Shown here: in pieces, positions 1-64,000 of the stretch
Layout of the letters: each line of letters begins with the position of its first letter
How positions within the stretch are numbered: position 1 is the stretch's first letter
Assembly (NCBI GenBank): GCA_015068645.1
Contig: SVKD01000008.1
Location: 1-64,000 of the forward strand
Source: Oscillospiraceae bacterium
Lineage (GTDB): Bacteria > Bacillota > Clostridia > UMGS1840
DNA length: 64,000 bases
Reading direction: 5' to 3'
The notes under the pieces: model-generated
The model's database searches: none
Seen by the model: only the letters and a program-made list of their open reading frames with translations
What the model was told of the DNA's origin: nothing
Program-made: the position numbers and the translations under genes

Positions 1-44
1 ACATGTGGTCAAAACCTGTTTGACCACATGTATTTTGTTTTTTT
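1..44 (+). terminator. 13-bp perfect hairpin with T-rich tail
   Basis: Perfect inverted repeat: ACATGTGGTCAAA at 1-13 pairs with TTTGACCACATGT at 19-31, with loop ACCTG. On the plus strand it is followed by ATTTTG and a run of T, so it looks like the intrinsic terminator of a plus-strand gene lying left of the window. Read on the minus strand it could equally end the transcript that starts near 176; the bases beyond position 1 are not visible. Confidence 0.65.
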
Positions 45-117
45 AGTCGCCGTAAAGTGGCTGTGTTAAAAGGTTTGCGGGAGTTCGGCTGATTACTAAT
101 GAATTGAATAGTACCGT

Positions 118-157
118 GTCCCGAACGAAGCGCGCTACCAAACTGCGCTATATCCCG
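118..157 (-). pseudogene. 5' half of a tRNA-Pro (anticodon CGG), 3' half missing
   Basis: On the minus strand 157-118 reads as the first 39-40 nt of a tRNA: acceptor strand CGGGATA, TA, D-stem GCGC, D-loop AGTTTGGTA, GCGC, G, anticodon stem CTTCG and loop TTCGGGA with anticodon CGG (Pro). The expected CGAAG 3' anticodon strand, T-arm (GGTTCAAATCC type) and acceptor 3' strand are absent. After one C the sequence becomes unrelated (ACGGTACTATTCAATTC). A good promoter lies upstream, so the fragment is probably still transcribed. It could be a broken integration site, a remnant, or part of a tRNA-derived small RNA. Confidence 0.7.
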
Positions 158-182
158 ATATGTCCGTTTGCGGACAGATGAT

Positions 183-211
183 ATTATAGCATACTATTTT
201 TCAAAAATCAA
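183..211 (-). promoter_or_regulatory. sigma-A promoter of the half tRNA
   Basis: Minus-strand TTGATT (206-211), 17-bp spacer, TATAAT (183-188). The expected start is near 176, exactly at the start of a small hairpin, TGTCCG-CAAA-CGGACA on the transcribed strand (161-176), just before the tRNA-Pro fragment. Confidence 0.7.
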
Positions 212-312
212 GAAAAATTTGATTTTTTTGCAATTTTTTTGATTTTATGGATTTTTTGAATTGCTTTTTTAAAGGGAATGATTAAAAAATACCAAAAGAA
301 ACACCAAAAAAA

Positions 313-1002
313 TTACCGTTTTGCATTTCCCAAAAGTGTCAGTACATACACATCTTTGGCACCCATTTTAAGCAACAGTTTGCTGCATGCACGGGCGGTG
401 GAGCCAGTGGTGTATACATCGTCAATTAAAAGAACGGTTTTTCCTTGCAGTTTTCTCTTACGGAAAGGGAGCGCTACAAAGCTGTTCTTGGCGTTTTCCA
501 CTCGTTCCTTTCCGCTTAAGGAAGATTGACGGATTGCACCGAGCTTTTTTCTCAGAAAGCCTGAACACAGCGGAACTTTTAAGAATTTCTTTAGTACAAT
601 GGCAATTTCCAAGGCTGGATTGTAGCCCATTTTGCAAAAGGATTTGATGCCGGATGGAACAGCGGTGATGATATCCGGCGTAATGTGATAAGAATCCAGA
701 GTTTCTGCTATCAGCTTGGCAAACCCTTTGGCTTTGTAAAACTGATGCCCCAGCTTATACGCTAAAAGTCCGTCCTTCGCCACGCCGTCGTAATAGTAGC
801 AGGAGATGGCAAGACGGAAGGGCGGAAGCTTTTTATCGCATTCCTCACAAAGAGGCAGTCTGCCTTTATCCTGACCGCAGATGGCACATTTTTGTGTTTT
901 TCGGTATTCTTTGATCAGATTTCTGCATTTGGGACACAGAAAGTCTTCTTTGGAAACAGGGGCGTCACAAAAGGGACAGATTCGAAAGGGATTTTTTATC
1001 AT
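313..1002 (-). CDS. comF: ComF family phosphoribosyltransferase-like protein
   Basis: 229 aa, the usual length for ComF/ComFC. The N-terminus has a double zinc ribbon (CPFC at 9-12, CPKC at 23-26, CAIC at 39-42, CEEC at 52-55). The C-terminus has the type-I phosphoribosyltransferase PRPP loop, DDVYTTGST at 194-202. In naturally competent Bacillota this cytoplasmic protein helps DNA uptake, probably with the ComFA helicase. Its ATG lies immediately next to the stop of the upstream transporter gene (TTAAATG), so it is the last gene of the minus-strand operon. comEC in the same operon fits a competence link. Family assignment is firm; the biochemical role is inferred from the family. Confidence 0.9.
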   Translation of the reverse strand: MIKNPFRICPFCDAPVSKEDFLCPKCRNLIKEYRKTQKCAICGQDKGRLPLCEECDKKLPPFRLAISCYYYDGVAKDGLLAYKLGHQFYKAKGFAKLIAETLDSYHITPDIITAVPSGIKSFCKMGYNPALEIAIVLKKFLKVPLCSGFLRKKLGAIRQSSLSGKERVENAKNSFVALPFRKRKLQGKTVLLIDDVYTTGSTARACSKLLLKMGAKDVYVLTLLGNAKR

Positions 1003-1938
1003 TTAAGCCAGTCCTAACAATTTTACAAGATACACACAAATAAAAATACTGCCGATGGAGACCAACGATGTCAGCGAAACACCGTAGGCGGATATATCCG
1101 GGTCTACCCCCAGCTTTTTTGCCATTACAAAGCAGTTTACCGCCGCAGGAGTTGCGCTTAAAATGGATGTGATAATCAGGGCATTTCCACGAAATCCCAA
1201 AAGAATGGCGGTGCCTAAAAATAACGCAGGGGCCAAAATGTTTCGGAAAAACACAGCCAACAGAATGTAGCCACGGTTGGTTTGAAACCCCTTTAAGGTG
1301 ATGTTGGCACCGATGATTAAAAGACCTAAAGAGGAGGCAATATCTCCTGCAAATTCAAGGCTTTTATCCAAAATGGGATGGATGGGAAGTTTCAAAACTG
1401 ACACCACAAGTCCCAAAGCTGTGCCGATAATCAGAGGGTTTTTTATCACATCCAAAAACAGGTTGGATTTCTTTTGCAATTGGTTGCCGTAATAGGAGAG
1501 CAAAATCACAGCGGTCACGTTGTAGCAAATGGTCACAAATGCCAGAACAATCGCCATTGTCAGCACGCCTTGGTTATCCATTAAGCTGATAGCTAAGGGC
1601 ATTCCCGCAATGGCAAAATTGGAACGGAAGCCAATCTGAATCACAGCACCTTTTTTCTTAGGGTCACGGATTTTAAAGCATAGACCAATCAACAAGAATA
1701 CATACCCTAAAATTGCGAGAATCACAAACAAAAGTAGTTTTGGATTCAATGCAGTGGATAAATCTGCCTTTGCCACGGTGTGAAACAGCAGGGCAGGTGT
1801 GCCCACATAGTATACCAGCTTCACAATGTCTTCTTTGGTAACCTCCGAAAAAAAGCGGATGTGATTTAAAAATACGCCCAGAAACACCACCACAAATACG
1901 GGGGCGATGGCGTTGACGGTATCAAAAAACAGTGTCAT
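1003..1938 (-). CDS. AEC family transporter (auxin efflux carrier-like)
   Basis: 311 aa with about ten hydrophobic membrane segments over the whole length. The pattern is that of the auxin efflux carrier (AEC, PF03547) family: an N-terminal half beginning FFDTVNAIAPVFVVVFLGV, a central kinked helix with an IAGMPLAISL-type segment, and a related C-terminal half (SATPAAVNCFVMAKKLG). AEC proteins in bacteria move organic acids or related anions; the substrate here cannot be told. It sits between holA (18-bp gap) and comF (no gap), apparently as a passenger in the operon. Confidence 0.88.
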   Translation of the reverse strand: MTLFFDTVNAIAPVFVVVFLGVFLNHIRFFSEVTKEDIVKLVYYVGTPALLFHTVAKADLSTALNPKLLLFVILAILGYVFLLIGLCFKIRDPKKKGAVIQIGFRSNFAIAGMPLAISLMDNQGVLTMAIVLAFVTICYNVTAVILLSYYGNQLQKKSNLFLDVIKNPLIIGTALGLVVSVLKLPIHPILDKSLEFAGDIASSLGLLIIGANITLKGFQTNRGYILLAVFFRNILAPALFLGTAILLGFRGNALIITSILSATPAAVNCFVMAKKLGVDPDISAYGVSLTSLVSIGSIFICVYLVKLLGLA

Positions 1939-1956
1939 AGCAAGCGTTCCTTTCTC

Positions 1957-2967
1957 TTAGAGAGACCAGAATTGCAAAAATAAGGTGTAAATACCAAGAT
2001 AGGGGTCTGTTACCTGACCGCTTTTTAGTTTGCAGTCAGTTTCGGCACAGAAGATGAGCAACTGTTCCAGTTTTTTGGCAGAGATATTTTTCCCCTGACG
2101 AAGATATTTGTTGATGACAAAATCAGGCACATTCTTTCCCAAAAGAGGTCTGATTTCAGCGTTGGGAATCCGTTCGTCCTGACCAATTTTTGCCAGATAC
2201 ATTCCCGAAATGTGTCGGGCAAGCAGGGTAAAAATCATCTGTGCAGGCGTTTTGGACGGGGTTAATTTCAGTTGATTTAATAATCGATACGCTTTTTCCT
2301 TTTGTCCCGTTACCAAAAATTCCGATAAATCGAAGATTACCGCCTGCATGGATTTTTGCATAAACTGATCCAGCACCTGTTCGGTGACGGTGTCAATGTC
2401 CTGCAGGTATGCGCAAATCGTTTCGATTAGGTTGATGATGGCATACATATTGGGTTCGCTGTCTGTGATAATTTTATCCACCAGAGAAGCAGGAATTTTC
2501 TTCTGCCGTTTGGTAAATTCGCGGTTGATAAAGGCACGCATATCTGCGGGATTCGGGTACTTACATTCCACGCAGACACCTTGTTTCTGAGAGATTGTCC
2601 AGATGGCAGAACGCTTGTCCAAAGCGGTTTCTCTGATGATTAAAATGGTAAAGGGAGCTAAGTTTTTCATCTGCTCTGTAAGAGCTTCCCGAAAGTCGGC
2701 AGGTGCTTTCATTAAGTCCACCTGATTTAAATAGACAACTTTGTATTCTGCCATCACGGGAGGTTGTTCCAAGGTGTTTCGCAGTTCTGTTTTATCGGGT
2801 AATTGTTGGTAATGGAACAAATTAAAGCAAGAGAAATTATCATCCACCACACTTTGGATGATTCGGTTGATATAAAATTCTTTTAAGTAGTCTTCTTCTC
2901 CATAAAAGAAATAAAGGTTGGAGAAGTTTCTTTCTGTGATGGTGCGGTTTAATTCTTTTAATTCCAT
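1957..2967 (-). CDS. holA: DNA polymerase III subunit delta
   Basis: 336 aa, typical for HolA. The N-terminus LYFFYGEEDYLKEFYI is the delta-subunit signature (NTPase-like fold without a Walker A motif), and the C-terminal third is the helical clamp-loader collar domain. Delta opens the beta sliding clamp within the clamp loader. The start overlaps the end of comEC by 10 bp, so the two are probably translationally coupled; comEC-holA adjacency is common in Bacillota. Confidence 0.92.
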   Translation of the reverse strand: MELKELNRTITERNFSNLYFFYGEEDYLKEFYINRIIQSVVDDNFSCFNLFHYQQLPDKTELRNTLEQPPVMAEYKVVYLNQVDLMKAPADFREALTEQMKNLAPFTILIIRETALDKRSAIWTISQKQGVCVECKYPNPADMRAFINREFTKRQKKIPASLVDKIITDSEPNMYAIINLIETICAYLQDIDTVTEQVLDQFMQKSMQAVIFDLSEFLVTGQKEKAYRLLNQLKLTPSKTPAQMIFTLLARHISGMYLAKIGQDERIPNAEIRPLLGKNVPDFVINKYLRQGKNISAKKLEQLLIFCAETDCKLKSGQVTDPYLGIYTLFLQFWSL

Positions 2968-5126
2968 AACGTTTTTTGCTCCTTGGTACCGTAAAAGCTG
3001 AAATTTTCACGGTCAAATATCAACATGGAATAATTATCATATAAGTTGGTGTCCGGATGCCATTCTTTTTTGGATAGCATCCGAAAATCAGTTGTGATTT
3101 TACCGATTTGGGCTGTGATACTGCTTCGGCGTTTGAAGTTTGCAATCCAGATTTTAGATGGGTTTTGGGATGCCTTTTCCAGAACATATCCCGCATCTTG
3201 CGAAAAGGAAACCAGATGTGTTCCGTAAGAGAATTCTGTTTCGTAGAGTTTTTTAGAATCAGCAATCAGCCGAATAAAAATTCCGTCCACCCGGGTGGTA
3301 AGATTATGCTCCAATAAGAACGTATCGGTGGTGTTTTTCATCAGATGTTCATACTTTGCAGGACAAACTACAGGTGCCGATGGCAGCTCTTTTAAGAGTG
3401 TTTCTGTCTGCTCGGAATTGGAAAGTTCGGTTAAAATAATCAGTGCCACAGAGGCATATTCATCGTAGGAAGAACCTCTTGCGTAGGCAATATCTTTTAA
3501 GCTTCCGTACAAAATCAGACGATCTGCGGGAGATTTTATCACTGCAGAATTGGTGTTTTTTGCACCTAAAAAAGTAACCGTCAATTGATTTTTCGGGAAG
3601 GGGAAGACAGTGTTGGTCAATGCTGTCATCAAAATGATTGCAGAAAGACTCCCCAAAGCAATTCGTTTGTATTTTCCTGTTAATCGGCAAACAAAGAATA
3701 ACAGTACAGCTCCGCCAATCCATAAGAGAAATGAGATTTCTCCCAAAGAAAATGTCAACGGATGGCTGATTTTTGCAGAGCAGTGTATCAAAAACAGGAA
3801 GAGGTTTGCCAAAAGATTGGTTCCGTACAAAACAATAGGTCCAACCAACGAAAGATTGGCAACCGCCATTCCGATGACCGCAAGAATCAGGATTGGAGAC
3901 ACCAAGGGTGCTACCAAAAAATTAGCAAGAACGGAGCCTAAGGGGATTTTGGAAAAATACAGCAGAATGACGGGTAGGGTAAAGGGTTGCACCGCAGCAT
4001 ACATGGCAAGGGTGCTTCTTAAATATTCTGTGGGAACCTTACGAAACAGCTTGGTAAAAGGTTCATAAAATGCGGTAATACCAAAGGTTGCCCCGAAGGT
4101 TAATAAGAATGAGGGATTAAAAATCAAAATGGGCGTTACTGTTAAAAATAAGCAGGCAATTGCCAGCACTGTAACATAGGATTTTACGGGTTTTATGTAA
4201 AATATATCGTATCCAAACAAAAGTGATATCATCAAAAGTGAACGCATCACAGGGATGGTTCCGCCGGTAAACCAGGCAAACAGAATCAGAAGAGGCAGGG
4301 TGATGAACAGCCGTTTTCTTCTGCTTTTAAAAAAGATTCCCAAAAGGAACAGCAAGGCATTTGCTAAAAAGACAAAATGCATTCCCGACACTACCACAAT
4401 ATGCACTGTGCCGGTGTCTAAAAATTCCTGATACTGGTCCTCTGCCATCAAGGATTTATCTGAGCTTAACAGCGCTGTCAGAAAAGCAGCAGTTTTCCGG
4501 GGATAATGGTTTGAAAAATGGTCTTTTGCAAGATTTCTGAGAACTTTGGAGCCGTATAACCAATCATTTTCGATTCCGTGACGGGTTACTTTAGGTTCAT
4601 AGGGAAAGGTAGCGGACAAAAAGGTATTGTTTCCCAAAAGACGTCGTGTTTGACCCGCTTCTTTGTTGTTTGGCTGGATCGCTGAAAGAACAGGTTCGTA
4701 CAAGGTCACTTTTTCACCCGGAAGTAAGGACTTTTCGGTTCTGATTTTTACCGAAACCTTTTCACCGTTTTCCAAGGTGATGGTGCAATAGTCGGTATCG
4801 TGATAACGGTTGATCTCTCCGCTCACCACTCCCGTTAAAGAAGATGGATTTTCACGGCAAAGGGTAACAGCCTTTTGAAAGTGTACTGCCTCGTAGGTTT
4901 GATAAAGCAGGGCGGAACATGTCGAAATAATCAGTAAAACCGTGCACTTTCCCATTGTTTTTAGCAAAGGAAATTTCCGCTTGGTAACCCGAGAATAGAG
5001 GAAGATTCCGGTTGTCAAAAGCCCTGCCAAAAAAGAGGCTAATATAAAAACCAGGATATTTGAACCCAAATATCCTGATAAACATATTCCGAAAAGCCAA
5101 GAAACAAAACACCCTGCAGGAAACAT
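2958..5126 (-). CDS. comEC: ComEC/Rec2 competence protein with degenerate C-terminal domain
   Basis: 722 aa. It has an N-terminal membrane pair, an OB-like DUF4131 region (SLTGVVSGEINRYHDTDY) and the polytopic Competence domain with the hallmark VVSGMHFVFLANALLF stretch. This is the channel for single-stranded DNA uptake. The C-terminus begins with a strand like the family's metallo-beta-lactamase domain (LTVTFLGAKNTNS, where VTFLDVGQGDS is expected), but the metal motif HxHxDH is missing; LTELSNSEQ stands where a histidine cluster would be. The start is set by AAAGGA seven bases before ATG, just after the mgsA stop. The protein is likely a DNA channel without nuclease activity. Confidence 0.88.
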   Translation of the reverse strand: MFPAGCFVSWLFGICLSGYLGSNILVFILASFLAGLLTTGIFLYSRVTKRKFPLLKTMGKCTVLLIISTCSALLYQTYEAVHFQKAVTLCRENPSSLTGVVSGEINRYHDTDYCTITLENGEKVSVKIRTEKSLLPGEKVTLYEPVLSAIQPNNKEAGQTRRLLGNNTFLSATFPYEPKVTRHGIENDWLYGSKVLRNLAKDHFSNHYPRKTAAFLTALLSSDKSLMAEDQYQEFLDTGTVHIVVVSGMHFVFLANALLFLLGIFFKSRRKRLFITLPLLILFAWFTGGTIPVMRSLLMISLLFGYDIFYIKPVKSYVTVLAIACLFLTVTPILIFNPSFLLTFGATFGITAFYEPFTKLFRKVPTEYLRSTLAMYAAVQPFTLPVILLYFSKIPLGSVLANFLVAPLVSPILILAVIGMAVANLSLVGPIVLYGTNLLANLFLFLIHCSAKISHPLTFSLGEISFLLWIGGAVLLFFVCRLTGKYKRIALGSLSAIILMTALTNTVFPFPKNQLTVTFLGAKNTNSAVIKSPADRLILYGSLKDIAYARGSSYDEYASVALIILTELSNSEQTETLLKELPSAPVVCPAKYEHLMKNTTDTFLLEHNLTTRVDGIFIRLIADSKKLYETEFSYGTHLVSFSQDAGYVLEKASQNPSKIWIANFKRRSSITAQIGKITTDFRMLSKKEWHPDTNLYDNYSMLIFDRENFSFYGTKEQKTLWN

Positions 5127-5129
5127 TGA

Positions 5130-5534
5130 TTATCCTTTAGGATTAACGATATCACGCCAACCGAAGTCGCCGCGTTCCAGCCCCTGAATCAGAACTTCCG
5201 CAGTTGCCACGTTGGTAGCAAGAGGAATATTATGCACATCACACAGACGGAACAGAGCGTTTACATCAGGTTCGTGAGGCTGTGCAGTTAAGGGATCACG
5301 GAAAAACAGAACCAGGTCAATTTCGTTATAAGCAATTCTTGCTCCGATTTGCTGGTCGCCGCCCTGAGGGCCGGATAAAAAACGATGAACCTGCAGTCCG
5401 GTTGCGTCTGCAACCAATCCACCGGTGGTCCCTGTGGCAAACAAATTATGTTTTTGCAGGATAAATTTATATGCAATGGCGAACTGAACCATCAGTTCTT
5501 TCTTTTGGTCGTGTGCAATCAAAGCAATATTCAT
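5130..5534 (-). CDS. mgsA: Methylglyoxal synthase
   Basis: 134 aa from the ATG at 5534, which follows GGAGGGG; an earlier ATG at 5549 has no better ribosome site. The protein carries the MgsA signatures GTTGGLV and [11 protein letters not shown] and ends WRDIVNPKG. It converts dihydroxyacetone phosphate to methylglyoxal and phosphate in the cytoplasm, a bypass of lower glycolysis under phosphate limitation. It follows minD closely; a minD-to-mgsA order is familiar in clostridia, although usually minE lies between them. Confidence 0.93.
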
Positions 5535-5582
5535 AGTCGGCCCCTCCATTTCTTCTGTGTAAGTGGGTGAAAACTGTTAAAA

Positions 5583-6326
5583 TTAACGTAATTTTACGGG
5601 AATTTTCTCGCCCGTGATACGTTTTGCGGTATTTTTGATTTCTCTGACACATTTTTTGCGAGGATCATCTAAAATCAATTTTCCCTGATTCTGGAAGGAA
5701 ATCATACTGTCCTCGTGACGCCAGATGCCAAGTAACGGTGTTCCCAAACGGTTTAAGATTTCGTCCACATTGGGCATCATCTTTCTTCGTACCAATCTGG
5801 GACTAAATTTATTGATAATCACATAATTATCTTTGATATTCGCTCCTGTTGCTGCCTGAAGCACCCGATCCGCATCTCGCATAGACGCAAAATCCGGAGT
5901 TACCACCGTGATGGTGATATCTGCCACCGAAATGGCGTTTTTAAAACCTGCTTCAATACCTGCAGGGGCATCTAAGATTACATAATCAAATTCTTTTGCG
6001 GCGCCGCCCACCATCCAACAGAATTTTTCTGTTTCCAGATCTTCTTTCTCAATGGTCTGGGATGCCGGAAGAAAATAAAGCTCTCCGTATTTTTCAAAGT
6101 GATAGCAAGCTTCTTTTAAGGGAATTTTCCCTTCATAAACATCGGTCATATCGTACACAATAACGCTTTGCACGCCAAATACGATATCTAAGTTTCGAAG
6201 GCCGATATCCGTGTCAATAATCAGCACTTTTTTGCCTAATTGTGCCAATGCTGCCGCCAGATTTGCCGAAACGGTGGTTTTGCCAACGCCGCCTTTTCCG
6301 GATGCAATCGCAACAATTTTTCCCAT
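5583..6326 (-). CDS. minD: MinD-type septum-site ATPase
   Basis: 247 aa. It has the deviant Walker A GKGGVGKTT (10-18), the DTDIGLRNLD switch region and LDAPAGIEAGFKNAI, all typical of MinD. MinD binds the membrane in its ATP form and recruits MinC to block polar division. The C-terminus (REIKNTAKRITGEKIPVKLR) is short and lacks the usual KIKRLF-type membrane-targeting end, although part of it could form an amphipathic helix. No minC or minE is next to it. It has its own promoter and an AGGAGG site 11 bases upstream of ATG. Confidence 0.85.
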   Translation of the reverse strand: MGKIVAIASGKGGVGKTTVSANLAAALAQLGKKVLIIDTDIGLRNLDIVFGVQSVIVYDMTDVYEGKIPLKEACYHFEKYGELYFLPASQTIEKEDLETEKFCWMVGGAAKEFDYVILDAPAGIEAGFKNAISVADITITVVTPDFASMRDADRVLQAATGANIKDNYVIINKFSPRLVRRKMMPNVDEILNRLGTPLLGIWRHEDSMISFQNQGKLILDDPRKKCVREIKNTAKRITGEKIPVKLR

Positions 6327-6393
6327 CGGAATATCTGCCTCCTCTCTGATGAATTTTTGTTGTATTTTTCTTGTTTAAAATCAATTTCAAATC

Positions 6394-6422
6394 ATTATAT
6401 CACACTTTTTTTAAAAAGTCAA
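6394..6422 (-). promoter_or_regulatory. sigma-A promoter of the minD operon
   Basis: Minus-strand TTGACT (6417-6422), 17-bp spacer, TATAAT (6394-6399), about 70 bases upstream of the minD start. It probably drives minD-mgsA-comEC-holA-AEC-comF. Confidence 0.8.
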
Positions 6423-6444
6423 ATCTGTTTTTTGAAAAAAAGAT

Positions 6445-6519
6445 TTATTGTGAATACAACAAGGTTCCGGGGTACCCGACCGCAATCTTTGATTGCGTTA
6501 TCGGGTCGGGTTCTTATTT
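6445..6519 (+). repeat. 75-bp palindromic dispersed repeat, copy 1
   Basis: Runs from TTATTGTGAATACAACAAGG to GGGTTCTTATTT. Its core (CCCGACCGCAATC ... GGGTCGGG) folds into an imperfect hairpin. Two further copies lie at 55932-56006 (same strand) and 57184-57257 (opposite strand). This copy differs from those at two bases (GGGGTACCC against GGGGCACCC, and GCGTTATC against GCGTCATC). It sits between vanZ and minD and may also stop vanZ transcription. Confidence 0.85.
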
Positions 6520-6990
6520 TTATGCATCCTGATTTGCATTTTTATGCTTTCTGCAGGCAATCCGTTTTGCCAGAAACATCACTGTAAGGATTGCTGCGGC
6601 AACGCCTGCAGTGTCCAGCAACATATCTGAGATGCGCATGGCTCTTCCGCCACCGGTATGATATTGGATGCACTCATCGGATATGGCAATCAGTATCCCA
6701 TACCCAAGTGCCGGCCACCATTTTTGCAGCCAATACTTGCTCGCCTGATATGCGAAAACGCCCAGCAGGAAAAATTCGCTGAAATGAGCGGCTTTCCGAA
6801 TCAGATAATGGGCGAAATAGGTGGGAATCTGAAGCCCTGTTAACCAATGAAACCAGTTTAACAGACGCTTTAGCAAACCGCCTGACAAGTTTGCTGATGC
6901 TTCGGCAGGTTGCAGGGAAAAGGAAAAAATCACCGCCGTCCAGATAAGGGCCAGAACGGTGAAAATCATCGCTTTTTGATAAGATTTCAT
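6520..6990 (-). CDS. VanZ family membrane protein
   Basis: 156 aa with four to five membrane segments. VanZ-like landmarks are present: FSLQ after the first helix, RKAAHFSEF in the middle, and SDECIQ with RISDMLLDTAG near the end. Members of the family are linked to glycopeptide resistance (VanZ) or cell-surface functions, but most genomic copies have no known role. It is the last gene of the queT-DUF436-vanZ minus-strand group, 17 bases after DUF436, and its stop lies at the edge of a 75-bp repeat. Confidence 0.87.
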   Translation of the reverse strand: MKSYQKAMIFTVLALIWTAVIFSFSLQPAEASANLSGGLLKRLLNWFHWLTGLQIPTYFAHYLIRKAAHFSEFFLLGVFAYQASKYWLQKWWPALGYGILIAISDECIQYHTGGGRAMRISDMLLDTAGVAAAILTVMFLAKRIACRKHKNANQDA

Positions 6991-7007
6991 AAGTAAAAGT
7001 CCTTTTT

Positions 7008-7547
7008 CTATTCGTATGCCGCACGGGCTCCGCCAATCAATTTCGGGCGGGTATAAGCACAGAGAATGGGAGCTTTTCCGATTATATTATGTGCTAATCT
7101 TACAGGTACGGCAACCTCTTTTAAGTGCATTCCGATTAAGGTTCCGCCAATGTCAATCCCTAAGTCTGCCCGCACTTTTTCCACCACTACAGGGTTGGAA
7201 AAATGTGCATAGCAAGCAGTGGCAAAAGAGCCTCCTGCCTTGGGCTTGGGAACCACCCAAACAGGCTCATACCCCAGGGAATCTGCCACATTTTTTTCTA
7301 TCACAAGAGCACGGTTCAAATGCTCGCAACACTGGGCTGCCAACTTGATTCCTTTTTCTTTTAAAAGGGGAACTATCGTTGAAACCAAAGCGTCTGCCGC
7401 TTCGTATGCTGAGTGCGTTCCAATGGTTTCCCCCAGAATTTCCGAGGTGGAACAGCCGATAACCAGAAGAGAACCTTCTTTGGCACCGGTTTTTTCCAGA
7501 AATTCTTCAATCAGCGATTTTGCCTGTGTTTTGATGGATTCGTACAT
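7008..7547 (-). CDS. TIGR01440/DUF436 family protein (YwlG-like)
   Basis: 179 aa, the standard length. The conserved family segments are clear: VIGCSTSEILGE, QCCEHLNRALVIE, PKAGGSFATACY and IGGTLIGMHLKEVAVPVR. This is a widespread Bacillota protein of unknown biochemical role. It lies 24 bases downstream of queT and 17 bases upstream of the vanZ-like gene, so all three are probably co-transcribed. Confidence 0.9.
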   Translation of the reverse strand: MYESIKTQAKSLIEEFLEKTGAKEGSLLVIGCSTSEILGETIGTHSAYEAADALVSTIVPLLKEKGIKLAAQCCEHLNRALVIEKNVADSLGYEPVWVVPKPKAGGSFATACYAHFSNPVVVEKVRADLGIDIGGTLIGMHLKEVAVPVRLAHNIIGKAPILCAYTRPKLIGGARAAYE

Positions 7548-7571
7548 AACAATTCTCCGTGTAATCAGAGT

Positions 7572-8048
7572 TTATTTCAGCACCGTTTCGTTGAAGAAAC
7601 GGTTTTTTTCAAGAACTTTAAACAACGGGACACCAATTACGGTGACCACTCCGATTTCTCCCAATGCCGCAGTGAAAAAGCTGTACCAGAAGGGCAAACC
7701 GATATAAACCAGTTCCCAGCCGATAAACACCATAGAAAGGGCAGGGAATATGGATGCTGTCCAGATATTTTTCACATAACGCATTCCCACCACGGTAAAT
7801 ACGGTGGATGCTACGCCAAAGACTAAGTCCAAAGCCCCCAGCGGGCTGAACAGATTACTGATAAAACAGCCTAAAATCAGAGCATAGCAGTAATCTTTCT
7901 TAAAAAAGCACAGCAAGGTAAGCACCTCAGAGATGCGAAATTGCAAAGCTCCGTAAGAAAGGGGCGCAATTACCAGGGTTAATGCCACATAGAGTGCAGC
8001 GGTGACACATATGCGTAAAAATGCGGTCAGATTGGATTTTTTCATCAT
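7572..8048 (-). CDS. queT: QueT family queuosine-precursor transporter
   Basis: 158 aa, five to six membrane helices. It matches the QueT (PF06177) S-component family: RISEVLTLLCFF and the GCFISNLFSPLGALDLVFG loop. QueT takes up a queuosine precursor (preQ0, preQ1 or queuine) together with an ECF energy module. A strong promoter and a pseudoknot-type RNA upstream, whose last stem covers the AAGGGAG ribosome site, support preQ1 control. No other queuosine gene is in the window. Confidence 0.88.
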   Translation of the reverse strand: MMKKSNLTAFLRICVTAALYVALTLVIAPLSYGALQFRISEVLTLLCFFKKDYCYALILGCFISNLFSPLGALDLVFGVASTVFTVVGMRYVKNIWTASIFPALSMVFIGWELVYIGLPFWYSFFTAALGEIGVVTVIGVPLFKVLEKNRFFNETVLK

Positions 8049-8050
8049 AA

Positions 8051-8116
8051 ATTCTCCCTTGTTTTTTAATAGAGGAAAGTCCTCCGAAGATGGTTAGCAA
8101 GAGTAACATCTTTCTA
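8051..8116 (-). promoter_or_regulatory. preQ1 riboswitch candidate (class III-like pseudoknot)
   Basis: Begins at the predicted transcript start. On the minus strand P1 is AAGATG (8107-8112) with CATCTT (8087-8092). The P1 loop contains CTCTTG (8098-8103), which can pair with CAAGGG (8056-8061), forming an H-type pseudoknot. An extra hairpin (GAGG-ACTTT-CCTC) and an A-rich stretch (TTAAAAAA) lie in the long third loop. The distal pseudoknot strand overlaps the queT ribosome site AAGGGAG, so ligand binding would block translation. Topology and gene context fit a preQ1 sensor with a loop insertion. The exact class was not verified. Confidence 0.65.
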
Positions 8117-8122
8117 TGAAAA

Positions 8123-8151
8123 AGTATAGCACACAGGCAGTTTTTTGTCAA
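8123..8151 (-). promoter_or_regulatory. sigma-A promoter of queT
   Basis: Minus-strand TTGACA (8146-8151), 17-bp spacer, TATACT (8123-8128). The start is expected near 8116, a few bases before P1 of the riboswitch. Confidence 0.85.
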
Positions 8152-8166
8152 TTCATTTTCTCTGAA

Positions 8167-8203
8167 TTTTGAAAAAAGAAAGAGGAGAACTGCGCTATTC
8201 TCC
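8167..8203 (-). terminator. Intrinsic terminator of spoIIID
   Basis: On the minus strand GGAGAA-TAGCGCAG-TTCTCC (8184-8203), overlapping the last codons of spoIIID, is followed by a T-rich run (CTCTTTCTTTTTTC). Confidence 0.6.
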
Positions 8204-8455
8204 CCGACTGGCATACTTCTGTTTTGTGGCAAGACCACCGCGAATGTGCCGTTCTGCTTTGTTTTGGTTTAAGATTTCCCGCACTTGGTCGTAACGGTCG
8301 GGATCTAATTTTTGCAGCCGAACTGCCACGTCCTTATGTACCGTAGACTTGGAAATTCCAAAGTTTTTGGCAGCTTTACGTACTGTGGAGCGGTTTTCGA
8401 TGATATAATCCGCAAACAGAATTACCCGTTTGTCAATATCGTAGAATATGTCCAA
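8195..8455 (-). CDS. spoIIID: Sporulation transcription regulator SpoIIID
   Basis: About 86 aa. The HTH segment TVRKAAKNFGISKSTVHKDV and the following HIRGGLATKQKY closely match SpoIIID, the mother-cell DNA-binding regulator acting after sigma-E. Its presence implies endospore formation. A TTG start at 8455 is preferred: GAGAGG lies eight bases upstream and the length then fits the family. A GTG at 8464 leaves no room for a ribosome site. The start region is embedded in a long hairpin whose 3' arm holds the ribosome site and whose tail is a run of seven T. Confidence 0.92.
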   Translation of the reverse strand: MDIFYDIDKRVILFADYIIENRSTVRKAAKNFGISKSTVHKDVAVRLQKLDPDRYDQVREILNQNKAERHIRGGLATKQKYASRGE

Positions 8456-8461
8456 AAAAAT

Positions 8462-8513
8462 CACCTCTCAGATTTGTATCAAGTATGTGGATTGATACAA
8501 TATATGAGAGGTG
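8462..8513 (-). terminator. 18-bp hairpin between kinase gene and spoIIID
   Basis: CACCTCTCA (8462-8470) pairs with TGAGAGGTG (8505-8513), and inside it TTGTATCAA (8474-8482) pairs with TTGATACAA (8492-8500). On the minus strand the hairpin follows the histidine-kinase stop and ends in a run of T, so it should terminate that operon. The same 3' arm holds the GAGAGG ribosome site of spoIIID, so in read-through RNA it would also hide the start. Confidence 0.65.
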
Positions 8514-8528
8514 TTGTTGTTTTATTCT

Positions 8529-10139
8529 CTAAACCGCGGAATCGGAATTCTTTGGTTGAGCGGGAAATCGGATAATCACACGGGTGAACGCTCCTTTTTC
8601 ACTTTCAAAACGAATAGAGCTTTCCGCTCCGTATACCAGCTTCATTCGTTTTAATGAATTGGTGATTCCGATATGCTTTTTCTCTTGGGTACCGTTGTTT
8701 AAAATCATCAGTTTTTCGGGTGTGATTCCATAGCCGTTATCATAAATTTCGGTAACCACAAAGCCTTTTTCTTTTCGCATGGAAATTTTGATTTCACAGT
8801 CTTTTCTTGCACCTGAAAGTCCGTGCACTACCGAATTTTCCACAAACGTATGAAAAAATTGGGGCGGAATAAGCAGGTTTAGCAAATCAGGTTCAATTTC
8901 GGTTGATAGAGGATATTTCTTCTCGTGAGAAAGTTCGTTGATAAACAGGTATTTGCGAATGGTTTCAATTTCATCTGAAACGGGAATAAATTTACGGTCT
9001 TTCTTTAAAATTTCCCGATAATAAAGGGCCATGTTATCTACTAGGCTGAGAATTTTTTCATTTTTGATGCGGTAAGCATCCAATCGGATGGCAGACAGGG
9101 AATTATAGAGCATATGGGGGTCCAATTGCATGGAAAGACGTTCCATTTCCAGATGTTTGTTTTCCAGTTCTGCATTTTTAACGGCATCGTGATAAGCTTT
9201 CAAATCGCCGGACAATCGGTGCAGAATTTCTTTAATGGTGTTTAATTCGTGCAAATTATATTCCGTGCGGAAAAATTCGCTGTCGTAAAGCAAATCTTCG
9301 CCGTCCAGCTGACTCATAAATTGTTGAATTTCCTGAAGGGCTTTTCGAGCGGTTGTTCTGGAGATAACAATAATTAAAATCGCCAGCACCGCTAAAATGG
9401 CAACCCATGTACTTATGACCCTAAGGCAGCTTTTATTTAGTTCTTGTTTGGGAATTTTCATGACGCAGGAAAGGTTTGCGTTGATGGGAGAAGATAAATA
9501 ATCCCCTGTATTTTGCACCTTTTCGTCGGAGGAAAACACAATTTCCACCGGATGGCTAAACACATTGGTGTTTTGCAGCATAATCCGATAACGCAGAATA
9601 TTTCCGGGGTTTCTGGGCATTCGCCGATACATGGTGACTCGTGTCATATTTCCGTTCATTTTTTCAATAGTCTGGTCAAAAATAATATCCGATTTTTCCT
9701 GTTCAAAGGCCTGGCAAATGGTATAGTATTTGGGCAGTTTGGAAACGTTGGAATACCAAGGGGATTCAAAAATGGCTACGTTTGGCGTGAAAATAACAGG
9801 ACTGTTCTGATTACCGGAAGCGGAAAGCAGAATTTCCTTGGAATATTCCAGCATTTCTATCATTTCGCTGGTGGAGTAACTGCTTCGTTTTAAGGCGCTG
9901 CTCAGGTAAGAAGATTGCACAATGTGTTCCGAGTGGATTAACGCCTGATGGCAGGATTCTTTCAGGGTATCAGTGTATAAACTGAGTGTGTCCTGCAATT
10001 CCCGTAATTCGGAATGGTAGGTGTTATATGTCGCTGATACCAAGAAATATGCCCAGATAAGCAACACAAAAAAACCGATAACGCGGATGTTACCGTATAA
10101 AATCTGTTCCAGTAAACTTTTGCGTATCGGTTTTTTCAT
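8529..10139 (-). CDS. YesM/LytS-type sensor histidine kinase
   Basis: 536 aa. It has an N-terminal membrane helix (about 18-38), a ~200-residue extracellular sensing region, a second helix (about 235-260), a linker, and a His_kinase (PF06580) domain in which DPHMLYNSLSA (around residue 340) replaces the usual NPHFLYN box. An HATPase domain follows with ENSVVHGL (around 436) and a glycine box NGYGITPE. It should phosphorylate the adjacent AraC-type regulator, 11 bases upstream in the same operon. Such pairs commonly sense extracellular saccharides and control neighbouring ABC transporters and glycosidases. Confidence 0.9.
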   Translation of the reverse strand: MKKPIRKSLLEQILYGNIRVIGFFVLLIWAYFLVSATYNTYHSELRELQDTLSLYTDTLKESCHQALIHSEHIVQSSYLSSALKRSSYSTSEMIEMLEYSKEILLSASGNQNSPVIFTPNVAIFESPWYSNVSKLPKYYTICQAFEQEKSDIIFDQTIEKMNGNMTRVTMYRRMPRNPGNILRYRIMLQNTNVFSHPVEIVFSSDEKVQNTGDYLSSPINANLSCVMKIPKQELNKSCLRVISTWVAILAVLAILIIVISRTTARKALQEIQQFMSQLDGEDLLYDSEFFRTEYNLHELNTIKEILHRLSGDLKAYHDAVKNAELENKHLEMERLSMQLDPHMLYNSLSAIRLDAYRIKNEKILSLVDNMALYYREILKKDRKFIPVSDEIETIRKYLFINELSHEKKYPLSTEIEPDLLNLLIPPQFFHTFVENSVVHGLSGARKDCEIKISMRKEKGFVVTEIYDNGYGITPEKLMILNNGTQEKKHIGITNSLKRMKLVYGAESSIRFESEKGAFTRVIIRFPAQPKNSDSAV

Positions 10140-10150
10140 AGATTTTTACC

Positions 10151-11704
10151 TCAGTTTTCGGGAGTTTTCTGATTAGACTGCTGATACTCCCTGGGGGTGA
10201 TGCCATTATATTTGGCAAACACGGTTTTAAAGTAATCATAGTCGCTGTAGCCCACTTTGTATGCAATCTGTGTCAGGTTCATTTTGCTGGTGGATAAAAG
10301 TTTTTTTGCTTCTTCCATACGAACGGAGAGCAGATAGTCATAAATGGTGATACCAAGCTCTTTTTTAAACACATTTCGTAAGTGAGAATAACTTACAAAC
10401 AGCTGAGATGCAATTTCTTCAATGGAAGAAATGGTGGAGAAATTCTTGTGAATATAGTTAATGGTTTTCTGTACCAGTGCAAACTGGGATTTCCCTTTGT
10501 AATTCTTCAGATATTCTCCGGTTAATGTGAGGATATTTCTGAGCCAGATTAAAAAGTGTTCCGGATCGGAAAAACGATTGATTTTGTGGTAAGAAAGGTC
10601 GGTTCTGCCCACAATTTGCGCAATATCGATTCCGTTTTTCAACAGCACGGACTGAATGGACGAAACCGTGGATAAATACAGCTCTTTGAGCAGAGTTTCG
10701 TCATATTCCGGCTCCGTAAAATTAAAGGTTTTAATAAACTGACTGATTTCCGTAGCGCTCACATCCGCTCTGACCAGATTAGATACCGTTTCGTTATAGG
10801 CAATAAAATTAAAGGAAACGTTTTTCACCGAGATATCAGAGTAGGCAATGTAATCGGAACGAATCAGCTCCAGATTGGTTTTTAAGGCTGAATCTGCCTG
10901 CTTTTGCAGCGATTTTAATTCAAACAGATTACCGCCGGTATCGGAAGCACCTGCTTTTACGGTAACCGCATAGCGGTCAAACAAATCTTTGATCTTGTTG
11001 CACATTACGCTGCGGATCGTGTCCTGAAAGTTATTGTTTTTCTCGCTCATAAAGAGAATGAGCATTGTGTCAGTTCCTTCCGGCAGAATCACAGGAACGA
11101 TGCCGCGGTTTTGCAGGTCTGAAAATTCTTTTAAATCCCGATAAGTGGAGAATACATCCTCCTCTGCTTCCAAGAACTTTGCTTTTACCAGAATAAAATG
11201 CTTGAAATTCTGCAGAAGAAGGGTGGGGGCAGCTTCATATAAACGGGAAGCTTCCAAGGTGTCTGCAGAAAGCAGACGGTAAATATAATTTTCCCGTCCA
11301 AGCTGCAAACTGTTGGCGGTTTCCGTGTTTTTTGCGGCTCTGCTGATTGCTTTTTGGATGGCATTTTTCAGTTCTTCCGGGATGATTGGCTTCATCAGAT
11401 ATGCCAGCACTTCATTTTCAATGGCACATCTGAAATATTCCACATCATCATAACAGCTAATATAGATAAATTGCGGGTCAATTCCCATAGCACGGATTTG
11501 CTTGGTTAGTTCCATCCCGTTAATTTCAGGCATAGAAATATCGGTGATTACCACATCAGGCTTGAATTCTTTGCAGATTTCCAGCGCTTCGTAACCACTT
11601 TGGGAAATTTTGATGCCGCTGATATTAAATTCTTCCGGCTCAATATAGCTGAGCAAACTTTGCAGATGGACATAATTGTCATCTACAAGCAATATTTTAT
11701 ACAT
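10151..11704 (-). CDS. YesN-type response regulator with AraC HTH domain
   Basis: 517 aa. The receiver domain is at 1-120 (VDDNYVHLQSLL; phospho-acceptor Asp in VVITDISMPEINGMEL near residue 55; conserved Lys in YLMKPI). A long middle region typical of YesN proteins follows, then a C-terminal AraC/XylS double HTH (about 410-512; FVSYSHLRNVFKKELG, YKVGYSDYDYFKTVFAKYNG). It is the likely activator of the divergent promoters at 13.5-13.8 kb, where paired direct repeats abut the -35 boxes. GAGGT lies before the ATG. Confidence 0.9.
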   Translation of the reverse strand: MYKILLVDDNYVHLQSLLSYIEPEEFNISGIKISQSGYEALEICKEFKPDVVITDISMPEINGMELTKQIRAMGIDPQFIYISCYDDVEYFRCAIENEVLAYLMKPIIPEELKNAIQKAISRAAKNTETANSLQLGRENYIYRLLSADTLEASRLYEAAPTLLLQNFKHFILVKAKFLEAEEDVFSTYRDLKEFSDLQNRGIVPVILPEGTDTMLILFMSEKNNNFQDTIRSVMCNKIKDLFDRYAVTVKAGASDTGGNLFELKSLQKQADSALKTNLELIRSDYIAYSDISVKNVSFNFIAYNETVSNLVRADVSATEISQFIKTFNFTEPEYDETLLKELYLSTVSSIQSVLLKNGIDIAQIVGRTDLSYHKINRFSDPEHFLIWLRNILTLTGEYLKNYKGKSQFALVQKTINYIHKNFSTISSIEEIASQLFVSYSHLRNVFKKELGITIYDYLLSVRMEEAKKLLSTSKMNLTQIAYKVGYSDYDYFKTVFAKYNGITPREYQQSNQKTPEN

Positions 11705-11777
11705 AGAGATACCTCGCGCCGCTCTTTTTAAAAATGCGGATGTATTGAAGGGTCGGCAGTGGTTTCCTTACATGGAT

Positions 11778-13460
11778 TTAGATTAGATTTTTCAATTCTT
11801 GATTGATTCTTTCGCGGTAGCGAAGAATGTAATCACCAAAATAGGGGAAACTGTCAAAACGAATTTCCTGACCGGCAATTTCTTCAATCAAATTTACAAC
11901 ATATTCTTTGCCTTTGTAGCTTGCTAAAAGGTGCATAGCGGCATAATCCTGAATCCCGTCTTTGAACACTTTCAAGCGGATACTTTCCACCACTTCATCA
12001 CCGTAGGGATACACGCTGAAGGCATCTCCTGCAGGGAATGCTCCGCCGGAATCCACGGTTTCAAAGGGATTGATTACCCCTTTGGACAAAATGGAATAGA
12101 AATAGTTAAAGCCCCAATGCAAAAAGCCCACGCAGTCATATTTAAACATCTGGGTTCCCATAATTCTGTTTCTGGGAGAAGGCTGGGATAAGAATCGGTT
12201 GGACACATCCTTTGCCTGAGCGGAACAGTAGTAAACCCAACGGTTTTTGATATCTTCTTTTAAGAATTTTTCAATATGGTCGCTGGCGGGAACAGGAGTG
12301 TTAATCAGACCTTCTTTGTAAAAATCAATGTCGGAAAGAGCGTCCAGCATCTTAAATCCTTCGGTGTATGGAGCAATCAGTTCTTTTGCATATTTATACG
12401 TTTCTAAATGTCCTAAACTTAAGAAGGGTTCATCGGATACGTGGAAATAAACTTTATCCTGAACACCTTTTGCTTTTAAGAAAGCAACCAGCTCAGGCAT
12501 CATTGCATCAATGAATTCTTTGTATTCGGGAGTTTTGGCTTCCATATGCCAGCCAAAGCGTTTTTCCTCCTTGCCGTCTGCCATTACAACGATTTTGGGA
12601 GTATGAACTGCACCCCACTGGGTAAACAGATGGCTCATTTCAAAATATTGCACACCGTTTTTTAAGCAGATGTCAATCCACTTATCCAGCTTATCAAATT
12701 TGAAGGAATATTTGCCGTTATCACAGAAACAATCTACCAACTGAACGGTTTTTCTTTCGGATAAATATGCAGTATCAAGTGGGGGAGTGAAGAGGGGGGT
12801 CAAGAGCATATTGATGCCGTTATCCACCGCCACACGGATATATTTTTCAATCATTTCCCAATGTTTGTCGGAGAAGATTTCACAGCCATGCAAATCAGCG
12901 ATACAGTCGCAGTGGAACCACTGAGTGAAGATCATTTCCTGTTTGGGAAGTTTCACATCGATTACTTCCAGCTCGAAAACAGAGGAGGTTTTGTAATCAT
13001 CGTCAGGGTCGGTGCCTTCCAACACAACTTCAATGGGATACACACCGGGTTTGCAATCTTCAGGCACTCGCACGCTTACCCACAGGGCATGCCATTTGTG
13101 GCATACAGCGTAAACGGGATTTTCTTCGTCAATCGGCATTAACGGGTCGGGATACATGCCGGCATTCAAAGAGTAATAGCCTGCATCATATTTGGGCGGA
13201 AATGCAGCCAGTTCCACCGGCACATTTCTCACTTTTCTCACAGTTACATAGGGAGCCAGCTCAGAATTTACGCTAACTTTCAAATCGCTTCTTCCTGCCC
13301 ACCAGTCTGCTTTGAATACTTTGGTAAAGGCAATCTGATAAGAATATTCTTCTCCTTTTAAAGCGGAGCCTTCCCGGATGGCATCCAAGGTGGGCTCTTT
13401 GTCAAAAAACACTTTTTCCAGCGAAGAAACCTGTTTCAATTTCAATTCATAATTTGCCAT
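11778..13460 (-). CDS. GH123-like glycosidase (DUF4091 protein)
   Basis: 560 aa from ATG 13460, preceded by AAAGGA; the upstream ATG at 13493 lacks a ribosome site. It has an N-terminal beta-sandwich, then a TIM-barrel with the acidic pair in FHVSDEP (near residue 340), matching the adjacent Asp-Glu pair used by GH123 beta-N-acetylgalactosaminidases in substrate-assisted catalysis. The C-terminal part is DUF4091 (GFLHWGFNYFYS, GDAFSVYP, LKVFKDGIQDY). There is no signal peptide, so it works on imported oligosaccharides. It is transcribed away from the ABC transporter, under a promoter that shares the same repeat elements. The sugar is inferred only from the family. Confidence 0.83.
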   Translation of the reverse strand: MANYELKLKQVSSLEKVFFDKEPTLDAIREGSALKGEEYSYQIAFTKVFKADWWAGRSDLKVSVNSELAPYVTVRKVRNVPVELAAFPPKYDAGYYSLNAGMYPDPLMPIDEENPVYAVCHKWHALWVSVRVPEDCKPGVYPIEVVLEGTDPDDDYKTSSVFELEVIDVKLPKQEMIFTQWFHCDCIADLHGCEIFSDKHWEMIEKYIRVAVDNGINMLLTPLFTPPLDTAYLSERKTVQLVDCFCDNGKYSFKFDKLDKWIDICLKNGVQYFEMSHLFTQWGAVHTPKIVVMADGKEEKRFGWHMEAKTPEYKEFIDAMMPELVAFLKAKGVQDKVYFHVSDEPFLSLGHLETYKYAKELIAPYTEGFKMLDALSDIDFYKEGLINTPVPASDHIEKFLKEDIKNRWVYYCSAQAKDVSNRFLSQPSPRNRIMGTQMFKYDCVGFLHWGFNYFYSILSKGVINPFETVDSGGAFPAGDAFSVYPYGDEVVESIRLKVFKDGIQDYAAMHLLASYKGKEYVVNLIEEIAGQEIRFDSFPYFGDYILRYRERINQELKNLI

Positions 13461-13534
13461 AATTTTCAATCCTTTCGGCATGGTTATTGCCAATCTCTTC
13501 CTTTGCTGAAGACGGGCAATAATATCTCAGCATT

Positions 13535-13563
13535 AGTATAGTTTATCTTCTTAATTTTGTAAA
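13535..13563 (-). promoter_or_regulatory. Promoter of the GH123-like gene
   Basis: Minus-strand TTTACA (13558-13563), 17-bp spacer, TATACT (13535-13540). The -35 box directly touches the operator repeat at 13564-13579. Confidence 0.8.
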
Positions 13564-13603
13564 CCTAAAATTTGCTTTTTTACCACCCCTAAAATTTGCT
13601 TTT
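13564..13603 (-). promoter_or_regulatory. Tandem operator repeats AAAAGCAAATTTTAGG x2
   Basis: Two identical 16-bp direct repeats (minus-strand AAAAGCAAATTTTAGG) at 13588-13603 and 13564-13579, 24 bp apart centre to centre. The downstream one abuts the -35 box of the GH123-like gene. This arrangement is typical of AraC-family activator sites. Confidence 0.7.
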
Positions 13604-13756
13604 ATTAGCTTGCGGTTTGCTTCTGGTTTTTTTGCATAAAAAATTGCTGAAAAAAAACAGCGCAAGACACCTGAAATTCCCAAAAATTTACAAAAAGCAG
13701 GTGATTTGAGTCAACATACACCGAATTTCTGCTAAAATTTGGGATGTTTTACGAAA

Positions 13757-13795
13757 AAAAGCATATTTTAGAGCACAAAAAAAGCAGATTATGGG
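13757..13795 (+). promoter_or_regulatory. Tandem operator repeats of the ABC operon
   Basis: AAAAGCATATTTTAGA (13757-13772) and AAAAGCAGATTATGGG (13780-13795), 23 bp apart, match the 16-bp element of the divergent promoter at 14/16 and 13/16 positions in the same orientation relative to their promoter. The second abuts the -35 hexamer at 13796. Confidence 0.65.
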
Positions 13796-13824
13796 TTCCC
13801 AAAAACTGTTTTTTTTTGTATAAT
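13796..13824 (+). promoter_or_regulatory. Promoter of the saccharide ABC operon
   Basis: TATAAT at 13819-13824 with a weak -35, TTCCCA (13796-13801), at a 17-bp spacing. A poor -35 next to a bound activator fits positive control. Confidence 0.65.
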
Positions 13825-13830
13825 ATAGAC

Positions 13831-14065
13831 AAAATAAGATACTTGGGTTCGACCAAAAACTACAATTTCTGAACGAACCGATTCCCAAGCAGTGTTTTCT
13901 GAGATGACAACACTATCGGGCAGGACAACGTCAATCCCTATAAAAAGGGTGAGCTTTGTCCATTTTGTCGTCTGCGAAAAGTGTTTGGGGGGAGGCGGTT
14001 CGAAAATTGAAGTGCGGAAGAATCCGCGTGTTCCAAAACGCAAAAAAATCATTAAAGTAAGGTGG
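13831..14065 (+). ncRNA. Structured 5' leader of the ABC operon, class unknown
   Basis: Three successive stems: CTTGG/GTTCG near 13840 pairing with CGAAC and CCAAG near 13875-13890; AGTGTT with AACACT around 13891-13914; and GGACAA with TTGTCC around 13922-13960, enclosing CCCT/AGGG. A smaller GCGGA-AGAA-TCCGC hairpin follows. No known riboswitch class is recognised. It ends at AAGGTGG before the permease start. Confidence 0.45.
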
Positions 14066-14077
14066 AATGAGAGAAAA

Positions 14078-15121
14078 ATGAAAAATGTAATGGAACAAGG
14101 AAATGAACAAGTTCTGAAACAGGCAACCTCTTCCGAAGTAATTCCGGAAGAAACTACTGCAGAAGTTGTTTCATCGGTGCCTACGGCTCCGGCGAAAAAG
14201 AAGAAAAAAGGTTTCTTCTTCAATCTCTGGAAATTCAGTGGTGCGTACTTAATGATTCTGCCGGCAATTATAGTGACAATTATTTTCTCCTATTTGCCGA
14301 TGTATGGTATCATCATGGCATTCAAGAATTTCGACCCTGTGCAGGGGATCTTCGGCTCTCCCTGGGCTGCCAACTACGGCTTTGAACACTTTATCAATAT
14401 CTTTAGAGATCCTGATATGCTCAAAGCGGTAAAAAACACCGTCGTATTCGGTTTGGTTATTTTATTCGGCGGTTATCCCTTCCCGATTATCTTAGCTTTG
14501 ATGTTCAATGAAATCAGAAGCAAGTGGTTCAAAAAAGTTTCGCAGACCATTGCGTACTTCCCCCACTTCTTATCCTGGATTTCCGTAATCGGTTTGTTAT
14601 ATACCTTCCTGGCAAAAGAAGGTCCCTTTAACCAGTTGATGGGCTCTTTGATAGATGGATGGGTTCCCACCAACCCCTTGATGAAATCTGAATACTTCTT
14701 AGCCATTATGTTCTTCTCACATCTCTGGAAGAGCGTTGGTTACTCCTCCGTTGTATTCCTTGCAGCGATTACCGGTATTGACCCCGGTCTTTACGAAGCA
14801 GCAAGTATTGACGGCTGCGGCAAGTGGAAACAGATTTGGCACATTACACTTCCTTGTATCAAACCCACCATGGTAATCATTTTGATTATGTCTTTGGGCG
14901 GTTTGATAAACGTAAACTTTGAACAGGTATTCGGTATGCAGAATGCATTCACCCAGGCAGATAACGAAGTTATCGGTACTATCGTATATCGTCGTGGTAT
15001 TATGGGTGGTGACTATTCACAGACCACAGCGTTCGGTTTATTCCAGGGTCTGGTTAGCTTATTCTTAGTTACTACCGCAAACTGGGTTTCTAAGAAAGTA
15101 ACCGATCAGAGTATTTGGTAA
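14078..15121 (+). CDS. LplB-type saccharide ABC transporter permease
   Basis: 347 aa from ATG 14078, after AAGGTGG. It has a variable Glu/Ala-rich start, a Lys-rich stretch, then six membrane helices with the binding-protein-dependent transport fold. The EAA loop reads EAASIDGCGKWKQIW near the C-terminus. It resembles LplB/YteP permeases that import complex oligosaccharides. It is the first gene of the operon, with the second permease 18 bases downstream and the binding protein next. No ATPase is encoded here; such systems usually share an MsmX-type ATPase encoded elsewhere. Confidence 0.92.
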   Translation: MKNVMEQGNEQVLKQATSSEVIPEETTAEVVSSVPTAPAKKKKKGFFFNLWKFSGAYLMILPAIIVTIIFSYLPMYGIIMAFKNFDPVQGIFGSPWAANYGFEHFINIFRDPDMLKAVKNTVVFGLVILFGGYPFPIILALMFNEIRSKWFKKVSQTIAYFPHFLSWISVIGLLYTFLAKEGPFNQLMGSLIDGWVPTNPLMKSEYFLAIMFFSHLWKSVGYSSVVFLAAITGIDPGLYEAASIDGCGKWKQIWHITLPCIKPTMVIILIMSLGGLINVNFEQVFGMQNAFTQADNEVIGTIVYRRGIMGGDYSQTTAFGLFQGLVSLFLVTTANWVSKKVTDQSIW

Positions 15122-15139
15122 GGAGGAGTATCAATAGAC

Positions 15140-16027
15140 ATGAAAAGAAGTTTAGGTGAAAAAGTCTTCACAGTTATTAACACTATCATTATGATACTCA
15201 TCTGCGTCATCTCTGTTTATCCGTACTTGAATCAGGTAGCGATTTCTTTAAACGATGGTAGAGATGCAATGGCAGGTGGTATCACCATTTTCCCCAGAAA
15301 ATTTACTTGGGAAAACTACACTACCCTGTTTTCTGATCCTTCATTTGTACAGGCAGCGAAAATTTCCGTACTGAGAGTTCTCTGTGCAACCTCTTTGGCG
15401 CTTTTAGTAACCTACGCTGCAGCGTACGGTTTGACCAGAAAAGGCTTACCTTACAGAAAATTCTTAACCTTATTCTTAATGTTACCCGGTTATATCCCCG
15501 TTGGTACCATTCCCAACTACATTAACATCAGTAATTTGGGACTTTTGGATAATTTCTGGGTATATATCCTTCCCAGTTTGTTCGGCTTCTATAATATGAT
15601 TATTATCCGTTCTTATCTTCAGGAGCTACCTCCCGAAATGGAAGAAAGTGCGAAGATTGACGGTGCGAACGACTTGACCATTATGTTCCGTATTATCTTC
15701 CCCATGACCTTACCGGTTGTTGCCTGCGTAGCACTGTGGGTATCCGTTGGTGCATGGAATGACTGGACAACTACCTTGATCTATGTTACCGAACCTGATT
15801 TACATACTCTGCAGTATTTAATGATGCGTCTGGTAAAAGAAGCAGAAACCGCGAGCAAGATGTCTCAGCAGACTGCTATGAGTAAAGGTCAGGTTGTGCC
15901 CACGGTTACCGGTGATACCGTAAAAGCAGCAACCTTGATTGTTACAACCTTACCGATTCTGATGGTATATCCTTTCCTGCAGAAATACTTCATCAAAGGT
16001 ATCAACATCGGTGCAGTAAAAGGATAA
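15140..16027 (+). CDS. LplC/YtcP-type ABC transporter permease
   Basis: 295 aa, six membrane helices, preceded by AAGGAGG. The EAA loop ESAKIDGANDLTIMF and the end YPFLQKYFIKGINIGAVKG are typical of carbohydrate permease subunit 2 of the YtcP type. It pairs with the permease encoded just upstream to form the membrane channel. A strong A/T-rich hairpin follows before the binding-protein gene. Confidence 0.93.
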   Translation: MKRSLGEKVFTVINTIIMILICVISVYPYLNQVAISLNDGRDAMAGGITIFPRKFTWENYTTLFSDPSFVQAAKISVLRVLCATSLALLVTYAAAYGLTRKGLPYRKFLTLFLMLPGYIPVGTIPNYINISNLGLLDNFWVYILPSLFGFYNMIIIRSYLQELPPEMEESAKIDGANDLTIMFRIIFPMTLPVVACVALWVSVGAWNDWTTTLIYVTEPDLHTLQYLMMRLVKEAETASKMSQQTAMSKGQVVPTVTGDTVKAATLIVTTLPILMVYPFLQKYFIKGINIGAVKG

Positions 16028-16038
16028 AACAAGCCGAA

Positions 16039-16080
16039 AAATCTCTATACTATTATATATTATATATAGGACAGATTTTT
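16039..16080 (+). promoter_or_regulatory. Intercistronic hairpin before the binding-protein gene
   Basis: AAAAATCT pairs with AGATTTTT across about 28 bases, and inside it CTATA-type strands pair with TATAG. The hairpin lies between the permease and binding-protein genes. In ABC operons such hairpins often stabilise the downstream mRNA or partly terminate transcription to balance subunits. Confidence 0.5.
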
Positions 16081-16129
16081 CAACTGTTATTTTGTAAAAA
16101 TAAAATACATATAAAAAGGAGAAAACATT

Positions 16130-18049
16130 ATGAAAACCATGAAACGAGTTCTCGCGTTGCTTTTAGTAGCAACCATGGCGTTCTCTCTTGGTGCATGTGG
16201 CAAAAAGAAGAGAGAATCTGCCGAAGTAAAATTTGATGCAAACGGCGATTACGTTGTTCCGGACAGAGTTCTGGAAATCGTAGGCTGGAACACTCAGGGT
16301 ACTGACTACGCTATGGGCGCAGACCTGGGCTTCACCGACTTAACAGCAGATTGGCTGGAAGCAAAAACCAACGTTGTTTACAAAAACATCTATGGTAATG
16401 ACAACGGTTCCTGGGATGCTAAGCTGACCAGACTGGTAACCGGTAAAAATATGCCCGACGTTGTGTTCTGTGGCGCTTTCCAGGGTCCTGCACACTTCAA
16501 CAAATTAGACGAAATGAACGTTCTGTATCACTTAACTCCCGAAATGATTCAGAAAGTAGCTCCCAACCTGTGGGCAAGAACTCCCAAGGACTGCTGGGAT
16601 GCTTTCACCGTAACCAAAGATGGCGAAACCTACATCACCGGTATTCCTTACAACATTCATGTAAGCTATGATGAACCCTTCTTAGCAGAAACTGATGAAT
16701 TCACTCCTTACACTCAGGAAGAAGTTGATTACATCAGAGAAACTCAGTTAAAATACGAAACTGACGTTACCTTCTTATCCACCCAGTGCTTATACATCCG
16801 TGACGATATTTTAAAAGATTTCTTCCCCGAAGCAAAAACCTATGATGAACTGGTAGAAATCTTAGAAGAAACCAATGCTCCTTTAGGCGATGTTATGCTG
16901 GACGTTCCGATCTACTCTACCGAAGAATTAGTAGATTTCATGTATGCTATTCAGGCGAAAAACTATAAAGTAGACGGTAAAACCGTATATCCCTTCGGTT
17001 ACAACGGTGGCGATAACTGGTTAGCATTATCTCAGTTCGGTTCCGAATTAATGGGTTACAAAAACCACAACTATTCCGGTACCATCAACTATGAAACCAA
17101 ACGTTATGAATTATTCTTACTGTCTGACATCGTGAAAGAATCTGCAAGATTGCAGAATCAGATGTTAAACGATGAAGTTATTGAATCTGAATCCTTAGCA
17201 CAGCCCACCAACTTATATCAGGAAAAAGTTATGAACGGTCAGTATGCAATTGCTGCTGTTAACACCTTCAACCAGGTTGGTAACTTAAATGACCAGCTGG
17301 AAGAAATGGGCAAACCTTTCAGATATCGTCCTTTCATTATGCAGATCCCCAACGATCCCAGATATCCTGCATTTACCGAAAAATCCATGTGGATGAACTC
17401 CTTGGCTCTGACCACCACTATGGAAGAAGGCGATGTTTATCAGTACTTAAACTGGATTGACACTCAGTACACCAGCGAATGGGAAGAAATCGCTTCTTGG
17501 GGTCCCCAGGATATGGCTAAAGATATTTGGCACGAAGAAAATGATCCGGAAACCGGCAGAACCATCAGAAAATTCAATGACGAAAGATTCAACCAGTATT
17601 TCTTAGAAGGCGATACCAACGCATTAGATGATGGTGAAACCTTAGGTTTTGGTGATACCTCCGGTTCCGAATTCCCTGTTTATGTATTAAACACTACCAA
17701 ATTCCAACCTTTAATCTACAATAGAGCACACTACTATGGCGAAACCGGTGATGGCGGCTTCAGATTCCCGCCTGAAAGCGAACACGTTAAAAACGTTGTA
17801 GCATATCCGCCCACTCAGATTTGGGCTTCTATCTACGCTGATATTCCTGAAGTTATTGAATACTGGTCTACCAGAGAACAGTGGGAATCCAAAACTCGTA
17901 TCGCTTTAGGTGCAAAACCCGGCGAATTCGAAGCTAGATGGGCTGAACTGGAAGAAACCATGAAAGGTATCGTTGATATCGAAGCTATGGAAGATGCTTG
18001 TACCAAAGCTGCAACTCCTTACATGGAAGACTTAGGAATGCTGGACTAA
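16130..18049 (+). CDS. LplA-type lipoprotein, ABC solute-binding protein
   Basis: 639 aa. It has a signal peptide with lipobox LGAC (Cys23), so it is a membrane-anchored extracellular protein. The length and two-lobe pattern fit large LplA-type oligosaccharide-binding proteins. The codon use is strongly biased (AAC, TTC, ACC, GAA, AAA), which suggests high expression. It is preceded by AAAGGAG and is the third gene of the transporter operon. It should capture the sugar released by the surface enzymes encoded downstream. Confidence 0.92.
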   Translation: MKTMKRVLALLLVATMAFSLGACGKKKRESAEVKFDANGDYVVPDRVLEIVGWNTQGTDYAMGADLGFTDLTADWLEAKTNVVYKNIYGNDNGSWDAKLTRLVTGKNMPDVVFCGAFQGPAHFNKLDEMNVLYHLTPEMIQKVAPNLWARTPKDCWDAFTVTKDGETYITGIPYNIHVSYDEPFLAETDEFTPYTQEEVDYIRETQLKYETDVTFLSTQCLYIRDDILKDFFPEAKTYDELVEILEETNAPLGDVMLDVPIYSTEELVDFMYAIQAKNYKVDGKTVYPFGYNGGDNWLALSQFGSELMGYKNHNYSGTINYETKRYELFLLSDIVKESARLQNQMLNDEVIESESLAQPTNLYQEKVMNGQYAIAAVNTFNQVGNLNDQLEEMGKPFRYRPFIMQIPNDPRYPAFTEKSMWMNSLALTTTMEEGDVYQYLNWIDTQYTSEWEEIASWGPQDMAKDIWHEENDPETGRTIRKFNDERFNQYFLEGDTNALDDGETLGFGDTSGSEFPVYVLNTTKFQPLIYNRAHYYGETGDGGFRFPPESEHVKNVVAYPPTQIWASIYADIPEVIEYWSTREQWESKTRIALGAKPGEFEARWAELEETMKGIVDIEAMEDACTKAATPYMEDLGMLD

Positions 18050-18139
18050 TTTCTGAAAGCATCCTGGAATTCCAGATGATAAGCTGACGTATCAGCAAAT
18101 GCGATATTGTTACACAACAGAAAATATGAGGAAGAATTT

Positions 18140-21100
18140 ATGAAGTTAATGAAAAAATCTTTTTGCCTGCTTTTGGCATTGATGATGCTGTTCGGCATGT
18201 CCATCATGGCAGAAGCAGAAGAGGCAACTCCCTTTAAACAGCATAATCTTCCGGGCACAATCAATATGGCAGACTTCGACTTGGGTGGTCCCGGTGTGGG
18301 CCACTCAAGAATGAATGGTCAGCCGGAATCCTATGCACAGAAGTATCGTGATGATGCTACATTGAACTTCTACACAAGCCCGGTTCTCCATATGGGTTCT
18401 ATGCCTCCCATGTGGTATCAGTATACCGTAAATGTTACCAAAGCAGGTACTTATGATATCTATGCAAGTGCAGCTGCAATGTACTCTCCCACCTTCGTTG
18501 TTAGTGTTGACGGTGTGGTAGCCGGAGAGGGCTCTGTTCCCGGTAGCGGAAACTGGTCTAACTTCTGGAGTGCAAAAGTTGCTTCTGCTGATATGACCGT
18601 GGGTAAACACGTGATTACCCTGGAACATAAAGGCGCAGGTGCTAACATTTACGAATTAAAATTCGAATATATGGGCGAACCTTCCAAAATCGACTTAGCT
18701 CCCACCGAAGGTGCATACCGTTTTCACTATCTGCCCACCAGAATTCAGGCAGAAGATTATGACGTAGATAATTTCTACAGCTTAGACGGTGAGAATGTTG
18801 GCGGTGAATACAGAAAAGATGACCCCATGGACACCGAAACCGACGAGTATGAGGAAGAATATCCCGACGGTTCCTGGGAAGAATTCGAAAGAACAACCGT
18901 AAACCTGAAACCGAAGGAATTTGTTACCTACACCGTTAAGGTTGAAAATGCAGGTGCCTATTCCTTACAGTTCAATGCAACTAAAAACAGTACTGTAACT
19001 GCTTACTTAAATGACATTGAATTAGGTATGGCTGATTTTACAGCAACCAATTATCGTGACACTTATGAAGCTGCAACTGTTTGGTTGGATAAAGGTGAAT
19101 ACAAACTGAAACTGGTTTGCCCTTCCAAGAGTGCAGCCATCGACTATATCGATTTCGTTGAAACTGATAAAGAAAGCTACACACTGGCAGACTTTATCAA
19201 ACCGGAAGAAGATACTACCGAAGAAGAAAAGATTCTGGCAAATGTTTACAAAGACATTTATGTAGCTCCTAACGGAAGCGATGAAAACGACGGTTCTAAA
19301 GCTGCTCCTTTTGCAACCTGGCAGAGAGCAAACGAAGAAGTTGCAAAATTTAATAAAGATATGACCGGCGATATCGTGGTTCATTTTGCAGGCGGTAACT
19401 ATCCCGTGAAAGAAATGATGACCATGGACGAAAAAATTAGCGGTTTCAATGGTTATAAAGTAATCTACAAAGGCGACGATCTGTTAAATCCCCCCGTATT
19501 CAACGGTGGTACTCAGATTACCGGATGGCAGCCTCAGGAAGGCACTCCCTTCTGGGTTGCTGATGCAAGCCATGTGGAAGATACCAGAAATATGTATGTG
19601 AATGAATTTCCTGCAGTTCTGGCAAAGAGCCGTTACAGATATCAGCCCAGTGAATTATATAAAATTGATGGAAGCAAATATGATTCCGACGGTTTTGTTG
19701 TTCCCTTGAGCAATTTCCCGAAAAAACTGACTCATCCGGAAGATATGATGATTGTTTGGCCTGTTCTTTGGACCACCTCCAGAACTCCGGTTGAATCCGC
19801 ATTCTATTCTGACACTTCGGTTACCTTTAAAATGACACAACCCGTGTGGACCTGTGCAACCAGCTTAGGCGGTGCCGGTCACTTGAATGTTGACCCCTCT
19901 GATACTTTCTACCTGGAAAATGCAATTGAATTGCTGGATGAACCCGGTGAATTCTTCTTTGATAAATATGACAAGAAGATTTACTACTATCCCTACCAGG
20001 AAGAAGATATGACCACTGCAGACGTTTGGGTTTCCACCACCGAAAAACTGCTCAATATGTCCGGTAGCTCCTTGATGACCAAGGTGCAGAACGTGGAATT
20101 TAATAACTTAAGATTCCAGTACGGTGCATGGAACGAGCTTTCTGAAACCGGTTTGAAAGAAAACCAGACTGACCAGTTGATTGTTGCAAGCACCAACGAT
20201 GCAGTTTGGCATAGAGAAGTTATGAAACCTGCACAGGTTACTATCGAATGTGCGCAGTATATTGACATTAAAAACTGCGAATTTGTAAACTTAGGTTCTA
20301 ACTGTCTGAATATGACCAATGGTATTTTAAATGCAAATATTGTTGGTAACTTATTTAGAGACAGTGCTGCAACCGGTTTGGTTGCTGGTAACTGGAACCA
20401 CAAGGTTGAACTTTCCGATGATCAGGAAAGATGTGAATACATCAATATTTCCAACAACTTATTCCATCGTGTGGCTTATGAACACTGTGGTTCTGCCGCA
20501 ATGGCAGTTTACTATCCCGCACACGCTACCATTGAACACAATGACGTTCGTGACGTTCCCTACACCGGTATCTCCGTTGGTTGGGGCTGGGGTGCATGGA
20601 ACCCGCCGGAAGTAAAAGATATCCACGTGTTATCCAACTACGTGGAAAACGTTACTTCTCAGAACTATGACGGTGCTCACATCTACACCTTAGGTAGAAT
20701 GGAAGACTCTACCATTAAATACAATCACTTAGTAAAATCCGGGGATACCCGTGGCGGTATTTACTTGGATGAAGCAAGTGCAGCGATCACCGTTGAAGAA
20801 AACGTTGTTCAGCGTGCAGCAAACCCCATCTTTGCACGTGCCGGCGCAATCATCAGAGATATTTATGCAAACAATAACTATGTTGATACCGATTACACCG
20901 GCTTTACTGCAGAAACTGTTGACTCTCACAGAAACAAAATTGATGTTACCTATCACATTTTAGATGGTAAATGGCCGGCAAGAGCACAGGAAATTATGGC
21001 TGATGCAGGCTTACAGGATCAGTATACTCACCTGTTAAAAGAAGCTGAATATCCCGATTGGAGAGTCTTCGCTTGGGAATACAATCCGGATTCTTTATAT

Positions 21101-22063
21101 CAGGTAGGCGTTGTTCCGGACGTAAACCGTTGGGTATTAGGTCAGGAATATGATGATTTCTTTGAAATCAGCCATGAAAAACCCACCGTATATGCAGGCG
21201 GTCACTTAGGTGACACCAAACCCGGCGAATGGGTATCTTTCAATGTTCACGTAGAAGATGAAGGCAATTATAAACTGTCTATCCGTGGTTCCGATGGTTG
21301 GACCGGCGGTGCAGATTGTACTGCAAAACTGACCTTGGATGACCAAGTAATTGCAGATGGCTTTATCATCAAACGTGGCGGTTGGGACCTGAAAAACTTT
21401 GAAGTTGGAACTGTTTATTTAACCAAAGGCGACCATGTCTTCAAAATGGAAGTTCAGGGTAACGACTGGATGGTCGGCGGCTTCATCTTTGATAACGGTA
21501 AACTGTTACCCGACGATCCCAACTTTGATGATTGTCAGCTCGTTGACCAGGAAACCTTCGTAGCACGCTTCACGGAAGGATTCCAGGATATTGACAATCA
21601 TTGGGCATACTACAACATTCTGGATATGACCGATGCAGGTTATATCAAAGGTTACGATGCATATACCTTTGGTCCTGATGATAACGTAACCTTACATCAG
21701 GCATGTATGTTGACCTTAAGAGTTATGAACGATACTTCTGATGATACCAACTGGAAAGAACAGGCAGTGGAACTGGGTATGCTCACTTCCGTAAACGAAC
21801 CCGATGCTCCTATTTCCAGAGAACGTTTCATCGATATCGTCATGAAAGCATACAAAAAAGTAGTTGGCAGTTATACCATCGTGGTTGATCACGAATACTG
21901 CACCGATGCTGATGCTATCAACGAACAGTATCGTCACGCAATCTATGGTGCAATTGATCAGGAACTGATCGAAGGTTATGAAGATGGCACTTTCCGTCCG
22001 GCAAACACCTTAAGCAGAGCTGAAGCAACCACTGTTTTATATCGTTTTACTGACAAGTTTTAA
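18140..22063 (+). CDS. SLH-anchored right-handed beta-helix protein with CBM-like modules
   Basis: 1307 aa from ATG 18140 (GAGGAAG upstream; the longer ATG at 18107 lacks a site). Order: signal peptide (1-26); two CBM6/35-like beta-sandwiches (about 40-170 and 190-340); right-handed parallel beta-helix (about 370-980) beginning DIYVAPNGSDENDGS; a third CBM-like module (about 1000-1130); and SLH repeats (1147-1307, first FQDIDNHWAYYNI, last YEDGTFRPANTLSRAEA). The helix has the GH141-like signature DGAHIYTLG (near 842) followed by GGIYLDEAS. It is probably anchored on secondary wall polymer and acts on a complex glycan. The enzyme class is inferred. Confidence 0.85.
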   Translation: MKLMKKSFCLLLALMMLFGMSIMAEAEEATPFKQHNLPGTINMADFDLGGPGVGHSRMNGQPESYAQKYRDDATLNFYTSPVLHMGSMPPMWYQYTVNVTKAGTYDIYASAAAMYSPTFVVSVDGVVAGEGSVPGSGNWSNFWSAKVASADMTVGKHVITLEHKGAGANIYELKFEYMGEPSKIDLAPTEGAYRFHYLPTRIQAEDYDVDNFYSLDGENVGGEYRKDDPMDTETDEYEEEYPDGSWEEFERTTVNLKPKEFVTYTVKVENAGAYSLQFNATKNSTVTAYLNDIELGMADFTATNYRDTYEAATVWLDKGEYKLKLVCPSKSAAIDYIDFVETDKESYTLADFIKPEEDTTEEEKILANVYKDIYVAPNGSDENDGSKAAPFATWQRANEEVAKFNKDMTGDIVVHFAGGNYPVKEMMTMDEKISGFNGYKVIYKGDDLLNPPVFNGGTQITGWQPQEGTPFWVADASHVEDTRNMYVNEFPAVLAKSRYRYQPSELYKIDGSKYDSDGFVVPLSNFPKKLTHPEDMMIVWPVLWTTSRTPVESAFYSDTSVTFKMTQPVWTCATSLGGAGHLNVDPSDTFYLENAIELLDEPGEFFFDKYDKKIYYYPYQEEDMTTADVWVSTTEKLLNMSGSSLMTKVQNVEFNNLRFQYGAWNELSETGLKENQTDQLIVASTNDAVWHREVMKPAQVTIECAQYIDIKNCEFVNLGSNCLNMTNGILNANIVGNLFRDSAATGLVAGNWNHKVELSDDQERCEYINISNNLFHRVAYEHCGSAAMAVYYPAHATIEHNDVRDVPYTGISVGWGWGAWNPPEVKDIHVLSNYVENVTSQNYDGAHIYTLGRMEDSTIKYNHLVKSGDTRGGIYLDEASAAITVEENVVQRAANPIFARAGAIIRDIYANNNYVDTDYTGFTAETVDSHRNKIDVTYHILDGKWPARAQEIMADAGLQDQYTHLLKEAEYPDWRVFAWEYNPDSLYQVGVVPDVNRWVLGQEYDDFFEISHEKPTVYAGGHLGDTKPGEWVSFNVHVEDEGNYKLSIRGSDGWTGGADCTAKLTLDDQVIADGFIIKRGGWDLKNFEVGTVYLTKGDHVFKMEVQGNDWMVGGFIFDNGKLLPDDPNFDDCQLVDQETFVARFTEGFQDIDNHWAYYNILDMTDAGYIKGYDAYTFGPDDNVTLHQACMLTLRVMNDTSDDTNWKEQAVELGMLTSVNEPDAPISRERFIDIVMKAYKKVVGSYTIVVDHEYCTDADAINEQYRHAIYGAIDQELIEGYEDGTFRPANTLSRAEATTVLYRFTDKF

Positions 22064-22088
22064 TTTATAGTTTCTAGCTTTTAGGACT

Positions 22089-22174
22089 ATCGTAAAAATG
22101 AAAATGGCTCCCTTGCCTTCAAACAAGCAGAAGGCAAGGGAAGTCTCACAACAATGTAGTACATCCTTTACGAT
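22089..22174 (+). promoter_or_regulatory. Nested intergenic hairpins
   Basis: ATCGTAAA (22089-22096) pairs with TTTACGAT (22167-22174), enclosing a perfect 12-bp stem TCCCTTGCCTTC (22109-22120) with GAAGGCAAGGGA (22130-22141). There is no T run directly after the stem, so it may be an mRNA-end stabiliser or weak terminator rather than a classic terminator. Confidence 0.55.
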
Positions 22175-22237
22175 GTTTCCCGCTATTTTTGTAAAAAAAA
22201 ATTAAAAATAAACAAAAAAAGAAAGGACATCAAGCTT

Positions 22238-25200
22238 ATGAAAAAACTCATTAGTATTTGCTTAACCATCTGTATGTTACTCAGCATGGTAAGCATCACA
22301 AACGTTTTTGCGGCTCCCACCTGGCCCGGCGCATACGGTGATTTGGGTACCGAGTACAAAAACGGCTACGTATCTACCGTGGATAGCATCAAAGGTGCAA
22401 TCCGCAATGGCGACGCTGCTGAAGCAGGCGTTGACTATCAGGCATCCTCTTCTGACCCCTGGGGTGCAGGTGGCATGTTCAACATGATTTCAGGCGACTG
22501 GGCGTACATCGTTGTTGATATGCCTTATACCGGTGTATATGCAATGCAGCTGAGAACCGAATGGACTTCCGGTTTCCCCTTTGTAATGCATGTAACCAGT
22601 GACGAAGGCTATGCAGCAGAATACAAAATCACCAACACCGGTTGGTCTTCCGGTTGCAAACAGGACCAGCCCATGTACTTAAAAGCTGGTACCAACGTGC
22701 TGAAATTCCAGCTGGTTGGTAGCAACAACGGTGGTATTTCTTCCATCGACTTTGGTGCATTAAATGCAACCAGCGCAGAAAAATCCTTAGACTTTTTACC
22801 CTTAGTAAAATTAGCAGACGATTTAGTAGTTCCTACTCCTGAACCGACTCCCGAACCGACTCCCGAACCGACTCCGAAGCCGTACTTCCCTGAAGGCTGG
22901 GACGGCGTGGTTGAAAATCATCCCGACGTAAACTTTGATGCAGAAGCACTCTATGTTGATGCATTCATGCCCAACATGTCTTCTGACGAAGGTACTGAAT
23001 TATACGGTACCGACTGGGGAACCGAAGGTTCTACCTCTATCCCCAACAAAGGTCAGCCCCTGGCTGTTTATTTAGCACCCGGTGCTTCCGTAACCTACAC
23101 TGTAAACGTAGATGCTGAAGGTGTATACGGTGCGCAGGTTAAAATGGGTACTGCAGAAGGTGAAGCTACCCTGCAGATGACCAATAACGTAAACGGCGTG
23201 GAATACATTTCTCAGCATACCTTCCCCAACCGCGGTACCTGGGTTACCACCTGGTCCAACGCTTCTGCTATTAAAGCGGACGACCTGATTTACTTACAGG
23301 CAGGCGATAACGAAATCACCATTACCAACGTTGGTAATTACGGTTGTACTTATGAAAACAACGACTTTGGTATCATTGCTGATTCTATGCAGTATATCGA
23401 TTGCGTTGGTACTCCCGAAAATCCTGCAGGTGTTGATCCTGAAGGATGGGACGGTATGGTTGACGAATTCGCAGGTTTCGCTGGCTACGACGGTTCTATT
23501 ACCGCACTTTCTTACAATGAATACATTATGCCCGTTCCCTATACCGAAAACGGTATTGATTTAGACGGTGTTTGGGTAAATTACACTGTAACCGCTCCTG
23601 CAGCTGGTATGTACTTAGTAGATGCAACTGCAGCTGACGAAGGCACTGCTACCTTAACCACCGAAGCTTTAGACTATGTAACCTTTGATTTTGCAGACTA
23701 TATGCCTGCTTACATCTATTTAGCAGAAGGCGATAACGTAATCAAAGCTACCGGTAATGCTGACTTTATCGGTGCAACCTTCTATCAGTTAAACAATTCT
23801 GAAGACTATTTAGATCAGAACAACAACGTAAACGATGCTCCCGATGAACCCATCGACTTAACTCCCAGAGTATACACCGACAGAACCAACGACAGTGGTT
23901 TCTATCAGTATGGTGCATACGAAGCAGTTGTTCAGTATGCTGGTTCTTCCATGACCTATGATGTAAGATGTGCATTCCCCGGTATCTACAGAGTACAGGC
24001 AAAAATCGGTGGTACTTCCAATGAAGGCCCCATTATTACCGTTGATACCGACGGTGACGAAGGATATCGTGCACAGTTGGCTACCACTTATGCTGATGAC
24101 TTTGGCGCTTGGAGAGCAACCGACGCAAACGGCGAATACCAGTATGTATACTTAAAAGAAGGTATCAACAAAGTTTCTGTTACCGCAGGTGGCACTCACC
24201 ACGTTCTGTGGAACTTAGAATTCAAACTGTTAAGCGAAGAAGAAAAAGCAACCATTACTATGGATGACTTAACCAAAACTCCTCCCGCTGACTTAGTAAT
24301 CAATCCTTACAACGATACCTTAACCGCTGGCGGCAAAAACTACGATTACTATCTGACCAATGCTGAAACTCCTGTTATAGGTTCTTCCATTGGTTGTCAG
24401 TTATTATCCGGTTGCTGGCAGAGATTTGAAGTAGAAGCAAGAGTTGCAGGTTACTACGATGTATACACCACTGCAGCTGTTTATGGTGCTGAAGCTACCA
24501 TCGCAGTAGAAACCAAAGATTCTATTGCAAAAGTTGATCATCCTGCAAGCCCCGATAACTACAGAACCATCAAAGGCGGCACCATTTATTTAGATGAAGG
24601 TGTAAACTCCGTTTGGGTTCAGAACTTAGGCGGCGGTTGGATGTACTTACAGAGAATTTCCTTCTCTTATGTAGAAGATACTTCTGCAGTTCTTCCCTCT
24701 GCATTTGTTCAGGCACATAACTATGTTGGTGCTCCTGCAGATTTAAGTGCAATCGAAAAATATACTGTAAGAAATAACTACTACGGTATCCACGTTGCAG
24801 ACAATAATGATACTGCAGCAAACACCTTCAAATATGAGTATACTATCAACATTCCTGCAGATGATTACTATGGTCTGGTTATGACCGCTACCGTTCCGCT
24901 GACTCCCACCGTTAAAATCACTATGAATGACGGCGTGAATGCAGAAATCGTAATGGTAGACGGCGAACTGCCTTACTTCGGTAACGAAAACGAAGTAGCA
25001 AGTGTAACCATCACTCCCGATAAAGTATTCTTACCGGCTGGTGAATACACCATGACCTTCACCTTAACCGAAAACAATGATGCAGGTGGAGATCGCTTCA
25101 TGATGACTCACGTTCACAGCTTTGAATTCACCACTCTGACTCGTCAGGATATGTTCTTAGCAGCAATGCAGTCTGCAGAAACCACTGAAGACATCGCAGA

Positions 25201-25639
25201 TGCTTTAGCAGAATTCGAAGATGTATTAACTTCCGACATCACCGTTACTCCCGAAACCGACTTCATCTATCCTGAATATGCATACAACGCATTATTAAAC
25301 TGCGCTATGTTAGAATCCGGTGCATATCAAACTTACGATGATATCAAAACTGCATACAACTTTGCAAAAGATATGATCACTGTTGCAGACGATGGTTCCG
25401 GTAACTTAGTATACACCTTCCAGGTTGGTGACTGGAACGCACCCGGCACTACTGTATTAGTTGCAGTATATACCGGCGAACAGTTATACATGATGGGCGA
25501 AGGCTATCTGGAATATGAAGAAGCAACCGGTTCTTATTTACCTGTAGAAGCTACTCTGTATGACTACGTTCCCGAAGACGGCGATACTATTAAAGTATTC
25601 GTTTGGGATAGCTTTGACGGCTTAAAACCCGTATTCTAA
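22238..25639 (+). CDS. Secreted multi-module protein without catalytic domain
   Basis: 1133 aa. Signal peptide (1-25, cleavage after NVFA). About six beta-sandwich modules follow. The first (26-190, WPGAYGDLG ... WSSGCKQDQPMYLK) is nearly the same as modules in the protein encoded at 30670, and a PTPEPTPEP linker comes after it. Then comes a helical segment (about 965-1045) and a final small beta domain ending IKVFVWDSFDGLKPVF. No beta-helix, SLH or sortase motif is present. It shares non-catalytic parts with its enzyme neighbours, so it may be a glycan-binding or scaffold partner. The function is not known. Confidence 0.8.
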   Translation: MKKLISICLTICMLLSMVSITNVFAAPTWPGAYGDLGTEYKNGYVSTVDSIKGAIRNGDAAEAGVDYQASSSDPWGAGGMFNMISGDWAYIVVDMPYTGVYAMQLRTEWTSGFPFVMHVTSDEGYAAEYKITNTGWSSGCKQDQPMYLKAGTNVLKFQLVGSNNGGISSIDFGALNATSAEKSLDFLPLVKLADDLVVPTPEPTPEPTPEPTPKPYFPEGWDGVVENHPDVNFDAEALYVDAFMPNMSSDEGTELYGTDWGTEGSTSIPNKGQPLAVYLAPGASVTYTVNVDAEGVYGAQVKMGTAEGEATLQMTNNVNGVEYISQHTFPNRGTWVTTWSNASAIKADDLIYLQAGDNEITITNVGNYGCTYENNDFGIIADSMQYIDCVGTPENPAGVDPEGWDGMVDEFAGFAGYDGSITALSYNEYIMPVPYTENGIDLDGVWVNYTVTAPAAGMYLVDATAADEGTATLTTEALDYVTFDFADYMPAYIYLAEGDNVIKATGNADFIGATFYQLNNSEDYLDQNNNVNDAPDEPIDLTPRVYTDRTNDSGFYQYGAYEAVVQYAGSSMTYDVRCAFPGIYRVQAKIGGTSNEGPIITVDTDGDEGYRAQLATTYADDFGAWRATDANGEYQYVYLKEGINKVSVTAGGTHHVLWNLEFKLLSEEEKATITMDDLTKTPPADLVINPYNDTLTAGGKNYDYYLTNAETPVIGSSIGCQLLSGCWQRFEVEARVAGYYDVYTTAAVYGAEATIAVETKDSIAKVDHPASPDNYRTIKGGTIYLDEGVNSVWVQNLGGGWMYLQRISFSYVEDTSAVLPSAFVQAHNYVGAPADLSAIEKYTVRNNYYGIHVADNNDTAANTFKYEYTINIPADDYYGLVMTATVPLTPTVKITMNDGVNAEIVMVDGELPYFGNENEVASVTITPDKVFLPAGEYTMTFTLTENNDAGGDRFMMTHVHSFEFTTLTRQDMFLAAMQSAETTEDIADALAEFEDVLTSDITVTPETDFIYPEYAYNALLNCAMLESGAYQTYDDIKTAYNFAKDMITVADDGSGNLVYTFQVGDWNAPGTTVLVAVYTGEQLYMMGEGYLEYEEATGSYLPVEATLYDYVPEDGDTIKVFVWDSFDGLKPVF

Positions 25640-25994
25640 AAAAATCTTCCTCTATTTCGCAAACCTCATCACTCGACGTACACAAGGTACGTCTTCGGAT
25701 AACCCCTGTGGGTTCGGTTTGCAAAATATAGTTTGATTTTTCTCACGTTGTTGCTTTAAAATAGCGTGAGAGCATACAAACAAAACAAACAAAAGGGACT
25801 CGGCAGGAGTGCTATGCTCCTGCCGACCCGAATGTTAAGATAGAACCCAAATCTCCCCGAGATGCAACTCTATTGAGGAAAAATTCTCCCATATTTCAGA
25901 TGACTGAGAATTTTGGAGGACGTTTCCTCTGTAGAATTGCGACATCAAAGAAATATTGAAACCCAAAAATTAATGAAAGGATTTCTTAAAATTT
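25640..25994 (+). promoter_or_regulatory. 355-bp gene-free region with four strong hairpins
   Basis: Holds (1) a three-way junction: GCAAACC (25659-25665) with GGTTTGC (25716-25722), enclosing GACGTAC/GTACGTC and AACCC/GGGTT arms; (2) TCTCACG (25741-25747) with CGTGAGA (25765-25771); (3) CGGCAGGAG (25801-25809) with CTCCTGCCG (25817-25825); (4) a long hairpin, GAGGAAAAATTCTC (25875-25888) with GAGAATTTT (25906-25914) and TTTCCTC (25923-25929). No ORF is convincing. A TTGATT-17-TTAAAA pair at 25733-25761 could be a weak promoter. Confidence 0.6.
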
Positions 25995-28900
25995 ATGAAA
26001 AAATTATTGTCTGCAATTCTTGTAATTGCAATGTTGTGCAGTATGCTTGCGGGATTAACCGTATATGCGTACACCGAAATCAGTATTCTGGCAACAGATT
26101 TCAGTTTAACGGTAGGGGAGTATAAAGACAATTCTCCCAATGGCTTTGATAATTCCACGTACTTAACAAAATACTACCCCGTGGAAGTATACAGCGGGAA
26201 CTATGGTACTTTTGTGGAAATGCTGAAAGGTGAATGGCTGACTTACCGTTTCAACGTGGAAGAAGCCGGTACCTACAGTCTGGCACTGGATGCGGGAACC
26301 TCCGCAAAAACTTCCATCACCGTGAAGGTAAACGGCACTTCATACGATACCTCTCTTCCTTCCACATCCGGTGTTTTGAACTTTACTGAATTAACCAAGT
26401 TATGTTCCTTCTATTTGAATGAAGGGGTAAACGAAATTGTAATTCAGAACAATGGTGCTTATTTTAACTACCGTGAGCTGATTTTATCTTCCTCCGTAGG
26501 CCCCAATACGGAAGCTGATTACGAAGAAGAGGAAGGCATCATCTGGTGGGGCAATGCCAGATGGGAAATCGGCTACAACGGTTACTATGGTGATTTTAAA
26601 GCAACCGATTTCACCGGTGACTATTCCGGTACCGTAGGTTCCGGCACCTTTACCATGAAACCCGGCGACCATGCAACCTATACCTATAACGCACCCTATA
26701 CCGGCGTGTATGCAATGCAGATTCAAGTTTCTTCTTTACCGGAAGGAACTGCTGCAATCCGTGCCGTATCCGGTGACTATTACGCAGAATTCTTTATGGA
26801 ATATCCCGGTTGGTCCAATTCTAACGATAACCTGCAGGACCAGCCCATGTACTTTAAAAAAGGCGCAAACACCGTTGTGGTAACCAATGTTGGCGATGCA
26901 TCTGTAACCGTGAGTGCTTACGATTTTGGACGTTTGGATGCAACCGGCTGTAATTCTTTGGAACTTTTGCCCTTAGTAAGAAAGGTGGCAGATATGCCGG
27001 CAGAGGGAGCAACTCCCACATTCTGTCCCACGCCTACTCCTACCAAAGCACCGGCAAACACTCCCACTCCTACTGTGAAGCCCACACCCACTCCCACAGT
27101 AAAACCAACCGCAACTCCTACTCCTACGGTGAAGCCTACTGCAACACCTACACCGACGGTGAAACCTACGGCAACACCTACTCCTACGGTGAAGCCGACT
27201 GCAACTCCTACTCCTACTCCTACCGTGAAACCTACCGCAACGCCCACCCCGACACCTGCTCAGGTAACTACCTGGATTGGGAACGTCAAGAAGGAGCCTG
27301 CGTTTAATGGTTACAGCGGGGAAGTAGCTGCAACCAGCTTCAGTGGTGACTATTATGCACAAAGCGGTCATATCAGCGGTGATAATTTCACCATGTCAAA
27401 CGGGGAATGGGGAACCTACTCCTTTAATGCTCCCTATACCGGAGTGTATGGTGTTCAACTGAGGGTGAATGCCATCAGTGGTAAAACCACCGTCCGTATG
27501 GTTTCGGGTGACTATTATGCTGATTTTCCGCTCACCAAAACCGGTTGGACCAATCAGACCGGTGTGCTTGTTGACCAGCCCATGTATTTCACCAAAGGGG
27601 CGAACACCTTCACCTTAAAAAATATCGGAGCAAATGAGGTAACCTTATCCGATTTGGATTACGGTTTCTTAAATGCCACAGGATATGATTCCATGTCTTA
27701 TATGAGTTTTGTAAAACCGGTATCTTCTATGCCGGCAGAACCTGTGGTTACTCCCACTCCTACTGCTACCCCCACTCCCACTCAGGCACCCACTCCCACT
27801 CCTCCGTCCGTAAACCCGGATGTTTCCGACAGAGCGATGAGAACGGTGTACGAAGGGGAAAATTATAAATCCGGAAGCTTGTCCAAAACCACCTATAATG
27901 GTGCTTCTGTGGCAACAGCAACTTCCGAATCTTCTGTTACTTACACCGTAACTGTCCCCGAAGATACTATCTACAATTTATATATGAAGGGGGCTGCCTG
28001 GAAGGATGTTTCCTTTGACATCGCTTTGGACGGAACCGTATATTACTACGAAACCGCTCATTTCCAGAGTGACAGAAACTCCACCTTCTCCTACAATGAA
28101 GAATGTGTGGCAACCTTCCCCTTATCCAAAGGAACACATACCATTGGATTCACCTTCTACTGTGATACCTACTATTTTGATTCCTTCACCTTGGAAGACA
28201 CCTATTCCAAAGAGTATCAGATTCTTTACGGAATCAAAGATATTGCCACATCCCAGGGTATATATGAAGCACTGCTTTCCGCAGGGGATTACATTTATGT
28301 TGACGTGGCAGCTGACACCGCTGATTTAGCTTGTCCCGAAATGGCATTCTGGGGTATGGTCGGTAAAGATTACAGCACGCCTGCAGAATTAAAAGCGCTG
28401 TATGAATCCGTGCTGGCTGACGAAGTGGCAAATCCCACCGTCAAAATCAAAAATGCTTCCAATGTTTCAGTTTCCGATTTACCTGCAGGAAAATCTACCG
28501 TTACTGTGGATTGTGCAGATATTCCCAAGAATACTTCTTTGGTTTGCGCAATATACAAGGGCGGGAAACTGATGCAGATTCCTCAGGTTCAACTGAGCAA
28601 TTCCACTTCTGTTTCCTTTAGTTTAACGGATGTGCAAGCAGGAAGCGAACTGAAAATTTTAGCAATTACCGATATGGAGGATTTAAAACCTTATACTTCC
28701 TCCGGCACTTATATGGATTTCTACGTTGCAACCAACGGAAAATCCACTAATGCAGGAACCTCACCCGATGCGCCGTTGGCAACTTTGGCGCAAGCGTTGA
28801 CCAAAGTGAAATCCGTAAACTCCCAGATGACCGGTGATATTATCATTCACGTGGCACCCGGTGTGTACCGTAGTAATGTGACCATTACAATCGACCCTGC

Positions 28901-30590
28901 GATGGGCGGTCAAAACGGTTACAAGGTCATCATCCAAGGGGACGACCCGGATGACAGACCCGTTCTTTCCGGTGGGGAACCCTTAACCGGTAAATGGTCC
29001 AAGGTTTCCGGCAAAAACTACTGGGTAGCTTCTACCTCTACCCGTGAAACCAGAGCACTGTATGTGAACGGTTATCAGGCGGTACTGGCAAGAAGTGCAG
29101 AATGTTACAGCGGTTCTTACATTACGCCATCCAGTCCGAAAAACGAAGATCACACTGCAGACGGTATTAAAGTAAGCTTGTCCAGCTATCCCAATATTTC
29201 CAAAGATTTAGGTGGGGAAACCAGAATGCATATTGTATTCAACTTAGCTTGGGCAAATCAGCGTTTCCCCGTTGACAGTGTGAAGTATGATTCCAGCTAC
29301 GCATATGTTAATACCACTTATCCGTATTACAATGCATTCCTGATGGATGGACATACTTCTACGGTTCAGCCGCTCAAAAACAGAGATTTCTATTTAGAAA
29401 ATGCTATGGCGCTTTTAGATGAGCCCGGCGAGTTCTATTTTGACAAAGCCAACCGCAAAATGTATTACTATCCTTATGCCAATGAGGATATGACTACTGC
29501 AGAAACCTATTGTGCAGTAACCGACGGTTTATTAACCATTCAGGGCGCTTCTTCCACAAACCGTGTGGAAAATGTGGAATTTAAAAACATTTCCTTCAAA
29601 CACGGTGCCTGGGATGACGCCACCACCTATGGTGCAGCATTCAACCAGGCAGACGAGCTTCGCCGCGGTACCGCAACCGGTTATTCTCAGCATCTGATGC
29701 ATACACAGATTATGGTAAACTTTGCAGACTCTGTGGTGTTTGACGGTTGTGAATTTGCCAATATGGGCTCTTCCGCAATGTATATGGTGGAAGGGGTTAC
29801 CAATTCCAAAGTAGTAAACTGTGATTTTCACGATATTTCCGGTGGCGGTATTTCCGTTGCCAACTATCTGCACAACAGTAACTATTCCAGTGTCGGACGA
29901 TGCAGGAATATTGAAATCGGAAACAACGTGTTCCGCCGAATTGCACAGGAATTTATGAATCTGCCTGCAGTTGCTGTATATTATGCGGATTCTGTGAATG
30001 TACATCACAATGATATCAAATACCTGCCATACAGCGGTATTTCTATCGGTTGGGGTTGGGGATACTACGAACCCGACGACACCGGTAATCACACAGTTTC
30101 TTACAATAAAATTGAAGAGGTCTGCAAGGTGTTGGATGACGGTGCTCAGATTTACACCTTAGGCGACCAGCAAAATATGCATTTAAATGACAACTATTTA
30201 ATCGACCCGGGTAACTACCGTCGCGGCGGTGTTTACTTTGATGAAGGTACCGGATATATCTCTATGACCGATAACGTGGTACAAAAAGCAAAAGATTCCG
30301 GTGACTTCTGGCTCTTTGCAAGAAAATATGTAAATTTAAATGACAACTATGTAGCTTATAACCACACCGATGGCGGTGACCCGAGAAGATTTGCCACCTT
30401 CCCCATGGATACCTCCGGTGTGAGCTATGGCACCAACTACATCAATCAGACATCTTGGAAAACCACAGCACAGAGAATTATGGCAGAAGCAGGTGTGGAA
30501 GATAAAGAAAGAGTAGCAGATGTGGATTATTATCCCGCTTGGCGAACCATTCCCATGTTCCACATTCCCGATGATGCTATCATCGACTAA
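25995..30590 (+). CDS. Giant modular GH141-like beta-helix protein 1
   Basis: 1531 aa. Signal peptide (1-26), CBM-like module (about 28-165), a TGVYAMQ-type module (about 180-335), a PT-rich linker with a 10-residue period (about 345-425), a second TGVYGVQ module (about 427-590), a short PT linker, a CBM-like module (about 612-740), a helical spacer (about 745-815), a small beta domain ending LAITDMEDLKPY, and a right-handed beta-helix (about 905-1531). GH141-type landmarks are LYVNGYQAVLARS, DEPGEFYFDKANRKMYYYP and DDGAQIYTLG ... GGVYFDEGTG (near 1381). No SLH or sortase signal is present. It is closest to the copy at 35389 over the C-terminal two thirds. Confidence 0.85.
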   Translation: MKKLLSAILVIAMLCSMLAGLTVYAYTEISILATDFSLTVGEYKDNSPNGFDNSTYLTKYYPVEVYSGNYGTFVEMLKGEWLTYRFNVEEAGTYSLALDAGTSAKTSITVKVNGTSYDTSLPSTSGVLNFTELTKLCSFYLNEGVNEIVIQNNGAYFNYRELILSSSVGPNTEADYEEEEGIIWWGNARWEIGYNGYYGDFKATDFTGDYSGTVGSGTFTMKPGDHATYTYNAPYTGVYAMQIQVSSLPEGTAAIRAVSGDYYAEFFMEYPGWSNSNDNLQDQPMYFKKGANTVVVTNVGDASVTVSAYDFGRLDATGCNSLELLPLVRKVADMPAEGATPTFCPTPTPTKAPANTPTPTVKPTPTPTVKPTATPTPTVKPTATPTPTVKPTATPTPTVKPTATPTPTPTVKPTATPTPTPAQVTTWIGNVKKEPAFNGYSGEVAATSFSGDYYAQSGHISGDNFTMSNGEWGTYSFNAPYTGVYGVQLRVNAISGKTTVRMVSGDYYADFPLTKTGWTNQTGVLVDQPMYFTKGANTFTLKNIGANEVTLSDLDYGFLNATGYDSMSYMSFVKPVSSMPAEPVVTPTPTATPTPTQAPTPTPPSVNPDVSDRAMRTVYEGENYKSGSLSKTTYNGASVATATSESSVTYTVTVPEDTIYNLYMKGAAWKDVSFDIALDGTVYYYETAHFQSDRNSTFSYNEECVATFPLSKGTHTIGFTFYCDTYYFDSFTLEDTYSKEYQILYGIKDIATSQGIYEALLSAGDYIYVDVAADTADLACPEMAFWGMVGKDYSTPAELKALYESVLADEVANPTVKIKNASNVSVSDLPAGKSTVTVDCADIPKNTSLVCAIYKGGKLMQIPQVQLSNSTSVSFSLTDVQAGSELKILAITDMEDLKPYTSSGTYMDFYVATNGKSTNAGTSPDAPLATLAQALTKVKSVNSQMTGDIIIHVAPGVYRSNVTITIDPAMGGQNGYKVIIQGDDPDDRPVLSGGEPLTGKWSKVSGKNYWVASTSTRETRALYVNGYQAVLARSAECYSGSYITPSSPKNEDHTADGIKVSLSSYPNISKDLGGETRMHIVFNLAWANQRFPVDSVKYDSSYAYVNTTYPYYNAFLMDGHTSTVQPLKNRDFYLENAMALLDEPGEFYFDKANRKMYYYPYANEDMTTAETYCAVTDGLLTIQGASSTNRVENVEFKNISFKHGAWDDATTYGAAFNQADELRRGTATGYSQHLMHTQIMVNFADSVVFDGCEFANMGSSAMYMVEGVTNSKVVNCDFHDISGGGISVANYLHNSNYSSVGRCRNIEIGNNVFRRIAQEFMNLPAVAVYYADSVNVHHNDIKYLPYSGISIGWGWGYYEPDDTGNHTVSYNKIEEVCKVLDDGAQIYTLGDQQNMHLNDNYLIDPGNYRRGGVYFDEGTGYISMTDNVVQKAKDSGDFWLFARKYVNLNDNYVAYNHTDGGDPRRFATFPMDTSGVSYGTNYINQTSWKTTAQRIMAEAGVEDKERVADVDYYPAWRTIPMFHIPDDAIID
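27052..27260 (+). repeat. 30-bp minisatellite encoding PT linker
   Basis: The linker repeats PTVKPTATPT about five times. At DNA level the 30-bp unit (ACGGTGAAGCCTACTGCAAC followed by ACCTACTCCT-type codons) varies mostly at third positions, so the protein pattern is conserved better than the DNA. It joins two beta-sandwich modules. Confidence 0.8.
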
Positions 30591-30600
30591 GACTCAATCC

Positions 30601-30629
30601 AATCGGACCTTACTAATCTCTGTCCGATT
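30601..30629 (+). promoter_or_regulatory. Intergenic hairpin
   Basis: AATCGGAC (30601-30608) pairs with GTCCGATT (30622-30629), 11 bases after the preceding stop codon. It is followed by CTAAAAAAAC rather than T. It belongs to the set of unrelated hairpins at the array junctions. Confidence 0.5.
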
Positions 30630-30669
30630 CTAAAAAAACAAACGATTACGTTTGAAGGAGGAGTTTCCC

Positions 30670-33600
30670 TTGAAAATCGCATTGAAAAAACTATTAGCAT
30701 TCTGCTTGTTGGTTTCTATGCTGGCAAGTATGATGGCAGTTCCCGCATTTGCGGCAACCCCCACCTGGACCGGTAAGTTCAGCACTTTAGATGCTGCTTA
30801 CAAAAACGGCTATGTGGGTGAGTACTACGGCTTAACCACCTTCACCAAATCTAATGGTACCGAATCGGTTGCCGGGGTTGACTATCAGGCATCTTCCGGT
30901 GCTCCCTTCGGAGCAGATGGTTCCTTCACCATGGTAGTGGGTGACTGGGGTTACTATGAAATTACCGCTCCCTACACCGGTGTGTATGCGCTGCAGATGT
31001 CCACAGCATGGATTGGCGGCGACGGCACTACCACCGTTCACGTTACCACCGATGAAGATTATCTGGCTCAGTTCAACTTAAACTCCCCCAGCTGGAGTTC
31101 CGGTTGTAATCAGGACCAGCCCATTTATTTAAAAGAAGGTAAAAACATCATCAAAATTGAATTGATGGGAAATAACAATGCAATTGTGAATGCATTGGAT
31201 ATGGGTCGATTGGATGCACAAGGTGCAGACAAATCCTTAGACTTTTTACCCTTAGTAAAAAGCGTGGATTCTCCTGTGCAGATTCCCACTCCCACTCCCA
31301 TTCCGTCTCCCACTCCGGAACCCACCGAAGCTCCCTTAACCTGGCCCGGTGCGTACAGCGATTTGGGTGATGCCTATAGAAATGGCTACACCTCCACCGT
31401 GGAAGATATCAAAGCTTCTTTCCGCAACGGCGCTGATGCTGTTGCAGGAACCGATTATCAGGCATCTTCAGGTGCTCCCTTTGCTGCAAACGGTGCATTC
31501 ACCATGATTGCAGGGGACTGGGCTTATATCACTGTTGATATGCCTTATACCGGTGTGTATGCAATGCAGATTCGTACCGACTGGTTCAGTGGTACTCCTG
31601 TTAACTGGCATGTTACCACCGAAGACGGTTACGAAGCAACCTACAACGTGACTGCTACAAGTTGGAGCTCCGGCTGTAAACAGGACCAGCCTATGTACTT
31701 CAAAGAAGGGAAAAACACCTTTAAATTAGAATTACGCGGTGATTACAATGCAACCGTTTCTTCTATCGACTTTGGTCGTCTGGATGCTACCAGCGCAGAA
31801 AAATCCTTAGATTTTCTGCCCTTCGTAAAAGTGACCGGCGCTCCCGAACCGACTCCCACTCCCACTCCGGCACCCACTCCCACTCCTACTCCCCAGGAAA
31901 TTACCAAATGGATTGGTAACGTAAAAGCAGAACCTGCTTTCAACGGTTACATCGGCGGTTTCGGAATGGATGCAATCACCGGTGATGTGAACATGGATGA
32001 ATCCCACTTAAACGGTGCTGATTTCACCATGGTAAACGGAGAATATGCAACCTACACCTTCAACGCTCCCTATACCGGCGTGTATGGTATGCAGCTTTTG
32101 GTTAAAGCGATTGGCGGCAACACCACCATTCGTGTGACCAGCGGCGACTATTATGCAGATTATTACCTGACTCAGACCGGTTGGACCAACGGTCCCATGT
32201 ATCAGGACCAGCCCTTGTACTTTGTGGAAGGTGCTAATACCATTAAAATTGAAAATATCGGAACCTATTCCGTTATGCTTTCCGAAACCGACTTTGGTCG
32301 TTTGGACAAAGCAGGATACGATTCCACTGACTATATGCAGTTTGTGAAGAAAGTGGCAGACCTTCCGGTAGCAACTCCCGAACCTACTGTTGCTCCCACC
32401 ACTGCTCCCACCGCAACTCCCGTTCCCACTGCAAAACCCACTCCCACTCCTACTCCTACTCCGAATATTACCGATTCTGAGTATATGATTATCACCGAAG
32501 CAGAAAGCTATACCTCTGCAAGCGGTGTTTCCAAAACCACTTATGATGGTGCAGCAGTTATCAGTGCTGCCAACGAATCCACCTCTACCTACACCGTTAC
32601 TGTTCCCGATACCGGGGTATATAACCTGTACTTCAGAGGTGCTGCATGGAAAGATGCTTCCGTTGATATCACCGTTGACGATAACTATGTGTCTTACGAA
32701 ACCATGCATTTCAATGTGCCGAAGGATTCTTCCTATCCTACACTGAACGAAAAAATTTGTTCCTTGAATTTAACTGCAGGCACACATACCATCAGCTTTA
32801 CCTATTTCACTGATGTGTTCTACTTTGATGCATTCCGTCTGGAAAACACCAGCAGCAGAACCTATCATCTGCTCTATGGCTTCAAAGATGCTACCACTTC
32901 TATTGAGGCATATAACATTTTAAAAGAATGTGGTACCTTGATTGATATCGATGTGGAAGCTGACACTTCCGATTTATTCTGTCCGGAAATGTCCTTCTGG
33001 CCTATGGTTGGCAAGAACTTTGATTCTTTAGATGATATGCTTGCAGTATACAATGATGTTGTTGCTGCGGAAGCATCTAACCCCACCGTAAAATTATACA
33101 ATTCTTCCAATGTTCTGGTGAATAAAGTTCCCACAGGCAATGCAAGAATGATTATCAATACCTCCAATATGCCTGCAAAATCCACCGTGGTTGTGGCAGA
33201 ATACAAGGGCAGCAAGATGGTTGGTAACTTAAATACCTTACCAAGTACTTCCACCACCGTTAACTGCAACTTAACCGGTTTAACCGCACAGAGTGAGCTG
33301 AAAATCATGGTATTCTCCGACCTGGCAGAAGTAAAACCCTACTCCTCCACCGGCGTTTACAAAGATATTTATGTGGCAACCAACGGGAAATCCTCCAACG
33401 ATGGTTTAACTCCCGAAACCCCAGTAGCAACTGTTGCACAGGCATTAAGCAAAGTAAAATCCTATAATGCTTCCATGACCGGCGATATCGTGGTACATGT
33501 TGCTCCCGGTGTATACCGCAGCAACACCACCATTGCAATCGACCAGAACATGGGCGGTATGAACGGTTACAAAGTTATCATCAAGGCAGAAGATCCCGAT

Positions 33601-35247
33601 AACCGTCCCATTTTATCCGGTGGGGAACCTTTAACCGGTAAATGGACCAAGGTTTCCGGTAAAAATTATTGGGTAGCTTCTACCACCACTCGTGAAACCA
33701 GAGCATTATATGTAAACGGTTACCAGGCAACTTTAGCAAGAAGTGACGTTTGGTATACCGGAAAAGACCTGATCAAACCTGCAAATCCCCAGAATGACGT
33801 GCACGTTGCAGACGGTTTTGTGGTAGATATCGAAAGATGGGATACCACCTTCCCCAGAACTCTGGGAGATGATACCAGATTGCAGGTAGTATTCCAGAAA
33901 AACTGGGCAAACCATCGTTTCCCCGTGGAAAAAATTGTTTACGGTGATTACTATGGTTATGAACACGCCTATATCTACATTCCGTTCCCCAAATATCACA
34001 TCTTCGTAAATGATGATGCCACCACCTCTACCATTCAGCCCACCGGTTCCTTCTATTTGGAAAACTCTATGGATCTGCTGGATGCTCCCGGTGAATTCTT
34101 CTTTGATAAAGATGCTCGTAAGATGTATTACTATCCCTATGCAAACGAAGATATGAGAACTGCAGAAACCTATTGTGCAGTAACAGATGGTCTGATGACT
34201 GTTACCGGTGTAAACGCAACCAACAAAGTTTCCAACATCGAGTTTGACGGCATCTCCTTCCGCTACGGTGCCTTTGATGATGCAACCACCAACGGTGCAG
34301 CATTCAATCAGGCAGACGATATGCGTGTGGGTGGCGAAATCTGGTATGGTAGCTATATGTTCCCGGCACAGGTTACCTTAAAATATGCTGACAGCGTAGT
34401 ATTTAAAAACTGCGAATTTGCAAACTTAGGCTCCAGTGCAGTGCTCTTTGAAGAAGGGGACACCAACTGCCGTGTAACCGGAAGCTCCTTCCACGATATT
34501 TCCGGTACCGGTGTAGTAGTGGGTAACTTCTTACACGATAGAAACATGGATGCTTCCAAACAGCGTTCTACTCACATTGAAGTGGATAACAACATCTTCC
34601 GTCGTTGTGCACAGGAATTCTTAGGTACCACCGCAATTGCGATGTACTATACCGGTGATTCCAAAGTTCATCATAACGATATCGCTGATATGCCTTACAC
34701 CGCAATCACTGTTGGTTGGGGTTGGGGAGCAGCGTTACCCGATGATTGCGGAAACAACGTAGTATCCTATAACAAAATTGAAGATGTTATGCAGACCATG
34801 TATGACGGTTCTCAGATTTACACTGTTGGTTTGCAGGGCTACAACCAGATTAACGATAACTACTTTATCGATCCGGGCGACCACTTAAGAGGCGGTCTGT
34901 ACCTTGACCAGGCAACTCAGGATCTGTATTTCAGCGATAACGTGTTCACCGATGCAAAACCCACCACTGACCGTTGGTTGTTTGCAAGAAGATACGTTCA
35001 GATTGACAACTGTTACGGTTCTTATAACCATACTGACGGTAGAATGCCTTCCACCGGCGGTTCCTACGGTTTTGACAGCTCCGGCGTAACCATGGAAAAC
35101 AATAACGTAAGCGTTACCAGCTGGTCTTTATCTGCACAGAGAATTATGTCTGAAGCAGGTGTAGACAATCAGGAGGAACTTCAGAGGGTAGACTTCTATC
35201 CGTCCTGGAGAACCATGCGTATGTTAGACGTTCCCGCAGAGGATTAA
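30670..35247 (+). CDS. Giant modular GH141-like beta-helix protein 2
   Basis: 1525 aa from a TTG start at 30670, placed by GAAGGAGG nine to ten bases upstream; earlier in-frame TTG 30652 overlaps that site. Signal peptide (1-28, AFA), two WPGAY-type modules (about 29-205 and 223-385; the second resembles the first module of the 22238 protein), a WIGNVKAEPAFNGY module (about 400-560), PT linkers, a CBM-like module, a helical spacer, a small beta domain and a beta-helix (about 896-1525) with LYVNGYQATLARS, DGSQIYTVG (near 1377) and GGLYLDQAT. Secreted; substrate unknown. Confidence 0.85.
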   Translation: MKIALKKLLAFCLLVSMLASMMAVPAFAATPTWTGKFSTLDAAYKNGYVGEYYGLTTFTKSNGTESVAGVDYQASSGAPFGADGSFTMVVGDWGYYEITAPYTGVYALQMSTAWIGGDGTTTVHVTTDEDYLAQFNLNSPSWSSGCNQDQPIYLKEGKNIIKIELMGNNNAIVNALDMGRLDAQGADKSLDFLPLVKSVDSPVQIPTPTPIPSPTPEPTEAPLTWPGAYSDLGDAYRNGYTSTVEDIKASFRNGADAVAGTDYQASSGAPFAANGAFTMIAGDWAYITVDMPYTGVYAMQIRTDWFSGTPVNWHVTTEDGYEATYNVTATSWSSGCKQDQPMYFKEGKNTFKLELRGDYNATVSSIDFGRLDATSAEKSLDFLPFVKVTGAPEPTPTPTPAPTPTPTPQEITKWIGNVKAEPAFNGYIGGFGMDAITGDVNMDESHLNGADFTMVNGEYATYTFNAPYTGVYGMQLLVKAIGGNTTIRVTSGDYYADYYLTQTGWTNGPMYQDQPLYFVEGANTIKIENIGTYSVMLSETDFGRLDKAGYDSTDYMQFVKKVADLPVATPEPTVAPTTAPTATPVPTAKPTPTPTPTPNITDSEYMIITEAESYTSASGVSKTTYDGAAVISAANESTSTYTVTVPDTGVYNLYFRGAAWKDASVDITVDDNYVSYETMHFNVPKDSSYPTLNEKICSLNLTAGTHTISFTYFTDVFYFDAFRLENTSSRTYHLLYGFKDATTSIEAYNILKECGTLIDIDVEADTSDLFCPEMSFWPMVGKNFDSLDDMLAVYNDVVAAEASNPTVKLYNSSNVLVNKVPTGNARMIINTSNMPAKSTVVVAEYKGSKMVGNLNTLPSTSTTVNCNLTGLTAQSELKIMVFSDLAEVKPYSSTGVYKDIYVATNGKSSNDGLTPETPVATVAQALSKVKSYNASMTGDIVVHVAPGVYRSNTTIAIDQNMGGMNGYKVIIKAEDPDNRPILSGGEPLTGKWTKVSGKNYWVASTTTRETRALYVNGYQATLARSDVWYTGKDLIKPANPQNDVHVADGFVVDIERWDTTFPRTLGDDTRLQVVFQKNWANHRFPVEKIVYGDYYGYEHAYIYIPFPKYHIFVNDDATTSTIQPTGSFYLENSMDLLDAPGEFFFDKDARKMYYYPYANEDMRTAETYCAVTDGLMTVTGVNATNKVSNIEFDGISFRYGAFDDATTNGAAFNQADDMRVGGEIWYGSYMFPAQVTLKYADSVVFKNCEFANLGSSAVLFEEGDTNCRVTGSSFHDISGTGVVVGNFLHDRNMDASKQRSTHIEVDNNIFRRCAQEFLGTTAIAMYYTGDSKVHHNDIADMPYTAITVGWGWGAALPDDCGNNVVSYNKIEDVMQTMYDGSQIYTVGLQGYNQINDNYFIDPGDHLRGGLYLDQATQDLYFSDNVFTDAKPTTDRWLFARRYVQIDNCYGSYNHTDGRMPSTGGSYGFDSSGVTMENNNVSVTSWSLSAQRIMSEAGVDNQEELQRVDFYPSWRTMRMLDVPAED

Positions 35248-35285
35248 TCTGTGATAGCGTTATCATCGTTATAAACCTTAAAAAA

Positions 35286-35324
35286 ACTTCGGGATAAGTT
35301 TGAAAGGACGACTTATCCCGAAGT
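35286..35324 (+). promoter_or_regulatory. 14-bp perfect intergenic hairpin
   Basis: ACTTCGGGATAAGT (35286-35299) pairs perfectly with ACTTATCCCGAAGT (35311-35324); the loop is TTGAAAGGACG. No T run follows (GATTCCCAAAAAA). It lies in the junction between beta-helix genes 2 and 3. Confidence 0.6.
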
Positions 35325-35388
35325 GATTCCCAAAAAATAATCCCCCCGTACTATTTACAAAATTTTCAGCTTAAGGAGGGGCATAAAC

Positions 35389-38300
35389 GTGCAAACAAGC
35401 TTTAAAAAACTTATTTCGTTTCTTTTAGTTTGCACCATTATGAGCAGTTTATTGGTAGTTTTTGTACCAATGTCTGCAGCGGCAAGCGAAACCATCTCGT
35501 ATACCAATGCACCGTATGCAGGTGTGTATCAGGTAACTTCCGACAAAGCAGTAACTCTGACCAACGAAACCGGTCATACTGTTACCTTAAAAGCAGGGAG
35601 TTCTGATTACTTCTACCTGATCAAAGGTAATAACGACATTACCAAGAGTGTTGCATCAGCAAACTTAACCTTTACTGCATTAGACGGCAATGGTTTGGAT
35701 TATCTTGATCAAGTTTCCCAGACCAACGAGCCTATTCCTGTTGGGCAGGAAGATGTGGTAGTTACATTTGCTACCAAGGATGAACCCCATCTCGATCCCG
35801 GTGAATCCTACACTTTCACCTACACTCCCTCCAAGAGAAAGAACGGGATTGTGTATCCCTATCTTGCCTTTAACGATCCCAACGAATATGTGTTAAAGAT
35901 AACCACCGATACCGGTTATCAGACTACCATATATAAACCCGCAGGGTACCCTGTTACTTCTTATGCTTGGGAAGACAGCAAAAAAACAGACCCGGCTTTA
36001 ATGTATGTGAGAGATGGAAAAAACACCATCACCATTGAAAATATCAGCGATACCCAATCTGTGATTCATGCCATTCGTGTGCACAGTGGCGGCGAGCTGA
36101 TTGGCAATTCTTATTGGGATGCACAGATGAAAATGGCAGAGTTGGTTGTGATTCCGTTTACTGAAAGCGGCACCACACCCACTCCGATTCCTACTGTTGC
36201 ACCTACTCCGACTGCAACCCCAAAACCTACCTATGCACCGGCCGGAACGATGGAATACACTGCGGAGAATGCAGGAATCTATCGAGTAACCGCCGATCAA
36301 GCAGTGACCCTAACAAATGAAACGGGAAGCACGCTAACCTTAGCGGCGGATGACATCGGATATCTTTATCTGATTCAGGGTAACAATAAGATTACCACCT
36401 CCAATCCATCCGCTACCGTAACCTTTTCCAAGCTAACGAATTACGGAATGAGTTATCTTTCCAAAATCACTACCTCCTATATCCCCTATGCCACCGAACA
36501 TACCTCCTTTGGAGATCGACTCGATGTGGGTATTCACAATTATTTGGTAGGGGGAGAGGGAACCTACTCCACACAGACCAATGACATTGGTCAGTATATT
36601 GCCCTAAGCCCCGGTGCTTCTGTTACCTTACAGGCAGAGGTTTCTGCCGATGGTGCAGGCATTGTGTATCCGTACCTGGGTGTGTGTGACAATAAGGCGC
36701 ATAGCTTTGTTGTGACCTCCGATACCGGCTTCTATGCCGAACTTATGAAAAATAATACCACCGGTTGGCAGACCACCTGCTGGGCAGACGGTTCTGCACA
36801 GATGGATATGGAATTTCTCTATTTAAGAGAAGGAACCAACACCATCACCATTTTGAATACCGGAAGTAACACCGCTACCGTTGCATCCCTTCGTATGTCT
36901 ATGACAGATGGTTCCGACGGCGTGAAAAACCATGCAACATGGGGTTCCCAAATCAATTTAGTCAATTTAAAGGTAACAGAAGGGGCAAGCTTGCCTTCAC
37001 CTGTTCCCACTGCCGAACCGACTCCCACTCCTCCCTCGGTAAACCCAGATGTTTCCGACAGAGCGATGAGAACGGTGTACCAGGCTGAAAATTATGCCTC
37101 CGGCAGCATTTCCAAAACCACCTATGCCGGCACGTCAGTTGCCAAGGCGGGTTCGGAATCCAACGGTAGTTACACCATTAACGTAGAAGAAGATACAGTT
37201 TTCAATTTATATATGAAGGGCGCTGCCTGGAAGGATGTTTCCTTTGATATTTCCATCGACGGAACTAACTATTTTTATGAAAATATGCACTTCCAAAGCG
37301 ACCGCTCCGCCACCTATTCTTATAACGAGGAATGTGTGGCAACCTTCCCCTTATCCAAGGGAACGCATACACTGAAATTTACTTTCTATTGCGATACATT
37401 CTATTTTGATTCTTTCACCTTAGAAGACACCTACTCTAAGCAGTATCAGATTCTTTACGGAATCAAAGATATTGCTACCTCTCAAGGCATTTATGAAGCC
37501 CTGTTAACCTCCGGCGATTACATTTATATTGATGTGGAAGCCGACACCCAAGACCTGGCGTATCCGCCGATGGCATTTTGGAGTATGGTTGGTAAGGAGT
37601 ATGACACCCCTGCAGAGTTGGTTGCTCTTTATGAGGCAGCACTGGAGGAAGAAGCAGCAATCCCCACGGTCAGAATTAAAAACGCTTCCAACCAGGTGGT
37701 TGCAACCCTTCCGGAAGGACGTTCCACTGTGACCGTGAATTGCTCCAATATTCCTCGCAACATCACGCTGATTTGCGCAATTTACAAAGGCGGAAAGCTG
37801 GCGCAAATCCCAAAAACAGCAAGTAGCACCTCTACCACTGTTTCCTTTGGCTTAACAGATGTGGAAGCAGGTAGCACGCTTAAAATTCTGGCATTCTCCG
37901 ATATGGATGAGATTACGCCCTACACTGCCAGCGGTTCCTATATGGATTTCTACGTGGCACCCGGCGGAAAATCCACCAATGACGGATTATCGCCGGAAAA
38001 ACCTCTTGCCACTGTGGCACAAGCCCTTACCAAGGTAAAATCCGTAAATGCTTCCATGACCGGTGATATTGTCATTCATGTGGCTCCCGGTGTTTACCGC
38101 AGCAATACCACTCTTACGATTGACCCCACTATGAGCGGTCGAAACGGATATAAGGTAATTATCCGGGGAGACGACCCCGAAAATCGTCCGATTCTATCCG
38201 GTGGCGAATCGTTAACCGGTAAATGGAGCAAGGTTTCCGGCGAAGAATACTGGGTAGCTTCTACCACCACCCGTGAAACCAGAGCCTTGTATGTGAACGG

Positions 38301-39825
38301 CTACCAGGCAACTATGGCACGAAGCGATCAGTGGTATTGGGGAGATCCTATTACTCCAAGCTCGCCCAAAAACAGTTCTCATAAAGCAGACGGCATCAAG
38401 GTAAGCTTGAAGGAACGTCCTGATATTTCCAGAGAATTAAAAGGGGAGTCCCGGATGCAGATTGTATTCAATCTTGCATGGGCAAACCATCGTTTTCCGG
38501 TAGACAGCGTTACCTATGATTCCAACTATGCATATATCAACACCAAATATCCCTATTTTAACGCATATTTGCTCAATAATCATACGCAAACCATTATGCC
38601 TATTGACCCCAATGGCCATATCAGAGCATTCTATTTGGAAAATGCAATGGCACTCTTAGATGAACCCGGTGAGTTTTATTTCGATAAAGCTAACCAAAAA
38701 ATGTACTACTATCCCTATGCCAACGAAGATATGACCACTGCAAAAACCTATTGTGCCGTAACGGATGGATTGCTCACCATTCAAGGTGTCAGCTCCTCTT
38801 CCAAGGTGGAAAATTTGGAATTTCAAAATATTTCCTTCCAACACGGTGCCTGGGACGATGCCACTACCTACGGTGCGGCATTTAACCAGTCTGACGAGCT
38901 TCGCATCGGCACCCAAACCTATTATACTCAAAAGCTGATGCATGCGCAGGTTTTGGTTTCTTATGCAGATTCCGTTGTGTTTAACGGTTGTGAATTTGCT
39001 TGTCTTGGCTCCAGCGGTATCTATTTTACCGAAGGCGTGTCCAACTCCAAAGTGATTCACAGTGATTTCCACGATATTTCCGGCGGCGGCATATCGGTAG
39101 GAAGCTATCTGCACAATAAAACCTACGACGGCAAGGTGGAGCGTTGCTCCAATATTGAAATCGGAGACAACATTTTCCGCCGTTGTACCCAAGAATTTTT
39201 GGGACTGAATGCAGTTGCCGTGTATTATGCAAACGGCGTAAACATTCATCATAACGACATCAGAAATCTGGGCTACACCGGAATTGCCGTAGGCTGGGGA
39301 TGGGGCTACAATGCTTCCACCCAATGCGGTAATCACACGGTGGCATACAACAAAATCCAGGATTGCTTGCAGGTATTGGACGATGGCGCCCAGGTTTACA
39401 CCTTATGCGATCAGTTAAATACCCACATTATGGATAACTATTTTATAGATCCCGATGACTTCCGTCGCGGTGGCTTATATCTTGATGAAGGCTCCGGCTA
39501 CATTCAGATTTGCGATAATGTGTTCCAAAAAGCCAATGATTCCGGTGACTTCTGGCTCTTTGCAAGAAAAAATGTTCACTTAAATGACAACTATGCAGCC
39601 TATAACCATACCGACGGCGGTGACCCCAAATATTTTGGCACCTTCCCGTTGGATACTGCCGGTGTGACATACAGCTCCAATAACATCAATGTTCGCACCT
39701 GGAGCCAGACCGCACAGCGTGTTATGGCAGAAGCAGGCGTGGAAGATAAGTCCAGAGTTGCTGCTATCGACTATTATCCCACCTGGCGTACCATGCGTGG
39801 TGTGGATAAACCTGCAGACGAATAA
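35389..39825 (+). CDS. Giant modular GH141-like beta-helix protein 3
   Basis: 1478 aa from GTG 35389 behind AAGGAGGGG. Signal peptide (about 1-28), then two copies of a ~230-residue repeat (NAPYAGVYQVTSDKAVTLTN; NAGIYRVTADQAVTLTN), PT linkers, a CBM-like module (about 555-685), a helical spacer (YQILYGIKDIATSQGIYEAL), a small beta domain, and a beta-helix (about 850-1478) with DDGAQVYTL (near 1331) and GGLYLDEGSG. The N-terminal half matches protein 4; the C-terminal half matches protein 1, down to identical DNA stretches of over 30 bases. It appears to be a mosaic. Its codon use is more mixed than that of its neighbours. Confidence 0.85.
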   Translation: MQTSFKKLISFLLVCTIMSSLLVVFVPMSAAASETISYTNAPYAGVYQVTSDKAVTLTNETGHTVTLKAGSSDYFYLIKGNNDITKSVASANLTFTALDGNGLDYLDQVSQTNEPIPVGQEDVVVTFATKDEPHLDPGESYTFTYTPSKRKNGIVYPYLAFNDPNEYVLKITTDTGYQTTIYKPAGYPVTSYAWEDSKKTDPALMYVRDGKNTITIENISDTQSVIHAIRVHSGGELIGNSYWDAQMKMAELVVIPFTESGTTPTPIPTVAPTPTATPKPTYAPAGTMEYTAENAGIYRVTADQAVTLTNETGSTLTLAADDIGYLYLIQGNNKITTSNPSATVTFSKLTNYGMSYLSKITTSYIPYATEHTSFGDRLDVGIHNYLVGGEGTYSTQTNDIGQYIALSPGASVTLQAEVSADGAGIVYPYLGVCDNKAHSFVVTSDTGFYAELMKNNTTGWQTTCWADGSAQMDMEFLYLREGTNTITILNTGSNTATVASLRMSMTDGSDGVKNHATWGSQINLVNLKVTEGASLPSPVPTAEPTPTPPSVNPDVSDRAMRTVYQAENYASGSISKTTYAGTSVAKAGSESNGSYTINVEEDTVFNLYMKGAAWKDVSFDISIDGTNYFYENMHFQSDRSATYSYNEECVATFPLSKGTHTLKFTFYCDTFYFDSFTLEDTYSKQYQILYGIKDIATSQGIYEALLTSGDYIYIDVEADTQDLAYPPMAFWSMVGKEYDTPAELVALYEAALEEEAAIPTVRIKNASNQVVATLPEGRSTVTVNCSNIPRNITLICAIYKGGKLAQIPKTASSTSTTVSFGLTDVEAGSTLKILAFSDMDEITPYTASGSYMDFYVAPGGKSTNDGLSPEKPLATVAQALTKVKSVNASMTGDIVIHVAPGVYRSNTTLTIDPTMSGRNGYKVIIRGDDPENRPILSGGESLTGKWSKVSGEEYWVASTTTRETRALYVNGYQATMARSDQWYWGDPITPSSPKNSSHKADGIKVSLKERPDISRELKGESRMQIVFNLAWANHRFPVDSVTYDSNYAYINTKYPYFNAYLLNNHTQTIMPIDPNGHIRAFYLENAMALLDEPGEFYFDKANQKMYYYPYANEDMTTAKTYCAVTDGLLTIQGVSSSSKVENLEFQNISFQHGAWDDATTYGAAFNQSDELRIGTQTYYTQKLMHAQVLVSYADSVVFNGCEFACLGSSGIYFTEGVSNSKVIHSDFHDISGGGISVGSYLHNKTYDGKVERCSNIEIGDNIFRRCTQEFLGLNAVAVYYANGVNIHHNDIRNLGYTGIAVGWGWGYNASTQCGNHTVAYNKIQDCLQVLDDGAQVYTLCDQLNTHIMDNYFIDPDDFRRGGLYLDEGSGYIQICDNVFQKANDSGDFWLFARKNVHLNDNYAAYNHTDGGDPKYFGTFPLDTAGVTYSSNNINVRTWSQTAQRVMAEAGVEDKSRVAAIDYYPTWRTMRGVDKPADE

Positions 39826-39841
39826 ATTCTGTTCAAAATAA

Positions 39842-39878
39842 TTCTCGGAATATGCTTTTTTTGCATATTCCGGGAGAA
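39842..39878 (+). promoter_or_regulatory. Intergenic hairpin with T7 loop
   Basis: GGAATATGC (39847-39855) pairs with GCATATTCC (39863-39871), loop of seven T; TTCTC (39842-39846) pairs with GAGAA (39874-39878) past a two-base bulge. It lies in the junction of beta-helix genes 3 and 4; no downstream T run. Confidence 0.55.
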
Positions 39879-39935
39879 AAATAAAAACCCCCGTAAACCA
39901 CATTATATTTTCAACTTAAGGAGGGTCTTGACATT

Positions 39936-42900
39936 ATGACAACAAGCTTTAAAAAGTTACTATCGTTCCTTCTGGTATGCACCATGATGTGTAGCCTGCT
40001 GGTAGCTTTAGTACCCGCAACTGCAGTGCTTGCAGCAAGTGAAGCTATCTCGTACACCGATGCACCTTATGCAGGTGTGTATCAGGTAACTTCCAACAAA
40101 GCAGTTACCTTGACCAACGAAACCGGTCATACTGTTACCTTAAAAGCAGGTGTTGCCGATTACTTCTACCTGATTAAAGGTAATAACAACATTACCAAAA
40201 GTGTTTCATCAGCAACCTTAACCTTTACCGCATTAGATGGTAATGGTTTGGATTATATCAACAAAGTTGCTATGACCAAAGAGCCCGTTCTTCCCGGTGA
40301 TACCGGCGATACGGTTGCAGGCTTTAGTTATGTGACTTTGGCTCCCGGTGCAAAACACACCGCAACCTATACTCCGGGTGTAATCGATGCAGGTCTTGTA
40401 TATCCCTATATTGCTCCCGCATCTGGCGCAGGTAACTCTGTAAGAGTAACCACCGATACCGGCTACTATGCAGACATCTATCTTGCTTATAACTATAGCT
40501 CTTCTGCATGGGCAGATGCTGCTCGTCAGGATCCTGAAATGCTCTATGTAAGAGACGGCAAACAGGAAATTACCATTGAAAATATCGGTACTTCCTCTGT
40601 TACGCTGTATGCTGTTGGCATTCGTACTACCGGTGTTTTAGCGGAAGCTGATTACTGGAAAGACCAGATGAATATGGCATCCTTGAAGGTTGTTCCCTAT
40701 AGTCTCACTCCCGAGCCGACTCCGGAACCGACTCCTGAAGTACTTACCGTTACTTACGAAGCACAATACGCAGGTGTTTATGCAGTTTCTTCCAACAAAG
40801 CGGTTACCTTAACCAACGAAACCGGTTCTGTGGCAGCATTAACTGCAGGCGCAACCAAATACATTTACTTAATCGCAGGTGAAAACAAAATCACCACCAC
40901 CGACCTTGATGCAGAATTAACCTTTACCGCTTTAGATGACAATGGTAAAGCTTACTTCAATCAGGTGAATATTCCCAAAGAACCCATCATCTCCGGTCAG
41001 GAAGACAGAGTTGCGTCAGCTATTTACAAAGCTTTGGCTCCCGGAGAAACCTATACCTTTACCTATACTCCTTCCAAAGGAATGGCGGGTATCGTATATC
41101 CCTACATTGCCTTCAATGGTGGTGCAGAAGCTACTGTCAGAGTTACCACCGATACCGGCTTCTATGGCGATATATACAATCCTGCAGGAACCAGCGGCAG
41201 CTCCCAAGCTTGGGCAGATGCAGCAAGACAGGATCCCGAAATGGTATATGTAAGAAATGGTGAAAACACCATCACCATCGAAAACATCGGATCCACCGAT
41301 ACTACACTGTACACTATTGCAATTCATAGTGCAGGAGAACTGGTTGGCAACTCAGCCTGGGATCCTCAGATGAAAATGACTGAGTTGAAAGTGGTTGCAT
41401 ACAGCAACGAACCCGAAGCAACTCCCACTCCGACTCCCACACCTGTTCCCACTCCTGCTGCAGACTTTGTTACTTACACTGCTCTTTATGCAGGGGTGCA
41501 CAAAGTAACTTCCGACAAAGCGGTTACTTTGACCAGCGAAACCGGTTCCGTTGCAGCATTAGCAGCAAACGAAACCAAATACATCTACTTAATCGCAGGT
41601 GTAAATAAAATTCAAACCACTAACAAAAATGCAAACGTAACCTTTACCAACTTGGAAGATAACGGCCTGGCATATATTGATCAGATTTCTGCTCCTTCTG
41701 TATGCTACGCAGTAGACCATACGCAGGCTATTAACAGCCTGATGTCTCTGGAATCCGGCGCATCTGTTACTGTAAATGCAACTGTAGGCGCTACCGGTGC
41801 AGGTATTGTTTATCCGTACCTGAATGTTCAGGATGACCTTCAGCATACCTTTGAAATCACCTCCGATACCGGCTTCTATGCAGAAATTACCAAAGATGCT
41901 GCCGGTTGGCAGACTACCTGTTGGAAAGACGGTTCCAAACAGCAAGATATGGAATTCTTGTATGTAAGAGAAGGCGTAAACCAGATCACCATCACCAATA
42001 CCGGTTCCAATGCTGCACTCATCGGTTCCTTGCGTTTGTCTAAAACCGCAGAAACCGCAATCAAAGACCATGCAGTATGGGGTCCTCAGGTTAATCTGAA
42101 AAACTTAAAAACTTTGGAAGTAGATCTTCCCACTCCTACCGCTCCTCCCACCGCAACCTTCGCTCCGGTTGGCACCATCACTTATGATGCTCCCAGCGCA
42201 GGTATCTATCGTGTGGCTTCTGATAAAGCGGTAACCTTAATTAACGAAACCGGTTCTACCGTAACCTTCTCCGGAAGCGGTACCGTAAAATATTTGTATA
42301 TGATCAAAGGCGTGAACAATCTGAGCACCTCTGATTTATCTGCAGATATTACCTTCAATGAGTTAGATGCATTCGGTATGAATCATCTTTCCAAAATCGA
42401 AACTGCATTTACTGCATACGGCAGACAGCACGTTTCTGTTGCTGATATCCACAATTTTGTGGAAGCAGACGGCACCTATCAGACCGGTACCAATGAGAAC
42501 GGTAAGTTTGTGAATCTGTCTCCCGGTGCTGCGATTACTTATGAATTAACCATGTCGAAAGACGGGGCAGGTATCGTATATCCCTACCTTGGTGTATTAG
42601 ATGGTGCAGAAAACACCTTTGAAATCACCTCCGATACCGGCTTTTATGCAGAAATTTTAAAACCTGTAAGCAGCGGTTCCTTCTGTTGGGCAGATGCCGA
42701 CAGATTGGATATGGAATTCTTGTATGTAAGAGAAGGCAAGAACCTGATCACCATTAAAAATACAGGTTCTTCCATTGCAACCGTAACTGCGTTGCGTCTT
42801 TCCATGACTGACGGGGAAGACGGTCTGGCAGACCACGAAACTTGGGGTCCCCAGATGAACTTACAAAACTTGAAAGTCTTCAGCGGAAGCAGCAATGCAG

Positions 42901-45719
42901 CTCCCACTGCAACTCCCGCACCCGTTCTGCCCGATGTTTCCAACACAGACTTATACACGGTTATTGAAGCGGAAACTTCCGTTTCCACCGCATTAACCGA
43001 ACAAGCTACCTACAACGGCAAAAACGGTCTGAAACTGACCGATATGTACACCGAAGCAGCGTACACCTTGGATGTGGCGCAGGAAACTGTTTACAACCTG
43101 AATATGGTTGGTGCTGCTTGGAAAGATGTAAACTTCGACTTATATGTGGATGACACCTTAGTGGATTACGCTACCATGCATTTTGATAATGACAGAAGCG
43201 GAACCACTTGGGCATACCAGCAGGAAGAAGTGGCGCAGCTTCACCTGGATGCAGGTACTCACACCTTAAAATTTGTGTTCTACTGCGATACCTTCTATTT
43301 TGATTCTATCGTTTTGGAAGACACAAACTCCATGTACTATCATCTGATTCACGATTTCAAAGATATTACCACCGCGGAAGGTGCATTTGATCTTCTGGAA
43401 AAATACGGCGCATCTGCAAACATCGACGTGAATGCAGACACCGTAAACCATGTATATGCACCCATGTCCTTCTGGAATATGGTTGGTAAAAACTACGAAA
43501 CTGCAGCCGAAATGCTGGAAGCTTACAACGAATGTATCGTAGATCCCACTGTAATCGTGAAGAATGCTTCCGGTCAGGAAGTTAGTGCAATGCCCGAAGG
43601 CACTGCTTATGTGTCTGTGGATTGCATGAACATTCCTTCCGAGGTTACCTTAATTGCAGCAGTTTACAGCGGTAAACAGCTGGTAGCAGTAACTGCTATG
43701 ACCAGAGAAAACGGTCTGGCAACTGCAGCGTTCACTGAACTTTCTGCAGGTTGCAATCTGAAAGTACTGGCAATGACTGATTTAGCAGAAGCTGCTCCCT
43801 ATGCAAAAGAAGTTTACGGCACTCCTTACCGTGAAATCTATGTGGCAACTACCGGTAAATCTACTAATGCAGGTACCAAGGAAGCTCCCGTAAACAACTT
43901 AGCAAATGCACTGAAAATTGTAAAAACCATCAACGCTGATATGACCGGCGACATTATCGTAAATGTTGCTCCCGGCACTTACAAAAGCTCCGTTTCCATT
44001 GATATCGATTCCACCATGGGCGGTAAAAACGGTCACAAAGTTATCATTCGTGCAGAAGATATGAACAATAAACCTGTTTTATCCGGCGGGGAAGACTTAA
44101 CCGGTAAATGGAGCAAGGTAGACGGTGAAAACTACTATGTAGCATCTACCTCTACCCGTGAAACCAGAGCCCTGTTTGTAAACGGCTATCAGGCTACCTT
44201 AGCAAGAAGTGACGAATGGTATTCAGGTGCCCTGATGAATCCTGCCGAAAAGAAAAATGATTCTCATGTAACTGACGGTATTCTGTTGTCCCTCTCCGGT
44301 GGCAACAAAGACTTCCCCAAAGGTTTAGACCAGCAGACCGAAGTTCAGTCTTCCAGAATGCAGATCGTATTCAGTCTGCAGTGGGCAAATCATCGTTTCC
44401 CCTTAGACAGAATCGAATACAGTGGTAGCAATGCCTACATTTACACCACTTATCCCTACTACAATGCATTCTGTATCGAAGGATTACACACCTCCACCAT
44501 CACTCCCGGTCAGGGACAGAAATTCTATTTGGAAAACTCTCTGCTGCTCTTAGATAAACCCGGCGAGTTCTACTTCGATAAAGAAGATCGCAAAATGTAC
44601 TACTATCCCTACGCCGAGGAAAATATGGCTACCATCGAAACCTGGTGTGCAGTAACCGACGGTATGATGAATATCACCGGTGTTGGCAGCAACAACAAAG
44701 TTACCAACTTAGAATTTGACGGTATTTCCTTCCGTTACGGCGGATATGATGACTTTACCGTAAAAGGTGTAGCATTCAACCAGACCGACGAATGGAGATT
44801 AGGCGGTGAAACTTACTACGGTCAGCATTTGTTCCCCGCGCAGATCGTGGCAAAATATGCAGATTCTTTAGTATTTAAAAACTGTGAATTCGGTTCTATG
44901 GGCTCCAGCGCCATCATTTTGGAAGAAGGCGTTTCCAACTCTCAGATTACCGGTAGCTATTTCCACGATATCGCAGGTACCGGCGTTGTACTCGGTGACT
45001 ACAGAGACGGTAATTCTGCAGCCTCCGGTACGGAACGTTGTAAAAACATTGAAATTGACAACAATATCTTCCGTCGTACCGCTCAGGAATTCCAGGGCTT
45101 AACTGCAATTTCCGTATATTATGTGGGCAATGCAAACATTCACCACAACGATATTAAAGATACCTCTTATTCCGGTATCGTTGTTGGTTGGGGTTGGGGA
45201 TATGATGATCCCGTTGACTGCGGTAATCACAACATCTCCTACAACAAGATTGACAATGTAATGCAGACCATGGGTGATGGTGCTCACATCTACACCTTAG
45301 GTAATCTTCGCGGAACTCAGATTAACGATAACTATGTCATCGACCCGGGTCAGATCAAAGCTCCCGGCATCTACTTTGACCAGGGTACCGGTTACACCAA
45401 CGTTTGTGATAACGTTGTAACTAATGCTTATGACAATAGCAGCGAATACTGGTTCTTTGCAAGACAGCTTGTAAATATCAATAACTGTTTTGCAGGATAT
45501 AACCATACCGATGGCAGAGACCCCTCTAAAATTTATGGCACCAACGGAACCAGCACCAAGGAAGTTGCTTTAAAAGGTAACTCCTACAGAGTATCCACCT
45601 GGTCTACCGCTGCACAGAGAATTATGGCGGAAGCAGGGCTGGAAGATAAAACCAGATTAAACGAAATCGATACTTATCCCACCTGGAGAACCATGCGTAT
45701 GCTGGATATCCCGAATTAA
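39936..45719 (+). CDS. Giant modular GH141-like beta-helix protein 4
   Basis: 1927 aa, the largest product in the window. Signal peptide (about 1-33), four copies of the ~235-residue repeat seen twice in protein 3 (starting near 33, 268, 509 and 745; each with AGVYxVxSxKAVTLTxETG, then a beta-sandwich with GIVYPY and TDTGFYA), linkers with P/T, a CBM-like module (about 1000-1125), a helical spacer (from 1131) and a beta-helix (about 1297-1927) with LFVNGYQATLARS, GDGAHIYTLG (near 1780) and GIYFDQGTG. Preceded by TTAAGGAGG. No cell-wall anchor motif. Confidence 0.85.
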   Translation: MTTSFKKLLSFLLVCTMMCSLLVALVPATAVLAASEAISYTDAPYAGVYQVTSNKAVTLTNETGHTVTLKAGVADYFYLIKGNNNITKSVSSATLTFTALDGNGLDYINKVAMTKEPVLPGDTGDTVAGFSYVTLAPGAKHTATYTPGVIDAGLVYPYIAPASGAGNSVRVTTDTGYYADIYLAYNYSSSAWADAARQDPEMLYVRDGKQEITIENIGTSSVTLYAVGIRTTGVLAEADYWKDQMNMASLKVVPYSLTPEPTPEPTPEVLTVTYEAQYAGVYAVSSNKAVTLTNETGSVAALTAGATKYIYLIAGENKITTTDLDAELTFTALDDNGKAYFNQVNIPKEPIISGQEDRVASAIYKALAPGETYTFTYTPSKGMAGIVYPYIAFNGGAEATVRVTTDTGFYGDIYNPAGTSGSSQAWADAARQDPEMVYVRNGENTITIENIGSTDTTLYTIAIHSAGELVGNSAWDPQMKMTELKVVAYSNEPEATPTPTPTPVPTPAADFVTYTALYAGVHKVTSDKAVTLTSETGSVAALAANETKYIYLIAGVNKIQTTNKNANVTFTNLEDNGLAYIDQISAPSVCYAVDHTQAINSLMSLESGASVTVNATVGATGAGIVYPYLNVQDDLQHTFEITSDTGFYAEITKDAAGWQTTCWKDGSKQQDMEFLYVREGVNQITITNTGSNAALIGSLRLSKTAETAIKDHAVWGPQVNLKNLKTLEVDLPTPTAPPTATFAPVGTITYDAPSAGIYRVASDKAVTLINETGSTVTFSGSGTVKYLYMIKGVNNLSTSDLSADITFNELDAFGMNHLSKIETAFTAYGRQHVSVADIHNFVEADGTYQTGTNENGKFVNLSPGAAITYELTMSKDGAGIVYPYLGVLDGAENTFEITSDTGFYAEILKPVSSGSFCWADADRLDMEFLYVREGKNLITIKNTGSSIATVTALRLSMTDGEDGLADHETWGPQMNLQNLKVFSGSSNAAPTATPAPVLPDVSNTDLYTVIEAETSVSTALTEQATYNGKNGLKLTDMYTEAAYTLDVAQETVYNLNMVGAAWKDVNFDLYVDDTLVDYATMHFDNDRSGTTWAYQQEEVAQLHLDAGTHTLKFVFYCDTFYFDSIVLEDTNSMYYHLIHDFKDITTAEGAFDLLEKYGASANIDVNADTVNHVYAPMSFWNMVGKNYETAAEMLEAYNECIVDPTVIVKNASGQEVSAMPEGTAYVSVDCMNIPSEVTLIAAVYSGKQLVAVTAMTRENGLATAAFTELSAGCNLKVLAMTDLAEAAPYAKEVYGTPYREIYVATTGKSTNAGTKEAPVNNLANALKIVKTINADMTGDIIVNVAPGTYKSSVSIDIDSTMGGKNGHKVIIRAEDMNNKPVLSGGEDLTGKWSKVDGENYYVASTSTRETRALFVNGYQATLARSDEWYSGALMNPAEKKNDSHVTDGILLSLSGGNKDFPKGLDQQTEVQSSRMQIVFSLQWANHRFPLDRIEYSGSNAYIYTTYPYYNAFCIEGLHTSTITPGQGQKFYLENSLLLLDKPGEFYFDKEDRKMYYYPYAEENMATIETWCAVTDGMMNITGVGSNNKVTNLEFDGISFRYGGYDDFTVKGVAFNQTDEWRLGGETYYGQHLFPAQIVAKYADSLVFKNCEFGSMGSSAIILEEGVSNSQITGSYFHDIAGTGVVLGDYRDGNSAASGTERCKNIEIDNNIFRRTAQEFQGLTAISVYYVGNANIHHNDIKDTSYSGIVVGWGWGYDDPVDCGNHNISYNKIDNVMQTMGDGAHIYTLGNLRGTQINDNYVIDPGQIKAPGIYFDQGTGYTNVCDNVVTNAYDNSSEYWFFARQLVNINNCFAGYNHTDGRDPSKIYGTNGTSTKEVALKGNSYRVSTWSTAAQRIMAEAGLEDKTRLNEIDTYPTWRTMRMLDIPN

Positions 45720-45803
45720 CTCAGGGATGCACAAAGAAATAATCGGACTGCTTTGTTGCAGGTACCAATGATTCTTAGTGTTGATGTTTTAAAAACTGTT
45801 TCT

Positions 45804-45831
45804 CGGGCAGAGGAGTAGATGCCTCTGCCCG
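45804..45831 (+). promoter_or_regulatory. 10-bp GC-rich intergenic hairpin
   Basis: CGGGCAGAGG (45804-45813) pairs with CCTCTGCCCG (45822-45831). An A/T-rich stretch follows that may hold a promoter (TTGAAA near 45846 with a TATATT about 15 bases on), but the spacing is poor. Confidence 0.5.
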
Positions 45832-45929
45832 GGGAACCCCAAATTTTGAAAATAATTTTAGTTACATATATTTCGCTAATAAAAATTTTATATATATCAA
45901 ATTACAGCAAAAATTAAGGAGGATTGCTT

Positions 45930-48900
45930 ATGAACCGTAATTTGAAACGAGTGCTTTCATTAGCACTTATGATGGTTGTTTTGGCAGTGAATTTTGTAAT
46001 TCCCGCTTTTGCAACCGAACCCATTTCAGTGTCCTATACGGACCTTCTTTCCAACACACTAACCGGTGGTAATGGAACTTTGTTCTTTGATACCACCCCT
46101 GGTAACAGTACCCCCAGTACGGGTTTGGATCAAGGTAACTATAACAGAAGTTATGCTCCCTTGGAAGTGTGGTCAATGGCTAACCGTGCATCTTTAAGTA
46201 TGTCAGCTAGTGAATGGGCAAGATTTGAAGTGACTGCTCCCACTGCAGGTTTTTATTCTGTTGATGCGACCTATGGTTGCGGTTCGACAGCCGGTGCAGA
46301 TTTCGTGATTCGTACCGAATCTACCATTATCGAAACTCATCTGGCAAAAAGTGGTCAGAATGCGTATTCGTTCACCACTGCAACTAATTTGGGTTATGTG
46401 TACCTGGCAGCAGGCACCAACTACATCTATGCAGATAACAAATCCAGTGCAGTTATAAACTTTAAAGGTTTTGACCTGACCTTAGACGATACTGCAGATG
46501 CTACCGATGTAGCATGGATTGCTCCCATTGCAAGTGCAAATGAAATTGCTGATTTAACCGTTGTTTTTAATGATGGTTACAATCAGGCAGAAGTTGGCAC
46601 TGTTACCTTCATCAATATGGACATTCCTGTTGATGGTAAATATCAGGTATCTGTAATGGGTAAAGCAACCGGTTCCAATACCGTTTCTGCTGATTTTGGC
46701 GGCGATGCAATCACTGCTACCGTTTCTAATGATGCATATGGATATGCTGACATCGGTGTGTTCCCCTTAACTGCAGACACTTACACTCTGACTTTAGAAG
46801 GCTTTACTGATTACAGCCTGGCTTGGGTAAAAGTGGACTATGTTTCTCCCTACGAAACCGACGTTGAAAGCGAATCTTTCGCTGATGGCGATACCGTTGC
46901 AAGAGGTACTGACAACTTAACCATTACCTTCAATGACAATATGATGGATACCGCTGCTGCTACCTTAAGCAACGATATTCCCGTTGAAGTTACTGTTGAC
47001 GGTGCAAAAGTTATCGTTTCTTTCTTAGAAACTTTAGCATACGAAACCGACTACACCTTAACCGTTACCGGTTTACAGGGTGTAAACGATGCAGAAGCAT
47101 TAGAAGACAAAACCTACACCTTCACCACCGGTGACGAATCTGCTGATGAAGGTACTGATGCAGTTGAAGTAACTGACGTTACTTCTTCTCGTGAAGATGT
47201 TACCATTACCGGTACCGTAAAAGGTTCCACCGGAAAAGGTATCAAAGGCAGAACCGTAACCGTTACTTCTCCCGAAGGTGCTGAAGTTGCAACTGTTACT
47301 TCCGGCGACAATGGTGTGTTCACTGCTGAATTCACCATCGCAGACGGTACCGATGCAGGTGCTTATACCTACACCGTAACCGCTGAATATGGTGCAACCA
47401 CCAATGCAGTTGTAAGCTATGTATCCGAAGCAGAAGAATTAAGAATCTTAGATTTATTCTTAACCGCAACCACTCCCGAAGCTGTATATTCTATTTTTGA
47501 ATCTTACGGCGAAATCTTATTGGTTCCCAATTATGCAACAGATTGTGCTTCTTTAGCAAATGATGCTCTGTTCTTAGGTCATTTTGAAAGAAAAGACTTT
47601 GTTGCAGTAAGAGATGTTGCTCCCTTCTACAACAAAATGCTGACATTAGAAGGTATGAACCAGGCAACTCGTGGTTCTGACGTGGATGATTATCTGACTG
47701 AAGAAATTTGTGATTTACTGGGTATTAGATCCGATAAAATGGATTTAATTATCAAAAATGACCCCGGCAACAGTAAGAAAAGCTCCTTCGCTGCAAAAGT
47801 TGCACAGGACACCAATAACAATGGTGCAAGCACCTCTGAAGCAGCATTCTTAGAAAGAATCGCAACCTTACTGGATGCTTGGTTATTAGAAACCAACAAC
47901 ATCACCGCAACTAGCTTAGATTTATCTGAAGCAACTACCGCTTGCAGATATGCAGGTGAAATTGCAATTCCCTTAGACTTTACAGTTGCACAGTCCAAAG
48001 TAAAATCTGTTGTAGTAACTGTTACTACCGCTGAAGCAGGTTTATTAGCAAATGCACAGGCAGTTGTTGATGGTTTAGAACCCGTGGATGCTGTAATTAA
48101 CGGTGATACCGCAACCTTCACCATTGATTTCGAATACGATGCAGCAAAAGTATACGATGAAGTGGGTAAAATTTCTCTGCAGGCATCTGTCATCGCAACT
48201 CATGATATTAATGTGGATGCAACCGTTATTTACAGATTTACCACTCAAATCACTGACGAAGAAGGCAACCCTGCTGACATTAATGTGGATATGCCCATCG
48301 CAGTAGCAGGTGGCACCATTCGTGCAACTGTATCTCCTGCTCAGTCCAGCAGTCCTTCCAGACCTACCGGTAACACTGGCTATGTTGCTCCTCCGAAGGA
48401 AAAAGTGGAAGAGGAAGATGATTCTAATAAATCTAAATATTTCTTCGATGATATGGGCGAAGCTCTCTGGGCTCAGGATATGGTTCATGAGTTAGCTGCA
48501 AAAGGAATCATTTCCAAAAACGAAGAAAGAATGTTCCGTCCTATGGACAGCGTAACTCGTGAAGAATATGTAAAAATGCTGGTAACCGTTATCGGTTCTC
48601 ACAAAGCTGATGCAAAATCTACCTTATCTGATGTTTCCGCAGATCACTGGGCAACTTCCTACATTGCAACCGCTCAGCAGTTGGGTATCGTTCAGGGTAA
48701 TGCTGACGGCACCTTCGGTTTAGGTCAGAGAATTACTCGTCAGGATATGGCTGTAATGCTTTACAGAACTTTCCAGGTACTGGGTATCGACCTGCCGGAA
48801 GGCACCAATGAATTCACAGATTCCAATGATATTGCAAGCTATGCAAAAGCAGCAGTTAGCGCTTTGGAAAAACAGGGTATCATCAACGGTATGGGTGATG

Positions 48901-48983
48901 GCACCTTTGCTCCTGCTAACAATGCTACCAGAGCACAGTCCGCAAAAGTAATTTACAGTATGATGGAGGTGTTAGGTGTATGA
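45930..48983 (+). CDS. SLH-domain surface protein with CBM-like and Ig-like modules
   Basis: 1017 aa from ATG 45930 (AAGGAGG upstream; in-frame TTG 45924 overlaps the site). Signal peptide (1-28, AFA), an N-terminal beta-sandwich (about 30-170), a second sandwich, an SbsA-type Ig-like domain (about 315-410; SFADGDTVARG ... LAYETDYTLTVTG), an FN3/carboxypeptidase-regulatory-like domain (about 415-495), a helical segment like the spacer of the beta-helix proteins (LRILDLFLTATTPEAVYSIF) and three C-terminal SLH repeats (about 839-1017). It should sit on the cell wall polymer and may hold partners. The next gene overlaps it by four bases. Confidence 0.85.
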   Translation: MNRNLKRVLSLALMMVVLAVNFVIPAFATEPISVSYTDLLSNTLTGGNGTLFFDTTPGNSTPSTGLDQGNYNRSYAPLEVWSMANRASLSMSASEWARFEVTAPTAGFYSVDATYGCGSTAGADFVIRTESTIIETHLAKSGQNAYSFTTATNLGYVYLAAGTNYIYADNKSSAVINFKGFDLTLDDTADATDVAWIAPIASANEIADLTVVFNDGYNQAEVGTVTFINMDIPVDGKYQVSVMGKATGSNTVSADFGGDAITATVSNDAYGYADIGVFPLTADTYTLTLEGFTDYSLAWVKVDYVSPYETDVESESFADGDTVARGTDNLTITFNDNMMDTAAATLSNDIPVEVTVDGAKVIVSFLETLAYETDYTLTVTGLQGVNDAEALEDKTYTFTTGDESADEGTDAVEVTDVTSSREDVTITGTVKGSTGKGIKGRTVTVTSPEGAEVATVTSGDNGVFTAEFTIADGTDAGAYTYTVTAEYGATTNAVVSYVSEAEELRILDLFLTATTPEAVYSIFESYGEILLVPNYATDCASLANDALFLGHFERKDFVAVRDVAPFYNKMLTLEGMNQATRGSDVDDYLTEEICDLLGIRSDKMDLIIKNDPGNSKKSSFAAKVAQDTNNNGASTSEAAFLERIATLLDAWLLETNNITATSLDLSEATTACRYAGEIAIPLDFTVAQSKVKSVVVTVTTAEAGLLANAQAVVDGLEPVDAVINGDTATFTIDFEYDAAKVYDEVGKISLQASVIATHDINVDATVIYRFTTQITDEEGNPADINVDMPIAVAGGTIRATVSPAQSSSPSRPTGNTGYVAPPKEKVEEEDDSNKSKYFFDDMGEALWAQDMVHELAAKGIISKNEERMFRPMDSVTREEYVKMLVTVIGSHKADAKSTLSDVSADHWATSYIATAQQLGIVQGNADGTFGLGQRITRQDMAVMLYRTFQVLGIDLPEGTNEFTDSNDIASYAKAAVSALEKQGIINGMGDGTFAPANNATRAQSAKVIYSMMEVLGV

Positions 48984-51787
48984 TGAAAAAAGGTTTTTCC
49001 CTGTTATTAGTTCTGACTCTGATTCTTAGCTCCTTTGGTTTGGTTGCTTCTGCAGCATCCGGCGGTGCAAGTCAGGTTATTTCTGAATTCAACATTATGC
49101 CCCAGAGCTGCTCTGCAGACTCCGACAATTTAGTAACCCGTAGAGAATTTGCTTACACCATTGCCAATATTTTAGGCAGTGGTGAAGCAGAACCCCGTGA
49201 AACTCAGTTTGTTGATGTTACCGTAGACGAAGCAGATTCCGGTTACATTTACTATGCAACCATCAACGGCTTCTTATTACCGGAAGGTAATATGTTCTGC
49301 CCCAATGATCCTATTTCTCTGTATGATTTCAACGATGCAGTTATCAAACTGTTAGCTTATGAAACCATCGCACAGGCAAATGGCGGCGGCGTTGACGGCG
49401 CAATCAAAACCGTTAGAGATTTAAAAATCTATAACAAAGTTACTATCAACAATTATGAAACCGTAACCGTAAAACAGTATCGTCAGTTGATTTACAACCT
49501 GATGACTGCAGATATTACCGAATTTAACTACAGCTATGATAAAGACGGTAACATCAACTTGTCTAGAACCGGTGCTACCAAAACTATCTTATCTCAGTAC
49601 TTTGGTATTTCCCGTTACTACGGTTCTATCGTTGATGTAAATAACTTAAAACCCAGCGCAAGATTCAAAGTGACCAAAAACGTGTCCGAAGCAAATCCCG
49701 AAATCTTAGCAGTAAATCAGGAATATGATTTCTTATCCAACGGTAAAGTGGATATGAACTTCTACAAAAACATTCCTGTTGAAATTTGGATTGACAGCGA
49801 CGGCGTTATCGTTTACATTGCTCCCCAGCAGAATGTAGAAGTGTTCTACGATGTGATTTACAGCGTAAACAACGATACCAATCCTGACAATGCGTATGCT
49901 TTAAATCTGGTTGAATCTATTGAATTAAACCGTGATGAAAAAGAATATAAAATTGATCCCAAAGCAAGCGTTAGCTACAACGGTGCTATCACCAAAACTC
50001 CTGTGAAATTAGCAGGCAAATATGCGAAAATCGTTTTAATTAACAACAAAATTACCTTTATCGAAACCTGGAACCTCCAGGAAGGCGGTATGGTAAGAGA
50101 AGTAAATAACAGCTACATTTCTTTCTTCAAAGGGGAAGCTGAAGGTAGAGTAAAGAAAATCGGTGAATATGAAAACATCATGGTTATCATTGATGGCAGA
50201 AGCACCGACCGTACTCAGATTAAACCCGGCAGCTTATTCTACTATTATCAGACCGATGATCAGTTAGTAGTTGTAGTTTCCGAAAAAACCATCTCCGGGA
50301 ACTTAGAAAGTATGTCTACTGACGAAATGGAAATCGGAAGACATTTCTATCCCACCAACGGCGATATTTATGTTTCCGAAGACGGTGGCGAATCCTACGT
50401 TACCAACAACTTTGATGGCGTATTCGGCAATCAGGTGCTCTGCTATGTGGATATCTTTGGCGACATCCGTTACATGAGAGCATTAGACGAATTGAACAAG
50501 AGCAATGAATTTACCGCTTATATCATCGGTTCTTCTCAGAAGGGCTTTGAAGATATCAAAATTAAAGTTCAGAAACTTTATCCTGATGTAGAAGAGGCAA
50601 CCATTACGCTGCCTACCGATTTACCGGCATCTAAAATCATTGACAATCCTGCAACCGCAATCAATGACATTGCAACCGTGTTCTCTTCCGCATCCAGCAT
50701 TGCAGCAAATGCAATGAAATGGAGCGACAAGATGAATGCAACCAATAAGCTCTACAAATTTACCGTAGATGATGAAGGTGTAATCACTCAGATTGCTGAA
50801 CCTGATTACTATCTGCTCTTCGGTGAAGAACACGATGTAACCTACTTGGATGATAATAAAGTAGAACAGACTATGACTGTTCCTTGCTTACCCGCAATCA
50901 ACATTCCTCTGGACCACTTCACCGGTGACTATCGTGCGATTTACTTGCCTGATACCAAAACCAACGGTATCACTACCGGTATCGGCAGCAGCTTAGCTTC
51001 CACTCAGCTGTTCTACATCCGTAACGAAAGATTCATCATCTTAACTAATATTGACGGTAAATTAGGTGTTATGGAAAAATCTTATAATGAGTTATTAGCA
51101 CACGGTACCTTCAATATGAGTGATGAATCCTTAAAAGTAAACATTGCAATGTTTGCAAAACCGGAAGATTCCACTCCTGCATTCTGGTTCTTATACGGTA
51201 ACACCGATAAAATCCGCCGTCATAACGGTGACGACGATGCTACCATCGACTCCATCACCTTAAAATATGACGCTGAAAAAGACAAAAACTACTATGAAGT
51301 AGTTTTAGATGGCGGCGACATGGAATGGGAATTAGATACCATTGTTTTAGCAGAGTTGGGTCTTACATCTTCAGATATTACTCACTACAGACCTTCTTCT
51401 GAACCCGCTCCCGACAAACTGGAAGTTGGTATGAAGGTTGAATATATGGATGGCGCACTCTTCTGCAATAACGAAGTGTATATCACCGGCGTGGAAGAAT
51501 ATCCCAAGAGCGCTTCCGGTGCTGATATGACCATTGACGAATGGTATCAGAACATTATGCCCGGTATGTTGAGAGGTACTCTGAAAAAGATTACCGATTA
51601 CAGACTGTTCTTAGAAAACGGTGCAGCTTACCACATTGGTAACAACTGTAATATTGTTGGTGTTAAATTCAAAAACGGTAAAGTGGAATATGTAGATTTA
51701 ACAGAAGCAGATTTAGAAGCAGGTTCCACCATTTACTACAACAGAAATATCAACGTTAACGCAATTTACGTAGAAATTGTTGACTAA
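48980..51787 (+). CDS. SLH-like secreted protein, function unknown
   Basis: 935 aa. Signal peptide (about 1-27), N-terminal degenerate SLH repeats (about 35-175; TRREFAYTIANILG, QFVDVTVDEADSGYIYYAT, KQYRQLIYNLM), then ~750 residues rich in beta strands (OB- or Ig-like; VEIWIDSDGVIVYIAP, GKYAKIVLINNKITFIETW) without a family I can name. Start ATGATG overlaps the TGA of the upstream SLH gene, so the two are translationally coupled and may form a pair in the envelope. A GNRA-capped terminator follows, ending the 38-kb locus. Confidence 0.78.
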   Translation: MMKKGFSLLLVLTLILSSFGLVASAASGGASQVISEFNIMPQSCSADSDNLVTRREFAYTIANILGSGEAEPRETQFVDVTVDEADSGYIYYATINGFLLPEGNMFCPNDPISLYDFNDAVIKLLAYETIAQANGGGVDGAIKTVRDLKIYNKVTINNYETVTVKQYRQLIYNLMTADITEFNYSYDKDGNINLSRTGATKTILSQYFGISRYYGSIVDVNNLKPSARFKVTKNVSEANPEILAVNQEYDFLSNGKVDMNFYKNIPVEIWIDSDGVIVYIAPQQNVEVFYDVIYSVNNDTNPDNAYALNLVESIELNRDEKEYKIDPKASVSYNGAITKTPVKLAGKYAKIVLINNKITFIETWNLQEGGMVREVNNSYISFFKGEAEGRVKKIGEYENIMVIIDGRSTDRTQIKPGSLFYYYQTDDQLVVVVSEKTISGNLESMSTDEMEIGRHFYPTNGDIYVSEDGGESYVTNNFDGVFGNQVLCYVDIFGDIRYMRALDELNKSNEFTAYIIGSSQKGFEDIKIKVQKLYPDVEEATITLPTDLPASKIIDNPATAINDIATVFSSASSIAANAMKWSDKMNATNKLYKFTVDDEGVITQIAEPDYYLLFGEEHDVTYLDDNKVEQTMTVPCLPAINIPLDHFTGDYRAIYLPDTKTNGITTGIGSSLASTQLFYIRNERFIILTNIDGKLGVMEKSYNELLAHGTFNMSDESLKVNIAMFAKPEDSTPAFWFLYGNTDKIRRHNGDDDATIDSITLKYDAEKDKNYYEVVLDGGDMEWELDTIVLAELGLTSSDITHYRPSSEPAPDKLEVGMKVEYMDGALFCNNEVYITGVEEYPKSASGADMTIDEWYQNIMPGMLRGTLKKITDYRLFLENGAAYHIGNNCNIVGVKFKNGKVEYVDLTEADLEAGSTIYYNRNINVNAIYVEIVD

Positions 51788-51810
51788 TTTCTGAATCCAA
51801 ACAATAAAAA

Positions 51811-51841
51811 AACAGAGAGAAGCAATTCTCTCTGTTTTTTT
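51811..51841. terminator. Bidirectional intrinsic terminator
   Basis: AACAGAGAGAA (51811-51821), loop GCAA (a GNRA tetraloop), TTCTCTCTGTT (51826-51836), T run to 51841; on the other strand an equal run of T follows. It serves the SLH gene on the plus strand and pnuC on the minus strand. Confidence 0.92.
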
Positions 51842-51846
51842 GTATT

Positions 51847-52554
51847 TCATATCTTATTGTTCTTTTTGCATTTTTGTTTCTTTTGCATCTTTTCCATTCT
51901 TCGCCAATTATAGAAGCTATATAAGTCGTTTGCCAAAAATACCAAAAAGCAAATCACCACGGATAAATAATTGATATCCCAAAAACAGGCAACACTCCAA
52001 AGCACAATCAGCACAATATCATTTAATGCATAAACCAAGGCAAAATAGGGACTTCTCCTTGCCATCAAATAACAAGCGCCAAAGCTGGTGGAAACGGATA
52101 AGGTGCTCCACCAAAGGTTGGGGGTATTCAGCCATTTTAACACAAAGTAGAAGACGGCAGTCACCATGGCGGTGAGGAGGACAAAAACACACCATTCTTT
52201 TTTACGGATGTGATTTACAGCAACCTGGGATTTTTTTCCTTGAAAGGGATTTTTTAACCAACATATAAAAGCGTATGCCGCCATAGGTACCGACATTCCC
52301 AGATAGGTGATCATTTCACCGTAGTACCTGGTGGAATAGGAAATATAGCCGTAGATTGAGCCAAACACAACCATCATCAGTTGTCCTATGGGATTTCCCT
52401 TGGCACAAAAAATCAGTGAAGTTACACCTAAAAGAGATGCAACGAGTACCAAAAAACTTTCCTGACGGAAAATAAAATAAGATGCGAGAATGGTTGCCAT
52501 AGACCCCAGCCAAAGTATCCATTCCCGTTTGGAAAAATAGGTCAAAATTTTCAT
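51847..52554 (-). CDS. pnuC: PnuC family nicotinamide riboside transporter
   Basis: 235 aa from ATG 52554, directly behind GGAGGAACG; the longer ATG at 52584 has no site and would lie in the leader. Seven to eight membrane helices. PnuC-type segments include FGSIYGYISYSTRYYGEMITYLGM and NLWWSTLSVSTSFGACYLMARR near the C-terminus. PnuC proteins carry vitamins by facilitated diffusion; most take nicotinamide riboside, while relatives take thiamine or riboflavin. The gene has its own promoter and an attenuator-like leader, so uptake is probably ligand-controlled. Confidence 0.87.
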   Translation of the reverse strand: MKILTYFSKREWILWLGSMATILASYFIFRQESFLVLVASLLGVTSLIFCAKGNPIGQLMMVVFGSIYGYISYSTRYYGEMITYLGMSVPMAAYAFICWLKNPFQGKKSQVAVNHIRKKEWCVFVLLTAMVTAVFYFVLKWLNTPNLWWSTLSVSTSFGACYLMARRSPYFALVYALNDIVLIVLWSVACFWDINYLSVVICFLVFLANDLYSFYNWRRMEKMQKKQKCKKNNKI

Positions 52555-52562
52555 CGTTCCTC

Positions 52563-52621
52563 CAATAAAAAAGCATCCGTCCATACAACTTCAAAGACCT
52601 AACGTTGTATGCCGAATGCTT
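52563..52621 (-). terminator. Attenuator hairpin before pnuC
   Basis: On the minus strand AAGCATTCG ... CGGATGCTT (52571-52621) encloses ATACAAC ... GTTGTAT and is followed by TTTTTTATT, just before the GGAGG site of pnuC. It looks like an intrinsic terminator acting inside the leader. Confidence 0.75.
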
Positions 52622-52680
52622 CCGCACGGATTCTACCCGGTGGCAGAATCCTTTTGATATCTTCAATTTTTTATCGTCTA
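52622..52680 (-). promoter_or_regulatory. Unassigned structured leader of pnuC (riboswitch candidate)
   Basis: Between the promoter and the attenuator: TTGA-AGATA-TCAA hairpin, a perfect 7-bp stem GGATTCT (52645-52651) with AGAATCC (52628-52634) and loop GCCACCGGGT, and TCCG-TG-CGGA (52621-52630), which overlaps the attenuator base and could act as part of an antiterminator. It does not have the CTGAGA and ACCTGAT elements of a TPP riboswitch nor an FMN core. Confidence 0.55.
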
Positions 52681-52681
52681 C

Positions 52682-52710
52682 AGTATAGCAAACAATGAGA
52701 CATTTGTCAA
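52682..52710 (-). promoter_or_regulatory. sigma-A promoter of pnuC
   Basis: Minus-strand TTGACA (52705-52710), 17-bp spacer, TATACT (52682-52687), located immediately after the nitroreductase stop codon. Confidence 0.85.
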
Positions 52711-52713
52711 GGG

Positions 52714-53232
52714 TTAAAAAGAATTGTAGCTGATTAAATCTTCCATGGGACGAAATTCATTGTGCATCGGGTAGGGAGCACTGTCTTCCGATGGATATCC
52801 CATCACCAGAAGAGCCACCGGTTCCAATTCTTCGGGAATGTTGTAGTTTTCTCTCATTGCTGCAGGGTCAAAGCTCATCACCCAGCAGGAACCAATACCC
52901 AATTCCCAGGCACCCAGCATCAGATGGGTGGTTACAATAGAGCAGTCAACAGGAGCGGATTTTGCACCATCATATCGGCGGGTCCAGCCTTCATTTTTGT
53001 TGTAACAAACAAGCATTGCCAAAGGCGCGTTAAAATGGCTTCTGGTGCAATTTGGAAGTTTGCTCAAGGTTTCTTTGGAGTCCAGCACCAAAATGCGTTG
53101 TGGCTGCATATTACAGCCTGTGGGAGCGATGTGTCCATAGGCTAAAATTTTCTCCACTAGTTCTTGGGGGACTTTTTTATCCAGAAAATTTCTGACAGAA
53201 TAACGGCTTTTTGCCAGTTCATAAAAGTTCAT
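52714..53232 (-). CDS. Nitroreductase family protein
   Basis: 172 aa. N-terminus SRYSVRNFLDKKVPQE and the APTGCNMQPQRILV segment are the FMN-binding signatures of the nitroreductase fold; C-terminus VALLVMGYPSEDS. It is probably an NAD(P)H-dependent flavin oxidoreductase; the substrate is unknown. The small size is typical of clostridial nitroreductases. It follows the PAP2 gene by 13 bases. Confidence 0.9.
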   Translation of the reverse strand: MNFYELAKSRYSVRNFLDKKVPQELVEKILAYGHIAPTGCNMQPQRILVLDSKETLSKLPNCTRSHFNAPLAMLVCYNKNEGWTRRYDGAKSAPVDCSIVTTHLMLGAWELGIGSCWVMSFDPAAMRENYNIPEELEPVALLVMGYPSEDSAPYPMHNEFRPMEDLISYNSF

Positions 53233-53245
53233 GTTATGACACTCC

Positions 53246-54118
53246 TTACCATTTTATTTTTTGTAAAATCAGCGGATACAAGCCAAAAATCAAGGTGATA
53301 AGCACCAGATAATGGAATGCATCCCAAATCAGAAACAGCGACAGATTTTCGGGAACCGGAATGGCTTCCAGCCCTGCTTTAAAAATCAAAGCGAAGACAA
53401 TTGCCCCCACAACCCGAAACAGTTTTTTTGTAAAAGATACATTGTAGTTCATGCGAATGAGAGCCCGATCAATATGAGAAGATGCGGTTAACCCCCCCAT
53501 CAGACCCAGGCATTTGAAATAATCTGCATAATGGGGGTCCGGCTTGATAAGAAAAAAGATGCCAAATGCTAACATTCCTAAAAATACAGGTGCAAACATC
53601 ATTACGGGATTTTTCAGCTTTTCGTAGAGAGCGCTTCCCAAAATCCCGATGGAAATTCCTAAAATAAGACCCACGATTACATCGGAAGGATAATGGGCAC
53701 CCAGATACATTCTGGAGCATCCGATTGCCACAGATACAATGATTGCAGTAATTAAAAGCCATCGTTTGCGCAGTAAACGTGCCAGTGCCGTGGTCCAGGT
53801 GGAAATGTTCTGGGTGTGACCGCTGGGGAAGGAATACCCCGTTGCCGTTTCAGGACGGACACAAGTCACTTTGCCGGTATGAAAGGGACGGGGGATATGA
53901 AACAAATTTTTCAAAATCCCATTGATTCCTAAAGAACAGATGGTTAAAAAACAAAGGCGGTAGGCACCTTCTTTTTGCACCATAAAATACCACACAGCAA
54001 TGAGAACAATTAAAATGGTGTCTTCTCCCAAAGCTGTAACGGCTTCCATCAATGTATTCAAGGCAGGGGTACGAATACTCTCCAACCATTGTAAAAGAGC
54101 AAGTTCTCCGAAAAACAT
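53246..54118 (-). CDS. PAP2 family membrane phosphatase
   Basis: 290 aa from ATG 54118, preceded by AGAGGTGAAAGG; the longer reading from 54181 adds a non-family stretch. The three PAP2 motifs are present: KNLFHIPRPF, FPSGHTQ and SRMYLGAHYPSDV, within about eight membrane helices. Family members remove phosphate from lipid phosphates such as undecaprenyl pyrophosphate or phosphatidic acid. The extra C-terminal membrane region (about 180-290) is seen in many clostridial homologues. Confidence 0.9.
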   Translation of the reverse strand: MFFGELALLQWLESIRTPALNTLMEAVTALGEDTILIVLIAVWYFMVQKEGAYRLCFLTICSLGINGILKNLFHIPRPFHTGKVTCVRPETATGYSFPSGHTQNISTWTTALARLLRKRWLLITAIIVSVAIGCSRMYLGAHYPSDVIVGLILGISIGILGSALYEKLKNPVMMFAPVFLGMLAFGIFFLIKPDPHYADYFKCLGLMGGLTASSHIDRALIRMNYNVSFTKKLFRVVGAIVFALIFKAGLEAIPVPENLSLFLIWDAFHYLVLITLIFGLYPLILQKIKW

Positions 54119-54191
54119 CCTTTCACCTCTTCGGTTTTTATCTTCTGTGGTTATTGTATCATAAATCCACAAAAAATGCAAGAAAAATCTC

Positions 54192-54220
54192 TTTACATTA
54201 AGAACAGAATGTGCTATAAT
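54192..54220 (+). promoter_or_regulatory. sigma-A promoter of the NifX-like gene
   Basis: TTTACA (54192-54197), 17-bp spacer, TATAAT (54215-54220), 35 bases before the ATG at 54255. Confidence 0.85.
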
Positions 54221-54254
54221 GAACGGTAGTTAAAAATTTGAAAGGAAGTTTTTT

Positions 54255-54641
54255 ATGAAAGTGGCAGTAACCTACCAAAACGGTGAGGTGTTTCAGCATT
54301 TCGGTCATACTGAATTTTTTAAAATTTACGAAGTAGAAGATAACAAAGTGAGTTCCTCTTCAGTAGTTTCCACCGGAGGGCACGGGCATGGTGCTCTTTC
54401 CGGATTTTTGAAGGAGCAGGGAGTTACCGTGGTGATTTGCGGCGGTATTGGCGGTGGTGCGCAAAATGCGCTGTTAAATGCCGGCATTCGTTTCTTTGGT
54501 GGTGTGAAAGGGGATTGTGATCAGGCAGTGGAAGCCTTTTTGGCAGAAAATCTTTCCTATAATCCTAATGTAACCTGCAATCATCATGGGGAAGGACACT
54601 CCTGCAGCGGGCATTCCTGCGGTAATCATGGCTGTCATTAA
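54255..54641 (+). CDS. NifB/NifX-type dinitrogenase iron-molybdenum cofactor family protein
   Basis: 128 aa. The MKVAVTYQNGEVFQHFGH start, YEVEDNKV and VVICGGIGGGAQNALLNAGI fit the Nitro_FeMo-Co (PF02579) fold. A His/Cys-rich tail (HHGEGHSCSGHSCGNHGCH) could bind metal. In organisms without nitrogenase such proteins are thought to handle iron-sulfur or metal clusters; nothing else in the window points to nitrogen fixation. First gene before two lipoproteins. Confidence 0.88.
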   Translation: MKVAVTYQNGEVFQHFGHTEFFKIYEVEDNKVSSSSVVSTGGHGHGALSGFLKEQGVTVVICGGIGGGAQNALLNAGIRFFGGVKGDCDQAVEAFLAENLSYNPNVTCNHHGEGHSCSGHSCGNHGCH

Positions 54642-54682
54642 AATCCTATTGTCAGAATCAAGAAAAACGGAGGATAAAATCA

Positions 54683-55153
54683 ATGAAAAAATTAACAGCA
54701 CTTTTTTTAGCCCTGCTTTTGGTGTTTACTATGGCAGGATGCGGTAACCAAACGGAAGAAAACGTGACCCCTACTCCCACACCTGCTATGGAGTCTGCGG
54801 AAGCTGATGTATCCGGCTCTTCTGTGGGTGGAGAAACACCTGATATGTATGCGGCAACAGAAGTTTCCGACAGTCCTGTTATCGCTACCTATAAACTGTC
54901 GGCAGCAAATTATGGAAATGGCGAAGTAACTGGTATTGGGCTGCCTGCAATACAAATCGTGTTGCAGGAAGACGGTACCGGTATTTATGGTGATGCCAAT
55001 GGGCAGATGAACATTGTGTGGACTCAGGAAGGCGATCAGTATACGCTGATTTCCCAACAGCTTGGTCCTAATGACCCGTTGGTACTGACTGCGGATGGAG
55101 ATAACCTGATTGCAGTATACGGGGAACAGACTATGACCTTCCAAAAACAATAG
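54683..55153 (+). CDS. Lipoprotein with lipocalin-like domain, paralogue 1
   Basis: 156 aa. Signal peptide with lipobox MAGC (Cys20), a PT-containing linker, then a ~90-residue beta-rich domain (ATYKLSAANYGNGE ... VLQEDGTGIYGD ... IVWTQEGDQYTL) like small lipocalin-type domains of clostridial lipoproteins. The first codons are almost the same as in the next gene (both MKKLTALFLA), which supports recent duplication. GGAGGATAAAATCA before ATG. Function unknown. Confidence 0.82.
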   Translation: MKKLTALFLALLLVFTMAGCGNQTEENVTPTPTPAMESAEADVSGSSVGGETPDMYAATEVSDSPVIATYKLSAANYGNGEVTGIGLPAIQIVLQEDGTGIYGDANGQMNIVWTQEGDQYTLISQQLGPNDPLVLTADGDNLIAVYGEQTMTFQKQ

Positions 55154-55197
55154 TATTGGAATTTTGTGACTAAAAAAATAACACAAGGAGAAATCAA

Positions 55198-55878
55198 ATG
55201 AAAAAATTAACAGCACTTTTCTTAGCAATGCTGATGGTATTTGTTGTGGCAGGTTGCAAAAAAGAAACCAAGGAAACCGCAACGAAAAAAACGGATGCAA
55301 CTCCGGCTCCTACCGCAACTGCAACTCCCGAAGAAACCGAAACTCCTGCGGATGCAGAAGCTACCGCAGAGGAGACAACTGCTCCTTCTGAGGGAGAAAA
55401 TGCTGATTCGGGAGCAACTGTAAGCTCAGAAGAAAAAATAACTCCCCAAACCGCAGAAACTGCAGCAGCACAAACTGCACCTGCAGATACCGGCGCTTCT
55501 GTTGATACTGCTGAAAGCTCGGCAACCACAAAAGCACCTAAAGCTGCGGAATCTACCGAAGAGACTCCGAAAGAAACTGCTTCTGCCCAAGCTACTGTTT
55601 CTGTGGAAAGTATGGTTGGTACATACAATCTGACTGCTCTCGAAATGGACGGACAGGTAGCGCCCATCCAGGGAGAATCTCCGTTAACCTTAGTATTAAA
55701 CGGAGACGGCACCGGCACTTACGGTCCCAACGGACAGGCGATTTCTATCAATTGGACTTACGAAAATAACAGCGTTATTTTAACCGCGCCCGGCAAAGAG
55801 ACTCCGCTGACACTGCTCGTGCAGGACGGCAATTTGGTTCAGCAGGGTGCAGACGGCAACGCTATTTACACAAAATAA
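55198..55878 (+). CDS. Lipoprotein with lipocalin-like domain, paralogue 2
   Basis: 226 aa. Lipobox VAGC (Cys19), a long Ala/Thr/Glu-rich linker (about 20-135, expanded compared with paralogue 1), and a C-terminal domain VESMVGTYNLTALEMDG ... VLNGDGTGTYGPNG ... SINWTYENNSVIL matching the previous protein. AAGGAG upstream. It ends just before a terminator. Role unknown; likely exposed on the outer face of the membrane. Confidence 0.83.
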   Translation: MKKLTALFLAMLMVFVVAGCKKETKETATKKTDATPAPTATATPEETETPADAEATAEETTAPSEGENADSGATVSSEEKITPQTAETAAAQTAPADTGASVDTAESSATTKAPKAAESTEETPKETASAQATVSVESMVGTYNLTALEMDGQVAPIQGESPLTLVLNGDGTGTYGPNGQAISINWTYENNSVILTAPGKETPLTLLVQDGNLVQQGADGNAIYTK

Positions 55879-55890
55879 TCTCTAAACGAA

Positions 55891-55931
55891 AAAGAAGCCT
55901 TTTTACTTTATTTCTACGGAGGCTTCTTTTT
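55891..55931 (+). terminator. Intrinsic terminator of the lipoprotein operon
   Basis: AGAAGCCT (55891-55898), 19-base loop, AGGCTTCT (55918-55925), followed by a run of T that runs into the 75-bp repeat. Confidence 0.88.
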
Positions 55932-56006
55932 TTATTGTGAATACAACAAGGTTCCGGGGCACCCGACCGCAATCTTTGATTGCGTCATCGGGTCGGGTTC
56001 TTATTT
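55932..56006 (+). repeat. 75-bp palindromic dispersed repeat, copy 2
   Basis: Matches the inverted copy at 57184-57257 apparently without a mismatch and the copy at 6445-6519 with two. The core CCCGACCGCAATC ... GATTGCGTCATCGGGTCGGG is self-complementary. It directly follows a terminator T run. Confidence 0.88.
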
Positions 56007-56089
56007 CAAAATATTTTCCATCATGTGGGAACCTTTTTTGAATTTGCTCGTCTGTGCTAATATCAGACTACTTATAAGGAGATTTTATT

Positions 56090-56761
56090 ATGAAACGATT
56101 TGCAGCATTACTTTTAGCAGTTCTTATGATGTTTGTTTTGGCAGCATGCAACAATCAGGATGGTTCCGACGGTGTTAAAGATTCCACCGAAGTGAAAAGC
56201 ATTGCCGGCGTCTATCAGATGACTTCTTTTGAAGAAAACGGCGAGGAAGAGGAAATTGCAGATATCAAATTGATGTTTTATCCCGACGGAACTATTTCCG
56301 GTAGCGAAATCGGAATGCAGGATTTTTCCTGGACACAGGATGGTGACGTAATTAGCATAAAACAAGGAGAAAATGCCCTTGGCTGTTCTGTGGACGGAGA
56401 TACGTTAACCCTTACCTATGAAGATGAACATGAAAGCAGCAAAATGGTTCTTACCAGAATATCTGATGTAGAGATGGATCCCGTTGCGGGTACTTATCAA
56501 ATTACCCACTATGAAAAGGATCAGGAAGAATCTACCGAGGAATTCTCTGATATGGAGTTGATCGTTTATGCAAACGGCACTTGTAAATATCAGGGGGCAG
56601 ACGTAATCAAGCACTTCAGATGGAATCGTGAGGGAGATCAGCTGACCTTTGCATACGGTGGCGATGTTACTGAAGTAAAAACCTTTGATATGACCGTGGA
56701 CGGAGATGATATCATTTACGATCGATACGGCGAAAAAGCAATTTTCTCCAAACAAAAATAA
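56090..56761 (+). CDS. Lipoprotein with two lipocalin-like repeats, paralogue 3
   Basis: 223 aa. Lipobox LAAC (Cys20). Two homologous ~95-residue halves: IAGVYQMTSFEENGEEEE ... MFYPDGTISG and VAGTYQITHYEKDQEES ... IVYANGTCKY, each with a W(T/N)x(D/E)G element, showing internal duplication of the domain found once in paralogues 1 and 2. Preceded by AAGGAG. It is flanked by inverted copies of the 75-bp repeat. Function unknown. Confidence 0.82.
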   Translation: MKRFAALLLAVLMMFVLAACNNQDGSDGVKDSTEVKSIAGVYQMTSFEENGEEEEIADIKLMFYPDGTISGSEIGMQDFSWTQDGDVISIKQGENALGCSVDGDTLTLTYEDEHESSKMVLTRISDVEMDPVAGTYQITHYEKDQEESTEEFSDMELIVYANGTCKYQGADVIKHFRWNREGDQLTFAYGGDVTEVKTFDMTVDGDDIIYDRYGEKAIFSKQK

Positions 56762-56770
56762 GGCAACAAG

Positions 56771-56803
56771 GAAGCGCAGTAAATACAACTGCGCTTCTTT
56801 TTT
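56771..56803 (+). terminator. Intrinsic terminator
   Basis: GAAGCGCAGT (56771-56780), loop AAATACA, ACTGCGCTTC (56788-56797), followed by six T. Confidence 0.92.
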
Positions 56804-56885
56804 GCAAAAAAAATTCATGGAGAAAAATCCTTGCTTTTTTTAGAAAAAAGGAGTATAATGTAAGAAAAGAAAAGGGGAGTGTGGT

Positions 56886-57188
56886 ATGAAACCTTGTAAA
56901 ATTACAGCGGTCAAGCAAGTGGAGCATCAGGATTTAATGAAGCTGTATGAAAATCCCCTCGAACACACTTGTGATATCCGGGTGGGTGATGTTTTTATCT
57001 CTGAAAACGGAGAAAAACCGGAAGGACTTTGCCAAAGTGCCTGGGACAGTATGGCATTTTTTGTAAAAGAGCTTGCCCAAGGAGGCGGCAACTTTTACGA
57101 CGGTTGGATGAAAAATCCCCATTCTGCTATGATTTCCTGTAATGACGGATTTCGTCCCGTCAGCTTTTATATTGAAGTGGTGGAATAA
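56886..57188 (+). CDS. TIGR04076 family protein
   Basis: 100 aa. The CKITAVKQV start, CDIRVGDVF, GLCQSAWDSMAFFV and FYDGWMK segments are the family pattern; conserved cysteines suggest metal or redox chemistry, but the role is unknown. Preceded by AAGGGGAG. Its TAA stop (57186-57188) lies within the left end of 75-bp repeat copy 3. Confidence 0.88.
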   Translation: MKPCKITAVKQVEHQDLMKLYENPLEHTCDIRVGDVFISENGEKPEGLCQSAWDSMAFFVKELAQGGGNFYDGWMKNPHSAMISCNDGFRPVSFYIEVVE

Positions 57189-57257
57189 GAACCCGACCCG
57201 ATGACGCAATCAAAGATTGCGGTCGGGTGCCCCGGAACCTTGTTGTATTCACAATAA
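57184..57257 (-). repeat. 75-bp palindromic dispersed repeat, copy 3 (inverted)
   Basis: Reverse complement of copy 2 from AATAAGAACCC to TTCACAATAA. Its first bases provide the stop codon of the TIGR04076 gene, and its other end runs into the terminator of the LuxR gene. Confidence 0.88.
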
Positions 57258-57258
57258 A

Positions 57259-57282
57259 AAAAGAGGCAAGATCGCCTCTTTT
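57259..57282. terminator. Bidirectional terminator
   Basis: AAAAGAGGC (57259-57267), loop AAGATC, GCCTCTTTT (57274-57282), with A/T runs on both sides. It ends the LuxR gene on the minus strand and the TIGR04076 transcript on the plus strand. Confidence 0.85.
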
Positions 57283-58338
57283 CTAGTCTTCTAAAATGGC
57301 TTTGGCATATTCCAGAAGTTGTTTTCTGGAAGAAACACCAAGTTTTCCGTAAATATTTTTGTTGTGAAATTTTAATGTGTTTTCTGCAATGTTCATTGTC
57401 TGCAACACTTCTTTGGTGGATTTGCCTTCCAGATAGCATTGATAAATTGCCCGTTCTGACGCTGTCAGATAAGGAAGTTGTTCTTTCATATAGTTGCAGT
57501 GTTCCAAAAATTCGGGTGCGTTTTTGTCAAGGATTGTTTTGGGCGGCTGTTTGGATTGGGTGATTTGTGCCTGTAGGGAGGCTATCAGATTTTCCTGCTG
57601 TTGAATCATCAGAGATACGCTTAACAAAAACAGTTCACTGATAATGTATGAAACAGATAAAAATTCAAAATCAATATGTACCAGCTGTTCCAAAAGCCAT
57701 ACGCAGATATTGACAAACACGGCAATCACTAAAATAACCGCCTGAGAGTATGATTCAATTTTCTTTTTTGAAATTGCGCGCAGAGTTACGGCGGACATCA
57801 ATGCAAAATAGCCAATCAGATAAAACAGATATACCGGATGCAACACACCGTATTCTTTTTCCAAAAAGGACACGCCGTTTCGTTGCACCAAAGAAACTTC
57901 TTTGTAATAAATATCCGAATAGCCCGGACTTGCCGCAATCAGGAATATGACGGCAGAAATCCCGAGAAGTACGGGAGTGAGCCATTTGGGGTATTTCATT
58001 TTTGACATTTTTAAAATGGTCATAATCATGGAAAGAGGCAAAAATGCCGAGCCAAGATAGGCAATACGGTTTGCCCAAAGCGCTTTTGACAGGGAATCGG
58101 AAACAGAGATGAAAAAGTATCCTGAATTGACCACAAACACCGAGCAAAAAAGAACCAGTAGCCAGGAAGATTTTTTGCGGATCGCAACTGTATATCCAAA
58201 CAGGGTAATCAGCGAAAGAATCGCGGTTACACCGTAGATGATCCAAAGGCCTGTGCTTTTCTCTCCGATGGGAGTGCAGCCGGAGAGTGTGGCAATCGCC
58301 AAGCTGAAAACACTCCATAAAAAGAACTTTCGTTTCAT
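57283..58338 (-). CDS. Membrane-bound LuxR-family transcription regulator
   Basis: 351 aa from ATG 58338, preceded by AAAGGAG. The first ~215 residues form about seven membrane helices like the 7TM sensing region found in some histidine kinases. A short coiled region (IQQQENLIASLQAQI) follows, and then a C-terminal LuxR/GerE HTH (about 290-350; LTASERAIYQCYLEGKSTKE ... ENTLKFHNKNIYGKLG). It would be a one-component regulator acting from the membrane. Repeated CCCACACTTTTT elements in its own promoter region suggest self-regulation. Confidence 0.87.
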   Translation of the reverse strand: MKRKFFLWSVFSLAIATLSGCTPIGEKSTGLWIIYGVTAILSLITLFGYTVAIRKKSSWLLVLFCSVFVVNSGYFFISVSDSLSKALWANRIAYLGSAFLPLSMIMTILKMSKMKYPKWLTPVLLGISAVIFLIAASPGYSDIYYKEVSLVQRNGVSFLEKEYGVLHPVYLFYLIGYFALMSAVTLRAISKKKIESYSQAVILVIAVFVNICVWLLEQLVHIDFEFLSVSYIISELFLLSVSLMIQQQENLIASLQAQITQSKQPPKTILDKNAPEFLEHCNYMKEQLPYLTASERAIYQCYLEGKSTKEVLQTMNIAENTLKFHNKNIYGKLGVSSRKQLLEYAKAILED

Positions 58339-58757
58339 AAGAGCTCCTTTCAACAAGAAATATGAGGTGGGGCAATCAGTAAGGAGACTATCCTACACTT
58401 TTTCCCACACTTTTTGTCATAATTAGGTGAAAAATGTTAACAAAATGATAATCCCACACTGGATTTTTTAAAAAGTGTGGGGACATTGTTTAAAAAATAT
58501 GCTAGAATTTCTTTGTCAGGATAGATTTGGAACAATCTATTTCAAGTAAGTTATAGTATATCATATAAAATGATAACAGTCAACCGTTGAATGAAAAATC
58601 CTAAGGCAACGGGCGATTGTCAATGAAGAACCGAAATTTCATAGCAGATTGCTGATTTATTTCCAAAGAGAATGTAGTGATTTTGGAAATTTGCGGTTTT
58701 CATTATGGCAGTTTTTTGAACAAACCATAAGATTAATAGATTCAGGAGGAATTTACT
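58339..58757. promoter_or_regulatory. Divergent region between LuxR gene and YdjG-like gene
   Basis: 419 bp without a convincing gene. It holds four CCCACACTTTTT-type elements (58392-58481), an ATAGATT-TGGAAC-AATCTAT hairpin near 58522-58541, a CCGTTG/CAACGG stem around 58583-58612, and a TTCAAG-17-TATAAA pair near 58541-58570 that is a weak promoter candidate for the plus strand. AGGAGG precedes the ATG at 58758. The 89-aa ORF at 58649 overlaps the next gene out of frame and is rejected. Confidence 0.6.
58392..58481. promoter_or_regulatory. Cluster of CCCACACTTTTT operator-like elements
   Basis: CCTACACTTTTT (58392-58403) and CCCACACTTTTT (58404-58415) are head-to-tail. CCCACACT (58453-58460) faces AAAAAGTGTGGG (58470-58481) as an inverted repeat. 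They surround a possible minus-strand promoter of the LuxR gene. Confidence 0.55.
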
Positions 58758-59837
58758 ATGGATACCGTCAAAAGTTATCAATGTCCTTGTTGCGGAGCAC
58801 CATTGACCTTTTTAGGCGAAACGTTACAATGTGCTTCCTGCGACACTACCTTTTCGGTAGAAGATATTGCTCAGATGACCGAAGGGATGGAGCATGCAAC
58901 CCAAGCCTCCAAATATAACTGGGATCATTATGAACCCAGAAATTATGAGGCAGAAGGAAGTGTGAATCTGGCAAACTATTCCTGCCAATCCTGCGGCGCT
59001 GAAATTACGGGGGATGACACTCTTGGTGCCACGGTTTGTCCTTATTGCGGACAGTCCACTGTGGTGAAATCCCAGTTTGAAGGAACCCTTCGTCCGGACT
59101 ATATTATTCCGTTCCGCGTGGATAAAAAAGCGGCAATGGCAGCCTTTTTGGAAGCAGCAAAAAAAGCTCCTTTTTTACCGGACAGCTTTCAGCAACAGAA
59201 AAAAATTGAAGAAATGGCAGGGATTTATGTGCCATTTTGGATGTTTGACTGTGATTGCGATGCTTATCTTACCTACGACGCCCAACGTGTTACTACTTGG
59301 AGCGACGCCAACTATCGATACACCAAAACCGATTTCTATAAGCTGTTAAGACAAGGAGGCGTTGGTTTTGCCAATATTCCTGTGGACGGCTCTAAAAAAG
59401 CGGACGATGCTTATATGGAAGCGGTGGAACCTTTTGATTATCACGATGCTGTGGAATTTGACGGTGCTTATCTTTCAGGTTATCTGGCGGATAAGTATGA
59501 TGTTTCGCACGAAGAAAGCATAGAGCGTGCCAATGAACGGGTAAAAAATTCCACCATTGCGGCGTTTGACCGCACCACCACCGGTTATACCAGCGTGCTT
59601 CCCGACCAGGCAAGTGTCAGCTTTTCCAATGGGAAAATCAGATATGCGCTGTTACCTGTCTGGATGCTGAATATCGGTTATCGGGGAAAAACTTACCAGT
59701 ATGCCATCAACGGGCAGACCGGTAAAGTGGTTGGGGAATATCCCGTAGATAAGAAGAAAAAATGGAAATATTTCTGGAAAATTGCAGGAATTGCAGCAAT
59801 TGTGTCCGCAGTTGTGGCATATCTGATGTTGCGTTAA
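58758..59837 (+). CDS. YdjG-like zinc-ribbon membrane protein
   Basis: 359 aa. Two N-terminal zinc ribbons (CPCCGAPL ... CASC near 9-37; CQSCGAEI ... CPYCGQ near 76-96), a conserved middle domain (TLRPDYIIPFRVDKKAA ... YVPFWMFDCD ... LLPVWMLNI) and one C-terminal membrane helix (about 338-357). This matches the protein often annotated as TFIIB-type zinc ribbon, equivalent to YdjG of Bacillus subtilis. The TPM gene follows after 12 bases, and an SPFH gene lies further downstream, as in the ydjFGHI membrane-stress operon. Confidence 0.85.
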   Translation: MDTVKSYQCPCCGAPLTFLGETLQCASCDTTFSVEDIAQMTEGMEHATQASKYNWDHYEPRNYEAEGSVNLANYSCQSCGAEITGDDTLGATVCPYCGQSTVVKSQFEGTLRPDYIIPFRVDKKAAMAAFLEAAKKAPFLPDSFQQQKKIEEMAGIYVPFWMFDCDCDAYLTYDAQRVTTWSDANYRYTKTDFYKLLRQGGVGFANIPVDGSKKADDAYMEAVEPFDYHDAVEFDGAYLSGYLADKYDVSHEESIERANERVKNSTIAAFDRTTTGYTSVLPDQASVSFSNGKIRYALLPVWMLNIGYRGKTYQYAINGQTGKVVGEYPVDKKKKWKYFWKIAGIAAIVSAVVAYLMLR

Positions 59838-59849
59838 GGGGGTGAGGAT

Positions 59850-60638
59850 ATGAAACGAATAGTATGGATGTTATGCTTGTTGATGTTCTGCCTCACCTGT
59901 ACGGTGCCGGCAGTTGCAATGGAAGCTGTTTCGGACGATTCTCAGACAGAGAAGATTTGTATCTACGATTTTGCAGACCTGCTCACCTATGAGGAGTGGG
60001 AATCGATGAACAACCAATTGACCGAATTTACCGAAAAATACGATTTTGAGGCAGTTGTTATGATTGACGAAGAACTTTATAAAAGCACTGCCGAAGAGTC
60101 TGCCAATGCGATTTATGATGAAATGGAATTTGGCGTTGGAGCGAATAAAGACGGTTGTTTATTCTACATTGGCGTGGAAGCGGGAGAATATTACATTCTC
60201 ACCAACGGATACGGTACCACTGCAATCAATGAAAGCGGTATCTCGTATTTAAAACGGGAAGTGGAACCTCATTTAAAAGACCGAGATTTTGCCAAAGCGG
60301 TGGAGGCTTACGTTTCTGTTACGGACGAGTTGGTTTCTATGGCAAAAAGCGGCACACCTTACGAAGAAACTGATTGGGGATATGTGGCAATTGTTATAGG
60401 ATGTGCAGTAGCAATTCCGTTGATTCTGGCATTTATTATGATGATGGTGCAGCTTTCCAAGATGAAAACGGCGGTTGCCAACGATTATGCGGCAAATTAT
60501 GAAAAAGATGGCAGCTATCATCTGGATTTTGCAAAAGACGTTTTCTTATACAGCCGTGTTACCAAAGTGAAAAAAGAAAACAACAATTCCACTTCCTCTT
60601 CGGGTAGTTCCCGAGGGGGCGGCGGTGGCTCTTTTTAA
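59850..60638 (+). CDS. TPM domain protein (YdjH-like)
   Basis: 262 aa. Signal peptide (about 1-24), TPM domain (about 35-165; IYDFADLLTYEEWE, FEAVVMIDEE, AEESANAIYDEMEFGVG, GCLFYIGVEAGEYYI), one membrane helix (about 182-205), a cytoplasmic part, and an end of Gly/Ser (SRGGGGGSF), a feature shared with YgcG/YdjH-type proteins. Preceded by AAGGGGGTGAGG. Likely forms an envelope-stress complex with the zinc-ribbon and SPFH proteins. Confidence 0.87.
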   Translation: MKRIVWMLCLLMFCLTCTVPAVAMEAVSDDSQTEKICIYDFADLLTYEEWESMNNQLTEFTEKYDFEAVVMIDEELYKSTAEESANAIYDEMEFGVGANKDGCLFYIGVEAGEYYILTNGYGTTAINESGISYLKREVEPHLKDRDFAKAVEAYVSVTDELVSMAKSGTPYEETDWGYVAIVIGCAVAIPLILAFIMMMVQLSKMKTAVANDYAANYEKDGSYHLDFAKDVFLYSRVTKVKKENNNSTSSSGSSRGGGGGSF

Positions 60639-60682
60639 AAAAATAAAAAACATAAAATGATGTAAAAAAAGGAGAAAAAACA

Positions 60683-61144
60683 ATGAAAAAATTAATTGCA
60701 ATCTTATTGTCAGTAATGTTATTGGTTACCCTGGCGGCTTGCGGAAACAAAGAAGAAACCAAACAGGGTGGCACCGAAGCGACCACACAGGAAGCGCAAG
60801 ACGGAACCGCTTTCGGGATTGACTTAGCAGGCGAAGGTACTCAGCCTATGAGCGAAGAACTGGCTGAAGTGGCAGTTTTAAAGAAAACTGCAGAAGAATA
60901 TCTGGGCGGAAACAGTTTGTTTGCTTATTCCAATGATGAAAGAACTTATGCAGATTTTAAAGAATACATCGGCGTGGATGCATCCGAATATCAGTATGAT
61001 GCTGAGAATCAGTACAGAAATTACACCTGGGTAGCATCTGATGACAGTACTGCAAAGCTGGTAATCACTTTTGCGGAAAACGAAGGAAACTGGACTCTGT
61101 ATGCAGCAGGTTCTACCAATCTGGGATTGGCAGTGAATCAGTAA
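60683..61144 (+). CDS. Small lipoprotein
   Basis: 153 aa. Lipobox LAAC (Cys20), Glu/Thr/Gln-rich linker, then a compact domain (about 60-150; LAEVAVLKKTAEEYLGGN ... DASEYQYDAENQYRNYTWVA ... LVITFAENEGNWTLY). Its signal region resembles the other lipoproteins at 54.7-56.7 kb, but the mature part does not. 44 bases after the TPM gene, with AAAGGAG. Function unknown. Confidence 0.82.
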   Translation: MKKLIAILLSVMLLVTLAACGNKEETKQGGTEATTQEAQDGTAFGIDLAGEGTQPMSEELAEVAVLKKTAEEYLGGNSLFAYSNDERTYADFKEYIGVDASEYQYDAENQYRNYTWVASDDSTAKLVITFAENEGNWTLYAAGSTNLGLAVNQ

Positions 61145-61454
61145 TTACAAAAAATCAATTGCTTTTTTGCAGAAACTGTGCTACAATAAAAGCAATTGAC
61201 GGAAAATTGTCATGCTTTTGCATGTGGTATTATGATGTGGCCTTTTCGGGAGAATCACCTTTTGATGGATTACGATAATAAAGAAGGTCACGGACTTTAT
61301 TTGAACTGTCAAACAGCAAATGAATTGCGCATATCTTTTCATCGGCAAACTTGATATGAAAAGCCAGCCGCCGTATGGATGTACGGCGGCTGAATATCCG
61401 ATAAACGATTTGATTTTAAAATGTCTGTCAAAAAAATGAGGAGGCGTTCTGACT
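61145..61454 (+). ncRNA. Structured RNA or leader candidate, ~240 nt
   Basis: 310 bp without a gene. After the promoter candidate (start near 61194): CATGC-TTTT-GCATG (61211-61224); GTGGCCTT near 61237 with AAGGTCAC near 61284; ATCA-CCTTT-TGAT inside that; TTTG/CTG with CAG/CAAA near 61310-61330; CTTTTCAT with ATGAAAAG near 61338-61366; and AGCCGCCGTA with TACGGCGGCT near 61369-61394. Stacked stems with a terminal GC-rich hairpin suggest a non-coding RNA or a regulated leader. The class is not recognised. Confidence 0.5.
61159..61187 (+). promoter_or_regulatory. Promoter candidate in the gap before the LRR-SLH gene
   Basis: TTGCTT (61159-61164), 17-bp spacer, TACAAT (61182-61187). The same stretch is a perfect inverted repeat, TCAATTGCTTTT with AAAAGCAATTGA, which may terminate the upstream transcript. 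Confidence 0.55.
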
Positions 61455-62627
61455 ATGAAAAAAATTCTTTCTCTGTTGATTGGGGCAGTGCTTTTGATTG
61501 GTGCATCCGTCAGTGTTTTTGCGGATGAAATCACCGTGCCTGAGTTTGAGATTACTGCAGACGGCGAAATCACTGCTTATTACGGCGAAAGTTATGTATA
61601 TATCCCTGCGGAAGTTAACGGCGTGAAGGTGAACTCCATTGGGGAAAAGGCTTTTTGCGATTTGGGCATCAGTTCCGTAACCATTGAAAACGGCGTGCAA
61701 GCAATCGGTAACAATGCATTTGAAGGCTCTAATCTGATGTCTTTGGATATTCCTGCTTCCGTTACACACATTGGAGACGAAGCATTTATGAATTGCCAAA
61801 ATCTTCATATGGCAATGTTTTCTCCCGAAGGAAACATTCCTGCCTTCGGGGAAAATGCTTTTGATAATACTCCCAATATGATGGTATATGTGTATTGCAC
61901 CACCGATATGGACTTGTTCTATGATGCCTTTGCAAAAGCAAAAGGAAATTATGAATTTGTGGTAGAAACCATTCATGGAGAGTCCATAGAAACCGTAGAA
62001 CAACGGGGAGACTATAAGATTCCTGTTTCCACTTGCTCCAAATGCGGTTATTCGGATGTTTATTATCCCGGTACTTTAGGAATTCCTTTTCAAGATGTGA
62101 AGGTGGAAGACTGGTTCTATCAGTATGTGGATGCGGCATATCATATGGGCATCATCAACGGAAAAAGCGCAGATCATTTTGACCCATTTGCCACTATGAC
62201 CTGTGCAGAGGCGGCAAAAATCGCGGCTGGTATCGCTGCAATGCGGAACGGACACACCATTCCCAAATCGACAACGGAACTCTGGTACGAACCCTATGTG
62301 GATTATTGCTATCAGAACTATGTTATCGAAGAAGGCAAAATGTTTGATTGGGAGGCTCCCATTACTCGCGGACAGATGGCTTATCTGTTTTGCCGTGCGG
62401 ATGCAGAAAATTACTATCCCAACGAAGTGCCGATTACAGACATTCCTGATGTGGCAGAAGACCATCCCTACGCAGTGGAAATTTTAGAATTGTATGACCG
62501 TGGGGTGGCAGTGGGTGATGAAACCATGAGCTTCCATCCCGAAGATCCCATCAAACGAAGTGAAGCTGCCGCAATTGTTGCCAGAATTCTTTACACCCAT
62601 CTTCGTGTGGAATTACCCAAAGGTTAA
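61455..62627 (+). CDS. Leucine-rich repeat (BspA-type) protein with SLH repeats
   Basis: 390 aa. Signal peptide (1-23), LRR_5 repeats (about 50-140; SIGEKAFCDLGISSVTIENG, IGNNAFEGSNLMSLDIPASV, IGDEAFMNCQNLH), a Cys pair (CSKCGYSD) and three SLH repeats (about 210-385; FQDVKVEDWFYQYVDAA, ITRGQMAYLFCRADA, DPIKRSEAAAIVARIL). It is a cell-surface protein held by the S-layer anchor and probably used for binding. GAGGAGG precedes the ATG. It sits within the YdjGHI-like group, which is unusual. Confidence 0.87.
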   Translation: MKKILSLLIGAVLLIGASVSVFADEITVPEFEITADGEITAYYGESYVYIPAEVNGVKVNSIGEKAFCDLGISSVTIENGVQAIGNNAFEGSNLMSLDIPASVTHIGDEAFMNCQNLHMAMFSPEGNIPAFGENAFDNTPNMMVYVYCTTDMDLFYDAFAKAKGNYEFVVETIHGESIETVEQRGDYKIPVSTCSKCGYSDVYYPGTLGIPFQDVKVEDWFYQYVDAAYHMGIINGKSADHFDPFATMTCAEAAKIAAGIAAMRNGHTIPKSTTELWYEPYVDYCYQNYVIEEGKMFDWEAPITRGQMAYLFCRADAENYYPNEVPITDIPDVAEDHPYAVEILELYDRGVAVGDETMSFHPEDPIKRSEAAAIVARILYTHLRVELPKG

Positions 62628-62676
62628 AAGTGATAGAATATATCGGAATCATAAATAATCAAAAGGAGGATGAATT

Positions 62677-64000
62677 ATGGGTTTATTAAAAGCCGGATTT
62701 GGTGCGCTGGGTGGCGTTTTAGCGGATCAATGGCGTGACTATTTTTATTGTGAAAGTATGGACGCGGATACCTTAGTAGTAAAAGGCGAAAAAAGAATCG
62801 GAGGTCGTTCTTCCAATAAAAAAGGGACTGACAATATCATTTCCAACGGTTCCATCATCAATGTGAATGAAGGGCAGTGTATGATGATTGTGGAATCCGG
62901 AAAAGTGGTGGAAGTTTGTGCAGACCCCGGTGAATTTGTGTATGATAATCAGACGGAACCCAGTATTTTTTACGGAAAATTAGGAGAAAACATCAAAAAG
63001 TCTTTCGTAGAAATCGGCAAGCGTTTTGCTTTTGGCGGAGAACCCGCTAAAGACCAGAGAGTGTATTTCTTCAACACCAAAGAAATTATGGGCAATAAAT
63101 ACGGCACACCGTCTCCTATTCCGTTCAGAATTATGGACCAGGCAATCGGATTTCCGTTAGATATTAAAATCCGTTGCCACGGCGAGTATTCTTATCGGAT
63201 TACCAATCCGCTTCTGTTTTATACCAATGTGTGTGCTAATGTGGAATATCAGTATACTCGTGACGAACTTGACGGACAGTTGAAATCGGAATTACTGACC
63301 GCATTAAATCCCGCAATGTTTAAAATTTCTCAAAACAATATATATTATGCGGCAATTCCTGCTTATACCATGCAGCTGGCAGAGGAATTAAATGAGCTGT
63401 TATCTTCCAAATGGAGAGACAGACGCGGAATTGAAATTGTGGAATTTGGCGTTTCTTCCGTGAATGCAACCGAAGAAGACGAAGCAAGAATTACCGAATA
63501 TCAGCGTTCCACCGCTATGGGCAGAGATGCCAATATGCTAAGAGGTCATATGGCAGGTGCTACCGCTCAGGCTATGAACACCGCTGCAGCAAATGAAAAC
63601 GGTGCTATGGCAGGCTTCATGGGGATGGGTATGGCAGGCAATATGATGGGCGGTATGTCCAGCTTTATGCAGGGCGGAACCACTCAGGACACGATGGTGA
63701 ATCAGCCTGTTGGGGGAGCATCTCCTGCAGCTGATGGATGGAAATGTTCGTGCGGAACCGAGAATACCGGAAAATTCTGCCAGAATTGCGGTGCGGCAAA
63801 ACCAGTGGCTCAAAATGGTTGGACCTGTAGCTGCGGTGCAGTAAATCAGGGAAAATTCTGCCAGAATTGCGGTGCAAAAAAACCGGAAGGAGCACCTTTG
63901 TATCGTTGTGATAAATGCGGTTGGACTCCGGAGGATCCTATGAATCCGCCTAAGTTTTGTCCGGAATGCGGGGACGTTTTTGACGAGAACGACCGGGCAT
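62677..64000 (+). CDS. SPFH/virion-core-like protein (YdjI-like), 3' end outside window
   Basis: At least 441 residues; open to the last base, so the stop lies outside. Start ATG 62677 after AAAGGAGG. The N-terminal SPFH-like domain (MGLLKAGFGALGGVLADQWR, VNEGQCMMIVESGKV, PGEFVYDNQTEPSIFYGKLG, IKIRCHGEYSYRI) is followed by a Met/Gly/Ala-rich region and at least three short zinc ribbons (CSCG ... CQNCG twice, then CDKCG ... CPECG). The pattern equals YdjI of Bacillus subtilis. It probably forms membrane-associated assemblies with the YdjG- and YdjH-like proteins. Confidence 0.88.
   Translation, partial: MGLLKAGFGALGGVLADQWRDYFYCESMDADTLVVKGEKRIGGRSSNKKGTDNIISNGSIINVNEGQCMMIVESGKVVEVCADPGEFVYDNQTEPSIFYGKLGENIKKSFVEIGKRFAFGGEPAKDQRVYFFNTKEIMGNKYGTPSPIPFRIMDQAIGFPLDIKIRCHGEYSYRITNPLLFYTNVCANVEYQYTRDELDGQLKSELLTALNPAMFKISQNNIYYAAIPAYTMQLAEELNELLSSKWRDRRGIEIVEFGVSSVNATEEDEARITEYQRSTAMGRDANMLRGHMAGATAQAMNTAAANENGAMAGFMGMGMAGNMMGGMSSFMQGGTTQDTMVNQPVGGASPAADGWKCSCGTENTGKFCQNCGAAKPVAQNGWTCSCGAVNQGKFCQNCGAKKPEGAPLYRCDKCGWTPEDPMNPPKFCPECGDVFDENDRA

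Follow-up and report, generated by a model that had tools for sequence, protein, structure and literature searches.

Five giant proteins with a GH141-type domain are encoded in a head-to-tail array of six secreted-type open reading frames, all on the + strand, at 18107-45719 of the window, the whole 64-kb stretch of DNA that was analysed (Table 1). The array is real, is conserved in the genus and has been reshuffled. Its enzymes belong to the known family GH141 and its tandem layout is not unique; its N-terminal modules are unique to the genus. The source is a gut Clostridia bacterium with a genome of 1.76 Mb that is 97.3% complete. The preliminary description of this DNA had reported giant tandem GH141-like beta-helix proteins, and this is borne out. 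GH141 has few characterised members with very different activities, and five paralogues that all keep the catalytic residues in one small genome form a good panel for specificity determinants. The array and its sister orthologues also show front-end swapping between neighbouring enzyme genes, and the array exposes two unannotated module families that are common to enzymes of unrelated chemistry.

Table 1 Features of the GH141 array, its flanks and related loci. Plain coordinates are window positions; coordinates with an L prefix refer to other loci.
Feature	Position	Strand	Content
Histidine kinase, YesM/YesN-kind two-component system (8529-11704)	8529-10139	-	
Response regulator, same system	10151-11704	-	AraC helix-turn-helix
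GH123-type protein	11778-13493	-	PF13320, 353 bits (cut-off 23); Asp-Glu pair (SDEP); no evident signal peptide
ABC sugar-importer permease 1	13892-15121	+	PF00528; kept in sisters
ABC sugar-importer permease 2	15140-16027	+	PF00528; kept in sisters
Putative solute-binding lipoprotein	16130-18049	+	Lipobox LGAC; no Pfam match; role inferred from position and lipobox
Gene 1	18107-22063	+	CBM6-like domains; GH141-type beta-helix domain 19256-21094; C-terminal CBM35-like domain; two SLH domains
Gene 2	22238-25639	+	1133 aa; no helix; TGVY-type modules, one full and three divergent
Gene 3	25995-30590	+	1531 aa; one divergent and two full TGVY modules (26538-26987, 27267-27722); Thr-Pro linkers
Gene 3, rest	27819-28712; 28719-30575	+	Connector (CBM6-like, helical, Ig-like); GH141-type domain
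Gene 4	30652-35247	+	1531 aa; three TGVY modules (30757-31266, 31336-31833, 31903-32355)
Gene 4, rest	32464-33360; 33367-35241	+	Connector; GH141-type domain
Gene 5	35389-39825	+	1478 aa; two 235-residue repeats (35491-36159, 36247-36981)
Gene 5 junction	36960-37005	+	DNA similarity switches from gene 6 to gene 3, inside Thr-Pro linker
Gene 5, rest	37048-37941; 37948-39822	+	Connector; GH141-type domain
Gene 6	39936-45719	+	1927 aa; four 235-residue repeats (40047-40700, 40746-41402, 41469-42122, 42174-42884)
Gene 6, rest	42933-43817; 43836-45716	+	Connector; GH141-type domain
Downstream protein	45924-48983	+	Three SLH domains; Ig-like domains; N-terminal module weakly like that of gene 3
Sixth GH141 gene, same genome, contig C5	L025:7334-14918		Neighbours: distant Fucose_iso_C protein, PocR/AraC-type regulator, D-psicose 3-epimerase family protein
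Non-catalytic gene, genome G003	L034:5904-10256		Two 235-residue repeats and gene-2-like remainder; between genes 1 and 2
Giant secreted proteins, same genome	L097:2004-8702; L100:2-5083; L099:6860-9052		Alkaline phosphatase and/or GDSL esterase with the same modules

Genes 3-6 share a common plan, in which a signal-peptide-like start is followed by N-terminal modules, Thr-Pro linkers, the connector and a GH141 region at the extreme C-terminus. Gene 1 departs from this plan, with CBM6-like domains ahead of the helix and SLH domains behind it; counted from the ATG at 18140, its product has the earlier stated length of 1307 aa. All five enzymes start with a signal-peptide-like N-terminus. As a small correction to the preliminary description, the gene 2 product carries no helix; its modules are of the TGVY type.

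An assembly artefact was rejected for the array, since genes 1, 2, 3, 4 and 6 were found in the same order in three independently assembled genomes of the same genus, without gene 5 at that place. One of the three, G003, has its array on two contigs, with the break in gene 3; in the remaining genus genome, G002, the contig ends beside gene 1. Similarly, gene 5 is 73% identical in DNA to gene 3 and 64-82% identical to gene 6; chimeric assembly was excluded for this gene because no segment is near-identical to the presumed source genes. Promoter-like sites were no commoner than in shuffled sequence, and transcription units were therefore left uninferred. Terminator-like sites numbered 29 in 32000-51900 against 17.7 in shuffles, most of them inside genes. 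Strong inverted repeats of 10 pairs lie at 25800-25826 (between genes 2 and 3) and 39846-39872 (between genes 5 and 6) and are possible regulatory hairpins.

The catalytic regions were assigned by profile matches and by alignment to a solved relative. All five array enzymes exceed the curated cut-off of GH141_M (PF21231), with 33.3-42.2 bits against 27. The Beta_helix profile of Pfam is above cut-off in four of the five, and gene 1 lies slightly under it (23.5 against 25.9 bits). NCBIfam profiles gave no informative match to the array proteins. The nearest solved structure is BT_1002 (5mqp), with E-values of 5.6e-41 for gene 3 and 5.1e-43 for gene 1; the whole GH141 domain aligns to it, and the profile and the alignment together indicate a right-handed parallel beta-helix. 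The catalytic residues of BT_1002 are Asp523 and Asp564 (PMC10154630, PMC5593877). These correspond in the alignment to residues 528 and 569 of the 5mqp chain, with a spacing of 41 in both numberings, and their counterparts in the array are the Asp of DG(A/S)xIYT and the Asp of Y(L/F)D. The landmarks DGAxIYT and Y[LF]D, already singled out in the preliminary description, are the active site, because both BT_1002 aspartates fall there. Both residues are present in the five array enzymes and throughout the 21 same-genus copies, and nearly all class relatives have them too. These data support the prediction that the five array proteins are GH141-type enzymes.

The activities already known in GH141 are fucosidase, xylanase and endo-fucanase (PMC12786026). 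The alpha-L-fucosidase BT_1002 of Bacteroides thetaiotaomicron shares with the array the GH141 beta-helix, the insertion domain and both aligned aspartates. It is a single compact protein with a 624-residue chain, lacks these N-terminal modules and belongs to a different GH141 branch. The endoxylanase Xyn141E (XynE, Cthe_2195) of Clostridium thermocellum resembles the array in its GH141 domain, its two aspartates (Asp540 and Asp577; PMC5593877) and its CBM6. However, Xyn141E is dockerin-borne and cellulosomal with the CBM6 at the C-terminus, whereas the array proteins gave no dockerin match and gene 1 carries SLH domains. The Wf141 endo-fucanases of Wenyingzhuangia fucanilytica (PMC12786026) differ from the array in being marine and active on sulfated fucan.

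Phylogenetic analysis placed all same-genus GH141 copies in a single clade (support 100/99), within which genes 3, 4, 5 and 6 group together and gene 1 groups with the sixth-locus gene. The array therefore grew by duplication within the lineage, and the tree indicates that its helices arose through local duplication. The clade is a deep, genus-restricted branch of GH141, apart from BT_1002 and from the dockerin-bearing XynE-like proteins. GH141_M was found in 5 of 5 genus genomes, which are all that represent the family and the genus, in none of the remaining four genomes of the order, and in 35 of 293 class genomes. This genome holds six GH141_M genes, five in the array and the sixth on another contig. 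The preliminary description had not recognised the layout as a described system. Two or three large GH141_M genes lie close together in several other Clostridia (G038, G249, G016 and G032), so the tandem arrangement is not peculiar to the array; the uniqueness holds for the N-terminal modules. The proteins examined from those clusters match neither module family nor the connector.

Separate trees for helices and N-terminal modules, which had been proposed as a check, revealed independent histories, and gene 5 is an example. In its catalytic region, gene 5 branches as the sister of the four gene-3 orthologues together (100/99 and 100/100). Its repeat 1 groups with gene-6 repeats 1 and 2, and its repeat 2 with repeat 4 (97/92, 92/88). 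By these comparisons, gene 5 is a chimera of a gene-6-type front and a gene-3-type back. Similarly, module 3 of gene 4 nests within gene-3 module 2 (100/95) in three sister species and not in this genome; as judged from the tree, one gene-4 module in those species derives from gene 3. The number of repeats in gene 6 is four in three genomes but drops to one in G004. The G003 gene of Table 1 has a relative in the window's genome that is 70% identical and lies on another contig. The proposal that catalytic parts diverge and binding parts multiply is right in that module number changes; it is too simple, since modules are also exchanged between genes and a sister has one repeat where four are present here. 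On sequence comparison, the front ends form a pool that is used genus-wide and exchanged between neighbouring genes at the Thr-Pro linkers.

The module counts of the preliminary description were largely upheld. The 235-residue repeat occurs exactly twice in gene 5 and four times in gene 6, each with an i-E below 1e-90. Gene 4 has three modules of the TGVY type; only one literally reads WPGAY, and the others read WTGKF and WIGNV. The structure model of the 235-residue repeat (pLDDT 93.5) is a predicted beta-sandwich. Foldseek linked it weakly to CBM35, CBM36 and CBM6 structures (E about 1e-3 to 1e-2, TMt up to 0.49), and the repeat had no sequence match in Pfam or PDB; PDB searches with the module profiles gave no useful match. 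A literature search for a module-bearing pectin degrader returned nothing. The TGVY and 235-residue types are partly related, because the second half of the repeat shares homology with the TGVY module (hhalign 97%, linkers removed). The first half gave no reliable homology to the TGVY module (hhalign 47%, 14 columns). The connector (model pLDDT 89.7) consists of a CBM6/35-like domain, a helical stretch and an Ig-like domain. Its first domain reaches a Foldseek TMt of 0.6-0.71 to CBM6 and CBM35 structures, and the CBM_6 profile is above cut-off in the connector of gene 4. The modules are predicted to be beta-sandwiches, perhaps broadly of the CBM6/35 kind.

In a search that took in 289 other class genomes, the 235-residue repeat was confined to this genus, and the TGVY module likewise except for three marginal matches (E 1e-4 to 1e-3). 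Elsewhere in the genome and the genus, both families occur on giants with alkaline phosphatase or GDSL esterase domains and on non-catalytic ones. The carriers in this genome are a 2232-aa protein in which five repeats are combined with alkaline phosphatase and GDSL esterase domains, a 730-aa GDSL protein, a large alkaline-phosphatase protein and two non-catalytic proteins. The modules are therefore unlikely to be specific to one glycan, and the earlier view of them as binding parts for a single glycan is not sustained. Their presence on alkaline-phosphatase-type proteins speaks against simple glycan targeting. Their candidate role is that of a targeting or surface/anchoring module used throughout the genus. 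The modules might bind no carbohydrate at all and instead anchor secreted proteins to the envelope of the producing cell, in place of SLH domains, which genes 3-6 do not have. This alternative, which is compatible with any helix substrate, holds a substantial minority of the probability. The unrelated carriers and the restriction to the genus fit it, as does the finding by Pfam profiles that gene 1 alone among the five array enzymes has SLH domains; the resemblance of the folds to CBM6/35/36 modules, weak for the 235-residue repeat, and a copy number more variable than an anchor needs argue the other way.

The flanking genes bear on the substrate. GH123 members act on beta-linked GalNAc. The GH123 gene adjoins the importer in divergent orientation and is 88-93% identical at the same place in two sister genomes. 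The putative solute-binding lipoprotein is 67-75% identical at the same place in the sisters, and the protein downstream of gene 6 is also found there in three sister genomes (43-65% identical). L-fucose isomerase is present in 5 of 5 genus genomes; here it is a 597-aa protein (L064:8795-10588) that stands alone, with no kinase or aldolase gene beside it. Xylose, rhamnose and uronate isomerases were not found in this genome by searches that matched in control genomes; at 97.3% completeness, an absent isomerase gene may be missing by chance. Together, these absences, the L-fucose isomerase and the GH123 make pectin and xylan less likely nutrients and point weakly to a glycan containing fucose and GalNAc, for example host mucin, as the candidate target. 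The record titles of the relatives name deer caecum and rectum.

The explanation favoured here, at slightly better than even odds in our judgement, combines a duplicated set of secreted GH141 enzymes and their one non-catalytic companion, swapped fronts, the importer and GH123 with this fucose- and GalNAc-containing candidate target, such as mucin. The modules would keep the enzymes attached to mucus, fibre or the cell surface, and the helices would cleave a complex polymer extracellularly. The released oligosaccharides would enter via the ABC importer, and GH123 and L-fucose isomerase would act inside the cell. Different copies may cut different linkages, and there may be the division of labour on one glycan that the preliminary description suggested. 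More tentatively, and rather doubtful as a whole, the array may represent a genus-restricted GH141 subfamily of undescribed specificity, probably for fucosylated host glycans, with new surface/targeting modules as interchangeable front ends.

A xylan-degrading set, on the ground of closer kinship to the XynE type, is unlikely. The array clade and the clade holding L103, a GH141-CBM6-dockerin protein of XynE architecture, do lie on the same side of the tree (98/95), and the host animals are plant eaters according to the record titles. However, the array clade (100/99) stands outside the XynE-like clade (100/100) in a tree from which Xyn141E itself is absent, and long branches (0.8 and 1.4 changes per column) separate the clades, so that neither BT_1002 nor XynE function is transferable to the array. 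The lack of xylose isomerase in this genome and the presence beside the importer of GH123, which is not a xylan enzyme, also weigh against xylan.

Degradation of pectin RG-II in the manner of BT_1002 is very improbable. Among solved structures no other matches as well as BT_1002, but it was the sole annotated GH141 enzyme found in the structure library and so matches by default. A clade of the array with BT_1002 was rejected (p-AU 0.031, with long branches), and BT_1002 was placed with other class sequences. Neither rhamnose nor uronate isomerase was found in this genome. Likewise very improbable is that the helices are non-enzymatic adhesins, as their very large size, many repeats and non-catalytic companions might suggest, since no same-genus copy, and hardly any class relative, has lost either catalytic aspartate.

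The distant Fucose_iso_C protein next to the sixth GH141 gene was set aside as evidence for a fucose isomerase, since its resemblance is to sulfoquinovose isomerase and lies far under the cut-off of that model (114 against 700 bits); the 597-aa L064 protein was taken instead. This sixth locus possibly represents a separate sugar-isomer pathway. Elsewhere in the window, the gene at 61455-62627 encodes a protein that has SLH domains as well as leucine-rich repeats of the BspA type.

Follow-up and report, generated by a model that had tools for sequence, protein, structure and literature searches.

What does the structured leader upstream of the pnuC-family gene in the window (the whole stretch of 64,000 nucleotides of Oscillospiraceae DNA analysed here) sense, and what does the gene that it controls transport? 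An earlier note on this DNA had read the leader as a riboswitch-type transcription attenuator of unassigned class, perhaps a new aptamer for nicotinamide riboside (NR), NAD or another vitamin. The attenuator itself held up: the leader is conserved and covarying, and a gene of the PnuC family lies downstream of it. Its sensor, however, looks like one that has already been described. We consider it very probable that the leader is a guanidine-IV transcriptional ON switch placed before a pnuC paralog, which is itself most likely a guanidinium exporter.

All elements lie on the minus strand, in the order extended promoter, structured leader of ~110 nt with a strong intrinsic terminator, and pnuC (Table 1). 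The promoter, previously called strong, agrees with the consensus at 11 of 12 positions and has a TG before its -10 box; transcription would be expected to start near 52675. The leader folds at -43.2 kcal/mol compared with -24 +/- 3.4 kcal/mol in 200 dinucleotide shuffles (z = -5.66; no shuffle was as low), and this fold, together with covariation, bears out the structured leader with an intrinsic terminator just before the pnuC ribosome site that had been read by eye. The terminator was not listed in a scan for short-loop terminators because its loop exceeds the limit of that scan, and it was called from fold and covariation. The 3' arm of the small hairpin P2 is part of the terminator 5' strand. 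Directly upstream of the promoter lies a nitroreductase-family gene (52714-53232, minus strand), and in the nearest relative (L001) the end of this same gene likewise lies before the leader.

Table 1. Features of the pnuC leader in the window (coordinates are window positions)
Feature	Position	Strand	Basis or detail
Extended -10 sigma70-type promoter, TTGACA-17-TATACT	52682..52710	-	11/12 consensus matches
-35 box TTGACA	52710-52705	-	17-nt spacer to -10 box
-10 box TATACT	52687-52682	-	
P1 hairpin GGATTCTGCC-ACCG-GGTAGAATCC, 10 bp	52628..52651	-	fold and covariation
P1 loop ACCG	52641-52638	-	
P2, small candidate antiterminator hairpin GUGC-GGAA-GCAU	52616..52627	-	window segment -3.7 kcal/mol
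Intrinsic terminator hairpin, base GGAAGCATTCG / CGGATGCTTTT	52569..52623	-	fold and covariation
Terminator upper stem CATACAAC / GTTGTATG	52611-52604 with 52589-52582	-	
Terminator apical loop GTTAGGTCTTTGAA (also written GUUAGGUCUUUGAA), 14 nt	52590..52603	-	alignments
Kissing-pair 5' partner ACC	52639..52641	-	loop-loop covariation
Kissing-pair 3' partner GGT	52597..52599	-	loop-loop covariation
Terminator U-tract TTTTTT	52567..52572	-	read from sequence
Ribosome-binding site GGAGG	52559..52563	-	read from sequence
pnuC-family transporter gene, 235 aa, ND-type	51847..52554	-	ATG at 52554

A protein search of genome contigs with PnuC gave one close relative only, and leaders were therefore gathered by DNA pattern and covariance model. 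Close PnuC homologs were present in 4 of the 5 genus genomes searched (G000-G003), each with a leader carrying the core CUGCCACCGGGUAG ... CGUUAGGUC; in general form the core reads CUGCCACCGGGUAG ... CGUUAGGUCUUxGAAG. Of the 391 genomes of the class, 32 contain the exact two-part core pattern, and none matches its reversed control. A covariance model built from 34 sequences, mostly PnuC-linked copies, had matches in 70 of the 391 genomes of the class and in 23 of 399 genomes of the phylum; the window copy scored 83.8 bits (E = 1e-20) and is the sole strong copy in its genome. The RNA was not found on the sugE-bearing plasmids of Paraclostridium and Enterococcus. Among 94 aligned copies, 97.4% of pair cells held standard pairs (31-38% in slid controls) and 438 cells were double-changed (113 after shuffling), while the nearest relative keeps the long P1 with changed bases (GATTTC/GAAATC). 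Given such conservation and covariation, the leader is a true cis-regulatory RNA.

Covariation also extends to the two loops. With NCC in the first loop and GGN' in the second, the pairs are ACC/GGU in 69 copies, GCC/GGC in 17, GCC/GGU in 5 and CCC/GGG in 1. The variable loop-loop pair was Watson-Crick in 88 of the 94 copies, compared with 60.6 expected, and 0 of 10000 shuffles reached 88. This loop-loop covariation (A-U/G-C/C-G) is direct evidence for a pseudoknot.

In the guanidine-IV class (GGAM-1/mepA, reported in 2020), a pseudoknot connects two hairpins, and the one on the 3' side is a terminator (PMC7736828; PMC11611296; PMC12186494). The partners of this class are sugE, MATE and PnuC genes, guanidine induces readthrough, and export of guanidine by the PnuC partners was already a speculation of the authors (PMC7736828). 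Affinities near 60-250 uM have been reported for guanidine-IV. The leader has the same traits: two hairpins, of which the 3' one is an intrinsic terminator, a loop-loop pseudoknot, and homologs before sugE, MATE and PnuC genes. Judged by description (i.e., reported residue spacing and partners) rather than letter by letter against the L. lactis and C. botulinum RNAs, its architecture, core sequence and gene partners thus fit this already described class and not an unassigned aptamer, with guanidine as the presumed ligand of the window copy. Within the terminator loop, GUCUUUG at 52598-52592 matches, in a mapping by spacing only, the spacing G66 U67 ... G72 of the L. lactis binding nucleotides (G62, G66, U67, G72); this near-invariant apical loop is presumed to form the second half of the ligand-binding core. 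An early mapping of published residue numbers had suggested a U at the G62/D1 position, and this assignment was dropped.

The loops also bear on whether the RNA might be Gd4v or a third, ligand-shifted variant of guanidine-IV that senses a guanidine-like compound. Gd4v has nearly the whole guanidine-IV core in common and is gut-enriched (PMC9788692), the nearest named relative of the window copy is a Clostridia MAG from buffalo colon, and the substrate assigned to the window PnuC is our own reading. We nonetheless regard such a variant as unlikely, as the terminator loop always bears an additional hairpin (D2; PMC9788692) in the PRK07324-linked Gd4v subset. This hairpin is present in L136, L042 and L045 but absent from the window and PnuC-linked RNAs; without this loop-2 hairpin, the window copy does not fit Gd4v. 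Moreover, PnuC was listed with guanidine-IV in 2020 (PMC7736828), and the loops of SugE-, MATE- and PnuC-linked copies are near identical. As for the hairpin-bearing RNAs themselves, L136 (101-195, plus strand) is a Gd4v-like RNA with a CCC/GGG loop pair before an ornithine cyclodeaminase/mu-crystallin gene, and L042 (332-236), L045 (2948-2847) and L043 are IMG/VR copies that combine a guanidine-IV-like core and a loop-2 hairpin with no clear downstream gene.

Searches of Rfam 15 at gathering and permissive thresholds returned no significant match to a known riboswitch for the window, only chance matches (PyrR at 19 bits, BaMV_CRE and ZNRD1-AS1). Family models for NAD+-I / NAD+-II, TPP and FMN likewise gave no match to the leader even at E = 10 (Rfam 15 may not hold all of them), in line with the earlier impression that no such sensor was apparent. 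The sugE- and MATE-linked copies had no Rfam 15 match either, so that the missing match says nothing on novelty here; Rfam 15 is apparently without this guanidine-IV family. The same search is the source of a further reading, in which the leader is a protein-dependent attenuator (e.g., PyrR-like) rather than a riboswitch. This is highly improbable, as the PyrR match (E = 2.9) lies far below its 54-bit cut-off with no linked pyrimidine gene, homologs of the leader precede guanidine-related genes, and switching of the guanidine-IV class has been seen in vitro with ligand and E. coli RNA polymerase (PMC7736828).

Downstream of the 94 copies we found PnuC (49), MATE (20), SMR/sugE (6) and PNPOx-like (6) genes, while single copies precede DUF1989, OCD/COG2423 and other genes; these proportions are biased because the model was built mostly from PnuC-linked copies. 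The guanidine-IV-type RNAs at L053, L057, L069, L111, L112 and L133 lie upstream of small PNPOx-like proteins (PF12900), which possibly have a guanidine-related function.

The product of the window gene belongs to the PnuC family (PF04973 at 116.1 bits, cut-off 27.3; TIGR01528 at 78.6 bits, cut-off 42.45). The substrate-binding motif of PnuC is WxxW in TM6 (PMC7162841), and the extended motif WxxWxxxN is present in PnuC of N. mucosa (4QTN) and E. coli, in two phage PnuCs and in the nadR-linked PnuC of this genome. The window PnuC instead carries RSPYFALVYALND at this place, and all 46 RNA-linked PnuCs in which the region was readable have Asn-Asp where the motif aligns and lack the Trp pair. 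Among the PnuCs compared, the RNA accompanied 46 of the 56 ND-type proteins and none of the 39 others (Fisher p = 1e-17). This value overstates independence, given the common descent of the sequences and the use of the RNA itself to collect part of the RNA-linked set; the 0/39 is the robust part of this split. Ten ND-type PnuCs were without a full-length RNA match, one of which looks like a disrupted copy: in L174 (G025:C37; minus strand, reading downstream from 1137 as far as the pnuC start) the leader appears split, its 5' half intact and its 3' half (AAGTCTTAGAAGATATG...TTTTTTT) much further downstream, as if by insertion. An invariant acidic residue would suit a cationic substrate such as guanidinium, and the window PnuC probably carries guanidine out of the cell instead of bringing vitamin B3 in. 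A single-sequence AlphaFold model of the window PnuC was poor (pLDDT 56, pTM 0.35).

Genome G000 holds a second pnuC (C5:80171-80791), which has WxxWxxxN and no copy of the RNA. It stands in a row of NAD-salvage genes (L139 1231-5201; G000:C5, about 79230-83200) comprising an NrtR-like Nudix regulator, pnuC, nadR, a nicotinamidase-like gene (pncA) and a prs-like (ribose-phosphate pyrophosphokinase-like) gene, the last judged by eye from its translation. A search of G000 for an SMR gene found none. With a separate pnuC-nadR operon for NAD salvage and no SMR gene found, the genome can do without the window pnuC in NR salvage, and this gene may serve as its guanidine exporter. Genus relatives with the RNA-pnuC pair had only short partial matches to nadR.

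These observations leave little room for a new aptamer for NR, NAD or another vitamin, as the earlier note had suggested from the annotation of the downstream gene as a nicotinamide riboside transporter. The RNA did not accompany any of the 39 PnuCs of other types, those of the NR type included, and a separate NAD-salvage pnuC-nadR operon lacks it, which together make a vitamin B3 ligand unlikely; in addition, the same RNA precedes sugE and MATE genes, the window PnuC lacks WxxWxxxN, the relatives with the RNA have no more than partial nadR matches, and NAD-II, according to its description, switches expression OFF and acts near the ribosome-binding site (PMC7749635). We thus consider this alternative very unlikely, and guanidine remains the preferred ligand.

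The published model of guanidine-IV stresses antitermination without overlapping strands (PMC7736828; PMC11611296), and by that measure the PnuC-linked branch looks different. In its members, the linker from P1 to the terminator contains a strand that can pair with the 5' strand of the terminator base (e.g., GAATGC/GCATTC, GAATGT/ACATTC, AGTAC/GTACT or GGTAC/GTACC). This complementarity to the copy's own terminator spanned at least 5 bp in 35 of 46 PnuC-linked copies, a smaller set agreeing, and the mean score was 11.9 for own terminators vs. 9.7 when linkers were swapped among copies (0/1000 swaps). The P2 segment had a mean fold of -4.6 kcal/mol in PnuC-linked, -1.1 in MATE-linked and 0.0 in SMR-linked copies, and of 45 PnuC-linked relatives 41 reached -2 kcal/mol or lower; P1 had a median length of 6 bp in PnuC-linked copies vs. 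8 in MATE and 8.5 in SMR copies. Since P2 and the terminator base are mutually exclusive, we infer that P2 is the natural antiterminator of the PnuC-linked branch; sugE-linked members do not have it. This suggests a feature beyond the published descriptions of the class, with priority uncertain.

Two copies, that of the window and that of its nearest relative, depart from the usual pattern: P1 is long, and P2 is a 4-bp stem capped by a GNRA-type loop. Because P1 is long (10 bp) and P2 has 4 bp, antitermination by P2 may be weaker in the window copy than in its relatives. The TCCGTGCGGA segment, previously proposed as the switching strand, does touch both hairpins, but it is the small hairpin P2 (52627-52616) that is conserved as the switching element. 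Another candidate switch, formed by the P1 3' arm AUCCG and the terminator 3' strand, was rejected, as the pairing is possible in the window and lost in the nearest relative.

The mechanism that we propose takes guanidine binding and ON switching from the literature on the class, and adds our own readings of the ligand of the window copy, the role of P2 and the transport substrate. Without ligand, the terminator would form and pnuC would be off. With guanidinium bound, the P1 loop would dock on the terminator apical loop, ACC pairing with GGU; in the PnuC-linked branch, the linker would then fold as P2 and capture the 5' side of the terminator base. With this base unable to close next to the U-tract, RNA polymerase would read into pnuC, whose product, with an Asn-Asp pair instead of the NR-binding Trp/Asn motif, would export guanidinium. 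More broadly, we regard it as an even call whether the PnuC-linked RNAs are a sub-branch in which a strand-swap antiterminator (P2) replaces or supplements steric antitermination, having co-evolved with a PnuC clade whose invariant TM6 Asp makes a guanidinium exporter out of a vitamin B3 facilitator.

The locus is therefore one more example of a riboswitch class that was already known, and its gene association had been suggested before; the additions are P2 and the ND motif. This disposes of a false lead towards a new riboswitch for NAD or NR, and a strong, widespread riboswitch class turns out to be left unnamed by a search of Rfam 15. Many genes annotated as nicotinamide riboside transporters in this bacterial class are probably guanidine exporters instead, and ND vs. 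WxxWxxxN offers one motif to tell the two kinds of PnuC apart. P2, in turn, puts in question whether guanidine-IV always works without strand exchange.

Compared with known systems, the leader resembles guanidine-IV in its two hairpins, conserved loops and pseudoknot, 3' terminator, sugE/MATE/PnuC partners and lack of an extra loop hairpin. The PnuC-linked branch departs from guanidine-IV as published in its short P1 and in a P2 complementary to the terminator 5' base strand, and within this branch the window copy stands out by a long P1 and a short P2. Gd4v has the same overall fold and most of the conserved bases, but differs in its terminator-loop hairpin and its transaminase/OCD/GNAT partners, neither of which occurs in the window. 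NAD+-II (the pnuC motif) is likewise a leader of a pnuC-annotated gene; it regulates NR-type PnuC (PMC7749635), however, whereas the window leader ends in a terminator and precedes a PnuC without the NR-site motif. PnuC of Neisseria mucosa (PDB 4QTN), finally, is of the same family as the window protein (E = 6e-19 over 212 residues), but has WxxWxxxN in TM6 where window-type PnuCs have [YF][YF]AxxYxxND.
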